Positions 1 to 64,000 of a stretch of DNA of 64,000 nucleotides are shown in pieces; the stretch's first letter is position 1; each line of letters begins with the position of its first letter. The position numbers and the translations under genes are program-made. Location: assembly GCA_949987565.1 (NCBI GenBank), contig OX465110.1, forward strand, positions 17,400,394-17,464,393. The letters run 5' to 3'. Origin of the DNA: Luidia sarsii (lineage: Eukaryota; Echinodermata; Asteroidea; Paxillosida; Luidiidae). A model generated the notes under the pieces. The model ran no database searches. It saw nothing but the letters and a program-made list of their open reading frames with translations, and was not told the origin of the DNA.

Positions 1-319
1 CTTTGTTTAGAACTGGGACTTTTTTTCATTATTTATTTAGGGCCTATATCACTGCACAAGATAAGAGAACATAATTATAAGTGCCATGGGGGCTGGACAT
101 CATTGGCTCTCTAACATTGAAAACACAGCTTGGAGTTCTTTGTTCATGTTGAAACCTTTGGATTCTTCTTCATAACGCAGCATAACATTAAAAAACCAAA
201 GCCAAAGGCTTCCCATTTTCATGCATTGTGTAAAAGAACTAAAGCCTAAGCCGGGGTTTGGAAAAATGGCCCATAAAGCCAGATAATTAAGACTTGAAGG
301 TTTGTGTGGTGGAAGTACC

Positions 320-402
320 AAGTGGAAGGTTTGCGGTGACACCATCTCACATCTCTTTTGAGAAGGAGTATTCAGAGCCATATCACCGCAAACCTTCCAC
401 TT
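320..402. repeat. Family 1 inverted repeat (short hairpin copy)
   Basis: Two arms of about 20 nt containing GGAAGGTTTGCGGTGA and its complement flank a centre with CTCTTTTGAGAAGGAG. The same arm recurs at about 13262, 14160, 14307, 18040, 44850, 48075 and 54425, so this is a dispersed, MITE-like family. Bases 1-509 otherwise show no coding signal. Confidence 0.75.
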
Positions 403-509
403 TATCCTAGCCATAAAGCCATCACTAGTGATAACACCAGTTCAAACAAAAGCCTGTTCCACAATGAATTGATGCCAGTTTGGTTTTTTGTTTACTTTTG
501 ATTTCAAAG

Positions 510-2919
510 GCAAACTCTGCGAACCCGGTGAAGGCAACAATACCGGGGCCGCTGACCATAATTGGAACCAGTCAAAGTGCGTATTATCAGCTTACACAAT
601 AGTGTAGGAGTGCTCAGACTGCTAGAGAATGTTTGAGTGGAGATGAACACAAAAGATTGCTGTTTGAAGGGGATGGCATTGTCTTTGAACAAATCAAACA
701 AACAAATCAAGAGAGAGGGGATATCTTCTGTCATCTGTATCTTATTACTCCTCTACCTTCCAATCTTGTTCTGCCTTTCAGAAAGCTCTTGCTTTTATTA
801 TTGATAGTCAGAAACGGTGCCAGGTCCTCTAAATTTGTAAATTCTTGGGTCTTTGAAGTCAGCGAGCAGTATACTTGTTTTTTTCTTTGTACCTACAAGG
901 TTAAAGAAATGATTTCCGTTGCTTGGTCACGTCCAGATAAATTCTACTCCGACAAGAAGGAGCTCAGCCTTGCCTTGGCGCACGCAATCAACAAGATAGT
1001 CAAGGCACTTATCGTAGCAGGTAAAAGAGGCAGTTAGAATGGGTCCCCCCACTTAATACACTATGAGATTTAAAGATGCTAATGATGAGATTTAAGGAAA
1101 ATTGTGATGCACCGACTCCATCCATCTCAAGGCGCAGAATTAATCTGCACACAGCTTTTCATTGAAAAAGAAGAAGTGAATTATAAGCACATTATTCAGT
1201 TGAACAGGGACTTCATACTGTACATGGTGAACTGGACTGGAATTTGAGCCCGAGAACTCTTGCTTTTGAAAACCTACTAGTGCTCTAACGCCTCAGCCAT
1301 ACAGCCCTTGTTAGGCGGTACCCTTCCCAAATTGTCAACTACCTTTGCTGATATGAGGGTTGGCAGTCAGAATCAATTGAACTATTAACTGTCATAATTA
1401 TGTCTATGTCTAGTGGAAAACAACCACTCTCCCCAATTTTCATTCCATGCCGATGCTCAGTGCTATATCCAGCTCTTAGGTGGGTGGCCTTCCCAAATAG
1501 TGAATCTATCTTTGCCAGGGTGGTGGGCACCACCAATATCTGCTGTATACCTCCAGGGATCATGCGCCCTCCATTTTCACCCTGATGCAAACAACAATTA
1601 AGTGGAAGTCTCTACAGAGACACCATGTAACACATCTCTTCTGAGAAGGAGTGTGTGGATCTGAAAAGACAATCTTACACGTAGTTGTAAACCTGGGCTA
1701 CAGCAATTTGGGGCTCACACAAAGCGGATTCAGCCATGAACAACCAAATTCATTGACCCTTTTGAAGTGAATTCACCCTGAAGATTTCACCTCATCTGAC
1801 CCCCCTTCTTCCTCCATGATCTGACCTGCCCCAACCAAATCGCCTCACAAATGACAACTCACTCTGCCAGGCAGTTGTGGTCTTGTCTGTGGAATTTCAC
1901 ACCACAGGCTTGTACATTGCTGCCGGTTACCACCAAGAATGTGGCCTTGGATAGACCACTGGTGAAACCACCATGAAAAGCTGGTTAGGAAAATTTTCAG
2001 CATGGACAAGTGGTGAAACTGCAGTGAACTTTCTTTTCACAGGAACATGACATTTTCCACCTGATTTTGAGGGTTTGGATGTGCACAGTGTGATCTCACC
2101 TCGCCAACAGCCAGTTTTCAATATAGTTGTTGTTTCCATGGTTTAAATATGAAATGATGATAGCTGTTGTTATCGTGCACACAGGCTGCAAGCATATCCA
2201 GATAGACGAGCCGGTGTTCATGCGGGAAGTGGACTCAGCTCTGGACTTTGGGATCGAGCACGCCTCCCGGTGCATCGAGGGATGTGGGAAGGAGGTGACA
2301 ATGACCATACACTTGTGCTGCGGCTATCCAAGATATATGGTGAGGAGGTTTCCCCATTCATCGTTTTCATCTACCGTAAATTTTCCAGCCAGATGCGGGG
2401 TGCCGCCGAAACCATCTTGTGAGGCACAATGCAGGGATGCAGACGTAGACCTAGACTGAGCAGGGCAGGGCAGTGCAGGACGGGCAGTGCAGGGCAGGGC
2501 AGGGCAGGGCAGGGCAGGGTAGGGCAGGGCAGGGCAGGGCAGGGCAGGGCAGTGCAGGGCAGGGCAGGGCAGGGCAGGGCAGGGCAGAGCAGGGCAGGGC
2601 AGGGCAGGGCAGGGCAGGGCAGTGCAGGGCAGGGCAGGGCAGGGCAGGGCAAGGAGGGCAATGATTTTTGCTTTCCCCTCCTTTTTTTTTTTTTTTAGGA
2701 TGACATAGACTACCACAAGGCAGATCCTTCCGGTTACTTTCAACTCGCCCCTCACCTGGACAAGGCTGGCTTTGATGAAGGTGCTTGATGAAAACGTTTC
2801 TTTCCTTTCAACAACAACAACACCAACAACAACAGCAACGAAAACAACAGCAGCACCACCACCACCACCACCACCACCACCACCACCACCACCACCACCA
2901 ACAAAGACAACAACAATGA

Positions 2920-2950
<31 letters not shown>

Positions 2951-3820
2951 AACAACAACAACAACAGCAGCAGCAACAACAGCAACACCACCACCACCAC
3001 CACAACCACCACCACAACAACAACAAAGACAACAACAATGACAACAACAACAACAACAACAACAATGGCATTGGCTATGACAACAGCAACAAGAATAATG
3101 ATAGGCCCGCCATTGACATAAAAAACAACAGCAACATCATCTGTTTCAAAACAATTGCAACAACAGCAACAGCAACAGTTCTGCTTTCAACAGCAACAGT
3201 TCCTCTAGCGTCTTCCCGCGCACTGCCACACTATGGAATTCTTTACCTGTTTCCCCCTTTATTATAACCTGTCCCAATTCAAACATAACATAAACGTTCA
3301 TCTTTCTTCCTCCTGATCTAGTTTGCTTGTGGTTCTTCTCCTTACTCCTTTCTTTTATCCCTCACCTTAAGTGGCCTTTTGAGGCCTTGTGTTGGACGAC
3401 TTTCATAAAAAGAGAAGAAAAAAAACCAGCCATACTAATGGCAATATCCGCAATAGCAACAGCAACAGTTAATGGCGATGACGACAACACCACCAACAGA
3501 TTGAACAAAATATCAATGGAACACCTCTCTCATCCCCCCCCCCCCTAACACCAGTCTCCATAGAGGATGCCCATTGCCGGAACGACCTCTCGCTGCTGGC
3601 CCTCTTCAAGCGGTCAAAGGTCATCCTGGGCTTGGTGGCCATCGCCAGCTCCCGGGTGGAGACGGTCGAGGAGATCCGGGCCCGGCTGAAGGGCGCCCTC
3701 GCCTTCATCCCTGCCGACCGCCTCGTGGTGGCGCCAGACTGCGGCCTCGGCTTCCTAACGCGGGACATCCTGCGACAGAAGCTGGCCAACATGTGCAAGG
3801 CGGCCAAGTCCCTACCGTGA
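510..3820 (+). CDS. Cobalamin-independent methionine synthase (MetE C-terminal)-like protein, 3' part of gene
   Basis: Exons read by hand: 510-576 (probable), 907-1020, 2185-2339, 2699-2780 and 3555-3820 (stop TGA 3818-3820). Phases close, giving about 227 C-terminal residues; upstream exons are outside the window or unseen. The first exon reads KATIPGPLTI, a MetE-family motif. Later exons give IQIDEPVF, IHLCCGYP, VSIEDAHC and APDCGLGF. By comparison with MetE these supply the zinc ligands His and Cys (HLC), Glu (IED) and Cys (PDCG), so the metal site looks intact. MetE enzymes transfer a methyl group from methyltetrahydrofolate to homocysteine; the true substrate of this animal homologue cannot be read from sequence. 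Exon 907-1020 could instead start at 900 (another AG); 907 is preferred because only it keeps phase with the 510-576 exon. The gene converges on ACSF3. Family call firm, first exon less so. Confidence 0.82.
1440..1600 (-). repeat. tRNA-SINE leader fragment (SINE-A family)
   Basis: Read on the minus strand it contains GTTTGCATC, GATCCCTGGAG, ATATACGGCA-like and GGGAAGGCCACC blocks found in the fuller copy at 26680-26960. It is a degraded copy inside an intron of the MetE-like gene. Confidence 0.55.
1735..2100. repeat. Dispersed TTTTCACGGT-type element, degraded copy
   Basis: Shares the phrases 'ACCAAGAATGTGGCCTTG', 'AGACCACTGGTGAAA' and a terminal 'GGTTTGGATGTGCA' with elements at 32405-32880, 36420-36735 and 55870-56240. 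Non-coding, intronic in the MetE-like gene. Confidence 0.6.
2455..2655. repeat. (GGGCA)n pentanucleotide array
   Basis: About 40 near-perfect copies of a 5-bp unit (CAGGG/GGGCA) with occasional AGTGC variants, lying in the intron between the 2185-2339 and 2699-2780 exons of the MetE-like gene. It creates long open frames on both strands that are not genes. Confidence 0.95.
2805..3075. repeat. (CAA)n/(CAC)n/(CAG)n triplet array
   Basis: A block of mixed CAA, CAC and CAG triplets that starts 27 nt after the donor at 2781 and continues as weaker CAACAG text to about 3200. It is intronic; the homopolymeric reading frames are artefacts. Confidence 0.93.
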
Positions 3821-3861
3821 GTGAAGCTGGCAGCAAAAGAACTGTTTGTAATCGACAATGA

Positions 3862-3990
3862 ATGTCACATTCTCCTGATGACGGCCAGAGCATAATGGTC
3901 GAAACGTCGAGTTACCCTCAGGTTCTTTTCAGAACCATACCTCTTCCTTTAAGAGACCTGATACATGGTATTCACCGCAAACCTTCCTAT
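3862..3990 (+). repeat. Family 1 dispersed repeat with hammerhead-like hairpin
   Basis: Just beyond the stop codon of the MetE-like gene the sequence reads CTGATGA (3875-3881), stem GGCC (883-886 of 3-kb block) against GGTC (3897-3900), then GAAACGTC from 3901. The hairpin phrase GGTTCTTTTCAGAACC and a tail ATGGTATTCACCGCAAACC typical of family 1 follow. It may lie in the 3' UTR. Confidence 0.65.
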
Positions 3991-5140
3991 ATTGATTCAC
4001 CCACCATGCAAAGCCTTAAGTCTCATTTAATGTCACGTCAGTTTTTCTTTTGTTTTGTTTGATGTCAATGAAAAGTGAAAAGTCAATGAAAAGCTGCTCC
4101 GGTGGTGCCCTTTACTTCCACCCGTACCTTTGTCAAGATGGCAGCCTCCGTGGCATTTCAGTCTGGTGCCCGCTATCGACTTGTCTATTGGTTATATTAT
4201 GTCTATGGACAGGACACCAGAGTTTGAGCCAAATAATTTCTGTGTTTCCTTCCCCCTGCTGTTAAGCAATTGCATTATGACCCTCATGTATTTGGACACC
4301 CTTTCAATGGCTGATTAAGAAAAAAAAAGTAAAAAAACACACACACACCAAAAAAAAACTCCGCAAAAAATTGACCATGTAAAATTCACCCTGATATTTA
4401 TTCCAAACTTGCCCCGAATCTCATCCACATAATTTCTGATAATTCAATCAACCTTGCAAATTGCAACTCATTTTAAATTCTGTAAAAATAATATAAACAA
4501 AATTGTAAATTGAGTCCAGTTTGAATGATAGCTTCCCTGAATAACAATTGAGTAACAATCCATTGTTTCTGTCAATGAGGCAAGGTTGATTTGATTATGC
4601 ATTTATAAATATTTCTTGAGCTCGACATTAGAAAGACAGAAATGTCCCTTCATGACAGTTTGCGTGCATAATAATCATGCAAATGAATCTTTTTTAATTT
4701 CATAATTTATTCGTTTCATTTTTCAGATAAACAATACTGAATGTATTGCTTTCTCTCCTTAATGTAATTTTTCTACATTTATTTAATTTTATTTAGAGCA
4801 CATTTTATTTAAGTAAAACAACAGTGAGTAAGATTTCATCGCCAAACTTATCTGACAATCGCACAAATCTTAAAAAGTAACACAGCCTGAGGCATTTTTT
4901 AATAACGATCCTTTGGCAAAATGACAGCTGAATTGTAATCCCTAAACATAGCAGTCTCAGACTTGGGAAAAGTCTAAAAAAAAAAAAAAAAGAGACCACA
5001 AAACCACTTCTCCTTTTTTCAAATTGGTGTTTTTCCTGTGAGAGTTCAAAGCGATGTCAAAATCGAACAACACTGAGGGGAAATCAAGCAAAATGCTAGC
5101 CTCAATTCCAGCCTCCGTACAAAAAAGTGTCTGTCGGAAT
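3991..5140. other. Intergenic AT-rich DNA between convergent genes
   Basis: Between the MetE-like stop (3820) and the ACSF3 stop (5453). It contains (CA)n and poly-A runs around 4320-4360 and no ORF with recognisable homology. A minus-strand AATAAA (TTTATT on plus, near 4803) could serve ACSF3 polyadenylation, but the distance is long. Confidence 0.5.
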
Positions 5141-5144
5141 GACT

Positions 5145-5475
5145 AGCAGTCTCACTGCAAGATGTGGGCCAGTTTGAAAAAAAAAAAACACCCACACTGG
5201 CCAGATGGTAAGAACTTAAGTCTTGCAGCCCGCCTGGTCAGCTGAATAAAGTAGTTTTGGATAGATTGGGTGGTAGGGCTGCTACTCTGCTTCGAAGATC
5301 TCAGAATGCCAAGCAGCCACAATGTAAGATGTGGGCCAGTTGAAAAAAAACCAACCTATTGGTAAGACGGTAAGAATTTAAGTCTAGCAGCCCGGGTGGT
5401 CAGCTGAAGAAGTAGTTCAGGAGGTGCCCCGGTTAGTTGAAGGAGAGGGCTGCTACTCCGCTTCGAAGATCTCGG
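5145..5475. repeat. Tandem duplication of the ACSF3 3' end
   Basis: The segment from about 5157 (AGATGTGGGCCAGTTTGAAA) to 5290 is repeated from about 5325 to 5475 with the same order: GTAAGAAyTTAAGTCT, CAGCCCG, GGTCAGCTGAA, then GCTGCTACTC and GCTTCGAAGATCTC. The proximal copy is the true last codons and stop of ACSF3 (5453-5475). The distal copy at about 5267-5288 is a decayed duplicate of them. Confidence 0.8.
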
Positions 5476-8400
5476 CCAGGAGTTTCTTCTTGTTGATCTT
5501 GCCCATGGCATTGCGGGCGATGGAGGCCACCACCCGCAGCTCGGTGGGTATGATGTAGGGCGCCATCCGGTCCCGCGCCCAGCCCCGCAGCTCAGGCAGC
5601 GACAGCGAGCCCGGCTCCGACCCCGACCCCGACTCCGACGGGCCGGGCCGGAGCACCACCACGGCCGCCACCCGCTGGCCCCAGGTCACGTCGGCCACAC
5701 CCAGCACAACGCACTCGGCCACGGCCGGGTGGGCCAGTAGGTGGCGCTCCACATCCAGCGCGCTGATCTTGTAGCCGCCGCTCTTGATGATGTCCACCGA
5801 CGTCCGGCCCAGGATGCGGTAGACGCCGTCCTGGTAGAGGGCGGTATCACCTTTTAGAAACCAAACCGAACCGACAAAAGAAAAGCGTCCCGGTGAGGTA
5901 AGATCAATATCACATGTTGGGGTTGGAGCTGCTGTACGTCCTCGTTGTCCACCATGAGTGGTTCTTTGAAGCTTGCAAAATCTGCAGCAAACCTTCAAAT
6001 ACAGCGCTACAACACTTTGACAGTGGTGTGGTTGATGTCATATGAATATCAATATCTCATGCTGAAAATTGTGCATATACCACCTTTACAGATGCTTTAT
6101 GCTCACTGACTTAAATATCAAAAACAAAACTCTCAAAGATGTAGAGGGACGGACATTTTGATCCTTCTTCTTATCGTATGATGTAATTATGAATAAAAAG
6201 CAGGACCTTTCTCAAAACCAGGACCTCTCTCAAAAGGCAGAATGCTTTTTGAGATAGGTTCTGCTTTTGAGAAAGGTCCCACTTTTTGAGAAAGGTCCTG
6301 CTTTTGAGAAAGATCCTGCTAGGATTAAAACAAGTACGGGAAGACGGAGACTTAATTTCCTTCTAGGTCTCTTTGGGATCAAAATGGTACTGGTAGGCCC
6401 ATTACATTTTGTTCAAATTAGGCACAGTGGTGTCTATTGGAAAAGTCCCCTTTCTATTTAGCCAAAACCCAGCACCCCCATCTTTCCCTACCAGTCTTAA
6501 ACCAGCCGTCCTCGGTGAAGGAGTCCGCCGTGACCTCCGGCTGGTTCCAGTATTCCTCGAACATCCCGGGACTTCTGACCTGCAGCTCGCCCTCCGTGGC
6601 CTGCGACCCAAGCGTGACCTTTGACCCGGCCGACGTGCCGCTGACGCAGACGGCACCGTCGCCGGCCACGATGCGCACTTCCACCTGGGTCAGAGGGTTG
6701 CCCACCGCTCCTGGAAAACCCAAAAAAGAGGGATAGGCTAGTCTAGGACCAGATTTCAATCTAGAGAACACACTGCTAATTATGTTAGTTTGACACAAAG
6801 CGAGGCTTACGGGAACTCTTGGTGAAGGAAAACAAGGAAGCCGACAAAACTGAAATTGACTCTTAGGTCCAACATATAAAGCAGGATTTTGACAGTTCTG
6901 ATTTTAAGGTTTTGACTTTTATTAAAAAAACTGCATCCAATTTGTGTGATCCCCGAGCTGCTGTATCGAGGTTTGCAACGATTGGTCGATACCAATCGTT
7001 GCAAACCTAGAAGGGTCATGCCTATTGATGAAGGGCCACGCCTATCGATGGAGGGCCACACCTATCAATGAAGGGCCACACCTACCAACAAAGGGCCATG
7101 CCTATCAACAAAGGGCCACACCTATCGATGAAAGGCCATGCCTATCGACTAACAGCCACGCCTATCGACTAACAGCCACGCCTATCGACAAAGAGCCACA
7201 CCTACCTGGCACCCTGCAGCCGTGGAGAGGGTTGGACAGGGCAATGCCCAGCTCCGTCATCCCGTAGCGTTCCAGGAGCCGGTGGCCCGTGATTTCCTCC
7301 CACTTCTGGAGCACTGGCTGGGGTAGGGCCGCCGATCCCACCACCATCAACCTAGTCAGCGTCAAGAGCAGAAAGAGACCTCGGGTGAATGCCCAAGGAA
7401 GCAGAAGACAGAATGTACATACTGCACTAGATTTGATGATTTGCATAATGTGCAATGCGATTTTTGCCCTAATCGATGCTCAATTATCCTCTGAGTAAAC
7501 TGAGAAGCAAAAAGGACAATGTGTCTTACTACCATTATCCAGATATACATCTTTTCTGTACGAAGCTTTATTAAAAAAACAACAGTAGCCCGATGGAATT
7601 CTGAACTTTTAAAAATGGAAGGAATTGTAGACCTATTGGAAGGAATTTGCATATTTTGGAGTCATTCTACTATTTTTTGATCATTCTACTGTATTTTGGG
7701 TCATTCTACTATTTTGGGGTCATTCAACTATATTTTGGGTCATTCTACTATATTTTGGGCCATTCTACCATTTCTGGGTCATTCTAATATTTTTGGAATC
7801 AAATGGGTCACTCCTGTAACTTTCTTCCCACGACTTCCCGCTAGGATGGAGACGTTGCAATTTGTTTTTAAAAGAGTGAGCGAGGGCAAACGTGGGCATA
7901 CCTGATCCTGTCTCTGAGGGTGGCCTTGATGAAGGCTCGGACCTCGTGGCCACTGAACCTGGCCTGGAAGCGCTCGATGAGCTTGACGTAGATGGTGGGC
8001 ACCGCCATGAACACGTTGACCCTGGGCTCCGCATCGTCCAGGAGCTTGTCCCACACCTGCGCAGTGACGACGAGGCAGGGAGGGGAAGGGAAAGAGGCAA
8101 GTTAAATGGAGGAAGGGAGGAGCTTTCGGGACCGGCCCAGACGGGCAGCCGGGCAGGTATCTTTCTTGTTTTTATCCAGCGTCAGGAGTTGAGACTCGAA
8201 AAGACTTTAAGTTCCAGACCAAGACCTCAACGCAATAGACTTGAGATCGAAACCAGGACTTCAATTAGTCTAGGACAGAGACCTCAATGTCCCAGACCGA
8301 GACCACATTTTCAATGCCCAAGACTGAGACCAACACCTCGAAGCCCGAGACACAGACCGAGACCTCAATGCCCGAGACCTAGACCGAGACCTCAATGCCC

Positions 8401-9556
8401 AAGACCTAGACCGTGCACCCTGATCTCAATGCCCAAGACCGAGACCATGATCTCAACGCCCAATCAGGAGGTACTGGCTCTTCTGAGAGCCACACTCATT
8501 CTCTATACAGACTGGTGCACATGATGGTCAACACAAGTGTTCTGTAAAAAGAAAAGTCGCCATTGAAAAAAAACTGAAACAGGCCCTTGCCTTGTCCGCA
8601 TTGAACTCGGGCAGCATGATGCACGTGGCCCCGCACCAGAGCGGGCAGAGGAGAGCGTTGACCAGCCCGTGGAGGTGGTGCAGCGGCAGGGTGTGGAGGA
8701 GGGTGTCGGCCGGCCGCCACGCCCAGGCCTGCAGCAGGGCGGCCAGCTGGGCCTGCAGGGCGGCGAAGGTCAGGGCCACACCCTTGGGCGGGCCCGTGGT
8801 GCCGCTGGTGTAGAGCAGGAGCGCCCGCCGGCTCCGCCAGCGCACCCGGCTCCACCCGGCCGCCAGGACCTGCCGCGGGATCAGCTCCGCGCCCTCCCAA
8901 TCCCCGGGCGTTTGTAAAAGTCGCCGACAGCGGGCATCTTCCTCCTCCTCGTCGGAAGCTGCGTCGTCGCTCGCGTCTTCGCGATCCGCCAAAGCCTCTT
9001 CGCTCAACATGATCAATTTTGCGCCGTTGCTATCGGCCAGCGCGCGGGCCTTCGCGGCGTAGTCCTCGGTGGCGATGACCACGGAGCTCTGGGAGTCGCG
9101 GACGACGTAGTCCAGCTCGGGCAGCGGGTGGAGCCGGCAGAGCGGGACGGCCGTCGCGCCAGCCATCCAGGCGGCCAGGAGCGCCACCGCGAAGGCCGCG
9201 TTGTTGGGGCAGAGCAGCGCCGCCCGCTCGCCGTTCAGCACCACGGCCGAGCCCCGCCGACTGCCGGCGGGGTCGCGGGGCGCCACGGCGACCAGCCGGC
9301 GGGCGAGGGCGGTGCTCAGCCGGACCAGCTTGGCGTAGGAGTGCCGCCCCAGGGCGTCCACGATGGCCGTCCGGGCACCGTACCCCTGCCGGATGATGTT
9401 CAGGAAGACCGGCTGCACCTTGGCCGGAGATGAGGACGATGCGTGGCGTCGGCACTGGGTCTGACCGGCGAAGCAATCCCATCTCGCTAGTCTCGTCACC
9501 AGGACGGTACTGGAGCGGGTGAGAACAGGGAGGGTAACTGCGGTATACAGTCCCAT
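5453..9556 (-). CDS. ACSF3: Acyl-CoA synthetase family member 3, mitochondrial (malonyl-CoA synthetase), complete
   Basis: Five exons on the minus strand: 9556-8591, 8056-7902, 7351-7206, 6710-6492 and 5850-5453. They total 1884 nt (627 residues plus stop) with phases 0, 2, 1, 1. The protein is an AMP-forming ligase: P-loop-like [10 protein letters not shown] at residues 250-259, ERYGMTE in exon 3, GWFKTGD across the exon 4/5 junction, [14 protein letters not shown] in exon 5, and the catalytic lysine in NAMGKINKK near residue 613. The basic, acid-poor first 40 residues suit a mitochondrial presequence. ACSF3 makes malonyl-CoA from malonate in the matrix, feeding mitochondrial fatty acid synthesis and malonylation. 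An acidic run (residues 191-206) sits before the ATP-binding motif. Intron 1 has a GC donor (AAG|GCAAGG); the others are GT-AG. Exon 1 is very GC-rich compared with the introns. The order and spacing of motifs match vertebrate ACSF3, so identification is firm. Confidence 0.95.
6195..6325. repeat. TTTGAGAAAGGTCCTGC short array in ACSF3 intron 4
   Basis: Several copies of 'TTTGAGAAAGGTCC(T/C)' in both orientations, followed by 'CTGCTAGGATTAAAAC'. The unit is the arm of the family 2 foldback element, here locally multiplied. Confidence 0.75.
7021..7200. repeat. 20-bp minisatellite touching the ACSF3 exon 3 donor
   Basis: Nine units of the pattern CCTATCGATGAAGGGCCACA run without a break and end 5 nt from the splice donor GT (7205-7204). 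On the transcribed strand each unit gives (T)AGGTGTGGCC, similar to the real junction CCAG|GTAGGTGTGG. Confidence 0.92.
7675..7800. repeat. AT-rich minisatellite in ACSF3 intron 2
   Basis: About six imperfect copies of GGGTCATTCTACTATATTTT, unit near 19-20 bp. Confidence 0.85.
8230..8462. repeat. CAATGCCCAAGACCGAGACC minisatellite in ACSF3 intron 1
   Basis: Imperfect units of roughly 18-24 bp built on 'CCyAGACCGAGACCTCAATG'. The same sequence in reverse complement forms the larger array at 24222-24990 in the STAND gene. Confidence 0.88.
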
Positions 9557-9954
9557 TCTGCTTCACCTACAAGAAACAGACATACAATCTTAATAATAAG
9601 GCAGTGTACATTAAGCCGGCAATGGCATTCTTCCTGGAGGTCATTCCTGCTCATGTTTATGCAAATTCATGAATGCTCTTTACTCTGATTGGCCAAAGAT
9701 ACATTAATATGCATAAAGATAAGTGGGAACAAACTCCAGCAGAGTAACCCCTCAGGCAAAGGAAAAACTGGCTGGTAAGTTTAAAAAAAAATTTAAAAAT
9801 GGCCCCCCAAAAATGGGATTGGTCCGGGACTTGAGTCTTGAGTAAAATGACCAACCCGAGCTGTAATTAACAAAAACATCTCTTTCCGATATAGTAACCA
9901 CTAACAAGAAACCATGATAATAATCAATAATATCTCAACATTTAGTTGGCCTGA

Positions 9955-10150
9955 CATTTCGATAATAGTAGCACTAGCAGGACCTTTCTCAAACTCAAAC
10001 TAGGCAGAGTCAGATCAGTGCCTTTTGACTTTGAGTTTGAGAAAGGTCCTGCTACCAGTACCAACCTGTAGGATCGAAACGTCAGGCCCAAACAATTTTG
10101 AGATTTGAATTTTGGTAATTTTAGTCAGTAACTGGTAAGTAGTTTGCAAC
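9955..10150. repeat. Family 2 foldback element
   Basis: Arms read GGCCTGACATTTCGATAATA...GCAGGACCTTTCTCAAA and TTTGAGAAAGGTCCTGCTA...GGATCGAAACGTCAGGCCC, followed by the usual tail 'TTTTGGTAATTTTAGTCAGT' and 'TTTGCAACATTTTTGTAT'. Intergenic between ACSF3 and the ADP/ATP carrier gene. Confidence 0.8.
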
Positions 10151-12445
10151 ATTTTTGTATATTACCTAATTATTAAATTAATAATAATTAATATGATGAT
10201 TTAAGTTTTCAGTTTTACCGTGGAGGGTTTTACGAAATAGTTGCAGTTGCCTTCAAGTTCATGGGTACGGATTCAGAATGCAAGATATTCGATAAACACA
10301 ATGACCAAGATATTCCAGGAATTCCTTACCGTACCGCTGCAACTGAAGTGAATTTGGTCTCGTCATCAAATGAAGGTGCTCCTCAAGTCAACCATGCTCG
10401 AGTGAAGCTACTCATAATTTTCATAATCATATTTACCTAGTTTACGTAAACTACACAAGGGGAATCCTTGATTACGTAACCCACCCATGCCGGCTGCAGG
10501 TAAAGTAGATAATATGTTGCAATGACTGTGGCTGCAGCCGTAAGTAAACGAGAAAGTGCGCCCTCTCGTGGCTGTTTTCAGCTGCTCGTAATAATTATTT
10601 TAGTGGTGCACCCTTGTGGAGGCCGCTTGATAATTAATAGTTTTGGGACTTCTTGTATCGATCCTCACGATAATTTCTGGAAGAATTTTTTTTATTGTTC
10701 TTCTTTTTTTCTTTGTTTATGTCAGTCGAACAATTAATATGAAAATTAATGATAATGATATAATAATTATGATAAATTAATGATATATCGATATATATAT
10801 TATTTTATCGAATCAACCACAATTGCCCACAATCACACACAATCAGTCAACTACAAGTACAACTTACAAGTTCATTATAATTACAGAAATTATCAGTTTA
10901 ACTAAGCTCGCTATAAAAGCAGCCGTAAGCCCATTTTGCTATTGATAGTGTTAGTTGTCAACATGCAATAACTTTTACTAATTCATGTCAACGAGTTTTA
11001 TTTACTTTTGGGTCGGAAAATTAATAAACAAATTAATTTGAAACAAATTAAAACAGTTTTCCGCAGTGAGGAATGAGGTATATTGATTTTATTGGTATTT
11101 CCAAAATAATATGGTTAATATGCTTTAAACATGCATAAAAACCTAAATAATTTCCAGAAAATAGCACCCATTGAACGATGGGGGCGCCCTTTCCCCTCCT
11201 TTCGCTCGTGCCTAGCTCGAGTTAAATCGTCTTTAATGATATTCATATTTCTCATTCTCTAAATAATATATTATATAAAATATATAAATATGAATATTAT
11301 TCATTAGCATTTGGGAATTAGGATGTATTTATTGATACAACCAAATGAATTTCCTAAATAATTATACTTAAGCCATGGACCGAAGAGGGCGCCCTTGTCT
11401 CAATCCTTGCCAACATAATAAGAGTGATTACCTGAGTAATGTTCATAAATGTTTTTCCTTGATTTATATAATTATAATTATAAATTGGTGTTCTAATGAG
11501 AAAATAAGCCATTTCCCCTTCGCTATCTGGTGTATATGATAGCCTGTGTCATGATGTTTTTTATATGAATTCCGAAAACAATTATAATCTTTATTGAAAA
11601 AAAAAACCACTTAAGAATCAAAAGAAATATTTTTTTGCACACAAGTTGAAGAGCTCTACCCCTTCACTCCAGGCAAGATCCAATCATAACCCGTGGAATA
11701 TTGAATATTGATTATTTATTTGCATGAATTTCATTTTTTAACACAAAACAAAGGAAGCGGCTGGATCTGTTCTTTATTTCATCGTTTGAGTTCTTTATTT
11801 CATAAGTGGAATTATTATTGTGACAATGCAAGGTCTCATATTTCTATGCCCAAAAAATTAGGAAAAATGTTTACAACATATCTTCCGCTCTATACCAAAA
11901 TAATGTTAATTTCAAATAAAAAGTAAACAATACAAATTTAAAAAGGAAAAAAAATGGTTTCTTGTGTCAAGCTGACAAAATTAATTTAAACACATCGTCA
12001 AGATAATAGTTCGAATAATGTACATCGCTAACTAAATAAATTTCAGTTATTGTCTAAATTAGTTTAGCTAATCGAGAGTCTAAATAAAATGAAGCGAAAA
12101 ATATCAGAAGCTTTGTTCAGCTTTCTCGAGTCCAAACATTATAAATAAAATAGTTGACGCGTTTAGCTATTTAGTCCGAGTCCAAAATGTCGAATTTAGT
12201 TTATGTACCAAGTCATCCAGATATTGCCAATATTAGTTGATTTCTTCAGCTTTCGAGAGTCCAAAATATTATTGAAAAATAGTTGATTAATTCAGCTATA
12301 GAGTTCAAAATATTGTTGAAAATTAGTTGATTTGTCTAGCTACGATCAAGGTTGAGTCGAAACATATTCAAAATAAGTTGATTGTGTCAAAATGAGTGTT
12401 GGAGTATTATTAACTGATTATTTTGGTGGTGGAAAAAGGGGGTGG
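10151..12445. other. AT-rich intergenic region, no gene seen
   Basis: Long AT-rich DNA between the ACSF3 start and the ADP/ATP carrier stop. TTTATT motifs near 11772 and 11793 are candidate minus-strand poly(A) signals for the carrier gene. From about 12060 to 12385 there are degenerate 60-70 bp repeats around 'TTCAGCTTTCGAGAGTCCAA' and 'ATAGTTGATT'. No supported coding sequence. Confidence 0.6.
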
Positions 12446-12450
12446 GTGTT

Positions 12451-14609
12451 TTACAGAAGGGCCTTGATCTCGTCGTAGAGGACCAGCACCAGGGCGCCGC
12501 CCGTGCCCCTGAGCACGTTGGAGAAGGCGCCCTTGAAGAAGGCCGAGGCGCCCTCCTGCTTCAAGATCTTGCGCCAGCAGTCCATGGTGCCGCGGTACAG
12601 GACGTCGGAGCGGCCCGACTGCATCATCATGCGGCGCCGCACCGTGTCGAACGGGTAGCTGACCACGCCGGCCCCGGTGGTGACCGTCTGGGCGATCATC
12701 CAGCTCACCAGGATGTTGTTGTACTCGGACGGGATCAGGCCCTTGACCGTGTCGTAGGTGCCGAAGTAGGCGGCCCGGTAGATGATGATGCCCTGCACGG
12801 AGACGCCGAAGCCGCGGTACAGGCCGCGCGCGCCGTCCGAGCGGGCGATCTTGGTCAGGCAGTCGCCCAGCCCCTTGAACTGGCGGCCGCCGCCGTCCTG
12901 CCGGCCGATGTCGGCCGCCAGCCGGGTCCGGGCGAAGTCCAGCGGGTAGACGAAGCAGAGCGAGGTGGCGCCGGCCGCGCCTCCCGAGGCCAGGTTGCCG
13001 ACGAAGTAGCGGGCGAACTGGGCCCGCTTGTCCACGCCGCTCAGGAAGATCTGCTTGTACTTGTCCTTGAAGGCGAAGTTGAGCGCCTGCGTGGGGAAGT
13101 AGCGGATGACGTTGGCCAGGTTGCCGCGCCACAGCGAGGTGAAGCCCTGCTCGCGGACCACGCGCTGGAAGCAGTCCACGATGCCCTTGAACTGCTTGTC
13201 GGCCGCGATCTGGGTCGAGGCAGCTTGGACCTGTCGCCAAAAAAAGGACGAAGAAATAACTTGAAGGTTTGCACGGTGGAAGTACCAAGTTTGCGGTGAC
13301 ACCATGTAACATATCTCTTTTGAGACGGAGTGTGGCTCTGAAAAGAGCAGTTTGACCCAACGTTTAGTGCAGTGTACTCAGTCAGAAGACTTAAATTTCC
13401 TGACGAAGGGCAGAGTACACACAGTACTGCCCGAAACATTGGGTTAAACGGCCATTTTCACAGCCACACTCCGTCTAAAAGGTTATGCTTCATAATATGG
13501 TGTCAAAAACAAGTGCCGAAGAAAGATAGAAAGAAGGGCTTAAAGTGATGTGAAGAAGTTGCCGACTGCTCACAGAATTAAAATGTAATGATCAAAATGC
13601 GAATCTCTAAAGGTTCCATCCTAACACAGTACAGGACTTTTGTGACTGGTTCTGCTGTAGGACTGAAACGTCGGGCCAAGAGTGATAAAATCGGACAGAC
13701 GTATTGTTGAGCAATCAATTTGACCCAACACTTGTTTGGCAAACGTTCGTAACAAGTTCCCCTTGGGAAAAGGACACCAAAATATTATCATGACAGGCAA
13801 CTCTGAATCTTAGCTGGCAATAATATGGGCAAGGAATCGATGAGATTTTCCATTTGGATTAACAAGTTTTCCAAGAATCTTTGCGGTGACAAAATGTGCA
13901 TGAAATCTCTGCCGAGAAAGAGCTTGGCTCTGATAATGGCCAGGGACCGGGTCGTTTTCAGAGACACACTCGCTCTCGGAAGAGAAAATGCCCACGATGC
14001 CACCGCAAAAATGCAACATTGTTCGTCCACCACGAAAACCTTCGAATCACGACATGCACAGCTATACTGTCGACGCTCGGGGATAAGAATTTATAAGACA
14101 TGAAGGTTTGCATCTAGTGGAAATACTAGTACTAGTAAGTAGTAGTAGGCCTATGTGTAAGGTTTGCGGTCACACCACGTAGAACTTGAGAATAATTATA
14201 AGTGAATACATGACAAGGTGTCACCGCAATCCTTCCACGTTTTATAGATAAGACTTGACGGTTTGCATGTTGCAAATGATATACTACCCCTGTATAAAGT
14301 GGATCTTGGAAGGTTTGCAGTGACACCGTGTAGCACTTCTCATTCGAGAAGGAGCAACACTCCTTCTCGAAAGAGAATTGCTACACGGTGTCACCGCAAA
14401 CCTTCCACATAGAGAATTAGGGCTTGTTTTTTTTCTTATTTCGAATTCACCGGGCAGCCACCGTGAGAACGACTCCGCTCGGAACTCACTTGGAGGAGGA
14501 GCTTGACCCGTTCGATGGGCGCCACGGCCGTCTTGGAGATGGCGGCCGCCGTGCCGCCGGCCATCAGGTCCTTGAGGAAGGACGTGACGTCGAACGACTT
14601 GCCAGACAT
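12451..14609 (-). CDS. ADP/ATP translocase (mitochondrial adenine nucleotide carrier), complete
   Basis: Two exons, 14609-14490 (40 codons, start MSGKSFDV) and 13230-12451 (stop TAA 12453-12451), joined in phase 0 over a GTGAGT...ACAG intron of about 1.26 kb, giving 299 residues, the usual family length. Three mitochondrial carrier repeats are visible through their signatures PIERVK, PLDFART and PFDTVRRR. The ADP/ATP carrier hallmark RRRMMM starts near residue 238. The protein exchanges cytosolic ADP for matrix ATP across the inner membrane and has six transmembrane helices. Exon 2 is strongly GC-rich at third positions, unlike the AT-rich DNA downstream. The single early intron holds two inverted-repeat elements. 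Paralogue number (ANT1, 2 or 3) is not assigned because invertebrate copies do not map one-to-one on vertebrate ones. Confidence 0.96.
13262..13480 (+). repeat. Family 1 inverted repeat with hammerhead-like hairpin, in carrier-gene intron
   Basis: Contains GTTTGCGGTGACACCATGTA, TTTTGAGACGGAGTGTGGCT, and CTGACGA (13400-13406), stem GGGCAG (13408-13413) with CTGCCC (13427-13432), then GAAAC. Outer arms TTTGACCCAACGTTT and ATTGGGTTAAAC pair with each other. Confidence 0.75.
14307..14407. repeat. Near-perfect 101-nt palindrome (family 1) in carrier-gene intron
   Basis: TGGAAGGTTTGC at 14307 pairs with GCAAACCTTCCA ending at 14407; the arms include GTGACACCGTGTAGCA and TGCTACACGGTGTCAC and meet at GAGAAGGAGCAACACTCCTTCTC. 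A more degraded copy precedes it at about 14100-14235. Confidence 0.9.
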
Positions 14610-15235
14610 GGTGCTGGGACTGTGGAGGCGAGGGGTAGAGAGAGAGAGACAGAGAGAACGGCCCTCCCGCGACGATCAGCGGAGAATGCAGAGGAAGGTC
14701 AAGACGAGACGGGAAGACGGTAGAAGACACTCTGATGAGCAGGGCGTTAGCTGTGCTGTGTCGTCGACCGAGTTGTTGTTTATGATATTCCTCGAATGGT
14801 CTGTGGCCGTCACTGTTGCTGTTGGTGCTCGTAACTCCTGGCAACGCCTCTTACGTCCTATAACCCCCTATTTGCTAAACAAAAATGGTGCCTAGGCGCG
14901 TACACGAGACTTTTGAAAAACCCCTTAGATTATTTCTAATAATCCAAGGTGCCTTCGAATGTATTAAAACAGAAATAAACCTTGGAAATTGGGTCGGCTT
15001 GACTCGTCCCACGGTGGTTGGAAATCCGATTCGGCTACGAGTCGAGTAGGAGGGGGAAATGGAAGCAAAGAGAACAACACGCACTGCGCGCCTGCGCGTC
15101 AAAATCTAGACGCTCCGTTCGGCACGCGCGCGTGAAGGCACTAACTCGGTTACCACGGTGACCATTGGGCGCGCAGCTGAAACGAGATACACTTTGGCCA
15201 TAGAGTTCTATGGGCTCTCATGGGCGTTTTCGAAA
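14610..15235. promoter_or_regulatory. Probable promoter region of the ADP/ATP carrier gene
   Basis: Sequence upstream of the carrier ATG is CpG-rich around 15060-15180 (GCGCGCCTGCGCG, CACGCGCGCG) compared with its AT-rich surroundings, as expected of a housekeeping promoter. No TATA box was chosen; the call rests on position and composition. Confidence 0.4.
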
Positions 15236-15239
15236 TGAG

Positions 15240-15440
15240 GGCTTATGCTCGGGCTTAGGCTTCGGTCATATTTATCTTGCTCGTTATACTATATATCACA
15301 GGCATCTCAAACAAGCCCCAGTTTCTTGGTAAATACCCTGTACCTATCAAGCCAACAAACTTCAAATTCGTTAACAAACCACAACCTGGATTGTCAGGTT
15401 TTGTCAGACGGAGACGAGGCCTGAGCCCGAGCCTAAGCCT
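15240..15440. repeat. GGCTTCGGTCACAT family, copy 1
   Basis: Starts with GGGCTTAGGCTTCGGTCATA, continues GGCATCTCAAACAAGCCCCA, AACAAACCACAACCTGGATT and TCAGACGGAGACGAGGCCTG, and ends with a complement of its start (GCCCGAGCCTAAGCC). Other copies are at 15665-15890 and 28945-29185. A MITE-like inverted-repeat element. Confidence 0.8.
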
Positions 15441-15474
15441 CCATTTCGAAAACGGCCTACAGCTCTATGAACTC

Positions 15475-15660
15475 TATAAATAGAGCTCTATGAACTCTAT
15501 AAATAGAGCTCTATGAACTCTATAAATAGAGCTCTATGAACTCTATAAATAGAGCTCTATGAACTCTATAGATAGAGCTCTATGAACTCTATAAATAGAG
15601 CTCTATGAACTCCATAAATAGAGCTTAAATAGAGCTCTATAAACTCTATAAATACAGCTC
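15475..15660. repeat. 23-bp minisatellite (GAGCTCTATGAACTCTATAAA)
   Basis: About eight units alternating the palindrome AGAGCTCT with CTCTATAAATAGAG. It sits between two copies of the GGCTTCGGTCACAT family, whose own ends contain GAGCTCTATGA-like text, so the array probably grew from the element end. Confidence 0.9.
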
Positions 15661-15664
15661 TATG

Positions 15665-15890
15665 GCCGTTTACGAGATGAGGGCATAGGCTGGGCCGATC
15701 GGCCTTAATAATAATAGGCTTCAGTCACATTTCCCTTACCTGTTTTAATGCCACAGGCATCTAGAAATAAGCGTTCGGGCCCCAGTTTCTGGGCCAATAA
15801 CCCCACAAACTCGGTAAACAAACCACGGCCTGGATTTCCAGGTTCTGTCGTCAGACGGAGACGAAGCCTGAGCCAGAGCCTGATCCGTGC
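15665..15890. repeat. GGCTTCGGTCACAT family, copy 2
   Basis: Same order of blocks as the copy at 15240: TAGGCTTCAGTCACATTTCC, CCACAGGCATCTAGAAATAA, CGGGCCCCAGTTTCT, CAAACCACGGCCTGGATTTC, CAGACGGAGACGAAGCCTGA. Confidence 0.8.
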
Positions 15891-15933
15891 ATTCGTAAGG
15901 GGCCTATTGCATATTTTGTTCAACCGGCATAAT

Positions 15934-16090
15934 TATGTTGGATCAGACAACGTATGGATGCTATTCTTTGATCTCAATCAATGTTGTGGTATCCCTTTAA
16001 TTAAGCGGCAACATTTGCAGAAAGGGATAATACAACATTGGTCGAGGTCAAGGAATAGCATCCACACGTTCTCCGATCCAACATAATGCA
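15934..16090. repeat. Foldback element, ATGTTGGATCAGACAACGTA
   Basis: Left arm ATGTTGGATCAGACAACGTA pairs with right arm ...ACGTTCTCCGATCCAACAT; inner parts TGATCTCAATCAATGTTGT and ACAACATTGGTCGAGGTCA also pair. One arm recurs at 47750-47815. Confidence 0.8.
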
Positions 16091-16624
16091 CGAAATAGCT
16101 GGCATACCTGTGAACATTTCAGTTCAATTCACCAATCGAGTCTCGAGAAAAAAAAGGTGAAAACAGCTTCATTTGTTTCGCGAAAATGCAGCATTCAACA
16201 AATTGTTCCGGAAAAAAACAAACCCATTTAGGTCTGTGCGTCTACTCGAGGCAAATCACTGAAGAAAAACCAGACATTTGAATTTGTTTTTCCATCTTTC
16301 AAAATATCCATCCATATTTTACTATAGTTTATTGCCAAACAGGAATACAGTGGATCAAGCTCCTGTGACCGAGACTGCTAGTACTACAGTAAAACATTAA
16401 AACTAAAATCGATAACGATATTGCTCAGAAAGACACAAGGCACAATACCTACATGTAATTATGACAGATTAATATACAAAATTAAGAACATCAGAAAATC
16501 TTACCCCTTCACTTGATGCTAGCTTACAGGATAAAATGAAATATATTGTTTAGTTTACGGTCAATTTGTGAATATTCTGGTTGGAGTTTCCTTGCTTGCT
16601 ACATTGCTTCTTCATGTTTCTTAA

Positions 16625-16626
16625 GG

Positions 16627-16661
<35 letters not shown>

Positions 16662-16720
16662 GTGTTTGTATGTTTTAGGGGGTGTGTGTGTTTGTTTGTT
16701 TGTTTGTTGGGGTGTTTGTT
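16625..16720. repeat. (GTCT)n and (GTTT)n microsatellite
   Basis: Ten perfect GTCT units followed by GT- and GTTT-rich sequence. From 16100 to 17690 apart from this I see no coding signal. Confidence 0.93.
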
Positions 16721-17699
16721 GGCTTGTGTACATATTTACTTGTTAGTGTACATGTATAGCTTATACCCACAACCCTTTCTCTGTGCTATGCACACACAAG
16801 TTTTGAAACACATTTAGGTCCCGATAAAAAAATATTTTAACCATAAAATTGATGGGAAGAATGGTATGATCAAGTTGAACCTAGCATAGTTTAAAAACAG
16901 AATGAACCCTGAGAGAAATTAACACAGCTTTGGGTTCTGACGATAAAATACCATCATCAATGATCAATACTTCTTACCCTATTCTGAAGCAAACAGCTAC
17001 GGGTATTCATTTCATTAAACAAAGTACTTCGTATTTTTCAATTGACGGATACACCATAAAATATCTGAACAATTCCTTTCTTTTACTGCTACAAATTTGC
17101 ACGCCTTCATTGCTATAGACAAAAATAATTAAATACTATCTTGAAAAAAACATATTAGTACTAAAAATACAAGAATAAAATTATCCACGCAGTGGTGTCT
17201 GTCAGCATTGATGAAAAAAAATCAGAGCGAAATGTACAAAATATTTACAGCTGACTGACAATATTTCTTATTTCTATCTGAGGGAAAATAAAAAATAGAT
17301 TGTCTCTAACCCCACATTCTGGAGAGGATATCCAACTTCCACGTCTGATTGCAGCTACATGTATAATGGGAGGGTATGTTTCAGGAATAGCATTCATTTG
17401 ATAGTGTGTGGTAATTTTCGGTGGTCGAATTTTCTCAAAGTCGAGACTAAATCGAGACTATACGCACTCACCATGCTACAAATCACGTCATTTCAACTGT
17501 ATACTTTGAGAAATTTCTCAACTTTGATGGCCGCAGCCCACTTCCAAAACAACTCAGGTCTCTTGTCTTTGTTGAGAACTGCATGGAAAGATTTCCCCAG
17601 CTTTTTCCTGCTGGCATTTTGACATCCAAAAGCCTGGCAGTACACCATCGTTCAGCTCGCGAGTGTATAACTGCACGCAGTATATACATGTAGTAGGGG

Positions 17700-17905
17700 T
17701 ACATCCGTCCGGGCCCATGCGGGAGTTTTCCGTTGCGATGTCATACCCCTGCAGTGACTGGCGGGCCATTCGAAAAGATGGCGTTTTGCGGGAACGCGAA
17801 TTCGACCACCGAATTCCATGATTTGTCCCTCTTTATGAAACTCGTAGGTGAGTAGCACATAGGTAATTATTGTAGGTGGTTTTTAACACCCAATCAGATA
17901 AGCCA
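17700..17905. repeat. Dispersed repeat shared with 56930-57145
   Basis: Blocks AAAAGATGGCG, GGAACGCGAATTCGACCA, AATTCCATGA, TCGTAGGTGAGTAGC, CATAGGTAATT, GTTTTTAACACC and ATAAGCC(A) occur in the same order and orientation in both places. Confidence 0.75.
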
Positions 17906-18034
17906 ACATTTTTCTCTGGGTTTCATTCCCCTTGAAGTTCACAAGGCAACTGTGTGAAACAAACGTTTTTTTGTTTTTTTCCAAGGATACTTTGCGTTTT
18001 GTGTGAGAAGGATTTTAACTGGATGATGATTTGA

Positions 18035-18185
18035 AAAGACTTGAAGGTTTGCATGGTGGAAACAATTATTATTAATTGCTTTGTGGTGACACCATGTGTA
18101 TCATCTCTTTTGAGACTGAGTGTGGCTCTGAAAAGAGCCGGTGACTCAACGTTTCGAGCAGTGTGTACTCTGCTCATCGTCAGGA
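18035..18185 (-). repeat. Family 1 repeat with hammerhead-like hairpin
   Basis: On the minus strand: CTGACGA (18183-18177), stem GAGCAG (18175-18170) with CTGCTC (18161-18156), then GAAACGTTGAGTC, and a second hairpin GGCTCTTTTCAGAGCC. The GTGGTGACACCATG arm lies at about 18085. Confidence 0.75.
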
Positions 18186-18824
18186 GATGATTTATTCTTC
18201 ATGACGTGTTGATGCAAGATGAGAGACATTGAGAGCATGCTCAGAGATACGTGCGCCCGCCAATGAGCATATCAGAATAATGCGCGCATGCTCAGTACAA
18301 CCACAATACCCGTATGTTATCGCATCACTGAGCATCTCAAAGTATCCCACTGTAAGCTTTCGTTTGAGACAAAATGCCAGAGTACCGTAAGGCAAAAATC
18401 TTATCCAGTGCGTTTTCTTTTTGTGTTTGACTTCAATCGTCTCTCAACATGTTTCATGGAATAACAAAGCATTGAATGCTTACTATAAAAAAAAGCCTTG
18501 TCAGGTTTCCTCTGAATTGCACTTAATTTGCACGTCACATGACCCACAACTGACCAATCATTGGACAGGATCTACACAACCAGCGATGATGTCACCACTG
18601 ATCACCTATCCGTGGGTGGGGGGGTAGAGATAACTCAGTTATCTCAAAAACATCTTCTACAAAATATCATCTTTTGGGAACAACAAAATTCAAAAGAACA
18701 TTAAAAATTTACTCACATGATGGTGGATGGCCATTTAAAATGTAAAATAATGAAAACAGAATTTAACCACATTTAAGCAATGGAGAAGGGTAGGTTTGTT
18801 ATTTCTTCTCCTAGGGATGTATGG

Positions 18825-19015
18825 TGGAACGTCGCTTTAACAAACGCACAAATACACGGAACATTCGGGTTTAACAAACATGCCCTTAGGCTTCCGATTT
18901 TAGTGTACAGAATATGTGGCTGCAACTGCTACATGTATAACGAATGACCGCTATACCGCACACTTTTCATGGATCCCGGGATGTTCGTTATAGCGACGTT
19001 CCACTGTAGACGGTT
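18825..19015. mobile_element. MITE with GGAACGTCGCTATAACGAA termini (pogo/Tigger-like)
   Basis: The ends read GGTGGAACGTCGCTTTAACAAA and, inverted, TTCGTTATAGCGACGTTCCACTGTA. Such CAGTGGAACxTCGxTATAACGAA ends are typical of pogo/Tigger-type non-autonomous DNA transposons with TA targets. No transposase present. Second copy at 45115-45302. It lies directly downstream of the last STAND exon (19093). Confidence 0.75.
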
Positions 19016-19092
19016 TTCCCCTAGGTGGGTATAATTTTTTTTTCCTAGGGGGGTAGTGGGTGTTTCTCCTAGGGGGGATGAGGGGTTTGAAT

Positions 19093-22000
19093 TCAGGTCT
19101 TACTGGCATCCTTATCCCGCTTCTGCTTGATGCGTCTGAATGCTGGTTCGTCCAGGGTACGGATGACGCGCTTGGTCTGGGGATGGTCCGGTCCAAATAC
19201 CTACGAGAATCAGAGAGAGACAGAGAGAGACGGAGCACGGTAAAAGGATGGAGCATGGCTATCGGCATTTGAAATACTTCATTGGAGGAATGTATAACCA
19301 CTTCGCGCCGCGTCCTTCCGATTTTTGGAGCGCCGTTGTTATTGCTATATGCCGGGTCCTCCGAATCCGGGCACTGCTTTTGTCAGAGTTTTAAAACAAA
19401 GGCTCTTTGCAGCCAACCACAAAACAATATGCAGCATGAATAAAAGCCACACAGACGTTCGAATGTGCCAGGTTTGACTCCTGGGACACATTTTGTTTGA
19501 TTTATTTCGCCGGTATTATTAGTTCCCAACTGCTCAGTGATTGGCCATGTGCTGAGAAAGGACCCATCTGACGACTGCACTGTGGCCTTAGGGTGGACGC
19601 CGGAAGGAAGAAGGAAACGAGGTCGCCCCAAAACAACATGGCGACGTATGGTGGAGGTTGAACGAAACGGTGCGGGCTGGAGCTCCTGGAATACGGTGCG
19701 CCATGCAGCCTCAGACCGACCCCAGTGGAAGGCTGATGTCCTAGCCTTATGTGCCTCCTGGCACTGAGAGATTTTAGTCTTTTAGTTTTAGTAACTGCTG
19801 AGTGAGTTTTGAAAAAGGCACAAACCCGTGAGGTGGTCATGGGCATTGGAAAGTTGCCCTGTGAGAAGTGGTCGACAGGATCATGGTTAGAACCCTCGAT
19901 ATAATTTTTTTTTAAATTGAGTTACAAATTGAGATGCGTCTGGACTCCAGATCGGAGTCAGGAGGGCTGCGCCGGCCTGAGTCATTTTCTTATCGCGACC
20001 CGACCCTGAGTCATGGGAAAAATTAAAGACTCGTGTCAGAGTCAAGTCCAAGTGCCAAATTTTAAAAGTCCGGCTGTGGGAAGAAGGGGAAAAAAAGAAA
20101 AAAAAAGGAGGAAAAATTGGCAAAGAAAACATTGACCAGACCGGGACTTGAACCCAAAACCACTGGTTTGACGTACCAGCACCAGTATGAAAACCAGAGG
20201 TCTCCGGCTCTAGTCCCATTGCAGTCAAAGTTTGATTTGTCAATTTTTCAATTTTTCATTAGTTCCCAATCACTTTTACTTTTGTTTGTTTGAAGAAAAA
20301 AAAGTAGCTGGGAAATTCAAGACCCGGGTTGTTGTGTGAAAACCCAGTTTGATGTCTTAGTAGCAGCGAGGGTGGGGGTTAGGGATTGGCATGGGGGTAG
20401 GGCCTTGGTGCGATTACCTCTGTCTTGATGACGAGCCCTTTGTAGAAGTAGTCGTAGGCGTCGTCCATGAGATTCATCTCCTCCAGGAGGATGGCCTTGT
20501 TGATGACAATACGACTGGATAGGACACTCATCTCCCCGCACGCCTGGTAGGACAGATTCTCTGCCTGGTTGTACATCTGCACAGAGAGGGATGAGCATTG
20601 AATGGGGAAAGAGTGAACAGATGAATGAGGGGAGGCAGGGAGGGAGGCGGAAGGGGGGGAGGCAGAGAGGGAGGGAGGGAGGCAGGCAGGCAAGGAGGCG
20701 GGGAGGGAGGCAGTGAGGGAGGGAGGGAGGCGGGGAGGGAGGTAGAGAGGGAGGGTGGCAGGCAGGCAGAGAGGTATTCGGGGAGGGAGGGAGGCGGGGA
20801 GGGAGACAGAGAGGGAGAGAGGGAGGCAGGCAGGCAGGGAGGCGGGGAGGGAGGCAGAGAGGGAGGCAGAGAGGGAGTAAGGGAGGGAGCGAGGCAGGCA
20901 GGCAGAGAGGGAGGGAGGGAGGAAGGGAGGCGGGCAGGCGGAGAGGGAGGCGGGGAGGAAGATGGAGGGAGGCGGGGAGGGAGGCAAACAGGGAGGGAGT
21001 AAGACAGGCAGGCCTCAACATTATCCCTAGACTCACCTCCAGTCCTTTCTGCTGGCTGCTGTCACAAGTCAGCATAGCTTCGTTCATGATACACTCCGCC
21101 ACATGAGGCTTGTCATCCAGCTAGGAAGACAAAAAATACCCAAGGCACATAACATTAAATATATCATCGGGTTCACTGTGATATCGCCATCCAATGACAA
21201 AATATATTTGGTGAGATAAGCTCTTTGATTCAGGAAAACCAGGATTTCCCACAGGCAGAGACTGACCTCTGTAAAGATCTCTTTGGCCTCCTTGAGACTG
21301 GTAAAGCCCAGGTCGGTGGCTTCCAAGGCAGACAAGGTGTTGTCGCCGCGGAGGTAGATCCAGGTCCTCAGGTTGAAGGCCAGCTTCATCAGGGAGAAGG
21401 CACGCTTCATCTGGGGGGCACAGAGCAAAGAGCAAAGGACATTCTAGAGCAAAGAGCCAAGCATTCTAGAGCAAAGGAGCACTCTAAAGCCTGTCATGCA
21501 GTGCACACTGAAAAGATCCCGGTCTATAGACTAGAAAAAGGGCCAGCTCTTGCGGGACACGGAAACAAACAGCATAAGATTCTGCGGCCCAACTAGAGCA
21601 TTCTGCAGCCTACAATTAGGTTTACAAACATCTCATTGAAGGTAGACCCTGCTACTCACATTAAAAGGGTGATGCCTGACAGAAAGATTAATCCATTGCA
21701 GAATGAATGTGGGCACATTCTAAAGCCTATTTATTACATTCTACAGCCCATCGAGAAAATTATATAGTCTATTTGAACATTCTGTAGTCCATCAAGATCT
21801 TCTGTTGTCCATTAAGAACATTCTTCAGTCCATCAAGAAAAATCTGCAGTCCATCAAGAACATTCTGCAGTCCATCAAGAACATTCTGCAGTCCATTAAG
21901 AACATTCTGCAGTCCATCAAGAACATTCTGCAGTCCATCAAGAACATTCTGCAGTCCATCAAGAACATTCTGCAGTCCATCAAGAACATTCTGCAGTCCA

Positions 22001-25000
22001 TCAAGAACATTCTGCAGTCCATCAAGGACATACTGCAGTCCATCAAGAACATTCTGCAGTCCATCAAGAACATTCTGCAGTCCATCAAGAACATTCTGCA
22101 GTCCATCAAGAACATTCTGCAGTCCATCAAGAACATTCTGCAGTCCATCAAGAACATTCTGCAGTCCATCAAGAACATTCAGAAGTCCATCAAGAACATT
22201 CTGCAGTCCATCGAGAACATTCTGCAGTCCATTGTGTGGTCCACTAAGAACATTATGTTGTCCATTCAGATTATTCTGTACACCATTAATAAAAACATGC
22301 TGCGGCCCCATGCCTCTCTGCACTAAACGAGACACTGGTTGTGCATCTGAATGACAGAGGTGACCTCTTACCCGGAACCGGTCCTCGGTGAGCCCTTTGC
22401 CGAGCTCCAGGGACTTCTGGCGGTGCTGGATGGCCGGCTTCAGATCCGGAAACATGTCCCTTGTCATGTAGTCGTGCAGTACCAGTCGCTGTCAGTGTTC
22501 AACAGAAAAATGCGCACAGAGTTCCAGGGTGGGATATTTTAATAATTGAACGGGAAAGTTTGCGGTCCAGCGGTGTAAAGATAAAGAAGATGTGGAGGTT
22601 GGAGGAGGAAAGGAGGAAGAGGAAAAAGAGGGAGAGAAGGAGGACAAAGAAGAGGAAGAGGAGGAGGGGGGATCAAAATTCAGAGAATGAAGATGAGGAG
22701 GATGAGGAACAGGGACAAACACAAAAGGAGCAGGAGCAGGAGGAGGAGGGGGAGGAAGAGCAAGAAGAGGGGGAAGAGGAGGAGCAGGAGGAGAAGGAGG
22801 GGAGGAGGGAGAGAAGGAGGAAGAGGAGCAGGAGGAGGAGGAGAGGGAGGAGGAAGAGGAAGAGGATGAAGAGGAGGAAGAGGAGGAAGAGGAGGAAGAG
22901 GAGGATCAGGAGAAGGAGGAACAGGAAAAGGAGGGGGAGGAGGAAGAGGAGGACGAGGAGGAGGAGTAGGAGGTTTGGGATTGGCATTTGAATTAGGGAG
23001 AGAAAGAGTGATAACTAATACACAGGAACAGGGACGAAGACAAAAGAAGGAGGAGGAGGAGGAGGGAGGATGAGGAAGACGAGGAAGAGATAGGGGAGGA
23101 GGAGGAAGAGGAAGACGAGGAAGAGATAGGGGAGGAGGAGGAAGAGGAAGAGGAGGATAATGGTGATGATGGTTCTGAAAGTGATGAAGGAAAAGACAGT
23201 GATAACAGTGAATCCTCCCAAAGCGATGATAGTAAAGGCGACTCAGAGAGGACACGGGATGAGCAGGTCAACGAAGACGAAGACAGATTGACACAAAAAG
23301 TGTACAGCAAGGCAAAGGATAGGGTAGGGGGTAGAGATACGGGGGTTCGATGCTGGGACTGTCTGGTGTCGGGGACCCACCTCATTGTGCATGCTGGCCA
23401 GCAAGTCGTACAGGACGATCAACCTCTCCTTCTCCCCGCCCAGCTTCTGCTCAATGGTCATGGCCTTCTCTAGGAGGCTGAAGCACACCTCCAGCTGACC
23501 TGACTGCATCCTACCAATGCCAAAAAACAACCCCCAGATAAATAGAATGCTAAATGAATATAATATGTTTGTGTCCAGAGGAATGTAATTCTATGAGGGT
23601 TTGCCCTACCCACCGCTATACATATTTGAATGGCCCACTGTACTGTGTACACTCTGAATAGGGTCACTGTATCTGCACAGTCCATGGTATCAGTTACAAT
23701 CTTGTGTGCTGGCTGAATGAAAGCTGGCCAAGCAATCCCTAGATGAAGCTAGTGGTCTATTTCATCAAGCTCATTATATCATACTATATCTGTGATGCAA
23801 CGCGGTACCCGCCGCTACACAGCGAATCCGCCACACAACCTGAAGAAGTCATGGGTTCGAATCCAGCCCTAGCTGCCTTTTTCTTTTTTTCGCAAGCAAC
23901 TGGCCAGAGCAGTAAGCACTCAGTCGGTTCTATGCTGCCTGTGGCAGTATTTTAGGAAAGAATTGAAATTTGTTTTCAGAGTGTCTGATCCGCAATGACC
24001 AGGCGATGAAGACCACTTACAGAACTCGTCCCACTTTCTCGCACAGGAGACTGAAGTCCTTCTCGTTTGTGGTTTCTGCTTTTTCCACTTTCTCCAGCTC
24101 GGCGACGTACATCTTTTCCATGGCGGCCATGTTGTCGACAGCCTGGGGACGTTAGGGGCAGAGAAATCGATGTGAATCCACACGGCTTGAGTAATAATAA
24201 TCCAAGTCACTGTCTTTAGGTGTGCTGAGGTTGAGGTATTGGGTATTGAGGTCTCAGTCTCAGTCTTGGGCATTGAGGTTTTGGTCTCTGTCTTGGGCAT
24301 TGAGGTCTCAGTCTCAGTCTTGGGCTTTGAGGTTCTTGGTCTTGGGCATTGAGGTGATGGGCAAGGGCAGTAAGGTCTCTGTCTTGGGCTTTGAGGTCTC
24401 GGTCTCTGTCTTGGGCTTTGAGGTCTCGGTCTCAGTCTTGGGCATTGAGGATTTGGTCTCTATCTGTCTTGGGCATTGATGTCTTGTCTCAGTCTTGGGC
24501 ATTGAGGTTTCGGTCTCTGTCTTGGGCATTGAGGTCTTGGTCTCAGTTTTCGGTCTTGGGCATTGATGAGGTCTCAATCTCTGTCTTGTGCATTGAGGTC
24601 TCTGTCTATGCATTGGGCATTGAGGTCTCGGTCTCAGTCTTGGGCATTGAGGTTTTGGTCTCTGTCTTGGGCATTGAGGTCTTGGTCTCAGTCTTGGGCA
24701 TTGAGGTTTTGGTCTCTGTCTTGGGCATTGAGGCTTTGGTCTCTGTCTTGGGCTTTGAGGCCTCGGTCTTGGGCATTGAGGTCTCGGTCTTGGGCATTGA
24801 GATCTCAGTCTTGGGCACTGAGGTCTCAGTCTTGGACATTGAGGTCTCAGTCTTGGGCATTGAGGTCTCAGTCTTGGGCATTGAGTTATCGGTCTTGGGC
24901 ATTGAGGTATCGGTCTTGGTCATTGAGGTCTCTGTCTTGGGCATTGAGGTCTCGGTCTTGGGCAGTGAAGTCACTGTCTCTTTCATGGGCATGCCTAGGC

Positions 25001-28000
25001 TATCCTTCCCGGACTCCTACCTGTCTCCAGAAGGAGAGCATTTCTCCGCTGAAGTCCTCCCGGAAGTAGTGGTCGAAGACGGGCCACTCCAAGAGGAACT
25101 CCAACAATCGTTTCTTGTCCCCAATCTTGCACAGGTGGTATGGGTACTCCTGATTGGTCGATGGAGAGGAGAGTCAAGACAATGCTCATGAATATTCAAA
25201 TACCAGAAGGCCAGTCAGGGTGAAGGGTCAGACAGCCGGAGTGCAGTTCACATGAGTCTTAGGCCGTGTCAAGAACGGGCTTCCAGAGCTATGGCTAGGG
25301 CTATGGTCTTCACATCTCCGTGGGTTTCCAATGGGGGAAGACCTAGCCCTAGCTCTAGACGCCCGTTTCGGACACGGCCTTACAATGAGGGGTGGATGTT
25401 TTGGGGCCATTTTGGGGGACTGTTTCTCACTATATGAGAAGGGGGGATAGGAGGAGGTGGGGAATGGGCTAGAGGAGTAGGCAGATGGGGAGGAAGAGGG
25501 GAAAGAGGACAGGGGAGGAGGAGAGTAGGGAAGAAGAGAAACGTGGGATGGGAGAGACGAGGAGGAAAAAGAGGAAGAAGAGAGTAGAGAGTAGGAGAGG
25601 GAGGAAGGGAAGATAGGAAGAGAAGGAGAAGAGAAAAGAGGAGACGTAGGAGGAAAATAAGTAGGAAGAGAAATGGGTGGAGGAATAGGAAGATAAGGAG
25701 GAAGAGGAGGAGCAGAAGGAAGCGGGTTAAGAAGAGGATGAGAAGTGGAGGAGGGGCAAAAAGAAGAGAAGTAGAAAGAGGAAGAGAAGGAGAAAAGTGA
25801 AAAAGAGGGGCAGCAGCAGCCAGAGAACGGCGCTTACATCCCTGGCCCATCCTCAAATGAAGGCTTGGGTCGGTCATGGGATCAGATACCGATGTCGGCA
25901 AGCAAGCGTCTTAGCCTACCTCTCCCTTGCGGTCAATGTTGGCCACCTTCTGAAAGTAGTTGGCCAGCTTGTTGTGCCACCAGTTGTACAGGCCCTGCAG
26001 GGTCTGATTGGACTTCTGCTGGGATTTCTGACCAAAATACCTGCACACACAAAAAAGGCACGAGTTCAATCTGGAGCCCAATCTCAAAAAGCCGCTTAAA
26101 GCCCATACGCAACAATTGGTAAGATTAAAAAACAGAAATGTTCACAGATTTATTTTTCAAATTAATTGCAGCAAAGGGGATAAAGAGACATTGTTAGAGG
26201 TTGAAAAACATACCGCGGCCAAACCTGTGTCGGTGAAAAAAATTATAGGTGATTTTGTCTGAATATGCGGTCGCTGTCAAAATTTTGGTTGTCAAATTCA
26301 ATGAACGACAGCCATTTTCCTCTGTAAGCAAAATCCACCGTTAAGTGCAGACATTCCGCACTAGCTCTTCAAGCGCTGCATCCTTCCTAACGCACTCAGC
26401 GTACAGCGTCCCGTACCCGCAGAATTCTGCGTTAAGCCGAGCCAGGTGATTGGGGGACCTCTTACTTGGCTCTGACCGCCTTGCTGAGCGACCGGTGGTA
26501 GAAGTCCAGCCGGCCCTCCCCGCTGTCCCCAAACGGCCGGAGGAACGGCTTGAGGGCGCGGAAGACGCGGGCCCACTTGTGTGCGGACAGCGGCCCGATG
26601 TCCGCGGCAGTCTTCTCTCGCGACTCTGCAGCGGACGGAAAAAAGATGGCAAAAACCCCCCCCCAAAAAAACAATGAAATTTGAGCTGCTGTACTCAGGT
26701 TTACAACAACTGGTTGCTTGCATCTGAATGAAAATGGAGGGGGGGAGGGGGTGCATGATCCCTGGAGATGTACGGCAGTTAATGGTTGAATTGCTTCTGA
26801 CTGGCGCGCCCCCACCCCGGCACAGACTGGTTGACTATTTTGGGAAGGCCTCATCTAAGGGCTGGATAGCTCAGATGATAAGAGCGCCGGTACACAAAAC
26901 CAGAGGACTCGGGTGCAAGTCCCAGCTCAGTCAAAGTTTTCTTTGCCGTTTTTTCAAAATGGTTTCAAAGTTCTCAGTCATTTTTTCCTTTGATTCTTTC
27001 AGTTTATTCAATATTTTTTTTTATAGATATATGGATTTGTCATCAATAGCAATTTCGGAAAAGGTACAGAGTGGGCCATTCAGTGAACCACAGTGCCTGC
27101 ATTCAGCTGACTGATACCAGGGACTGTGTGGATGCAATGACACTATTCAGAGTGCACACAGTGGGCCATTCAGTGAACCACAGTGCCTGCATTCAGCCGA
27201 CTGATACCAGGGACTGTGTGGATGCAATGACACTATTCAGAGTGCACACAGTGGGCCATTCAGTGAACCACAGTGCCTGCATTCAGCTGACTGATACCAG
27301 GGACTGTGCGGATACAATGACCCTATTCAGAGTGTACACAGTGGGCCTTTCAGTGGACCACAGTGCCTGCATTCAGCTAACTGACACCATGGACTGTGTG
27401 GATGCAATGACCCTATTCAGAGTACACACAGTGGGCCATTCAGTGAACCACAGTGCTTGCATTCAGCTGACTGATACCAGGGACTGTGTGGATGCAATGA
27501 CCCTATTCAGAGTGTGCACAGTGGGCCATTCAGTGAACCACAGTGCCTACATTCAGCTGACTGATACCAGGGACTGTGTGGGTACAATGACCCTATTCAG
27601 AGTGCACACAGTGGGCCATTCAGTGAACCACAGTGCCAGTACTCAGCTGACTGATACCATGGACTGTGTGGATGCAATGACGCCATTCAGGGTGTGCATG
27701 CTAGATACAAGTCAGCAACCTTCACCGTCAACACCTCACTTACCTCCTTCACCCTTCTCGCTCTTCTTGGAGGGAGGCATCAGGTTGTCCTCGTCGCCCA
27801 GGATGGAGAGGAGCTCCGTCTCAAGGAGACCGTGGCAGGAGCACTCCAGGAGGCAGAGGGTGGCCACCAGCAGCTGGCCTCCGTTCTCCTCCTCAAAGCG
27901 GGTCAGGACCTGCTCCAGCAAGCTAGAACGGAGGATCACAGATATTAACATGATGCTTAGGCTGAGAAGAATGTCATTCAACGAGGGTCTGCCCTGCTCG

Positions 28001-31000
28001 ACGTAATTGGCAGCTGAGGAGAAAGAAGAGAAGGAGGAAGAGGAGGGAGAGGAGGAAGATGAGGAGCAGAGGGAAGGGGAGGAAGAGGAGAAGAACGAAG
28101 AGGAAGAGTAAGAAGGCGAGCAGAAGGAGGGGGAGGAAGGGGAGGAGAAAGAAGAGGAGAAAGAAGAAGAGAAGGAAGAAGAGGGAGAGGAGGAAGAGGG
28201 AGACGAGGAAGATGAGGAGCAGAAGGAAGGGGAGAAAGGGGAGAAAGAAGAGAAGGAGAAAGAGGAAGAGGAGGAGCAGGAGGAGCAGGAGGGGGAGGAA
28301 GAGGAGAAAGAAGAGGAAGAGGAGGAAGAGGAGGAAGAGGAGAAAGAAGAGGAAGAGGAGGAAGAGGAGGAAGAGGAAAAGCAGAAGGAGGGGGAGGACG
28401 AGGGGCAGAAAGAAGAGAAGGAGCTAGACTCACTTGAGCAAGCCGTCGGCCAGGCTGTTGATCTTGTCCGAGAGCGACTCAAAGAGGCCGAAGACGCGCA
28501 GCTCCTCGCAGGCCACGGACAGCCAGAGGGGGTTCTGGGAGGAGTCCTTGCTCAGCAGGCTGGCCATCTGCTCTGCGTCCAGTCGCTTCTGGTACTTGCC
28601 CAGGGTCTCCTTGACAATGGCCTGGTGGTGAGGCGGAAGAGATGGGATCAGGGAAAGACCGGTACCCCTCCTCACACCGACATCAGGAATTTCATCGAAA
28701 TCCCGATACTGAGAATGCGGTACAGTCCGTTCACTGCGCTGTTTATAACCACTTTGCGCCGGAACCTCCGAATTTGGAGCGCCGGTGGTGATGCTATGAG
28801 CCACGCCCCCCTGAATATGGGCACCGCTTTTGTCCAGATTTTGAACAAAGACTCTTTTTCAGCCTACCGTAAGGCAATATATGCAGCACGACAAAAGCCA
28901 CACAGATGTCTGATTGCGCCAGGTTTGACTCGCTTCTGCACATAGGCCGTTTACAAAATGAAGGTCTAGGCTCGGGCTTAGGCTTCGGTCACATCTCTCT
29001 CACCCGTTATAATGTCACAGGCGTCTAGAACCAAGCCTTTTGGCCCCAGTTTCTTGCTGAATACTCTGTACTTTATCAAGCAAAAAAAAACCTTCAACCT
29101 CGGCGACAAACCACAACCTGGATTTGGAGGTTTTGTCAGACGGAGACAAAGCCTGAGCCCGAGCCTGCACCATGGATTCGTGAAGGGCTTAAGAAATGAT
29201 CCAATAACGTCTACATCATCATCAGTTTGAGAGGGAAAGTCAGGAAGGTTGATCTAGGCAATGCAGGGGAGGGGGGTGGGGCCTATTACCTCTCGAGATG
29301 TCATGTCCAGCGGGGTGACGTACAGCTCCACCGGCTTGATGGGCCGGGAGCGCAGGGTCTTGTGCTGAGGTGTCTCGTCGATCATGGAGAAGATGCAGCG
29401 CACCTGGGTGCTTAGCTTGTTGGGCAACCAGTTCATGACAGTGGACTCCTTGGACTCGTCAAACTGGGGGGGGGGAGGGAGGGAGAGAGAGGGGGACAAA
29501 TCCAAGGCCGCAGGATATCAATGAGGAAAGTCGGGGCCAGCGGTGGAAGAACATGATACAGGGCACCAGTGAACAGGGCAGGATGCCATGAACAATGCAG
29601 GATACCAGCGATGTTTACCAGGGGTCATCCTGACCGTATGTATAAGGCCCACCCTTTCTGGCTTATTGTGTAACAAATAGTATTATTGAGACAGGTCCTG
29701 CTAGGATCAAAACGTCAGGCCCACTAAATTTTAACAAATAGTTTTATTGTGCTTTTATCATTACAGGCTTTTGAATTGACATTGGAATAATTTCTGCATT
29801 CATTTCATTTCATACACACGCTACATGTACGTGGGTAGTTTATTCTTGTTTACATTGTAACTGTAGGCCTACATGGCCTAAAATGGCTGGGTTTGGTTTG
29901 CTCAGCAATTTCATGTGTTTGACAATTTTTCAGGTTGTTGTTTGGGTGTTTGAAGGGGTCTGGTGTGCCCATCTTTCAATTGGGTCTGGTGTGCCCATCT
30001 TTCAATTGGGTCTAGTGTGCCCAAATTTCAATTGGGTCTGGTGTACCCAACTTTCATTTAGGTCTGCTGTGCTCAACTTTCCTATGGGTCTGGTGTGCCC
30101 AAATTTCAATTGGGTCTGGTGTGCCCAAGGGGTCTGGTGTGCCCAACTTTCATTTAGGTCTGCTGTGCTCAACTTTCCTATGGGTCTGGTGTGCCCAAAT
30201 TTCAATTGGGTCTGGTGTGCCCAAGGGGTCTGGTGTGCCCAACTTTCATTTAGGTCTGCTGTGCTCAACTTTCCTATGGGTCTGGTGTGCCCAAATTTCA
30301 ATTGGGTCTGGTGTACCCAACTTTCATTTAGGTCTGCTGTGCTCAACTTTCCTATGGGTCTGGTGTGCCCAAATTTCAATTGGGTCTGGTGTGCCCAAGG
30401 GGTCTGGTGTGCCCCACTTGATTTTCTTTTTGTTATTTGCCAGTTTGCCCTGAATACAAAGTATTGGTATTCGGTAGAAATTGTTTCTGGCTGAATCAAA
30501 ATAAATTCATGCTGCATGGCATTTTGGCACAAAACATGATAATTACTGTCGTGGGTGACATTTTATTTTTAAAGTCTAAGAATAATTGCAGGATATCAAT
30601 GAGAATAACAGGGCACCAATGCAAAAAACAAGATACTGGTGAACAAAACAGGATACTGGTTAGAAATGCAGGTTACCACTGAAAAAACAAGGTACCAGTG
30701 AACAGACAGGGAAAACAGTAAAGAGTCGTTTTTCAGTTTCAGTTTCACCTGTATCCTGACCATCCACCTGTTTCCTGACCATTAACTGGTATCCGGTCTG
30801 TTCATTGGTATACGGTCCATTCACCAATATCTTGACCATTTACCGGTATCCTGACCATTCACCGGTATCCTGACCATTCACTGGTATCCGGTCCATTCAC
30901 TTGCTTTCCCATTTGGTTCTCTTGCATACATCCTGTTCATTGGTTCCCTGCCTACAGCACACCTGATTCTATGGAGCACTGACCTGATTGAGGGCGTCGA

Positions 31001-34000
31001 TAACGATGATCAAGGGGCGGGTGTTGGGGTTGGACAGGGTTGCGTAGGTCAGCTGACAGGTTGTCTCCAGATCCTTGGGCATGGTGGTGTCCTGCGTGGA
31101 TGAACACAGAGTGTAAATACTTTTTTTATTTCCTGGAAATCACTGAAGGCCAATAAATTGTGCGATTGCGAGGGAGCGCTATCGCGACCGAGAGATGCGA
31201 CTGCGAGTGAGGGCTTATGTGACCAAGAGATTCACGGCAGGGGTGCAGGCGCCCTTAGGTTTTAAGGGTTTTAACAGATAAAAATTAGCAGTCTGTGATA
31301 CCTGTTTGACATAAATCCCCCCCACACACAAAAAAAAAAAAGGAAAAACAAATTAAATAAAAAATTCACGCCATTTCCGGAAATACAGAAAATTCCGAAA
31401 GCCTTACAGCTCTGCTTGTTTTGAAAAATGGCACAGAAAAAATGTATACATATTGTGGTAGTCTTGACCTGTTGCTGCGAATGGATGCTTCGGATGCTGG
31501 CTGTGACTACCCTATGATACATGTAAGGCCTTTATGTTGTATAATCTTAGCCAGTCATCCGACCAACAAAAGGTGAAGACCGTACTTCTTATTTCTATTA
31601 TTTGAGGAGTGTCCCGATTATGTTCCTTGTTAAGCCAGTCGTCAATTTCACCCAAACCATCGTAACTTACAACCAATCGCAAGTTGATGAGCGATGCACA
31701 GAAACCATATGACCTGTCTCAAGTTACGATGGTTTATCCATCGTATGTTGAGTTACGATGCATCGTATAAAGGCTTTGTGAAATCCAGCCCAGGCCACAT
31801 TTAACTTTGTATCTTTTGGAGGCAGAAACCTAGTAATTTTATGTTTCTTGATCGCCCCTCTCATTAGTGTGATTTATTTTGTTGAACCAGCATTTGGTTT
31901 CCTATCAGCTTCAATTATTCCTGTAAGCTACTTTTGATTAGTACCACCACCAAGCCTTGTTGGATTTTGGTTAGACTGTTTGATGAGTTGAACAGGGAGA
32001 CTGGGTACTCACATTGACCACACCCAGTTCCTTCAGCAGGCGCTTGAGAGTGGCCTCTAGGTTGGGCGATCCGGGCACCGCGCCCACAAAGTGGTAGAAG
32101 ACGTGCCAACCTTGGTCACCGCCCCTGCAAATGGCGGGCAAAAGCAAAAAAAATGACATCGCTGTTCCCTCGCTTCAATCGTTTGGCCAAGTCAATGTCA
32201 GATCTTGGACAGCTGTTGGAACTGTTTTTATGTTCCGCATAAAATCTCAATGAGGGTCAGTAATTGCAAAATGATGAGAAGAAAAAAAGAGTGCACTTTA
32301 CAAGGATGTAAGTGACCGACAAAGTCGTTTCCTGAAAATCAGTGCAAGCCAATAAATAGTGCGACTGCGGGTGAGCGCGTACGCGACTGAGAGATTCACG
32401 ACAGGGGTCTCTATGAACATCTAAACCGTGAAAATGGGGTGAAAATTAGCCATGAAAAGAAAATTCACCGTGTTTTCACCCTTATTTCATGGCACACAGT
32501 TAGCCAAGTCATTTTCACGGTGTTTTCACCAGTGGTCTCCAAGGCCACATTCCTGGTAGTCAATCGCTAGAGGCAATTTAGAAGTATCTGGGAGTGACAG
32601 GTAAAAGGGCACCGTACAGTACCTCTATGTGGGCTGGTGGTCCCTACTGGTAATTGAATTAGCCATCCCTCAAGGCTGGAGCTTGCCACCCTAGATATTC
32701 ATTATTCACGTTTTTTTTCACGGTCTCTTTAGTGACCAGAAAATATCCTTATCAGGTCAGAGAGGCGATTATTTTCACGGTGAATCCACTGTAAAATGCA
32801 CTGAAATCACAGTGACTTTTTAGTTTCACGGCAAAATGACAATTTTACCCCCTTTTCACGGTTTAGATGTTCATATACTGGGTGCAGGCGCCCTTCAGTT
32901 TTTAGGGTGTTAACAGATAAAAATGAGCCATTTTAGGTCCCTTTTTTACATAAAAAAAGAAAAGAAAAAAAGATAGAATAAATAAAATCACGTCATTTCT
33001 GGAAATCCAGAAATTTCCGGAAATCTTACATCCCTGATACATGGTGATATACAAAAATGTTGCAAACTGCTTACTGACTAAAATTACCAAAATGTAAATC
33101 TAAAATTTAGTGGGCCTGACGTTTCGATCCTAGCAGGACCTTTGAGAAAGGTCCTGCTAGGATCGAAACGTCAGGCCCACTAAATTTTAGACCCTGATAC
33201 ATGTACATGGATTAATATGGATAGGAGGATGAGTAATGAGGTTCTGGTTCATCAGCCTTGGATGTCTTACCCTGGTATCTCCTTGGTCAGGGCCTTGGCA
33301 ACAGTCACGTCGGCCACTCGTGCCATGATGGACGATTTGCCAGTACCCGGACCTCCCAGCAGCAGCAGTGGAACTTCAATGCCGATACCCACGACGTGCT
33401 CCTTAATCTTTGTACAAAAAACACACACACACACAAAGGAAAATGAGTTTTTCTTTTTTAAAGAGAACGTCTTTCAGTCATTGAAACAAACATTGTAAAC
33501 TAGGCTCCTGACTAAAATATACAAATTCCACAAAAAGTCAGACAAATAAAGGAAAATTATAAACAATGTAGAAAAAAACAAATGGCACGGAAAACTTTGA
33601 TTGGACGAGGACTTGAACCTGAGACCTCTGGTTTGGTGTATCAGTGCTCTTACCATCTGAGCTATCCAGCCCATAGATGGTGGCCTTCCCGAATTATCAA
33701 CTAATCTATGCCAGGGTGCAGGCTCCAGTCAGAGAGTTTGTTTTCAATAAATAGTGAAAATACCACAAAATTTTATTGTTTGAGCTTTTTATCTATCATC
33801 CACCTATTGAATCTCGCCCTTCCAATCTGGTTTTTTTTTTTTGGGGGGGGGCCGTATCATTCTGCTTTAGAGAAATGTCCTGCAAGATCGAAACGTCGCG
33901 GCCCTCTACATTTTGGGAAGAAAATTTGACAGGACTGGGACTTCTGACTTCACATATACATGCGCTCTAACGTGCAAGCGTACCAGTGCTCTTTATTATT

Positions 34001-37000
34001 AGGAGATATTTAAAAAAAAAAAAGTTGCATAGAAAATTTCCCAGCCAGGTTTGACTGAATTATTCAAAATGTCCCCGGTACATTTTCCGGACCTTTGTTT
34101 GAAAAAGGTTACATTACAACTTTTGTGTGATACTTGAAATTTATGCGCAGCGTTGTTTGCATCTGATTGAAAAATGGGGGAGGGGTGTGATGCCTGGAGA
34201 TATACGACAATGACGCTGGTGTTGTTTGGATCAGTCTTTTAACAACAAAATCGGTCCTACTGTACCTGTTCAAGAATGCTTGTACGGCCCAGTACAGACA
34301 CGCTGCGGTTCTTCATGAACGACTGGAAGGAAGCACAGAGAAATGACGAAAAAAATGCAATGAGAGAATTGAAAACAAATAGTAACTGGACGCGACACTT
34401 ACGGGGCAGCCATGGCACTTTAAACGAGCAAACACCACTGCACATGAAGAACAACAACATAGATATATAACATGATGCTTGCGTCGAGGAGAATGTAATT
34501 CAATGAGGCTTTTACCTGCTCGACATAAGTGCAGAGATGTCTGCACTAGAAAGTGGGAGTTGCGGGTTCGAATCCCGCTTGAGCTACCTGATTTGTTTTC
34601 ATCAGGCATCGCGCAAAGCACTGAGCACTCAGTGTTTATCACATCGAGAAGAGCCAACTCTCATTGAAAAACAACAACCGACAACAACAACAACAACTTT
34701 CAATGAGGTTTTGCCCTTGCTCGATGTTATAAACACTGAGTGCTCAGTGCTTTGCCCGGTGCGACTCCAGAATTCTAGTACGAACGTCTTAACCACTGGA
34801 CCACCGAGCTGGTCTAGGTCATATGGTAGATTCGAATAATGTATAGTGGCGTAATGTATAGCAATATTTTTTATCAGGCACCGGGCAAAGCACTGAGCGC
34901 TCAGTGTTTATCACTTTTAAAATTCATGTATTGCAGGTCATTTTAGTCAGTGAGCAGTTTGGAATTTTTTTTTGTTTTTACTCCCCCCCCCCAAAAGACA
35001 CAATTCTGGCCAGACTGAACATTAACGACTGGGAACAACCATTCGTAAGGGAAGGTGGGGTGGAATGCGTGAGGGAGGTTAGGATGAGGGGGAGGTTGGG
35101 GTGAGGTTTTGCTCCGCCGTACCTCATGAGCCTCCTTGGCCTGCTGAAAGAGGTCCAGATTAGCCTGCTCCAGAGGGTACTGCTTGGTAATCCTCTCCTT
35201 GAAGAACTTGAAAACCTGCAACGATTGAGCCCGGGGGGAGAATTACCGATAATAATTCAAAATATGCATGTTCATAAATTCAGATTATTAAACCAACATG
35301 TACATGTATCAATGGCAGACAGTTGCTTCCACAGATGGCCAGCCTTATGCCATTCAGTTTCATGCAAAATGAATGCAAATCAGTCCCAGTCTTTACCAGG
35401 GAAAAAAGGGACGGCCCTATATGTATACGGTATGTAACTTTGCAGAACTGCACTGACTCCCCCACACCATAGCTGCCAATCTACCGGTATCTTAAAGGAA
35501 AGACCCGGTAGCAATACTTTTGCTAAAAAAGAGGAATCACAGAGCAAACTACATTGTAAATAGGAATACTTAGGAATACGGTTCATTGCCTAAAGAGGCA
35601 ACAAATTTCCCATTCTGGCACGTCTGGCAACTTGTGCCCTGATCAGGAAACCTTTACAATCCTGTAGAATTGTTTCCAAATTTGAAAACCTATGAGTAGT
35701 TTCCAGATAAGGAAACATGTGTCACATGACAATGTTTCCAAAAAAGGAAACACTGGTTATGTTTCCTGATCAGGAAACACATGTCACATGACAATGTTTC
35801 CAAAAATGAAAACACTGTGTATGTTTCCTGATTGGGAACATTTGCCTTGAAAATGGTTCCTTATCAGGGAACACTATGTTTTTGTTTCAAAAGAGGGAAA
35901 CATCTACGACTACGGTATCCAAAAATCAAGCATTTCGGATACAAAAAACTCACATGCTTACATATATACATGTATTTCCGTAACAAAAAGATTCATGCAA
36001 ACCTGTGCAAAATGTATGCAAATCCATGTAAATTTATGCAAATGTATGGTTAACTCACAGAAGATGCAAGAGTTTTTTCCAGTCCTTTGAACTCCACCTT
36101 GCCCTGCTCATCCACGCCGTCATATTTGCACCTGTAAAAATGCACCTGGTTGCTCTGTGGAAATGGCCACCCAAAAAAATAGGGGAGAAAAAAGAAAAAG
36201 ACGAATGACCGAGAAGAAATAGGGGTCTTCTGAACCTCAATGGTAGGCCTACCCTCTCCGACAGAGAGCAGGAGTGGCGGGTTCGAATCCCGCCTGAGCT
36301 GCCTGAATCTTTTCTCATCAGGCAACTGGGTAAAAGCACTGATCAGCACACAGTCCTGAACACATCAAACAGGGCACACCCTAAACGAATTCTCGACTCT
36401 GATTGACCGACCGGTGGGCTCGGGCACTATGAAAATCTCAACTGTGAAAATTGGGTGAGTATCTCATGCTGCCATGAAAAAACCAAATTCGTAGTGATTT
36501 CACGGACCCTCTTGAAGTGCAGTTGTGGTCTGGTCTGCAGAATTCTACACCACAGGCTTGTGCATTGCAGCCATTTACCAGCAAGAATGTGGCCTTGAGT
36601 AGACCACACCGGTGAAATTGCCATGAGAAGCTGGTGGAGAGCATCTTGAGCATGAACAATTTTCTTTTCACGGGCAACGTGACATTTCCCACCCTACTTT
36701 CAGGGTTTTGGATGTTGACAGTGTGGGGCTTTACCTTGAAGCGCTCCTTCAGCATCTGCTTCAGCATCTGCAGCTTGCCCGGCGCCAGCGGGTTGGCGTC
36801 CACAAAGTCCTGGTGATGCTTCTTGGGCACCTCCTCCAGGAAGCTGGACTCACGGATCATGAAGAGCGCTGCAGGTGGGAAGCAAAAAAAAATAAAAAAT
36901 AAAAAAATTAGAAATTCCAAAAAAAAAATATAAAAAATTAGGAGGGACGTGGGCTTCCATCCAATCAGGACCTTTCTCATACTTAAGGCATAATTATGCC

Positions 37001-40000
37001 TTTGAGAAAGGTGCTGCCTTTGAGACAGGTGAAAGGGCCTGCCTTTGAGAAAGGTGCTGCCTTTGAGAAAGGTGCTGCCTTTGGGAAAGGTGCTGCCTTT
37101 GAGACAGGTGAAAGGGCATACCTTTGAGAAAGGTGCTGCCTTTGAGAAAGGTGCTGCCTTTGAGAAAGGTGCTGCCTTTGAGAAAGGGCCTGCCTTTGAG
37201 AAAGGTGCTGCCTTTGAGAAAGGTCCTGCCTTTGAGAAAGGTCCTGCCTTTGAGAAAGGTCCTGCCTTTGAGAAAGGTCCTGCCTTTGAGAAAGGTCGTA
37301 ATGTCAGAAAGGAGTTTGCAACATTTACAAATATCACGATGTCGATATAAAAAACCAAATATTACACGTCGAGTAGGGCAAACCATCGTTGAATTAAATT
37401 CTCACCGATGCAAATTTACATCTTTCACTGAATGCAGTACAAGCTGCTATCTAAATTTGAGGTACCAGCTGTGGTGGGATCGGAAAGTTTTTCAAGCCAA
37501 AAGGCCACACAAAGCTCTGACCAAGCCCTGGGCCTATCCTAAGCCGTCGGCCGTTTGGGGTCGTGGAAGCGGGCTGTGACTCACAGTTGAAGTTGTCCTT
37601 GCGGTAGGCACCGTGCATGATCTCCATCTCGGTGACGGACAGGCCATGGATCCAGCGGTAGTCCGAGGCGATAGAGTCGGGCACCTCCGTCTGGCTGGGT
37701 ATCCAGCCACAACGCTCACTGTGCGCCCGGTACCCAGTACAAGAGGGGGAGGGAAAGGGGGAGAACTGATAAAGCAGTGGGCTCCAGATATCTGCGAGAC
37801 CCTTGGAGATCGAGTCTCGTGATTTCAGCCTCACATAGCTGCCAACCTATCTTAAAGGAAATTAGGAATACTTTACTGCTTTAAAAAAAAAAGAGGAATC
37901 ACAGAGCAAACTACATAGGAATGCGTGTGTATTTCTAAACCAACAATCAGAATCTGTTGTCAAGAGCTTATCAGAAGTGATACATCTTTACCCCCCAAAA
38001 GAGGAATGATTCCTCCAAAATAGGACTGGTTGGCAGCTATGGCGTGTAACTGCACTGCATGGACTGGTGGGATTGGATGCTTTGCATGGTGGAAAGTTAC
38101 ATGATGCAGTTTTCTACCAAGCACAACCAAACCAGCCATGCTAAAACAAAATAACTCCCTGTGCATTTAATTACCCGACCAACCATGCATTTTTATTGTG
38201 CAAGCAATAAATTAGCATATAACAAAAAATCAAAACAACAATAAACATGTGAATAAATAGCTGCCCAAAAGAACATGCATAATGCATGAGGGTTATATTA
38301 TCATAATTTGAATATTATGTTTGCTTTAATGAGATGAGAGCATGCATAAAGCAAATGTTTGAATCAAATTTTTGTCTACCGGTACTTGATGGGTTTTTTC
38401 AGTGCTGAGAAAAGAAACAAACAAAAAACAGCATCAAGACTGCAAAACAAACAAACATAAGATATGTGGCTGTAAGAGACTTGCAGATAAAAACAGACGA
38501 AGAGATTTTTTTTTTTAGAACGACACTGTGAGCAACCTGAAGCAAGACACCGCTACAACTGAGCTTTGAGGTTAACACATAAGAGGGCAAAGGGCAAAGA
38601 GCAAAGAGCAAAGGGTGGAAGCACGGTAAAACTAATAGGCCTAAAGCTTTGGTGGGAGGTAGTTGTGAAAGGAAGGAACCCAATTCTGGGTCTACTGGTC
38701 TTTCCCTAGCAGACCACTACTCAGCGTTTGCCCTTTTTCTCAAAAGGCAAAAATTGTAGCAAAACTAATAAGGACCTATCAAATTACCAAACTGCAAAAC
38801 ATGACACAGTAAGATGGCTCTTGAAGCTCTGATTTAAAATCTTTGAGCTCTGGAGCAAATGACAATGGGGTGAAATTTCCTGAGGTCTTTGAAAATTTCA
38901 AATGTATTACAAAATGAGCATCAATCATAGATTTTGTCAAACCAGTTCCTCTTTTTTCCAATCCAGTCCAAACTGGTTCCTATTAGTATTATTCCAAACG
39001 GGTGCTAACTTTTTCCAAACCAGGTTCCTCATTAATCCAAACTGATTCCTCTTTTTTGCAATCCGGTTCCTCTTTCCTTCCTACACAGATACATGCAAAG
39101 TGAATGAACAACGTGCTTATCTCATCACCTCGGCAAGCAACAATCAATTTTTTGGGGGCGACAATCTTTTTTTTTTGGGGGGGGGGGGGAAACTTGTGTT
39201 TCTGTGGCAATTGATGAAGCATGCAGAGAAGGAGTGGCTAAAACCTTGCATGGGATTCCTGAAAAACAGATTCGTGTCCTACCCTGGAACGGTTCCAAGA
39301 GAACCCAGCAGTGGAAAGAGAGAAGGGCTGTAACATGAATAAACCAGAGATGGGGAAGAGAGCACAAAACAGTCAGACAAAAAAAGGAGAGGAGAAAAAA
39401 AAACCTTGACACTAATCGTCAACATCTGAAGCCAACAGAGTGCGAATTTCCTCCAAGGTATCATCAAACTGCATCAAACGCCTTTCAGTCATTGAAACAA
39501 ACGTTGTAAACTGTCTCCTGAGTCCTGACTATAAACTGTCGAACGTGTCAAAAATCAAGGTTTTTATGAGGGGGCCAAAAATGACTGCAACTAGTCTACC
39601 AAAAGTCCGATCCATGTCAGAGGGCTCTCAGATATCTGAGGAGTCATATTCAGAGAAATCTGGGAAAAAGTGATTTTGGGACAAAAACTTAAAAATTTGA
39701 CAGGAGCGGACCTGTCGAACATGTCAAAAATTGGGCCAAAAATCAAGTTTTTTTGAGTGGGCCAAAAATTAATTCAACCGGTCTACTGAAAGTCTGATCC
39801 ATGTCAGAGGGCTGTCAGATACTGATTTTGGGTCGAAAACTGAAAAATCTGACAGGATGACTAAAGCATACAAATTTCACAAAAAAACGATGTTGAAAAA
39901 AAAATGGCAAAGAAAACTTTAGATGATGGCCTCCCCAAATAGTCAACTTACCGTACTTACCGTACCTAAAAGTTTTCTTTGCCATTTTTCGTCATTCATT

Positions 40001-42625
40001 TTCTCTTATGCATTACAAGAGAAAATTGTCAATGACAGATTTTTCCAAAAATTCAAACCCAAACAAACTATACACCAGTGGAAAGAGTATGAAATTAACT
40101 GTATTATGATACAAGAAAATCTAAAATATCATAAACCATATCAACAGAACAGTGAATGAGATATCGCCATTATTTTCACAAACCTCAAACTGGACCATGG
40201 AATTTCGCGTACCGGTAGTTCGGGATTTGCAGCTTTTCTGCATCCTACAGGAAATCCTGTAACTCGGCAGATATGGGTTCAGCTAATTTAAGCTGCTGAT
40301 TAGGCCATAAGGCTGTCGTGTATACGGTAGAACTTCCTGCATATACATGAGTTTGATATTTTTTGTCACATCTTATGGACTATTGTTCATTCAGGTACAT
40401 ATGTTATACAGTATAAACCAAAAAACTAAACAGAGTGTGAGCAAGGGGGGGATAACCCTGGCGGTTTGCCAGCAGTGGTGGCTTGGGTCACTGACCTCGT
40501 CAAGTTGAGAAAGAAGGGCATGATGTTGTCTTGGTAACATCTGTCAATCTCCCCCAGGCATGTCCGCAGTGTCTCCTCTGTCGTAGTATCTTTGGGCACA
40601 CCCTTAAAAAAAGAGAAAAAAAGGGAGACAGGGAATGAACATTTTTGTAACTATGAAAACAGACACATTTTTGCATGAATATTACATTCTTATTTATTTA
40701 CCGGTATTTATTTTACTTTTTTATTTACCCTGTATCATTACACTCAAATTCTATTTCAATCAAATTTTCAAAAATGTCAGCAAAGGCTACTTCGAGTATG
40801 AAATATACACTGCTAAAAGCTGAGAAATAATCTGAAAATGGTGGATTTAGTTCACAGCCAAATACACACTTCAGTTTAATATGTCATACATATCCACATA
40901 CAGTTAACTTCAGTATCTAGACTGCTATATACAGTCAAAGAAACCAGAAATAATAATACTAATTATAATAATTGGCATCTCTGCGAAAACTCTGATGTTA
41001 TGGAATGATATAATTGATGTGTGTTAACCTGCAAATGAGTACAGGTAAAAAGAAAAGAAAAAAAGAGTCGGATGTATTGAATTTGTGACCTAAGATGGCG
41101 TAATGGGGCATCTACTCCAAAAGTCCATTTTGAAAGTCAAATTATTGTCAGAATGGATTTTTATTTTTTGGAATTTTCAGAAAGCTTATGTCTTGTATGT
41201 GTAAGGAAATCATCTGTCCGAAGGATTTTTTCAACAAAACTCTGTAAATATTGAAAAATCTGCGAATTCATAAGTGTGTCTACGTGTACAATGCATTTAG
41301 TGTAGGCGCGCTGTATGCATGACCTCAAACTTTAAAGCCGTTTTTCTTGAAAAACGGTTTCCGTCATATATCTCTTAATAAAGTACTCTTTCCAGTGGTG
41401 GGAAAATCTCGAAAACTCAAATTTGGACGAGAATCCTCATTATGCTGTACCGAGTCACGTTGATAAAATTACGTCTTTGTCAGCATTCCTGGGTTTCCAC
41501 TTACCCATCGAAGGTCGCAGTCCACCAAGTGAAGCCGCCTCTTCTCGCACCATACACGGAGATCGGGAAACACCTACAGACAGATGATCAAGCCAACAAA
41601 CAAACAAATGGTAAAAATAATACCACAATGCCGCAACTCAGTCTTGTGCTGAACTGTGCTGAATAAGTTGGTCTTGTCAATACCTCTGTATTTTTCTCAT
41701 TCTTTATTTCACACTGGTACCTGATGATCTTTAAATTCGAGGTACCCGGTTCACAAATTACCTGACACTATAAACTAAAGACCAAATATTATCTCTCTTT
41801 TTTTCATTGAGTCACCAGTAAAGCATATCGAGTCCGAGTCCATGCTGAGCCAGTTGATTTGAGTCTGAGTCTGAGTCATCCAAATTGGAACCGGATGGGA
41901 ATTTCCTCTATCTTTTGAAAGGGCTCTAAATGCTCTGTCACCCTCTTGTATACAATTTGTAAATATGAATTGACATTCGATCGTAATATTTTATAAACTT
42001 TTAATATTTTTTTTAATGTTTTTTAATGTATAATGTTTATGTTTTAATGTTTAATGTTCAATGTTTTTAATATGCAGGGCCCCAATGGAAATCAGTTTTA
42101 AAACTGTTTGGGCATACCCTGGGTTAAGAAACGAAATAAATAAAATCTGTTATATAACATCAGGCCTTCCACATTTTTGATTTTCGCAATTTTTGGCTAT
42201 TTCAGTCAGTAAAACAGTTTGGAACGTTACGGCAGTCGTCCGTGTGGTTCCCTGACCTGCTTGTATTTCGTCAGCATTGCAGGCTGGTTGAACCAGTCTA
42301 TTAGCTGATAGTCTGGTTCCAAGAGCTAAACATCCTGACAAATACTGTTAAGTCAGGGAACCACACGGACGACTGCCGTAACAACAGCCACTGCGTTTTT
42401 TGTTTTAGTCAATATCTTTACCTCTTTGACGAGGACCTCACGCTCGGCGTGGAAATCGCGGAAGGTGGAGGAGACGAAGATGCGGACCGTCTTCCAGCCG
42501 GACCGGCGGATGACCAGGTCCTTGTCCTTGTTGCGCTGAATGTCGATGGTGCGATTGACCTGGTCCCACATGGTGTTGATGTCGGACTGGTAGCTGACGG
42601 CGGCATTGGACGACCCACAACCCAT
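19093..42625 (-). CDS. DUF4062-NACHT-TPR STAND NTPase (TPR protein DDB_G0287407-like / nephrocystin-3-like), complete
   Basis: I read 24 exons: 42625-42422, 41573-41505, 40602-40496, 37718-37585, 36868-36735, 36145-36059, 35215-35123, 34322-34266, 33407-33271, 32124-32013, 31091-30984, 29463-29290, 28621-28434, 27922-27744, 26625-26466, 26040-25920, 25149-25021, 24142-24021, 23510-23381, 22488-22372, 21410-21267, 21120-21037, 20576-20418, 19200-19093. Total 3057 nt, 1018 residues, all junctions in phase. The start MGCGSS is an N-myristoylation motif with a neighbouring palmitoylatable Cys. A DUF4062 domain follows (VRIFVSSTFRDFHAERE from residue 47). Walker A is GGPGTGKSS (Lys319) and Walker B LIIVIDALNQ (Asp410), then a helical region and C-terminal TPRs ending in FGPDHPQT. 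A splice acceptor just before the ATG suggests a 5' non-coding exon. Such proteins are signal-transducing switch NTPases; the ligand and pathway are unknown. A skipped phase-0 exon cannot be excluded. Confidence 0.9.
19290..19505. repeat. Dispersed repeat ATAACCACTTCGCGCCG, copy 1
   Basis: Same ordered blocks as 28735-28940: ATAACCACTTyGCGCCG, TTGGAGCGCCG, GGGCACTGCTTTTGTC, AAAGGCTCTTTGCAGCC, AATATGCAGCA, AAAAGCCACACAGA, GTGCCAGGTTTGACTC. Both copies lie in STAND gene introns. Confidence 0.8.
19525..19770 (+). mobile_element. LINE retrotransposon 3' fragment (reverse transcriptase ORF C-terminus)
   Basis: The frame from 19537 gives IGHVLRKDPSDDC, then GRRKRGRPKTTWRRMVE and DRPQWKADVLALCASWH with a stop. 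IGHVLR...RGRPKxTWRR...DRxxWxxxVxALC is the standard carboxyl end of RTE/CR1-type LINE reverse transcriptases. Only the last 76 residues are present, so the copy is 5'-truncated and dead. It is in the last intron of the STAND gene, opposite strand. Confidence 0.85.
20135..20232 (-). repeat. SINE-A fragment (tRNA-derived)
   Basis: On the minus strand GACTTGAACCC-complement (B box GGTTCAAGTCC) and CCAGTGGTTT/ACCAGAGGT blocks match the SINE-A body at 26864-26945. It appears as two inverted half-copies meeting at about 20185. Confidence 0.6.
20620..21005. repeat. GGGA/GGCA purine-rich array in STAND intron 22
   Basis: Irregular GGGAGGGAGGC and GGCAGGCAG units covering nearly all of the intron between exons 21120-21037 and 20576-20418. 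Long proline/serine/leucine reading frames across it are artefacts. Confidence 0.93.
21770..22255. repeat. 21-bp minisatellite (CATTCTGCAGTCCATCAAGAA)
   Basis: About 22 near-identical units in STAND intron 20. Because 21 is divisible by three, at least three frames stay open (ILQSIKN, NVLDGLQ and FLMDCRM repeats); none has a start, splice or homology signal of a gene. Confidence 0.95.
22570..23175. repeat. Polypurine (GAGGA)n tract in STAND intron 19
   Basis: About 600 nt of GA-rich sequence on the plus strand, so polypyrimidine in the pre-mRNA of the minus-strand gene. Two 45-nt sub-blocks around GAAGAGATAGGGGAGGAGG are tandem copies. Confidence 0.95.
23630..23735 (-). repeat. Single inverted monomer of the 90-bp satellite
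   Basis: In reverse complement it reads ACTGATACCATGGACTGTGC, AGATACAGTGACCCTATTCA and GAGTGTACACAGT...GTGGGC, the unit of the array at 27070-27700, but isolated and in opposite orientation. Confidence 0.8.
23795..23945 (+). repeat. SINE-B copy (tRNA-derived)
   Basis: A B box GGGTTCGAATCC is followed by AGCTGCC, poly-T and GCAACTGGCCAGAGCAGTAAGCACTCAGT, the same tail as at 34540 and 36270. Confidence 0.7.
24222..24990. repeat. GAGGTCTCAGTCTTGGGCATT minisatellite
   Basis: About 770 nt of 18-24 bp units in STAND intron 17, the inverted equivalent of the ACSF3 intron 1 array. It fills most of the intron and starts about 30 nt from the exon 17 donor. Confidence 0.93.
25260..25381. mobile_element. 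Short MITE with TAGGCCGTGTC inverted ends
   Basis: Ends TAGGCCGTGTCAAGAACGGGC and GCCCGTTTCGGACACGGCCTTA are inverted repeats, and the inner CTATGGCTAGGGCTATGGTC and GACCTAGCCCTAGCTCTAGA pair too. About 122 nt, non-coding, in STAND intron 16. Confidence 0.8.
25435..25815. repeat. Polypurine tract in STAND intron 16
   Basis: GA-rich plus strand with AGGAGG, GAAGAG and GGAAGA units over about 380 nt. Confidence 0.92.
26100..26340. repeat. Copy of the TTAAAGCCCxTAxGCAACA element
   Basis: GCTTAAAGCCCATACGCAACAATTGGTAAGAT and AAACAGAAATGTTCACAGAT match the start of the fuller element at 47452-47820. Confidence 0.6.
26680..26960 (+). repeat. SINE-A, fullest copy (tRNA-derived)
   Basis: A leader (GTTTGCATCTGAATGAAAATGG, GATCCCTGGAGATGTACGGC, GGTTGACTATTTTGGGAAGGCC) precedes a tRNA-like body at 26864-26945: GGGCTGGATAGCTCAGATGATAAGAGC contains an A box (TAGCTCAGATG) and GGGTGCAAGTCCC a B box. 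It ends AGTCAAAGTTTTCTTTGCC. Related copies are at 33580, 46485, 49985, 57430, 57700 and 60350. An RNA polymerase III SINE, not a tRNA gene, since no paired acceptor stem is present. Confidence 0.8.
27070..27700. repeat. 90-bp satellite, seven units, STAND intron 14
   Basis: Seven units of exactly 90 bp beginning GTGGGCCATTCAGTGAACCA and containing CTGACTGATACCAGGGACTG and ATGCAATGACCCTATTCAG. The multiple-of-three period keeps a 311-codon frame open, which is not a gene. Confidence 0.96.
28015..28424. repeat. Polypurine tract in STAND intron 13
   Basis: About 400 nt of GAGGAAGAG units beginning 10 nt after the exon 13 donor (28433-28432) and reaching to within 95 nt of exon 14. Confidence 0.95.
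28735..28940. repeat. Dispersed repeat ATAACCACTTTGCGCCG, copy 2
   Basis: Partner of 19290-19505, same strand and block order. Confidence 0.8.
28945..29185. repeat. GGCTTCGGTCACAT family, copy 3
   Basis: Reads GCTCGGGCTTAGGCTTCGGT, CAGGCGTCTAGAACCAAGCC, CAAACCACAACCTGGATTTG, GTCAGACGGAGACAAAGCC and GCCCGAGCC, the same order as at 15240 and 15665. In STAND intron 12. Confidence 0.8.
29688..29735 (+). repeat. Family 2 half-element
   Basis: One arm only: TTGAGACAGGTCCTGCTAGG, ATCAAAACGTCAGGCCCAC, TAAATTTTA. Confidence 0.75.
29955..30415. repeat. GGGTCTGGTGTGCCCAA minisatellite in STAND intron 11
   Basis: About 18 units of 24-30 bp (GTGCCCAAATTTCAATTGGG, CAACTTTCATTTAGGTCTGC, CAACTTTCCTATGGGTCTGG) arranged in a higher-order pattern of 3-4 subunits. 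Confidence 0.95.
30740..30910. repeat. CCTGACCATTCACCGGTAT minisatellite
   Basis: About eight imperfect units near 19-21 bp, starting 75 nt from the exon 11 donor. Confidence 0.88.
31630..31795. repeat. TTACGATGxATCGTAA dispersed element, copy 1
   Basis: CACAGAAACCATATG, ACTTACAACCAATCGCAAG and ATCGTATGTTGAGTTACGAT occur also at 46850-47010 and 58550-58680; internal parts are inverted repeats. MITE-like. Confidence 0.7.
32405..32880. mobile_element. TTTTCACGGTTTAGATGTTC element (MITE-like), fullest copy
   Basis: Left end TGAACATCTAAACCGTGAAAA and right end TTTTCACGGTTTAGATGTTCA are about 20-bp inverted repeats about 465 nt apart. The interior shares AAGGCCACATTCCTGGTAG and GCAGCT/GACATAGAGGT-type blocks with 55870-56240. 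No ORF. Confidence 0.82.
33098..33195. repeat. Family 2 foldback element, compact copy
   Basis: TAAAATTTAGTGGGCCTGAC, GTTTCGATCCTAGCAGGACC, TTTGAGAAAGGTCCTGCTAG, GATCGAAACGTCAGGCCCAC and TAAATTTTA run in that order: an almost perfect palindrome of nearly 95 nt. Confidence 0.92.
33580..33735 (-). repeat. SINE-A copy (tRNA-derived)
   Basis: On the minus strand GGGCTGGATAGCTCAGATGG (A box) and GGTTCAAGTCC (B box), flanked by GACTATTTGGGAAGGCC-like leader. Direction opposite to the copy at 26680. Confidence 0.78.
34535..34665 (+). repeat. SINE-B copy (tRNA-derived)
   Basis: GCGGGTTCGAATCCCGC (perfect B box GGTTCGAATCC) then GAGCTACCTGATTTGTTTTC, ATCAGGCATCGCGCAAAGCA and CTGAGCACTCAGTGTTTATC. 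Related: 23795, 34695-34820 (inverted), 36250. Confidence 0.78.
34695..34820 (-). repeat. SINE-B inverted copy with A box
   Basis: Reverse complement reads AGCTCGGTGGTCCAGTGGTT (A-box region), AAGACGTTCGTACTAGAATT, CTGGAGTCGCACCGGGCAAA, GCACTGAGCACTCAGTG. It faces the copy at 34535, giving a natural inverted pair. Confidence 0.72.
35690..35905. repeat. GGAAACAxxTGTCACATGACAATGTTTCC array
   Basis: About five imperfect palindromic units around GTTTCCTGATCAGGAAAC and TGTCACATGACAATGTTTCC in STAND intron 6. Confidence 0.85.
36250..36365 (+). repeat. SINE-B copy (tRNA-derived)
   Basis: GGCGGGTTCGAATCCCGCC followed by TGAGCTGCCTGAATC and the AAAGCACTGATCAGCA tail. Confidence 0.75.
36420..36735. 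repeat. TTTTCACGG-type element, degraded copy touching exon 5
   Basis: Blocks ACCAGCAAGAATGTGGCCTTG, AGACCACACCGGTGAAAT and TTTTCACGGGCAACGTGACA match 1735-2100. Its right end lies within about 15 nt of the STAND exon 5 donor (36734). Confidence 0.65.
36965..37300. repeat. TTTGAGAAAGGTxCTGCC 18-bp array in STAND intron 4
   Basis: About 17 units of 18 bp plus interspersed GACAGGTGAAAGGGC. The unit equals the inner arm of family 2 elements. Confidence 0.94.
37850..40490. other. STAND intron 3, mostly unique AT-rich DNA
   Basis: A long intron with poly-A and poly-G runs and an imperfect tandem duplication of about 190 nt at 39520-39860 (GTCAAAAATCAAGGTTTTTA, TCCGATCCATGTCAGAGGGC repeated). No coding exon recognised here besides the flanking ones. 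Confidence 0.6.
41090..41460. repeat. CTGTxCCGxGTCAC element, degraded copy
   Basis: TGTGACCTAAGATGGCG, TCCGAAGGATTTTTTCAACA, ACTCTTTCCAGTGGTGGGAAA and TCCTCATTATGCTGTACCGA match, in order, blocks of the element at 63429-63887. In STAND intron 2. Confidence 0.7.
42226..42382. mobile_element. 157-bp element with perfect 31-bp inverted termini
   Basis: Positions 42226-42256 and 42352-42382 are exact inverted repeats (GTTACGGCAGTCGTCCGTGT... and its complement). The interior has smaller inverted motifs (CTGGTTGAACCAG, TAGCTGATAGTC). It sits 39 nt inside STAND intron 1 from the exon 1 donor. Confidence 0.9.
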
Positions 42626-44302
42626 GCTGGAAATGAAGGCAAGGCAGTTGTAGCAGGAGAATGAGATCAAAAAAAAGACAGAAGAACAAAAATAATACTG
42701 TACATGGCTAGTTCACAAAGCTGACCCAATTTCCAATACTATTATATTGGTCATTTGCTTTACTCAAGTATGGGAATAAAGGAAAATTTTCCCCTAAGTT
42801 GATCGAGGAGATGTCTCTCCTGTCCGACGAGCCAAAATGAGGCGGCCATCTATGATCTTTGAGTTTGATTTCCGAGTGTGTGCGCATGCACCCGTTGAGC
42901 CCCGTGACTGTTTCCTCCTTTTTCTCTGAAACGTGAGTAAAGCAAATCACCACTGGCAGTATTTATCTCTCACTTAATGAAAAAATCCAAATATGGGCAC
43001 ATGAGTAATGACATGACCCCTGGACATGGGGAAAATCTGGGGACTTCGGCTGGGGTAGTCAAAGTTGAAAGTTGCTCTGAAGAATTTCTCATACTAACTT
43101 CCTTGGACCCTGCAGTACCATGCTGCATTGCATCAAATTCATAAAACAAAATATTTAAAAAAATTAAAATAAAAAAATTATAAAATATCCTTTCTGAGCT
43201 CAAGTTACTCTGGTCACCTGTTGCCATGTCCAACAATACAATTAGTTACAAAGACGACAGTCATTACTCATTAAACCATGGAGGAAGAAACAGACCTCCA
43301 TGATTAAACTAGTCACCGTAAATTATTAATTTCATACATTTTAGACGAACTTGAATCGGAATAGCAAACGAGGCCGGAAAAAATACTCACGTCAACTTCT
43401 CAGCGCTTTCCTTCAATATAATCCAGGAAGACTGCTAGTGCTACATTTGTTGCAGAACGCGTGAGCAACTTGAACGTCGTGAAAAAAAAACGCGTTCGGG
43501 TTGCTATGCAGGTCGATAATTAAGTGGAAATGGAGCCCGACTACACTGAAGGCCCGAAAACCAGTCGAGAGAAGTCTGGGTACTCGATCCCACCAAAATA
43601 GCGCCCTCAACGTTGGCTGTCCTCTCCTGTAGGGAATCCCCCGTACTGTACTCGAGGCGGTGTTAAAACCAAAACGCCTGCCCAAACGTTGTAAACAAAA
43701 CTGGGCTAAACGCAGTGGGAAAAATAAGGTAAGGTTGAAAAACGGCTGCTGCAGTATACTTGATAAGTTATTCACACATACTTGTGTAACTGTAAGGCTC
43801 AGCTGTGTGAACCGAACGTTTTGGAAGGAAATGCCTGCCTCTCTTGACAGGAAATCAGTTCAACTTCACTCAGTTTCCTTGGTCCGACTCCGAGCAACTT
43901 GGACCCGACAAGTCACCCTTTTTTTATCGAATTTTGAAATTTGGAGGATCGGGCGACTGACACCCGATCCTCCAAATTTTAAATTTCGATATAAAAGGGC
44001 GACTTGTTGGGTCAAAGTTACTCGGACTTCAATATCATTAATAATAAAAAAGAGGGCCAAAAGTTTCCATCTCAGTATATTTTCAGCCCATGAAATAATG
44101 TTCACCCCCAAAAATATGAATAGAATCATGACTGAGAAAGTATTAAATGAATGTTGAAAAATTAATTTTAAAAAATACTTCCATTCAGCTGTTGAACTCT
44201 TACAGTCAGTTGGCTTTTCATTTTTTGACCCCGCAGATGACAATGACGAGACACTGAGTGAGGGCCACTGCGCATGACGACAGCCACCCTTCTACCGGAA
44301 GG
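42626..44302. promoter_or_regulatory. Divergent intergenic region between STAND and DIPK1C genes
   Basis: About 1.7 kb separates the two start codons, which point away from each other. A splice acceptor (TTCATTTCCAG) directly upstream of the STAND ATG implies a non-coding first exon somewhere here. A foldback element occupies 43883-44030. No promoter motif can be assigned with confidence. Confidence 0.5.
43883..44030. repeat. Foldback element between divergent genes
   Basis: CCGAGCAACTTGGACCCGACA pairs with TGTTGGGTCAAAGTTACTCGG, TTTGGAGGATCGGG with CCCGATCCTCCAAA; near-complete palindrome of about 145 nt. Confidence 0.88.
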
Positions 44303-47300
44303 ATGGGCCGATGCCATCTGAGGCGGGCGGCCTGCCGTTGCCTCCTGGTTGCCCTGGCGATGCTGGCCGGCGTCCTCCTCTATGGCAGCCACCGGGCCGC
44401 GTTGGGGATGTGCAGCCGCAACGGCTCCCTGGAGATGCTGCACAAGCTGGTAACCGGCAGCCTAAAGCCGTGTTCACTTTGGACTCTTTATTTGTGTTGC
44501 TTAAAATTTAGTGGGCCTGACGTTTCGATCCTAGCAGGACCTTTCTCAAAGGCAGAGAGAAAGGTCCTGTTAGGATTGAAACGTCAGGCCCACTAAATTT
44601 TAAGATTTACATTTTGGTAATTTTAGTCAGTAAGCAGTTTGCAACATTTTTGTATATCACCTCTTTATTTGTGTGTGACAATTTAACTAGGCTTGGGCAA
44701 AATGTAAATCTGTGGCTCTGAAAAGAGGTGGTAACTCAATGTTTCGGGCAGTGTGTACGACTCACACAGTGAGTGCAGTCTCCTGACGACATTACCGGCT
44801 ATCTTCAGAACCACACACTCCTTCTCAAAAGAGACGTGTTGCATGGTATCACCGCAAACCTTCCACTTGGTATTTCCGCTATGCAAACCGGTATTATCTA
44901 CCGGTACTGTAGATAAGACTTCAAGGTTTCAACTTTCCATGGTAAAATAAAAGTTCCAATACATCTTCCTTGTAAAGGGATCATACTGTGCAATTGTGCA
45001 CATACATGTGTGAACAATGTACAGTGCATGTACATGTAAGACATGAGACTAGCAGAGTACACATAAACCTTCCGCTTCAGACAAAGCTGTTGTCGTGACT
45101 GTCCTCCGATTCTCGCTACAGTGGAACATCGCTATAACGAACATCCCGGGATCCATGAAAATTGTTCGGTATAATGTAGCAGTCGCTCGTTATAGCATTT
45201 GTGGCCTTATATTTTGTACACAAATTGGGAGCCAAAGGGCATGTTCGTTATAGCCGAATGTTTGGTATATATCGGCATTCGTTATAGCGACGGTCCACTG
45301 TGCTTTTGATTTGTCCGTTAAAAGTCAGGGAAAGGTCCGATAAAGAATGACCTTTTTTTAATCTCCATCTCCGCCGCAGTGCGCTCTGTACGAGGCGGGC
45401 CGGGCGGACGGCAACCTGTGCCCCCAGATCTGCGACGGCGTCTCGCTGGCCTACGAGACGTGCTTCAACCGGGCCGGCGGCAAGCGGGTGGTGCAGGCCC
45501 GGCTGGCCGGCCGGCGGCTGGTCCTCAAGTCGCGTCACGCCGAGCTGGCCGACTTTGAGCCTGTTTTCAAGGGCGTCCTGGAGAAATCCGGAGGCCCGGA
45601 TGAGCGGCGCATGCCGGCCGCGTCCTTCGGACTCATGGTGCTGGACCACGTCCGCTCCAAGTTTGGCCGGGAGATGGCAGCCGAGGTGATGGCGAGCATG
45701 AAGAAGAGGAAGAGGACGAAGGAGGCGGAGGTGGAGGTGGAGGAGGAGGAGAGGAAGATCTTAATGCATCGGCTGCTGTTCAGAGCCGACGGGGCCGGGG
45801 ACGACAACGACGAGCTGATGAGCAACTTCCAGATGAACAGCCTCTGGTCCCTGGTGCAGCAGGACGAGTTCCTCTTCTTGGTCCTGTTTGCCGACCTCAG
45901 CTTCTTCCCCGCGGTGTACGGCGCCTGCGGCCACATCTACGCCGAGGAGTACGCCCCGCCCGGCGCCATCCTCTACCCGGCCGCCGTCGCCGGCCGGGGC
46001 GCGGTGGCCGAGGGCTACCGAGCGGCAGCCTGGCCGGCCCGGGCCGCGGTGGCGGCGGGCATCCTGGAGGTCGTGGCGGCCACCGAGGCCGACTTCGCCC
46101 AGCCGCTGCACCTGTGCGACGTCAAGCCGGTCAACTTCGGCGTGAGCGCCGAGGACGGCGAGGTGAAGGCCATCGACGTGGACATCAGCTTCTTCGATCG
46201 GGTCATGGGCGACTTCCTGGAGCAGCCCAGCTGCGCGGCGGATGCCGACTGCGACTTCTTCGACTGCCATGGGCTCTGCAACACGGAGGCCAAGAAGTGC
46301 ACACGGCAGAGGACCAACAACAACTTCCAGGTGAAGGTCTTCACATATATAACTGCTGACAGACTACACTCATAAATCACCCCAAAATTGCCAATCTTAT
46401 ACCAAGTCAGATAAACATTGTATACGGCATTCAATGGTTACACGCTTGTGGCCGGTTACTTTAATTGGAAAAATCTGCATCCACTTTATGTGATCCCCGA
46501 ACTGCTGTAGCCAGGTTTACAACAATTGGTTGTTTGCATCTGAATGAAACCAGGGGCATGATCCCTGAAGATATATACGGCAAAGATTAGTTTACTATTT
46601 GGGAAGGCCAAGAGCACCGGTGTGCAAAACCAGAGGTACCAGAGTCTGGTACCTCATTGCCATTGACAACCATGAGTTAAAGAGCAAACGGAAGATGTAG
46701 CAGGCACAAATATCTGCCCTCCCAGGGGAAACGATAAATTCAAGAGTTTGGGGAAAAAAATTACGAGCAATGATCCTTAATAATACACAATTTTTTTTGG
46801 CTTCAACGACAAAAATGCAAATCATAAAACCTGCACAGGGCATTTCACAAAGCCTTACAATGCATCATAACTCAACGTACGATGGATATCCCACAGTATA
46901 ATTTTACAGGCCGTATGGTTTCTGTGCATCGCTCGTCGTTTTGTGATTGATCGTAAGTTATGATAAGTCTGATGATATTGACCACTGGGATGGATTTCTC
47001 AATGATGCATCGTATCCACCGGCCATAAGATTTTACAGGCAGCATTGTTTGTGCAATTGAAAAAAATCGACCGCTGATGTTACAATTCTAGCTGGACCTT
47101 TCCGTTTCCCCTCCCCCCCCCCTCACCCTCCCTCCCTCGCAGACCGTTTGCCAGGACATCTTCGGCTGGAAGTACGGCAGTCCCGGCCTGCTCCGCAACC
47201 CTCCGCCGGGCATCAGCGAGCGAGTCCACGAGCTGATCGATCGCTGCGTCCATCCGACCGAGGAGGAGCGAGTGGCCAAAGGGTCGACAACGGACACCTT

Positions 47301-47337
47301 CAGAGAACTCCACAGTCTGCTGAGTGGCAATGTGTAG
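44303..47337 (+). CDS. DIPK1C: Divergent protein kinase domain 1C-like protein (FAM69C type), complete
   Basis: Three exons, 44303-44449, 45380-46330 and 47143-47337 (stop TAG 47335-47337), all in phase 0, giving 430 residues, the usual FAM69/DIPK1 size. Residues about 11-27 form one hydrophobic segment after a basic start, a type II signal anchor as in this ER family. A cysteine-rich stretch begins at residue 50. The kinase-like core shows the nucleotide-binding lysine in RRLVLKS (Lys99), a catalytic loop HLCDVKPVNF (Asp296) and a metal-binding AIDVD (Asp317 in place of DFG). The tail motif DCDFFDCHGLCNTEAKKC is followed by RTNNNFQ, very like human DIPK1C. A lysine/glutamate run coded by purine-rich DNA near 45700-45765 is lineage-specific filler. 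The gene is divergent from the STAND gene. DIPK1C is preferred over DIPK1A/B from the NFFDC and RVNNNLQ-like blocks. Confidence 0.88.
44505..44660. repeat. Family 2 foldback element with tail
   Basis: AAAATTTAGTGGGCCTGACG, TTTCGATCCTAGCAGGACCT, AGAAAGGTCCTGTTAGGATT, GAAACGTCAGGCCCACTAAA, then TTTTGGTAATTTTAGTCAGT and TTTGCAACATTTTTGTATA. Complete copy in DIPK1C intron 1. Confidence 0.92.
44700..44895. repeat. Family 1 element
   Basis: GTGGCTCTGAAAAGAG, CTCAATGTTTCGGGCAGTGT, CTCCTGACGACATT, GAACCACACACTCCTTCTCA and ATCACCGCAAACCTTCCAC are in family order, with an internal inversion around the hairpin. Confidence 0.75.
45115..45302. mobile_element. MITE with CAGTGGAACATCGCTATAACGAAC termini
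   Basis: Ends CAGTGGAACATCGCTATAAC and GTTATAGCGACGGTCCACTG are inverted repeats around a 188-bp body with further GTTCGTTATAGC motifs. Second copy of the pogo/Tigger-like family seen at 18825. No transposase. Confidence 0.8.
46485..46670 (+). repeat. SINE-A degraded copy
   Basis: GTGATCCCCGAACTGCTGTA, AGGTTTACAACAATTGGTTG, TTTGCATCTGAATGAAACC, TTTGGGAAGGCC and CAAAACCAGAGGTACC occur in SINE-A order; the A box is lost. Confidence 0.65.
46850..47010. repeat. TTACGATGxATCGTAA element, copy 2
   Basis: CAAAGCCTTACAATGCATCA, CTCAACGTACGATGG, TATGGTTTCTGTGCATCGCT, GTGATTGATCGTAAGTTATG. Matches 31630 and 58550. Confidence 0.7.
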
Positions 47338-47451
47338 TCAGACCTTCGCACAAACTATACAACTTTTTTTTTTGGGGGGGTAGAAAATCTGGCATTTTCA
47401 CCAATAGTAAGACTATTATAGGAGGTTTTGTTGTGACACTACAAGGTCTCT

Positions 47452-47820
47452 TAAAGCCCCTAGGTACACAACATTGGTAAGATCGAAAAAACAGAAATGT
47501 TCACAGATTAACATGAAACTTATACAGTTTGAAGATGTTTAAAGTAGAAACCACGCACTGAAATATTTCTGCCTAAAATGTTGTATTTTGGTAGAAATAG
47601 TTTACGTCTCACCAAGATCTAAACAATTTTTCGGAACAGTACGGCGTTGAATGCTGTATATTCGCGAAACAAATGAAGCAGTTTTCACGATTTTCTCGAT
47701 ACTCGGTTGGCAGATTGAGCTGAATTTTTCACAGGTGTGCTATTTTATGCATATGTTGGATCAGACAACGTATGGATGCTTATATTTGACCTCGACCAAT
47801 GTTGTGTAGGGGCTTAAAAG
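47452..47820. mobile_element. TTAAAGCCCCTAGGTACACAACA element (MITE-like)
   Basis: CTTAAAGCCCCTAGGTACACAACATTGG at the left is matched by CCAATGTTGTGTAGGGGCTTAA at the right. Interior AACAGAAATGTTCACAGAT and TTCGCGAAACAAATGAAGCA is shared (inverted) with 16090-16220. About 369 nt, no ORF; in the DIPK1C 3' flank. Confidence 0.78.
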
Positions 47821-47834
47821 ATGAGGTATGGTCC

Positions 47835-48135
47835 TGAAAAACCCCCGAGTGATAACTCGACGTTCGGGCCAGTATGCTCTGGCCGTCATCAGGAGACTTG
47901 GTGGTGGAGTAGCTTATAAGCTTGTGATCACTCAGGCGGGAATGCAGGAAAGATATTCCTCTGGGAAGGATAATCCTGAGGGACAGTTGGTGGGAGGCGA
48001 CTTACTGGCCGGAACGTGGAGTTATCATTCGGGTTCTTTCAGAACCATACCTCTTCTTTAAGAGACCTTATATTATACATGGTGTCACCGCAAACCCTCC
48101 TATATTGTTGTTTCACCCACCATGCAAAGCCTGAA
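47835..48135 (-). repeat. Family 1 element with hammerhead-like hairpin
   Basis: On the minus strand: CTGATGA (47892-47886), stem GGCCAG (47884-47879) with CTGGCC (47872-47867), then CGAACGTCGAGTTATC. The ATGGTGTCACCGCAAACC arm is at 48078-48095. Confidence 0.75.
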
Positions 48136-48139
48136 GTCT

Positions 48140-49980
48140 TATTTAATAGTAAGACTTTTGTTACGGGCAGAATGTCTATTAGCACATGGCATAGACTGGA
48201 AAAAAGTACCAGTCTTCCCAACTCACTTGCGCATTTCCAACACACACCTCTCATAGTGAATCATGGCATTCCCAACTATGCAAGGACTTACGCAAGTCTA
48301 ATTTGAAATGTTCTTTAAAGATATATTTTGTATTAGAAGAAACAAAAGGAAAAACTACTATTCCACTACTATATTCTAAACAATACAAACCAAACTGTTA
48401 GACAGTTTTGAAAATCATACATTTTGTATTAAGGTGGTTTAAAAAGTGTTTTTTTTTCTGGGATAAATAAGCGTTATCTTTGAACTTAAAAAAGTTTTCA
48501 TTTTTTTCTTCAAAAATGGGATAAATAAATGTTATCTTTGATTTTGGAAAACCGAGAATCTGGCTAAGATTTTTGTACTTTTGTTCTTTAAAGATGGCGA
48601 TTGTTTTTCTTTTCTTCAACCAAATTATTATTCAAAACTCAATACGCACTTACATCTTTTCAGAAAATCGGTATTGTGAAATGCACTTTGTACTCTTCGC
48701 CGTTTATGAAGAAAAAACGTGGCTTCCCATTGGTCAGTCACTGAGAACTGTACAGGTGAGGTCACATTCAAAATTCATTGGCTGCGGATTCAAATTACAC
48801 GGAAGTCTGGGGAAGCCGTAAGCAAGCAGCCGCAGGTGGTGCCCCCATAGCCTTGTGTGTTATTCGCAGCCGTAGCCGATGAATTTTTGATGCAAGCCAT
48901 TGGGACGCTCACGCCAACTCTATTCAACACTGGGCGATTGCAATTGTGTCGCCACACCCAACAGCAGCATTTTTTAACGGTGTCCCCAAATAAATGGCAA
49001 CATTATAATATCTTGCAAAATACAGACCTGCTCTTTACAAATCCTTTGCCACCAAATCATTCCTTAATTTCAGGCAAGTACACAAGCCAACAACCCCTTC
49101 CTAACATCTCCAACTCATTTAAAAAGCTGATAGTTTAAATTTTAAGTTCCAGCATTATTTTATGCAATATATTACCAAAAGCCTCTCTCCCCCCCCCCCC
49201 CTAAAAAAAAAAAAAAAAAAAACATCCCAAAGCCCATCAAACTCATACAGGCCACTCAAAATTTTCAATGCTTTTAAATTTCGATTTTTTCCCAATTTTT
49301 GGGGACCCACCAACTCACCCCCTAATTTTGATCAAAAAAAGAAGTGATTTTTGTCTCTAGTAAATTGTACATTCATTTGATATCAATTCAAACGCATGTA
49401 CAAATATATTAAAATGCTACACAGTATGACAGGATGATGGCTGAGTATTGAGTTTTGGAAAGCTGGCACTGCACGAACGATAATATATAAAAAGGAAAGC
49501 CCGAAAGATAATTTTTGTCCGGATTTTAATATGAAAAGTGAATTTCAATTTTCAAATATATTTTAGTTCTTTGAACCAACCACCCACCCACTATTTTGAG
49601 AAAAAAAGTTGAAATCTTAAAACATTGGATTTTTTTAGTGGCCCCTTTTTGTCCTGAATAAAAAGACTGTTCATGTTTTTAAAAAGGGGGAGTCTGGAGA
49701 CATGCATATGCCAAACACTGAAGTCTGAAAAAGGAGCTGTAAGTCCTTATAGGTGACAACAAAGCTGTACACATAACCAAAGTTAAACCTTCTAAAGTTA
49801 ACGTCCTTTTTGGAAGGAAATCTACAATTCTGCCATCAAAAGGTGAATCTTACTATGTACGGTAATCAAAACATAAGAATTATTTGGTATTTTGGCAGAT
49901 GGGAAATAGTTTGCTTTGCTTTTTCTATAACAAAAAAATAACAAACAAAGGGAGAACTGACTGGGAACTTTTGAACAAAT
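48140..49980. other. Intergenic DNA, no gene seen
   Basis: AT-rich with poly-A, poly-C (49190-49200) and a direct repeat (GGGATAAATAAxyGTTATCTTTGA near 48465 and 48519). No homology-bearing reading frame. Confidence 0.55.
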
Positions 49981-49984
49981 TGAA

Positions 49985-50240
49985 AAATTGGTCAAGAAAA
50001 CTTTGACTGTACTGGGACTTCTGGATTAACATACCGGTACCCTTCATCTTCATCTGAAAAAAAAGTCCCAATGCAGTCAAATTACAGTAATATGCAAAAA
50101 TATTGCAAACTGTTTACTGACTAGTTATTGACCAAAATGCAAATAAAAAAAAAATAGGAGGGCCTGATGTTTTGATCCTAGCAGGACCTTTTTCAAAGCA
50201 AGAGAAATACAGGTATGTCCTGTTAGGATCCCTAATTTAA
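49985..50240. repeat. SINE-A tail plus decayed family 2 element
   Basis: TTGGTCAAGAAAACTTTGACTGTACTGGGACTT is the inverted SINE-A tail; AGGAGGGCCTGATGTTTTGATCCTAGCAGG and GGTATGTCCTGTTAGGATC are the two family 2 arms. Confidence 0.65.
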
Positions 50241-51826
50241 AAAATTTTCTAAATTCTTTAAAAAGTTCACAGTTTTTCGTGTATTTTTGTGATTCTGATT
50301 ACTATAATGATTCGTCTTAAGAAATCCTTTTAAAATAAACATTACCATATTTCTATAGCCAAAATATACAGTAAATCCCTCAAAAAATATTTTGTTCTCA
50401 ATAGAGTGTTTTTCACCATTGTTTTTAAAAAGCAAACTGGACCAAAAAGGAGACTTTTGCAGTCATTCGAGAAAGGCATTTTAAAAGAAAAACAACAGAT
50501 TTGATGTAATTATTGAGTAAAATGGAAAGGCATTTGTAAAACTTACTTACAGGGTGGAATGGATAAAATTATGATTTTTGTTTATAATCAATTGCTTGAT
50601 ATAATACATTACAGTATCTATTACATTTCGAGATTTCAATTTTTTTGGGGGGAATACCCACCTTTTTTTTTACACACACACAATTCTCATAAACCCACTC
50701 CAAAACATTAAAATTCCAACATCCTACTGTTACCAGTAGTTCTCAATCAAAATTTTTTTTTTTACAAGTATCACAATCATGTGCCAAGAATTTCATTCAA
50801 TAAGTTATCAAAATTAGTACTGTCTTCAAATATCATTACAATTTGATTGGCATACATTATACATCTCTGGCAATATTCTTTGCATAAAATCACTATATAT
50901 ACCGGTATTGCAATTCAGATTTCATCAAACTGTACAGAATTACTAATTACTACATGTAATTCAGTACTGATACAATTAATTTCCTGATCTGTTCTTTGGC
51001 CTACTTGATTTCAGTTCTCGTACAAAAGGATTAAGGCAAACTCGTTGATTTAATTAAACAAAAATAAAAACTGGCAGTAATTAGTAAGGTAAACGATGGG
51101 CGGCTTCATCAGTGATTACATTTCTAAACATCTTTGGCTAAGAATATAAGTGCAGTTTTCTTGTTACTCACCTTCTGCCCCTGATTCAAAATTTCCAGGA
51201 CAGAAGACATCCGTCTTGTTCCATCCCGAGACATGGCACAAATCGACTTGGCAACAATGGCTCTTATGCATAATCATTAACCTCATTTACATATTCACAA
51301 TCGTATGGTTAGGGCATAAAGTTGAATGGGACGACAGTCTGTCTGCAGAGATGAGACCTTTGGGAAAAGTTCATTTTTTTGTGACTCGACCCAAAGGTCA
51401 CCAGTCCCTTCACGAGATGAAGGTGTTAAGGCTCCAGCACCCTGGTCTAATGTTACAAGGCTCTTAAGAACAATATTAAATTTAGCAAGGGAAGGATTTC
51501 TTGCTTCTATGACAATCCTTCAACACCCCTGCGACAACTGTAGTCTGTTCACCGTAAGAAAGAGCCCGAGCATAATAATCATAACGCCAGTCTGGGCTGT
51601 GTACTGTGTGCTCCTGTGGTTCCACTCTTGCTTGACAGACAGGTGATAGCGACTCCTGAAAGGCCCGCTGTGGGTAGACTGGAGGAGATGGAGATGAATG
51701 AGGCCGAGGTCGGGCTCAACTTGGGAGTACCTAGACGGCTATACCGTCCTGAAGCCTGAGCTTCAATGAGCCCGACTTTGTGATCAGAGCTAGGCCCCGT
51801 GATGTGACTGCTGCCCGTGCATGTGG
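50241..51826. other. HNF4 3' flank / putative 3' UTR
   Basis: Downstream of the HNF4 stop on the minus strand. Long, AT-rich, with no competing gene; it could include a long 3' UTR but no end can be placed. Confidence 0.4.
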
Positions 51827-54800
51827 TTACACCGGTTCCTGCTTGGGTAGGTGTATAAGAACGGGCACCGAGGCCTGAGCCTGGGGCTGGGGCTGTGCCT
51901 GAGCCTGGGGCTGTGGCTGGGGCTGGTGGCCGGCCGGGGTGGACTGGCCAGTGGTCACGATGGCCGCGCCGGCCCCGGCCGGACTGCTGGCGGCCAGCTT
52001 GTAGCCGCTGCTGCCGTCCAGGTGGGGGCTGGCCGCGGCGGCCGCCGCGCTGGCCACCGCGGCCGCCAGGGAGTTGGGGGTGGCCGCCGGGTGGCTGCTG
52101 GCGGCCGGGTGGCTACCGTTGGCCAGATGCTCGGCGCCGGCCGGTAGGTGGGTGCCGTGGGGACCAACTGGGGTCTGCTGCTGGGCGGGATCATTGCTTG
52201 CACCTTTTAGAAAGAAAAAAAAACAGACAAGAGACCTTCCTCAATCTCTCGTTACACACAGCAAACCCTTAGCAGGGTTAAGGGTGGAAATAATTAAAAC
52301 AATTTATGAAACAGCAATGAAATTTTAGAACTGTCTTGGATTTGAACCCAGCAAATGCTGGTTTAAAGGACCAAAACAACATTGGGAAGATTGGGAAACA
52401 TTGATGTCAGTGCACAGATTTCCTTCTAATTTCCGATCTTCCCAATTTTGCATTGGGCCTTTAAACCAGCATTTCCTGGGTTCAAGACAGTTCTATAAGT
52501 GACCATATTTCATTTGACCATCATCTCAGTAAAACCATCCCCCCAAAACAAAATAAGTCCAGTGCGGACACAGCTCTAGACAAGCAGAACCCCTACCTAA
52601 CCCATCACCCCCACCTCCTCTAATCCTACCTCCCAGGACCGATCTCCTGCAGCAGGTTGGCTTTTTTTCTGTGTCGAAAGTCCAAGTGCGGACAGTGGTT
52701 AAATTTGACCATATTTCATTTGACCATCGTCTCGCTAAAACCATCCAAAAAGTAACAAAACAAAAAAAGTCCAGTGCAGATAGCGCTCTAGACAAGCAGA
52801 ACCCCTTTCTAACCCATCGACCCCCCCCCCCCCCCCGACCACCTCCTCTGATCGTACCTCCCAGGAGCATCTCCTGCAGTAGGTTGTCCACCTTGGCCAC
52901 GCCGAAGAGCCGGGCAAACTGGATCTGCTCGATCATCTGCCAGGTGATGCTCTGCAGCGGGGGGAAGAGGAGGAGGATCTCGCCGAAGCGGCCCCTGGAG
53001 TCGTACTGCCGGTCGTTGATGTAGTCCTCCAGGTGGATCTGGACCTGGTAGCGCAGGGCCTTGATCTTGTTGGAGTCGCTCAGGCCCTTAGCGTCTGATC
53101 ATTGAGCAAAGAAAAAACAAAACTGAATTAGAAAAACTGAAATCCAAAATCACAATATTCTTTCTTTCTTGGTGGGCCCCTCAGTTGAATTTGAAAGAAG
53201 CATTGGAAAAAAAATTGCTAGTTCTGTTCTGGCATTATATCGACCTGGCCACTAACCCGGGTCAAATGAGCCACTCACCTGGGTCAATGACCTGGGTCTA
53301 TGGGGGTCATGCACTGACCAGAAAAGGCATGTGTCAAAGGGTCACCAACCTGGGTTGACAGGACACTGAGCTGGGTCATGAGCAGGACCTGGGTCAAATT
53401 GGGGCCACTGACCTAGGTCAATAAGCCAATATAGGACAATGGGCTCGGCAACCCGGGCCAATGAGGGTTGCTGTGGTCTTGGGTCAATTATAGCTCACTG
53501 ACCCGGGTCGATGGGCTCACTGATCTGGGTCAATAAGCCCACTGACCTGGGCCAATGGGCTCACCGACCCAGGTCAACAAGGGTCTCGATCCAGGTCAAT
53601 AAGCCCACTGACCTGGGCCAATGGGCTCACTGACCCAGATCAACAAGGGTCCCGATCCAGGTTAATAAGCCCACTATCCTGTGTCGATGGCCTTACTGAC
53701 CCAGATCGATGGTCTCACCGACCCGGGTCGGCGAGGGTGACTGACCTGGGTCGAAGAAGACGATGGCCTTCATGCAGGCAAACTCCTGGTCGTCCAGCCC
53801 CACGTCCCGCATGGGCTTGACCAGCTCATCCAGGACGCGGCAGGCCACCCGGTTGATGTCCATCTGGTCGGGGCAGTGGCGGGGCAGGATGGTGTCCGGC
53901 CCCATGATGAGGTAGTCCTTGAAGGGCAAGGAGCGCTGGGCCGCCCCCAGCACCAGGTGCTCGCCGGCGTGGGCCCTCAACAGCGCCACCTAGTGGCCAA
54001 ACGGGGAGACCAGGAAACATGACGCCTTCAATGATCACATAATGCCAAAACGGCTCATGCACTGACAAAATCGACCAAAAATGGGAATATAAAAACAAAT
54101 TAGGGACTGCGTCTGACGTTTCGATCCTAGCAGGACTCTTTCTCAAAGGAACTTCTGTCGACCCAGTGCACGTCTGGACAGATTCCGCGCGTTGTGAATT
54201 GGCGGCAAAGTTGCAGACTCTTGAGGGCGCCGGCACTTTTGGGAATCGCCCGTATTGCACAGTGGAAGGATCATCTCTGAATGGGAGCTAGTGGGTGATG
54301 GACAGCTTTGACAGGCCCAATGATGGTGGCAGCACAGACCGCTTTTGGGCCAGAGCATACAGACTGGAACTTCCAGTTATCACTCAGGTTCTTTTCAGAA
54401 CCATGTAGCTCTTCTTTAAGAGACCTTAAACATGGTGTCACCGCAAACCCTCTCACATATATTCTTCTTACCTGGTCGTCCAGCGGCAGCTCACAGAAGC
54501 TGGGAATGTACTTGGCCCACTCCACCAGGATGAGCAGCTGCTGCTTCATGGTCTCACAGATGTCGTTCATGTTGGCTATCTTCTTGGTGGCCAGGTTGGT
54601 GTCGGACAGCGTCATCTGCGGTGAAATCTGCCGGCCGCAAACAGGCAACGGGGAGAGATCGAGAAGTACCGAAATCTGCTTAAGCACAAAATGCCCTGCT
54701 GACTGAAATCAGGTTGCCGTCCGAAGTTCCCCCCTATGTTTTATGCGAGGCACCAATGATTTCAATACAAGTTGGGTGCAGCAAGCATCTAGTGAAATAC

Positions 54801-56715
54801 GGCTGGCAATCTTGTATTCAAACAGGCACAATTTCTCGTGCTAAGCAGGTTTCTGTGCTTAATAAGCGGCTCTATGAAATGGGGCCCAGTTCCTCAACTG
54901 ATCAATCCAGTCATTGATATATCCATTTAGTGATTGGTGGTCAATCACTTTAATAGCCAATCAATTGATCCATCCATTAATCAATCAATCATCAAAATCT
55001 GAGTATTTCCATTGGACATTTGATGACTCAAAGGGGCGCGCATTCTACGTACCGTACATCCGTGTGAATTAAACACTGACCATCAAGAAGCATGAGACCG
55101 AAAAACCTATAGGCCCTGATCGCGTCAGATATACGTTACATCGAATCCACTGGCTCATGACAAATGGGGAATACCAACCTAGCTCCTCCTTTTGCAGTGA
55201 CAGGATGGATGAAGAGAATGAAACATGAATGATGATGGCGATGTTGGGTCTCAGCCCTAAAATGGCCGACTGGTGGAGAAATGCAGGTGATGATGTTTGA
55301 TGAACTACGAAAAAAAAGGAAAAGGTGTCAACTAACATGATCGCAAGATATATCCAGCAACCATATTACTGATTAGAAATGGATACCAAAAAAACCTGAT
55401 TGTGATTCTAAATGGAGATGATGTCAATGAGGTAATTTCATTTGAGAAAAGATCAGCTTGGAGTGGTGTGCTTTGCCCTGGAAGGACCACCATACCTTTT
55501 GTACAAGTACATTTAGCCACACCTTCAGGACAATATAAGGCACTTTTTTTCTTTGTTTTTCTTTTTTTGAAATAATCTCACCTGTCTGGATAATATTTCG
55601 GCGTTGACAAGTTGGCCTATGGAGAGGGAAGTCGTGTTCAGGCTGTCCTCATAACTGGGTCTCCTTGTGCTTATTCTGTCCCTCTCATTTTGTACGGCTA
55701 AAATAAAAAACATGAAGTAGACGAAAGAGAAAAAAAGCTTTTGAAAAGTGAAGAAGGAAAGAAGGAATCTGTTGTCAAAAGCTTGTAAAAAGTTATAATT
55801 TATTACCAAAAAACAACAACCCCCCCCCCCCGATTGATTCCAAAACCCCAAAATGATTCCTCCATTTTACAGTGAATTTACCATGAAACAAATCACCTCT
55901 CTGACCTGATAAGGACAAATTCAGATCACTAAAGAGACCATGAAAACAACATGAATATCACCGGTGGCAAGCTCCAGCCTTGAGGGATGACTAATTCAAT
56001 TACAGCTGCCCCTGCAGCTGACATAGAGGTGCTGTATAGTGGGCAAGTAACTGTCACTCCCAGTAACTTCGAAACTGCATCTAGCCTTTACCACCAGCAA
56101 TGTGGCCTTGAAGACCACTGGTAAAAAAATACTGTGAAAATGCAATGAAAACTATTGGCTAACTCTGCACCATGAAAAACAGGGGTGAAAACACTGTGAA
56201 TTTCAGGGCTATATGACATTCTCAACCTGTTTTCATGGTTTGGATGTGCATAGTGTCAAGAGCTTGTAAAAAATTATAAATTTTAACTAAAAAAGAGGCA
56301 CGTGATAATTTACATGCCAAAAATCTGATGGAATCTGTTGTTAAGAGCTTGTATACAGTGATAAATTTCTACCCCCAAAAAAGAAGAGGAACGATTACCG
56401 GGGGTACTCCAAAATAAAAATGGCTGGCAGCTTTGCTAGCCCCCAAGATCAACAGGGCATCTGCAAGGCTGTGTAGTTTACCTTCTTTCTTCATGCCAGC
56501 GCGGAAGCACTTCTTCAGGCGGCAGTAGCGGCACTGGTTGCGCTTGTCCTTGTCCACCACACAGTTGCGGCTGAAGCGGCAGGTGTACTGGTGGTTCTTG
56601 CGCACGCTGCGGCGGAAGAAGCCCTTGCAGCCGTCGCAGCTGGCCGCGCCATAGTGCTTGCCGGTGGCGCGGTCCCCACAGATGGCACATAGCGGTGGCG
56701 TGTTCATGTCCACAT
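51827..56715 (-). CDS. HNF4: Hepatocyte nuclear factor 4 (nuclear receptor NR2A), DNA-binding domain to C-terminus
   Basis: Six exons: 56715-56482, 55697-55582, 54615-54472, 53989-53746, 53094-52858 and 52203-51827 (stop TAA 51829-51827). They total 1352 nt, with about 450 residues in frame; the N-terminal A/B exon was not found upstream to 64000. The first exon carries both C4 zinc fingers ([15 protein letters not shown]-box CDGCKG, then CRYCRLKKC). The hinge exon has [13 protein letters not shown], an HNF4 signature. The ligand-binding domain includes [48 protein letters not shown] and [18 protein letters not shown], then the AF-2 helix LLQEMLLG. The last exon codes a low-complexity Ala/Pro/Gln F domain ending KQEPV, like the KQE end of vertebrate HNF4A. 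HNF4 binds DR1 elements as a homodimer, holds fatty acid, and controls gut, liver and lipid genes. Conservation leaves no real alternative. Confidence 0.95.
52505..52880. repeat. Tandem duplication carrying the end of an HNF4 exon and its splice donor
   Basis: Two copies of about 220 nt: CATTTGACCATCATCTCAGT...GACAAGCAGAACCCCTACCT...TAATCCTACCTCCCAGGACC (52515-52670) and CATTTGACCATCGTCTCGCT...GACAAGCAGAACCCCTTTCT...TGATCGTACCTCCCAGGAGC (52717-52885). The second ends in the real exon (52858 upward) and its GAG|GTACGA donor; the first holds a decayed copy of that junction. Confidence 0.85.
53220..53742. repeat. ACTGACCTGGGTCAATGGGCTC minisatellite abutting an HNF4 splice donor
   Basis: About 20 or more imperfect units near 21 bp in the intron between exons 53989-53746 and 53094-52858. 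The unit resembles the exon-intron junction itself (transcript GACCCAG|GTCAGT). Confidence 0.92.
54110..54150. repeat. Family 2 half-element
   Basis: GTCTGACGTTTCGATCCTAG, CAGGACTCTTTCTCAAAGG. A family 1 fragment (GTTCTTTTCAGAACC, ATGGTGTCACCGCAAACC) follows at 54385-54450, immediately before exon 54615-54472. Confidence 0.75.
55870..56250. repeat. TTTTCACGG-type element, degraded copy
   Basis: TTCACTGTAAAA-type start, GACCTGATAAGGA, AGTCATCCCTCAAGGCTGGAGC (inverted), CAATGTGGCCTTGAAGACCACTGG and TGTTTTCATGGTTTGGATGT correspond to blocks of 32405-32880. In the intron after the HNF4 DNA-binding exon. Confidence 0.68.
56482..56715 (-). CDS. HNF4: HNF4 exon coding the two-zinc-finger DNA-binding domain
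   Basis: This exon is bounded by an AG acceptor after an AT-rich tract (CGCAG|ATG) and a GAAG|GTAAAC donor, and enters in phase 1. It holds all eight zinc-binding cysteines, the P-box and the D-box [11 protein letters not shown], so the entire DNA-binding domain is in one exon. The preceding exon must end in phase 1; no convincing candidate was seen between 56716 and 64000. Confidence 0.93.
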
Positions 56716-56749
56716 CTGCGTCAAAATTAATTTTTAAAATACTAGTACA

Positions 56750-56835
56750 CACCTTTGAGAAAGGTCCTGCTAGGATCGAAATGTCAGGCCCACTAAATTT
56801 TAAGACTGTATGTTTGTAACATTTTTTTTGTATAC
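56750..56835 (+). repeat. Family 2 half-element just upstream of the HNF4 DNA-binding exon
   Basis: TTTGAGAAAGGTCCTGCTAG, GATCGAAATGTCAGGCCCAC, TAAATTTTAAGA and a TTTGTAACATTTTTTTTGTA tail, 35 nt from the acceptor of exon 56715. Confidence 0.82.
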
Positions 56836-56929
56836 ATACACGTATTTTATGTATGACTTTGTCAGTTTGTGAAAATTAATAGCTTTAGTTAAAATTTAAA
56901 TGATTGAACAAGTGTAATTGACCAATCAG

Positions 56930-57145
56930 ACGCGATTGGCGTCTTCTCCGCAAAAATGTCACACCCCCGCAATCGGCGGTGGCACCTTTGAAAAGATGGC
57001 GATGTACAGGAACGCAAATTTGACCAATGAAGGCTCTAAAATTCCATGAATTTTCTCTCTTTACGAAAATCGTACGTGGGTAGCTCATAGGTAATTGTGT
57101 ACTGTAGGTTGTTTTTAACACCAAATCCGATAAGCAAATTTTGGT
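56930..57145. repeat. Dispersed repeat shared with 17700-17905
   Basis: AAAAGATGGCGATGTACAGG, AACGCAAATTTGACCA, TTCCATGAATT, TCGTACGTGGGTAGCTCATA, GGTAATTG, GTTTTTAACACC in the same order. Confidence 0.75.
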
Positions 57146-57429
57146 TTTGGGGCTGCATTCCTCTATTTGCATGGTGGGTGAAAACAATTTACAGTGTAGG
57201 AGGGTTTGTAGTAACATCATGTATGAGTAAGGCCTCTTAAAAAAGAGGTGTGGTTCTGAAAAGAACCCGAGTGATTATTCAAAGTACCGGCCAGTATGCT
57301 CTGGCTGTCTGATCTTCTGAACATCCGAACGTACATGTACCCCCCCCCCCCATCCCTCCCCCAAGCTGCACTGATTCAAATCCACCACATGACCTCACCC
57401 AGCTCGGTGGTCAAGTGGTTAAACTACAA

Positions 57430-57860
57430 AGCATGAGTCGCTGGCGCCCCCCACCCCGGCAAAAACTACGGTACATGTGTAGTTGACTATTTGGGAAGGC
57501 CACCATCTACATGTAAGGGCTGGATAGATCAGATAGTACAGGTCAAATTATCAATCAGGGGCAAATTATCAATCAGGGTCAAATCATTAATCAGGGTCAA
57601 GTATGAGCATTGGTATGCAAAACCAGCAGTCTTGGGTCCAAGTCCAGGTACAGTCAAAATGTTTTGCCATTTTTGAAAATTGAAAAATTGACAAAGAAAA
57701 CTTTGACTGGACCAGGACTTGAATCTGAGCCCTCTGGATTAGCGTACCAGTGCTCTTCCATCTCAGCTACCGGTATCCAGCCCTTGTATGGTGGCCTTCC
57801 CTCATAGTCAACTAGTATTTGCCGGGTTGGGGGCGCCAGTCTGAAGCAATTCAACCATTA
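57430..57860. repeat. Pair of SINE-A copies in opposite orientation
   Basis: Plus copy at about 57437-57660 (GGCGCCCCCCACCCCGGCAA, TTGACTATTTGGGAAGGCCA, AAGGGCTGGATAGATCAGAT, GGGTCCAAGTCC) interrupted by a short GGGTCAAATTATCAATCA array. Minus copy at 57680-57850 (GACTTGAATCTGAGCCC, ATCCAGCCCTTGTATGGTGG). A GTGGTCAAGTGGTTAAAC motif at 57408 is a SINE-B A-box remnant. Confidence 0.75.
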
Positions 57861-58549
57861 ACTGCCGTATATCCATTTTTTTCAAAAATTGTTTACAATT
57901 TCCCGGTCGGTTTTTCCCTTATTTGCTCGAATTATAATCCAATGACAGCAATGTTTTCAGTGCAGCATGACCCGACCTTCCACGATTTGCAACCACTTCA
58001 GGTGGAGTCGGTGGCTGTTTATATTGGACATATAGACATTTCCTCTGCCCTACACGAGCTGAAAACAGAATTATAGGGGACAACAGCGGGTTAAACAAAT
58101 TTGGAACATAGCTTTGGTCAGATCTGCTTGTAATCCGTTAGCTCAATACATGATGAGTCAGCCACTTGTTTGCATGCAGCTTTCATGGTCAAGTTTTATG
58201 AGGGACAAATTTGCGAAAGGGCAAACTGTGTACCCAAAACGCAGACACAATGCCTAGAGCTTGGGATAAACAAAGTTCACGAGACCCTCAAGGTTGTGCC
58301 TCAGAATTCTACTGGACCAATTTTTGTTTTCGTATCAAAAGAGAATACCGGTAAAGTTCTGATTAAATCTTCCTTGATTGTCCCAAGCCACTCCCCTCCC
58401 CTCCCCTCCCCTACCCCCATTTGACCTCACAAATTAAAATTGGACAGATTTTTCAGCTTTGAAGAAAAAGTTTGATTTTGACATTTTGTTTTAATAGTGA
58501 AAGGGATTTGTATTCTGCGTGCCAAGGAACCTGTGGTGGATTTCACCAA

Positions 58550-58685
58550 GCCTTACGATGCACTCAACTTACGATTGATAACCCGTCGTAAGTTGTGATA
58601 GGCCATATGGTTTCTGTGCATCACTCACCGTCTTGCGATTGATCGTAAGTTAGATGAGTTTGGTGAAATCGACCAGTTGTAAGAC
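58550..58685. repeat. TTACGATGxATCGTAA element, copy 3
   Basis: CACCAAGCCTTACGATGCAC, TCAACTTACGATTGATAACC, CGTCGTAAGTTGTGATAGG, ATATGGTTTCTGTGCATCAC and TTGCGATTGATCGTAAGTTA. Confidence 0.75.
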
Positions 58686-58784
58686 TCTTTTCAAAATGTG
58701 TACCCTATTCAATTTTTTGTTCTTTGAACAGTGAATAGGTCATCTACCGGTACTCGTGGTAGTTCTTGTCTAAATCTGCAAAAA

Positions 58785-60125
58785 GTGGTTGCCCACATTG
58801 GTGAGATACAGGGCATTGCCTCCACCTTCTACATTTGTTTGCTTGTTCTGTCATCAGGTGGTTGCTCTCCTCAATGAGACACGGCATTGCCACCACCTTC
58901 TACATTTGTCTGTCTGTCCTGTTGAGTGGTTGCTCACCTCAGTGAGACACAGCATTGCCACCACCTACTACATTTGTTTGTCTTTCCTGTCAGGTGGTTG
59001 CTCACCTCAGTGAGACACAGCATTGCCACCACCTTCTACATGTACTATACATTGATCTGTTCTGTTCTGTCAGGTGGTTGCTCACCTCAATGAGACACGG
59101 CATTGCCACCACCTTCTACATTTGTTTGTCTGTTCTGTGTAGTGGTTGCTCACCTCAGTGAGACACGGCATTGCCACCACCTTCTACATGTACTGTACAT
59201 TGATCTGTTCTGTTCTGTCAGGTGGTTGCTCACCTCAATGAGACACGGCATTGCCACCACCTTCTACATTTGTTTGTCTGTTCTGTGTAGTGGTTGCTCA
59301 CCTCAGTGAGACACAGCATTGCCACCACCTTCTACATGTACTATACATTGATCTGTTCTGTTCTGTCAGGTGGTTGCTCACCTCAATGAGACACGGCATT
59401 GCCACCACCTTCTACATTTGTTTGTCTGTTCTGTGTAGTGGTTGCTCACCTCAGTGAGACACGGCATTGCCACCACCTTCTACATGTACTGTACATTGAT
59501 CTGTTCTGTTCTGTCAGGTGGTTGCTCACCTCAATGAGACACGGCATTGCCACCACCTTCTACATTTGTTTGTCTGTTCTGTGTAGTGGTTGCTCACCTC
59601 AGTGAGACACGGCATTGCCACCACCTTCTACATGTACTGTACATTGATCTGTTCTGTTCTGTCAGGTGGTTGCTCACCTCAATGAGACACGGCATTGCCA
59701 CCACCTTCTACATTTGTTTGTCTGTTCTGTGTAGTGGTTGCTCACCTCAGTGAGACACAGCATTGCCACCACCTTCTACATGTACTGTACATTGATCTGT
59801 TCTGTTCTGTCAGGTGGTTGCTCACCTCAATGAGACACGGCATTGCCACCACCTTCTACATTTGTTTGTCTGTTCTGTGGAGTGGTTGCTCACCTCATCA
59901 ATGAGACACAGCATTGCCACCACCTTCTACATTGGTCTATTCTGTTCAGTCAGATGGTTGCTCACCTCAGAGAGACATGACATTGCCACCATCCTTCTAC
60001 ATGTTTGTTCTAAAAGGTGGTTCCCATACAAATCAAACACGGCATTGTCACCAGCTGTCTGCATTCTGTCTGTTTGGATTGCGGTGGTGGGGGTTGCTCA
60101 CCTCAGTGAGACGGGACACCGCCAC
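58785..60125. repeat. 148-bp satellite of two alternating monomers
   Basis: Each monomer starts GTGGTTGCTCACCTCAxTGA and holds GCATTGCCACCACCTTCTAC; one ends TTTGTTTGTCTGTTCTGTGTA, the other TGTACTGTACATTGATCTGT. The dimer of 148 bp repeats about six times (58955-59900) with diverged monomers at both edges. The Met-initiated 68-codon frame recurring every 148 bp is an artefact. Confidence 0.96.
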
Positions 60126-60234
60126 CATTCTTGCCTGCTGTCTACATATATTTGCTTTGCCAAGTCCCACACAAGCTCAGATTGCAAGTTGTAAAATAGC
60201 CAAAGCTGAACCGCTAATGCAGGCTAGATGTACA

Positions 60235-60440
60235 TTGGTTATAAAACTGGATGGTTGATACACATGTATGTAGTTCCAAAATTCCTTGAATGCCTTTTTT
60301 TTTTCCAAAAAAAAAGAAGAAGGCAAAACTGACTGAGAACTTTTGAACAAATTGAGAAATTGGCAAAGAAAACTTTGACTGGATCGGGACTTGATGAACC
60401 TGGGACCTCTGGATTAACGTACATGTACACGTATCATTGC
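60235..60440 (-). repeat. SINE-A copy, minus strand
   Basis: AGTTTTGCCTTCTTC side, then GGCAAAGAAAACTTTGACTGGATCGGGACTTGATGAACC and CTGGGACCTCTGGATTAACG: the inverted SINE-A tail and B box. Confidence 0.68.
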
Positions 60441-61149
60441 TCTTCCATCATGTATGACATTGCCTCTGGCAAAGTAAGGGCAGTCTAGGGGTATGACAAT
60501 ATACTCCCCTGGCCAAATAAGGACCAGCAGAAATCGATTACATCACCATAAAAAAATTCAAAAAATCATGTGATCCTGTCTTTCGCACTGTCGTCGATAA
60601 GGAAACAAAATGATAAGGCTAAGTACGCATTGCCCCAGAAAACCCCCTGACATTACAAATCCCCCCCAAAAAAATAATAATTTCTAAGCGGGAAAAATTG
60701 ATAAGGGCTAACCAGTGGGGTCTACACACAATTGTTAATCCATTGTGTGGCGTTTGTTTACTTGGCAGATTCCTTCCAAGGGTAGGGAATATTTTCTTTG
60801 TTAAACACCACCCCACTAGTCGGCACCAACTCCTCCAATTTCGACACAGGGTGACCAATGTTTGCACAATGAAAACCTGATTGCGTCTGCGACATTTATA
60901 TAAACTTGTGAGAAAAGATTTGAATTGAAAATGGGGCTTATTGCAATCCCCCCCCTAAAAAAGTGACAAGCATAGACAAGATCCCCCCCCCCAAAAAAAT
61001 CCCTTGTCCCTCCCCTCCACTTTAAGATAAGATCATGTTAGTCCACTCAAATGTGGTCCGATGAAAAACAAAATTGCTATGAACTTTCGGAATTTTTTTT
61101 TTCCTTGAAGTAAATACCGTAAACAAAAACTGTTGCAAACTGCTCACTG

Positions 61150-61285
61150 ACTAAAATGACCTGCAATACATACAACTCAAAAGTTAGAGGGCCCGATGTT
61201 TCGATCCTAGCAGGACCTTTCTCAAAGGCAAAGAGAAAGGTCCTGCTAGGATCGAAACATCAGGCCCTCTAACTTTTGAGATGAA
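61150..61285. repeat. Family 2 foldback element, variant termini
   Basis: CTCAAAAGTTAGAGGGCCCG, ATGTTTCGATCCTAGCAGGA, CCTTTCTCAAAGGCAAAGAG, AAAGGTCCTGCTAGGATCGA, AACATCAGGCCCTCTAACTT. Outer arms differ from other copies but still pair with each other. Confidence 0.88.
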
Positions 61286-61419
61286 CATATCAATGTTGAG
61301 CTTCCCTTTTTGTTGAAACTGAGCACATAGAGATTCAATGCTTCTTCTGTGATGCTCGAGTGACCCCTCTCAAAGGCAGAATGAAAAGGAAAGAAAAGGA
61401 TAGGAAGGGGGAGAAGTGG

Positions 61420-61790
61420 AGATGGATCAAGGAGGAAAGGTGGTAGACAGACTAGGGCGAGATGGAAGGGAAGGGCAAGCAGTAGGGAAGGGACCAAGGG
61501 AGGAATTGTGGTACACAGACTAGGGTGAGATCAGAGGGAAGTGCAAGCAGTAGGGAAGGGATCAAAGGGGAAATGGTGGTACACAGACTAGGGTAAGATC
61601 AGAGGGAAGGGCAAGCAGTAGGGAAGGGCAAGCAGTAAGGAAGGGATCAAAGGAAGAAACCTGGTAGACAGGGTGTGGCTAAAGGGAAGGGCAAGCAGTA
61701 GGGAATGGATCAAAGGAAGAAAGCTGGTAGACAGTTACTAGGGTGAGATCTGAGGGAAGGGCAAGCAGTAAGTAAGGGATCAATGAAGGG
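61420..61790. repeat. GGGAAGGGCAAGCAGTAGGGAA array, about 60-bp unit
   Basis: About six imperfect units with ACAGACTAGGGTGAGATCAG and GGGATCAAAGG(A/G)GAAA, purine-rich. Confidence 0.9.
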
Positions 61791-62349
61791 AGAGCATATG
61801 AATCTTATTCTGGTCATTAACGCCACTGTCAGTAATTAGCAGTTTGCAACATTTTTGTATTGCTCTGAAAGAGGTAAACACAAATAAAAGCTTATACTGT
61901 ACATGTACATGTACAAGTAAGTCTCTGTACATAGGTTGGAGTTTGAACTTGCCTTAGGTTGTGGCTGAGCATAAAAAAACTGACTTTTTGACAGCTGCCC
62001 GGGCAAATATCACACGTTACAAATTCAGGAGAATCCAGACGGGTAAAAACAGTGCAAAAGTCCAAAAATCAATCCATTTTGGGAGGCTGAAGCCGATGAC
62101 TGTAAACCAACATCCCACACATACCAGTCTTACTTTTCTGTTTTGTCTTTTTTTGCTCTTGAGAAACAGAGGTAACCTATTTCATTGGCCACAGCTGGAC
62201 AAAGTTCAAAGTGCAAGAGTCGCGGCTTTCGTTCTTTCTTCCGAGAGAGGAAATACCCTCTCTGCAGTTGTGTCGAGGAGCAAAGGTTAAACAGAGTCAG
62301 TTATTCCAGTTAAGCACTGTCTGCACATTTTGAGGGAAACTAACCAAAT

Positions 62350-62640
62350 GGGTAAATTGACCATTTTAAGTCCAGTGCGGACAGCCCGGGAATTTTTCCC
62401 TGGTAAGCCGATCGACTTCAATCTGTCTGGTTAAATTGACCGATCAGTTTAACCGAGTCAAAAGTCCAGTGCGAACCTGATGTTTTAGTCAGTCGCTTTA
62501 TTTTTTACCAGTCGATGCGGTTATCTATCCACGTCAATGATCCAAGTGCAGACACTGGTAAAATTTGCCCATTGGAATGTCACCCACGGTCTCGGTAAAA
62601 AAAAAAAGAAGTCCAGCACGGACACGGCTTAAGTCACTAC
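62350..62640. repeat. AAGTCCAGTGCGGACA element
   Basis: TTTAAGTCCAGTGCGGACAG, AAAGTCCAGTGCGAACCTGA, GATCCAAGTGCAGACACTGGTAA and GAAGTCCAGCACGGACACGG. The same phrases flank the duplicated HNF4 exon end at 52545-52790, so the element took part in or preceded that duplication. Confidence 0.75.
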
Positions 62641-62744
62641 TGTCTCTGTCTGCAGCGTTAGTATAGCCAACGTTCTGACCACACATCTGCAGCAGCTGCA
62701 GTTGGCATTTTAGTAAAATCAACCTCTTACTAATTAATGGGCTA

Positions 62745-62945
62745 AACCGTGTTGAGGGCCCAATGCCTCGACCCTAGAAGGGCGCCTGTCTCAAAAAGGT
62801 CACTTGCCTTTGAGAAAAGTCTGCGGCCAGTTTGAGAAGGGTCCTGCTAAAGTGGGAAGGAAACGTTGGGCCCTCAACAATTTTTTTTCCCCTGATTTGC
62901 ATTTTTGTCACTCAAGTCAGTGAGCTGTTTGCAGCAACTGTGTGT
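62745..62945. repeat. Family 2 diverged foldback copy
   Basis: GAGGGCCCAATGCCTCGACC, CTAGAAGGGCGCCTGTCTC, TTTGAGAAGGGTCCTGCTAA, GGAAACGTTGGGCCCTCAAC and TTTGCAGCAACTGTGTG tail. Confidence 0.78.
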
Positions 62946-63428
62946 CACTCCAAGCCTCGCTGCTAAATTACAAGACGGCAAAGATCGCACTATCAAAACT
63001 TAGGATGGCCTGGTACGTGCCAGTCTATTCCAGCAGGACCTTTCCTCACAGGACAGCATGACAAGAAAAGAAAACCTACATGTAGTAGGAAGGGGAGCAC
63101 AATCGAGGGTTCTCATAATCAGTCACATGCTGAGGCCCATGTTGTCAACCTCCTAGTTGGTGGGCCCTGCATGGTAACTGGTCTCGCTCTTCTGATTGAG
63201 CCCCGGAGTCAGACAACTTGAGACGGCAGAACCTCTAATTGCTGCTTGCCTCATACGCAAGAAGAAGTCATCACGTGCCTTTTTGCCGGTCATCAGCGTT
63301 CAATTTACGCAGATGTACATGTACATGGAATGCGCACGCCTTCGAGTCATCAAAAATGTCCAATGCAAATGCTCAGAAACTTTTTTGCATGCGCTTCCGC
63401 AGATTTGGACACTCCTGTGTTGACTAAA

Positions 63429-63887
63429 TGTGACCCGGCACAGCGACATGGGGAATATCCCACCAAAACACTTTTCGAGTAAACAACGCCTGAAGTCAAA
63501 GTACCTTCTCAATTCGATTAAAAAGGATTTTTTTTTCTTTCTTTTTTCGGAAAGTTAATGTATTGGAGGATATTATGTCCAAAGGATTTTTCCGCAATGT
63601 TGAAAAAACGAGGATTTCAGGAGAGTGTTTGTGTACTGTTTCCATGAAAAATTATATAAAGTTCCTGCATTTTTGAATGGCCGCTTTCGCGGAGTTCGAC
63701 TGGTGCTGCTATATTGTGTCTGGTGCCAAATGAACGAGCGAAGTCCCCTTGTACTATTTACAACAAAGTTCACACGGAAATAAATTTGATATCATTCGAA
63801 AGCTAATGGTATACTCTTTCACATCATTAGAAAATCTCAAAATCTTGAAAGTGGGGGTTATTCTTCATTATGCTGTGCCGGGTCACA
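63429..63887. mobile_element. 459-bp MITE-like element with 16-bp inverted ends
   Basis: TGTGACCCGGCACAGC at 63429-63444 and GCTGTGCCGGGTCACA at 63872-63887 are perfect inverted repeats, both followed outward by AAATG/CATTTA-like sequence. No transposase ORF. A decayed relative is at 41090-41460. No gene was seen in the remaining bases to 64000. Confidence 0.85.
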
Positions 63888-64000
63888 AATGTCGACTGCT
63901 TCATTGAACTGACCAATGGTCAGACTAAACAAGGGAGTGGGAGAGTCCTAACAATAACCCACTGACCAATATAAACAAAACACACCACAAAAACCTGCAG

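What the first reader, a model, noticed from the sequence alone, without database searches (positions are those of the whole stretch)
3862..62945. Two dispersed repeat families share a covarying hammerhead-like hairpin
Family 1 copies read CTGAYGA, one spare base, a stem, then GAAAC (or CGAAC). The stem differs with compensation: GGGCAG/CTGCCC (13408-13432), GAGCAG/CTGCTC (18175-18156, minus), GGCCAG/CTGGCC (47884-47867, minus) and GGCC/GGTC (3883-3900). Family 2 arms give TTGAGAAA, GGTCC, TGCTA, GGATC, GAAACGTC (33144-33175 and others). Matching changes on both sides of a stem suggest selection on RNA structure. The frame CUGANGA-stem-GAAA is the catalytic core of hammerhead ribozymes, known from Penelope-like elements and other retroelements. 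Against full activity: one unpaired base before the stem, and I could not place stem III or the NUH cleavage triplet.
Basis: partly seen in the sequence, partly recalled or inferred. Interest (0 to 1): 0.75.

Follow-up and report, generated by a model that had tools for sequence, protein, structure and literature searches.

The report
Penelope repeats carrying hammerhead and histone hairpins
Two families of short repeats in a sea star genome look like leftovers of a Penelope-type jumping gene; both carry a stripped-down self-cutting RNA motif, and one also carries a close copy of the hairpin that normally ends histone messages, which would be new if it works.

Summary
The hairpins are real and shared by two repeat families (7 descriptor matches; mean 0.005 in 200 resamples). 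They fit the published minimal type I hammerhead of Penelope-like elements (PLEs): CUGANGA, stem II, GAAACGUC, short stem I, helix III reduced to a loopless ACGU. Family 2 replaces core pair C3-G8 by U3-A8, a known natural covariation. Rfam hammerhead models do not match, an extra base precedes stem II, and activity is untested.

Both families behave as PLE pLTRs: head-to-head pairs, 12 of 21 family-1 pairs with 8-15-bp target-site duplications, a ~41-nt tail on exactly one arm in 18 of 21. Family 2 lies 213-238 nt downstream of 16 of 17 GIY-YIG fragments.

Its tandem 82-bp units begin exactly at the predicted cleavage site. Covariation rests on few subfamily founders. New variant of a known kind; the histone-type signal is the surprise.

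The parts
3868..4023 (+). Family 1 unit: hammerhead-like core 3875-3908, histone-type stem-loop within 3916-3960, body and tail
   Evidence: (RF00032 26.7 bits, below cut-off)
18037..18190 (-). Family 1 unit, GAGCAG/CTGCTC subtype: core CTGACGA from 18183, GAAACGTT, GGCTCTTTTCAGAGCC and CAAAAGAGA purine box
   Evidence: RF00032 37.9 bits, above its cut-off of 34
13257..13392 (-). Family 1, left arm of a head-to-head pair, degenerate core, histone-type stem-loop
   Evidence: (29.3 bits)
13393..13548 (+). Family 1, right arm of the same pair, GGGCAG/CTGCCC stem
   Evidence: 48.7 bits
47758..47899 (-). Family 1, left arm, GGCCAG/CTGGCC stem
   Evidence: 45.7 bits
47995..48146 (+). Family 1, right arm, partial core, stem-loop, body, tail
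44711..44777 (-). Family 1, left arm of a pair
44792..44890 (+). Family 1, right arm; the hairpin is deleted between CTGACGA and TTACC
57151..57325 (-). Family 1 unit with degenerate core and GGTTCTTTTCAGAACC stem-loop
54346..54472 (+). Family 1 unit, degenerate core, stem-loop
8469..8568 (+). Family 1 fragment with stem-loop, no core
   Evidence: (27.5 bits)
13846..14049 (.). Family 1 old head-to-head pair (13943- / 13946+)
14251..14418 (.). Family 1 old head-to-head pair (14354- / 14336+)
290..371 (-). Family 1 fragment, body and tail
1606..1669 (-). Family 1 fragment with partial stem-loop
33043..33189 (.). Family 2 head-to-head pair (one arm with the long 3' extension), 12-bp target-site duplication CCCTGATACATG
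44500..44661 (.). Family 2 head-to-head pair, 14-bp target-site duplication CTCTTTATTTGTGT
61120..61288 (.). Family 2 head-to-head pair, no clear duplication
9932..10166 (.). Family 2 pair; the right arm has a longer stem II (8 bp)
56748..56808 (+). Family 2 copy
54042..54156 (-). Family 2 copy
50154..50203 (-). Family 2 copy
33861..33955 (+). Family 2 degenerate copy
62803..62922 (+).
29678..29736 (+). Family 2 degenerate copy

Best explanation
Both families are non-autonomous remnants of Penelope-like retroelements: pLTR/tail units with a minimal type I hammerhead-type motif at the 5' end of the RNA. Model: (1) transcription starts 5-7 nt before CUGAUGA, about 31 nt after a TATA box (position inferred). 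(2) The RNA 5' end folds as stem I, CUGANGA or UUGANAA, stem II, GAAACGUC; the loopless ACGU can pair only with a second RNA, so cleavage after GUC needs a dimer or protein help (inferred). (3) A PLE RT/GIY-YIG protein starts reverse transcription internally at one of two sites, giving 3' ends with or without the tail (ends shown; mechanism by analogy with Anolis PAc). (4) Two cDNAs joined at their RNA-5' ends make head-to-head pairs inside an 8-15-bp target-site duplication (structure shown, mechanism inferred). (5) Family 1's histone-type stem-loop and purine box act as an SLBP/U7-type 3'-end or RNP signal, so the RNA need not be polyadenylated (inferred; weakest step). The confidence given is for the identity of the repeats, not for steps 2 and 5.
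For: Structure: 88.9% of cells paired, core pair 9 C-G and 9 U-A of 18; descriptor 7 against 0.005; a family-1-only model has four family-2 copies among its weak window hits, E 0.034, 0.15, 0.37, 0.63. PLE anatomy: 12 of 21 family-1 pairs share 7 bp or more between flanks (8-15 bp, six of exactly 12; 5.7% of cross pairings), tail on exactly one arm in 18 of 21, both 0, none 3; 9 of 24 family-2 pairs with 8 bp or more (control 4.5%), with 12- and 14-bp cases in this window; family-2 neighbours 25 head-to-head, 4 tail-to-tail, 2 direct. 5' ends: of 71 core copies, 34 lose homology 0-7 nt before CTGATGA, 8 at 12-36, 29 carry the whole 40-nt TATA-bearing stretch. 3' ends: 48 with tail, 40 tandem, 40 other of 128; the short end lies about 112 nt after the ATG (hand count), PAc's RT start 111-118 nt into its ORF. 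Family 2 is 213-238 nt downstream of 16 of 17 GIY-YIG fragments, same strand; relatives carry RVT_1, PF26215 or GIY-YIG. Tandem units start at GTC^GAG: 40 of 112 stem-loop copies have the CTATA|GA junction. Histone signal: RF00032; purine box at 15-17 nt in 81 of 97, random 0.5% at 13-18.
Against: No Rfam hammerhead match. The spare base between A9 and stem II is not in the canonical core. In family 1 a plain extended hairpin is computed more stable than the hammerhead fold (-17.6 against -12.1 and -13.9 against -9.9 kcal/mol; family 2 -11.7 against -10.8), and the double-hammerhead dimer lies well above the cofold minimum in all three cases (-25.3, -20.3, -19.9 against -38.5, -33.6, -31.2). 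Family 1's own autonomous PLE was not found, and its frame found no protein. The GIY-YIG Pfam hit is below cut-off (16.9 against 22.6 bits). The 8 long stretches look largely like copies of one duplicated block. The tandem junction may be one event. Three window family-1 pairs have no duplication. No RNA data. In PAc, hammerhead mutants did not affect insertion in vitro, and no reads begin or end at the cut site.
Confidence: 0.8

Rival explanations
1. The hairpin is a plain structural hairpin (RT- or protein-binding) in PLE-derived repeats that only resembles a hammerhead; no self-cleavage occurs in any setting.
For: Rfam hammerhead models miss it; spare base; in family 1 a simple extended hairpin is more stable and the double-hammerhead dimer is not the computed minimum; the core copies counted hold sequence upstream of the cut, so they came from uncleaved RNA (most were selected by queries that contain the core).
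Against: CTGANGA and GAAACGTC are kept while the stems change, and C3-G8 is replaced by U3-A8 across families; tandem units start exactly at the predicted cleavage site; family 2 has no comparable alternative hairpin.
Confidence: 0.4
2. The head-to-head repeats are MITEs or fold-back DNA transposons whose inverted arms happen to hold the hairpin.
For: Near-perfect palindromes, target-site duplications, many copies (1,635 first-look candidates, 40 scored).
Against: The arms are joined at the RNA-5' end with unequal outer ends (tail on one arm in 18 of 21), duplication length varies from 8 to 15 bp, tandem units lie inside one duplication (L031, L039), and family 2 follows GIY-YIG fragments at a nearly fixed distance; inverted pLTRs of this kind are described for Adineta Penelope (PMC3846280, passages).
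Confidence: 0.1
3. The histone-type stem-loop is chance resemblance or convergence on a PLE-protein-binding hairpin, with no SLBP/U7 role.
For: It lies about 55 nt from the inferred RNA 5' end, not at a known 3' end, and in the region a PLE protein needs (first 172 nt of the PAc ORF); 25 matches in six loci are all below the Rfam cut-off, 22 of them at 28.3-32.4 bits.
Against: In the 18144-18100 copy all 16 stem-loop bases are GGCTCTTTTCAGAGCC, 37.9 bits, E 1.7e-7 for the window; C-G/U-A compensation in the stem (4 and 13 of 17 rows); purine box at nearly the same spacing as in canonical RF00032 places of the same genome (15-17 against 17).
Confidence: 0.5
4. The repeats are classical metazoan retrozymes (HHR-delimited tandem repeats spreading as circular RNA).
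For: Type I HHR-like motif, short non-autonomous repeats, some tandem units; minimal PLE HHRs co-occur with retrozymes (PMC7761336, passages).
Against: In the 30 loci the direct tandem copies align only from query base 39 on, i.e. without the ribozyme; dispersed head-to-head pairs prevail.
Confidence: 0.07

Closest known systems
Minimal type I hammerheads in PLE pLTRs (Cervera and de la Pena 2014; paper not held, described in PMC7761336, passages)
   Same: Core, stem II, helix III without its non-conserved nucleotides, dispersed in thousands, located in pLTRs, may cleave as dimers.
   Different: One spare base before stem II in both families; U3-A8 in family 2; histone-type stem-loop right behind the ribozyme in family 1. 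Whether published PLE motifs share the spare base was not checked.
PAc (Poseidon of Anolis), PMC11167929 (main text read)
   Same: HHR at the pLTR/ORF junction, two internal RT start sites defining the tail, short end about 112 nt after the ATG here (PAc 111-118), C3/G8 core pairing. In the 18183 copy an ATG begins at A9, which fits the PAc description as I read it.
   Different: No long ORF follows in family 1a (stop after 24 codons, read by eye), units are short and solo; no histone-type signal is described in the sections read.
EN-containing Penelope of Adineta vaga, PMC3846280 (passages)
   Same: Head-to-head inverted pLTRs, palindromes at the junction, optional 31-bp tail on one inverted pLTR, 8-10-bp duplications, TATA/Inr in the pLTR.
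   Different: Here the pairs lack the ORF and carry the hammerhead-type motif and, in family 1, the stem-loop.
Histone mRNA 3' UTR stem-loop (Rfam RF00032)
   Same: GGYYCTTTTCAGRRCC followed by ACA or ACC, and a purine box 15-17 nt downstream.
   Different: Sits near the inferred RNA 5' end of a mobile-element unit, in tandem in some copies; no histone gene.
Natural HHRs with U3-A8 (PMC3088659 section 8)
   Same: Covariation of the C3-G8 core pair as in family 2.
   Different: Here it comes with a zero-loop helix III and a spare base.

Membership tests
Hammerhead ribozyme, minimal type I | CUGANGA core followed by stem II and GAAA | tested here: met
   Family 1 CTGANGA and GAAAC; family 2 UUGANAA with paired U3-A8. 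Decayed copies depart from it
Hammerhead ribozyme, minimal type I | Stem II stacked directly on A9/G12 (10.1-11.1 pair next to the core) | tested here: not met
   One extra base between A9 and stem II in all 18 rows of A1
Hammerhead ribozyme, minimal type I | NUH cleavage triplet with A15.1-U16.1 and C15.2-G16.2 | tested here: met
   A1, 18 rows: ACGU in 16, ACAU in 2; the base after U is C in 12, U in 4, A in 1, G in 1 (L027, which breaks NUH)
Hammerhead ribozyme, minimal type I | Stem I closing the core | tested here: inconclusive
   3 bp in family 1, 4 bp in family 2; 75% of cells paired; exceptions such as 10037 and L042
Hammerhead ribozyme, minimal type I | Match to an Rfam hammerhead model | tested here: not met
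   No hammerhead family at E up to 10 in the window or in two short stretches
Hammerhead ribozyme, minimal type I | Self-cleavage | not testable with these tools
   Needs transcripts
Penelope-like element pLTR | Head-to-head inverted arms inside one target-site duplication | tested here: met
   12 of 21 family-1 pairs, control 5.7%; 9 of 24 family-2 pairs, control 4.5%, some low-complexity
Penelope-like element pLTR | Optional 30-40-bp tail on one arm | tested here: met
   ~41 nt on exactly one arm in 18 of 21, both 0, none 3; 'tail' means an alignment reaching reference base 140
Penelope-like element pLTR | Associated RT and GIY-YIG ORF | tested here: inconclusive
   Family 2: GIY-YIG fragments 213-238 nt upstream in 16 of 17, relatives with RVT_1, Pfam GIY-YIG below cut-off. 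Family 1: no ORF found
Penelope-like element pLTR | Promoter in the pLTR | tested here: inconclusive
   TATAAG-type box about 31 nt before the common 5' end; no RNA data
Histone 3'-end signal (RF00032) | Stem-loop at or above the Rfam cut-off | tested here: met
   18144-18100: 37.9 against 34; the other five window matches and all 25 in six loci are below it
Histone 3'-end signal (RF00032) | Purine-rich downstream element 10-20 nt after the stem-loop | tested here: met
   81 of 97 copies at 15-17 nt
Histone 3'-end signal (RF00032) | RNA ends after the stem-loop; SLBP/U7 dependence | not testable with these tools
   No expression data; U7 search not answered
Metazoan retrozyme | Tandem repeats delimited by type I HHRs | tested here: not met
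   Tandem 82-bp units hold no HHR

The most novel reading that the evidence does not exclude
A Penelope-type pLTR has taken over a complete histone-type 3'-end signal (stem-loop plus purine downstream element) and couples it to a dimer-only hammerhead: element RNAs end without poly(A) under SLBP/U7 control in S phase, two RNAs are held together through the palindromic ACGU helix III, and this RNA dimer is the template that is inserted as the head-to-head pair; HHR-cut RNAs are copied in series to make the 82-bp tandem units that start at the cleavage site.
Probability: 0.2. Interest if true: 0.85.

Novelty: new variant of a known kind. Interest (0 to 1): 0.6.

Why it matters
The role of minimal hammerheads in Penelope-like elements is called a mystery in PMC7761336 (passages read). 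These copies tie the motif to the inferred RNA 5' end, to paired insertions with target-site duplications, and to tandem units that begin at the predicted cut, so the role becomes testable from genomic scars. No paper joining a histone-type 3'-end signal to a retroelement showed up in the five searches that looked for it (open-licence PMC papers only, listings and abstracts seen). If functional, it would show a mobile element using the replication-coupled, poly(A)-free mRNA pathway.

Tried and rejected
Viral contigs were scanned for CTGAYGA-gap-CGAAACRTYGRGTY: 24 hits. In the 130 bases printed after each match I saw no histone-type stem-loop; they look like chance matches in phage-like sequence (by eye). 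A stem III of 2 bp with a 5-nt loop (GAAAC-GTTGA-GTC) was considered first; it was dropped because stem I then cannot form, whereas GAAACGTC followed by GAG/AGGC gives a paired stem I in both families. Canonical RF00032 places in the genome were taken at first for host histone genes; 0.7 kb upstream of three of them holds no histone frame that I recognise and no Pfam histone hit in the one frame per place that was scanned, so that reading was dropped. One such frame had no match in phage records. A protein search with the family-1b frame found nothing. A Pfam accession recalled from memory (PF26215) is not in the library of the genome search, though proteins carry it. The prediction that some solo family-1 copies start exactly at GAG was not borne out in the copies at hand. 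Three window family-1 pairs show no target-site duplication.

My notebook says about 25 RF00032 places share 43.0 bits; the table shows 16.
Full report
Host. The window is part of G000, a 470.9-Mb, 227-contig assembly. An ADP/ATP carrier frame in the window is 92% identical to Patiria miniata and 87% to Asterias amurensis over 85% of its length, so the host is taken to be a sea star.

Observation. A strict descriptor finds 7 sites against a mean of 0.005 in 200 resamples, 6 with stem I against 0. Aligned on structure, 18 hand-picked rows give 96% paired stem II cells and 75% paired stem I cells; the core pair C3-G8 is C-G in 9 rows and U-A in 9. Covariation exceeds shuffles and slid controls, but 'pairs with a change on both sides' does not, because the changes come from a handful of subfamily founders. 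A model trained only on family 1 has four family-2 copies among its weak window hits (E 0.034, 0.15, 0.37, 0.63), with one unrelated place at 0.49 between them.

What the motif is. Reading GAAAC-GUC as core plus cleavage triplet with no stem III loop puts CTC/GAG (family 1) or GCCT/AGGC (family 2) in the place of stem I. This is the minimal type I hammerhead that lacks the helix III nucleotides, reported in PLE pLTRs and as thousands of dispersed motifs that may act as dimers (PMC7761336, passages). ACGU is self-complementary, so helix III can form only between two RNAs. The U3-A8 core of family 2 is a recorded natural covariation and such ribozymes are active in vitro (PMC3088659 section 8). 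Points for caution: a base is inserted between A9 and stem II in all 18 rows; no Rfam hammerhead model matches; and energy models prefer other folds, clearly in family 1 and for all three dimers computed. In PAc the hammerhead cleaves only with the protein present, and its mutants do not affect insertion in vitro (PMC11167929, main text read).

What the repeats are. Copies often sit as head-to-head pairs. In 30 genome loci and the window, 12 of 21 family-1 pairs share 7 or more bases (8 to 15, six of exactly 12) between left and right flank, against 5.7% of cross pairings. Exactly one arm carries a ~41-nt tail in 18 of 21, both in none, neither in 3. These loci were the best matches to a family-1a query, so they are biased to well-kept copies; the three window pairs in that set show no duplication. 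Family 2 gives 9 of 24 with 8 or more bases (control 4.5%; some are low-complexity and some loci are related), including 12- and 14-bp cases in this window, and 25 head-to-head against 4 tail-to-tail and 2 direct neighbours. Inverted pLTRs, junction palindromes, a one-arm tail, 8-10-bp duplications and TATA/Inr are described for Adineta Penelope (PMC3846280, passages).

PLE link. Eight 9-10-kb stretches hold 17 fragments of a GIY-YIG protein; 16 are followed by family 2 after 213-238 nt on the same strand, one after 695 nt. The stretches look mostly like copies of one duplicated block, so this is few independent events. The frame matches Lytechinus and Apostichopus proteins, some with RVT_1, PF26215 or GIY-YIG domains; Pfam GIY-YIG itself is below cut-off. 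Family 1's own ORF was not found.

RNA ends. Of 71 core copies, 34 lose homology 0-7 nt before CTGATGA, 8 at 12-36 nt, and 29 carry a 40-nt stretch with a TATAAG-type box about 31 nt upstream; the latter were mostly selected by a promoter query. Of 128 3' parts, 48 run into the tail, 40 into another unit, and 40 end otherwise, 35 of them within 10 nt after CCTTCC. The short end is about 112 nt after the ATG of CTGATGA (hand count); PAc starts reverse transcription 111-118 nt into its ORF, and its tail is the stretch between two start sites.

Tandem units. Some family-1 copies hold six further 82-bp units, e.g. L031. In 40 of 112 stem-loop copies the unit is preceded by CTATA, and the boundary is CTATA|GA where the first unit reads CGTC|GAG. 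So the unit runs from the predicted cleavage site to the short 3' end. If this is one founding event, the chance of the coincidence is about 1 in 82.

Histone-type signal. Directly behind the ribozyme, family 1 has GGYTCTTTTCAGARCC. Rfam scores RF00032 at 37.9 bits (cut-off 34) at 18144-18100; five further window matches and all 25 in six loci are below the cut-off, 22 of these 25 at 28.3-32.4 bits. The stem changes U-A to C-G in 4 of 17 rows. An A[AG]GAGA box follows with GAGA at 15-17 nt in 81 of 97 copies (68 at 15; 15 have none in 40 nt); 0.5% of random window 40-mers have it at 13-18. Copies share ancestry, so this shows the family's make-up, not 81 events. In five canonical RF00032 stretches read from the same genome, 4 of 6 stem-loops have it at 17. 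I cannot call those places histone genes: upstream of three there is no histone frame that I recognise. A role in 3'-end formation or SLBP binding is inference. The position near the RNA 5' end is odd; in a full pLTR-ORF-pLTR element the downstream copy would lie at the 3' end.

Verdict. Real, ordinary in kind (a PLE minimal hammerhead), unusual in detail. Mobility and PLE identity are well supported (0.8); ribozyme activity is about even; the histone-type function is perhaps one in three.

Noticed in passing
G000, RF00032 places; L093-L096, L098-L101: Of 134,613 first-look candidates 75 were scored; 75 of the 76 matches are above cut-off (35.3-45.4 bits), 16 with an identical 43.0 bits, several as inverted pairs 2-9 kb apart (e.g. 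C3:8946158- / 8953170+). Upstream of three there is no recognisable histone frame; L099 holds a 150-aa frame without a Pfam match. Possibly another multi-copy element whose genes end in histone-type signals.
   Followed up: partly
L085-L092; places: A multi-kb block with opposed PLE GIY-YIG fragments, family 2 and one family-1 unit recurs mostly near contig ends (C11 21-23 of 23.2 Mb, C5 0.1-1.3 Mb, C19 0.02-0.5 Mb, C17 0.65-1.1 Mb, C4 26.8 of 27.2 Mb; exceptions C11 18.4 Mb and C3 16.6 of 28.1 Mb), perhaps subtelomeric.
   Followed up: no
window 36997-37296 and 6243-6320: 18-bp tandem arrays of the type GCCTTTGAGAAAGGTCCT: amplified stem I/core of family 2.
   Followed up: no
window 33671-33598 (-) and 26860-26933 (+): tRNA-like matches (38.1 and 28.4 bits) inside a ~147-bp inverted repeat pair, probably a tRNA-derived SINE.
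   Followed up: no
window 43896-44019: Near-perfect 124-bp palindrome that Rfam reads, below cut-off, as a microRNA precursor on both strands; a fold-back element of another family.
   Followed up: no
family 1 promoter-side region, L055-L084: TTCCCGCC boxes (E2F-like, recalled) and a TATA box upstream of the common 5' end; part of the region is duplicated in tandem in L067 and L076.
   Followed up: partly
window 44711-44890; L097: Family-1 arm with a deletion from CTGACGA to the TTACC behind the cleavage triplet, removing the hairpin and GAAAC; L097 lacks the stretch between GAAACG and the stem-loop.
   Followed up: no
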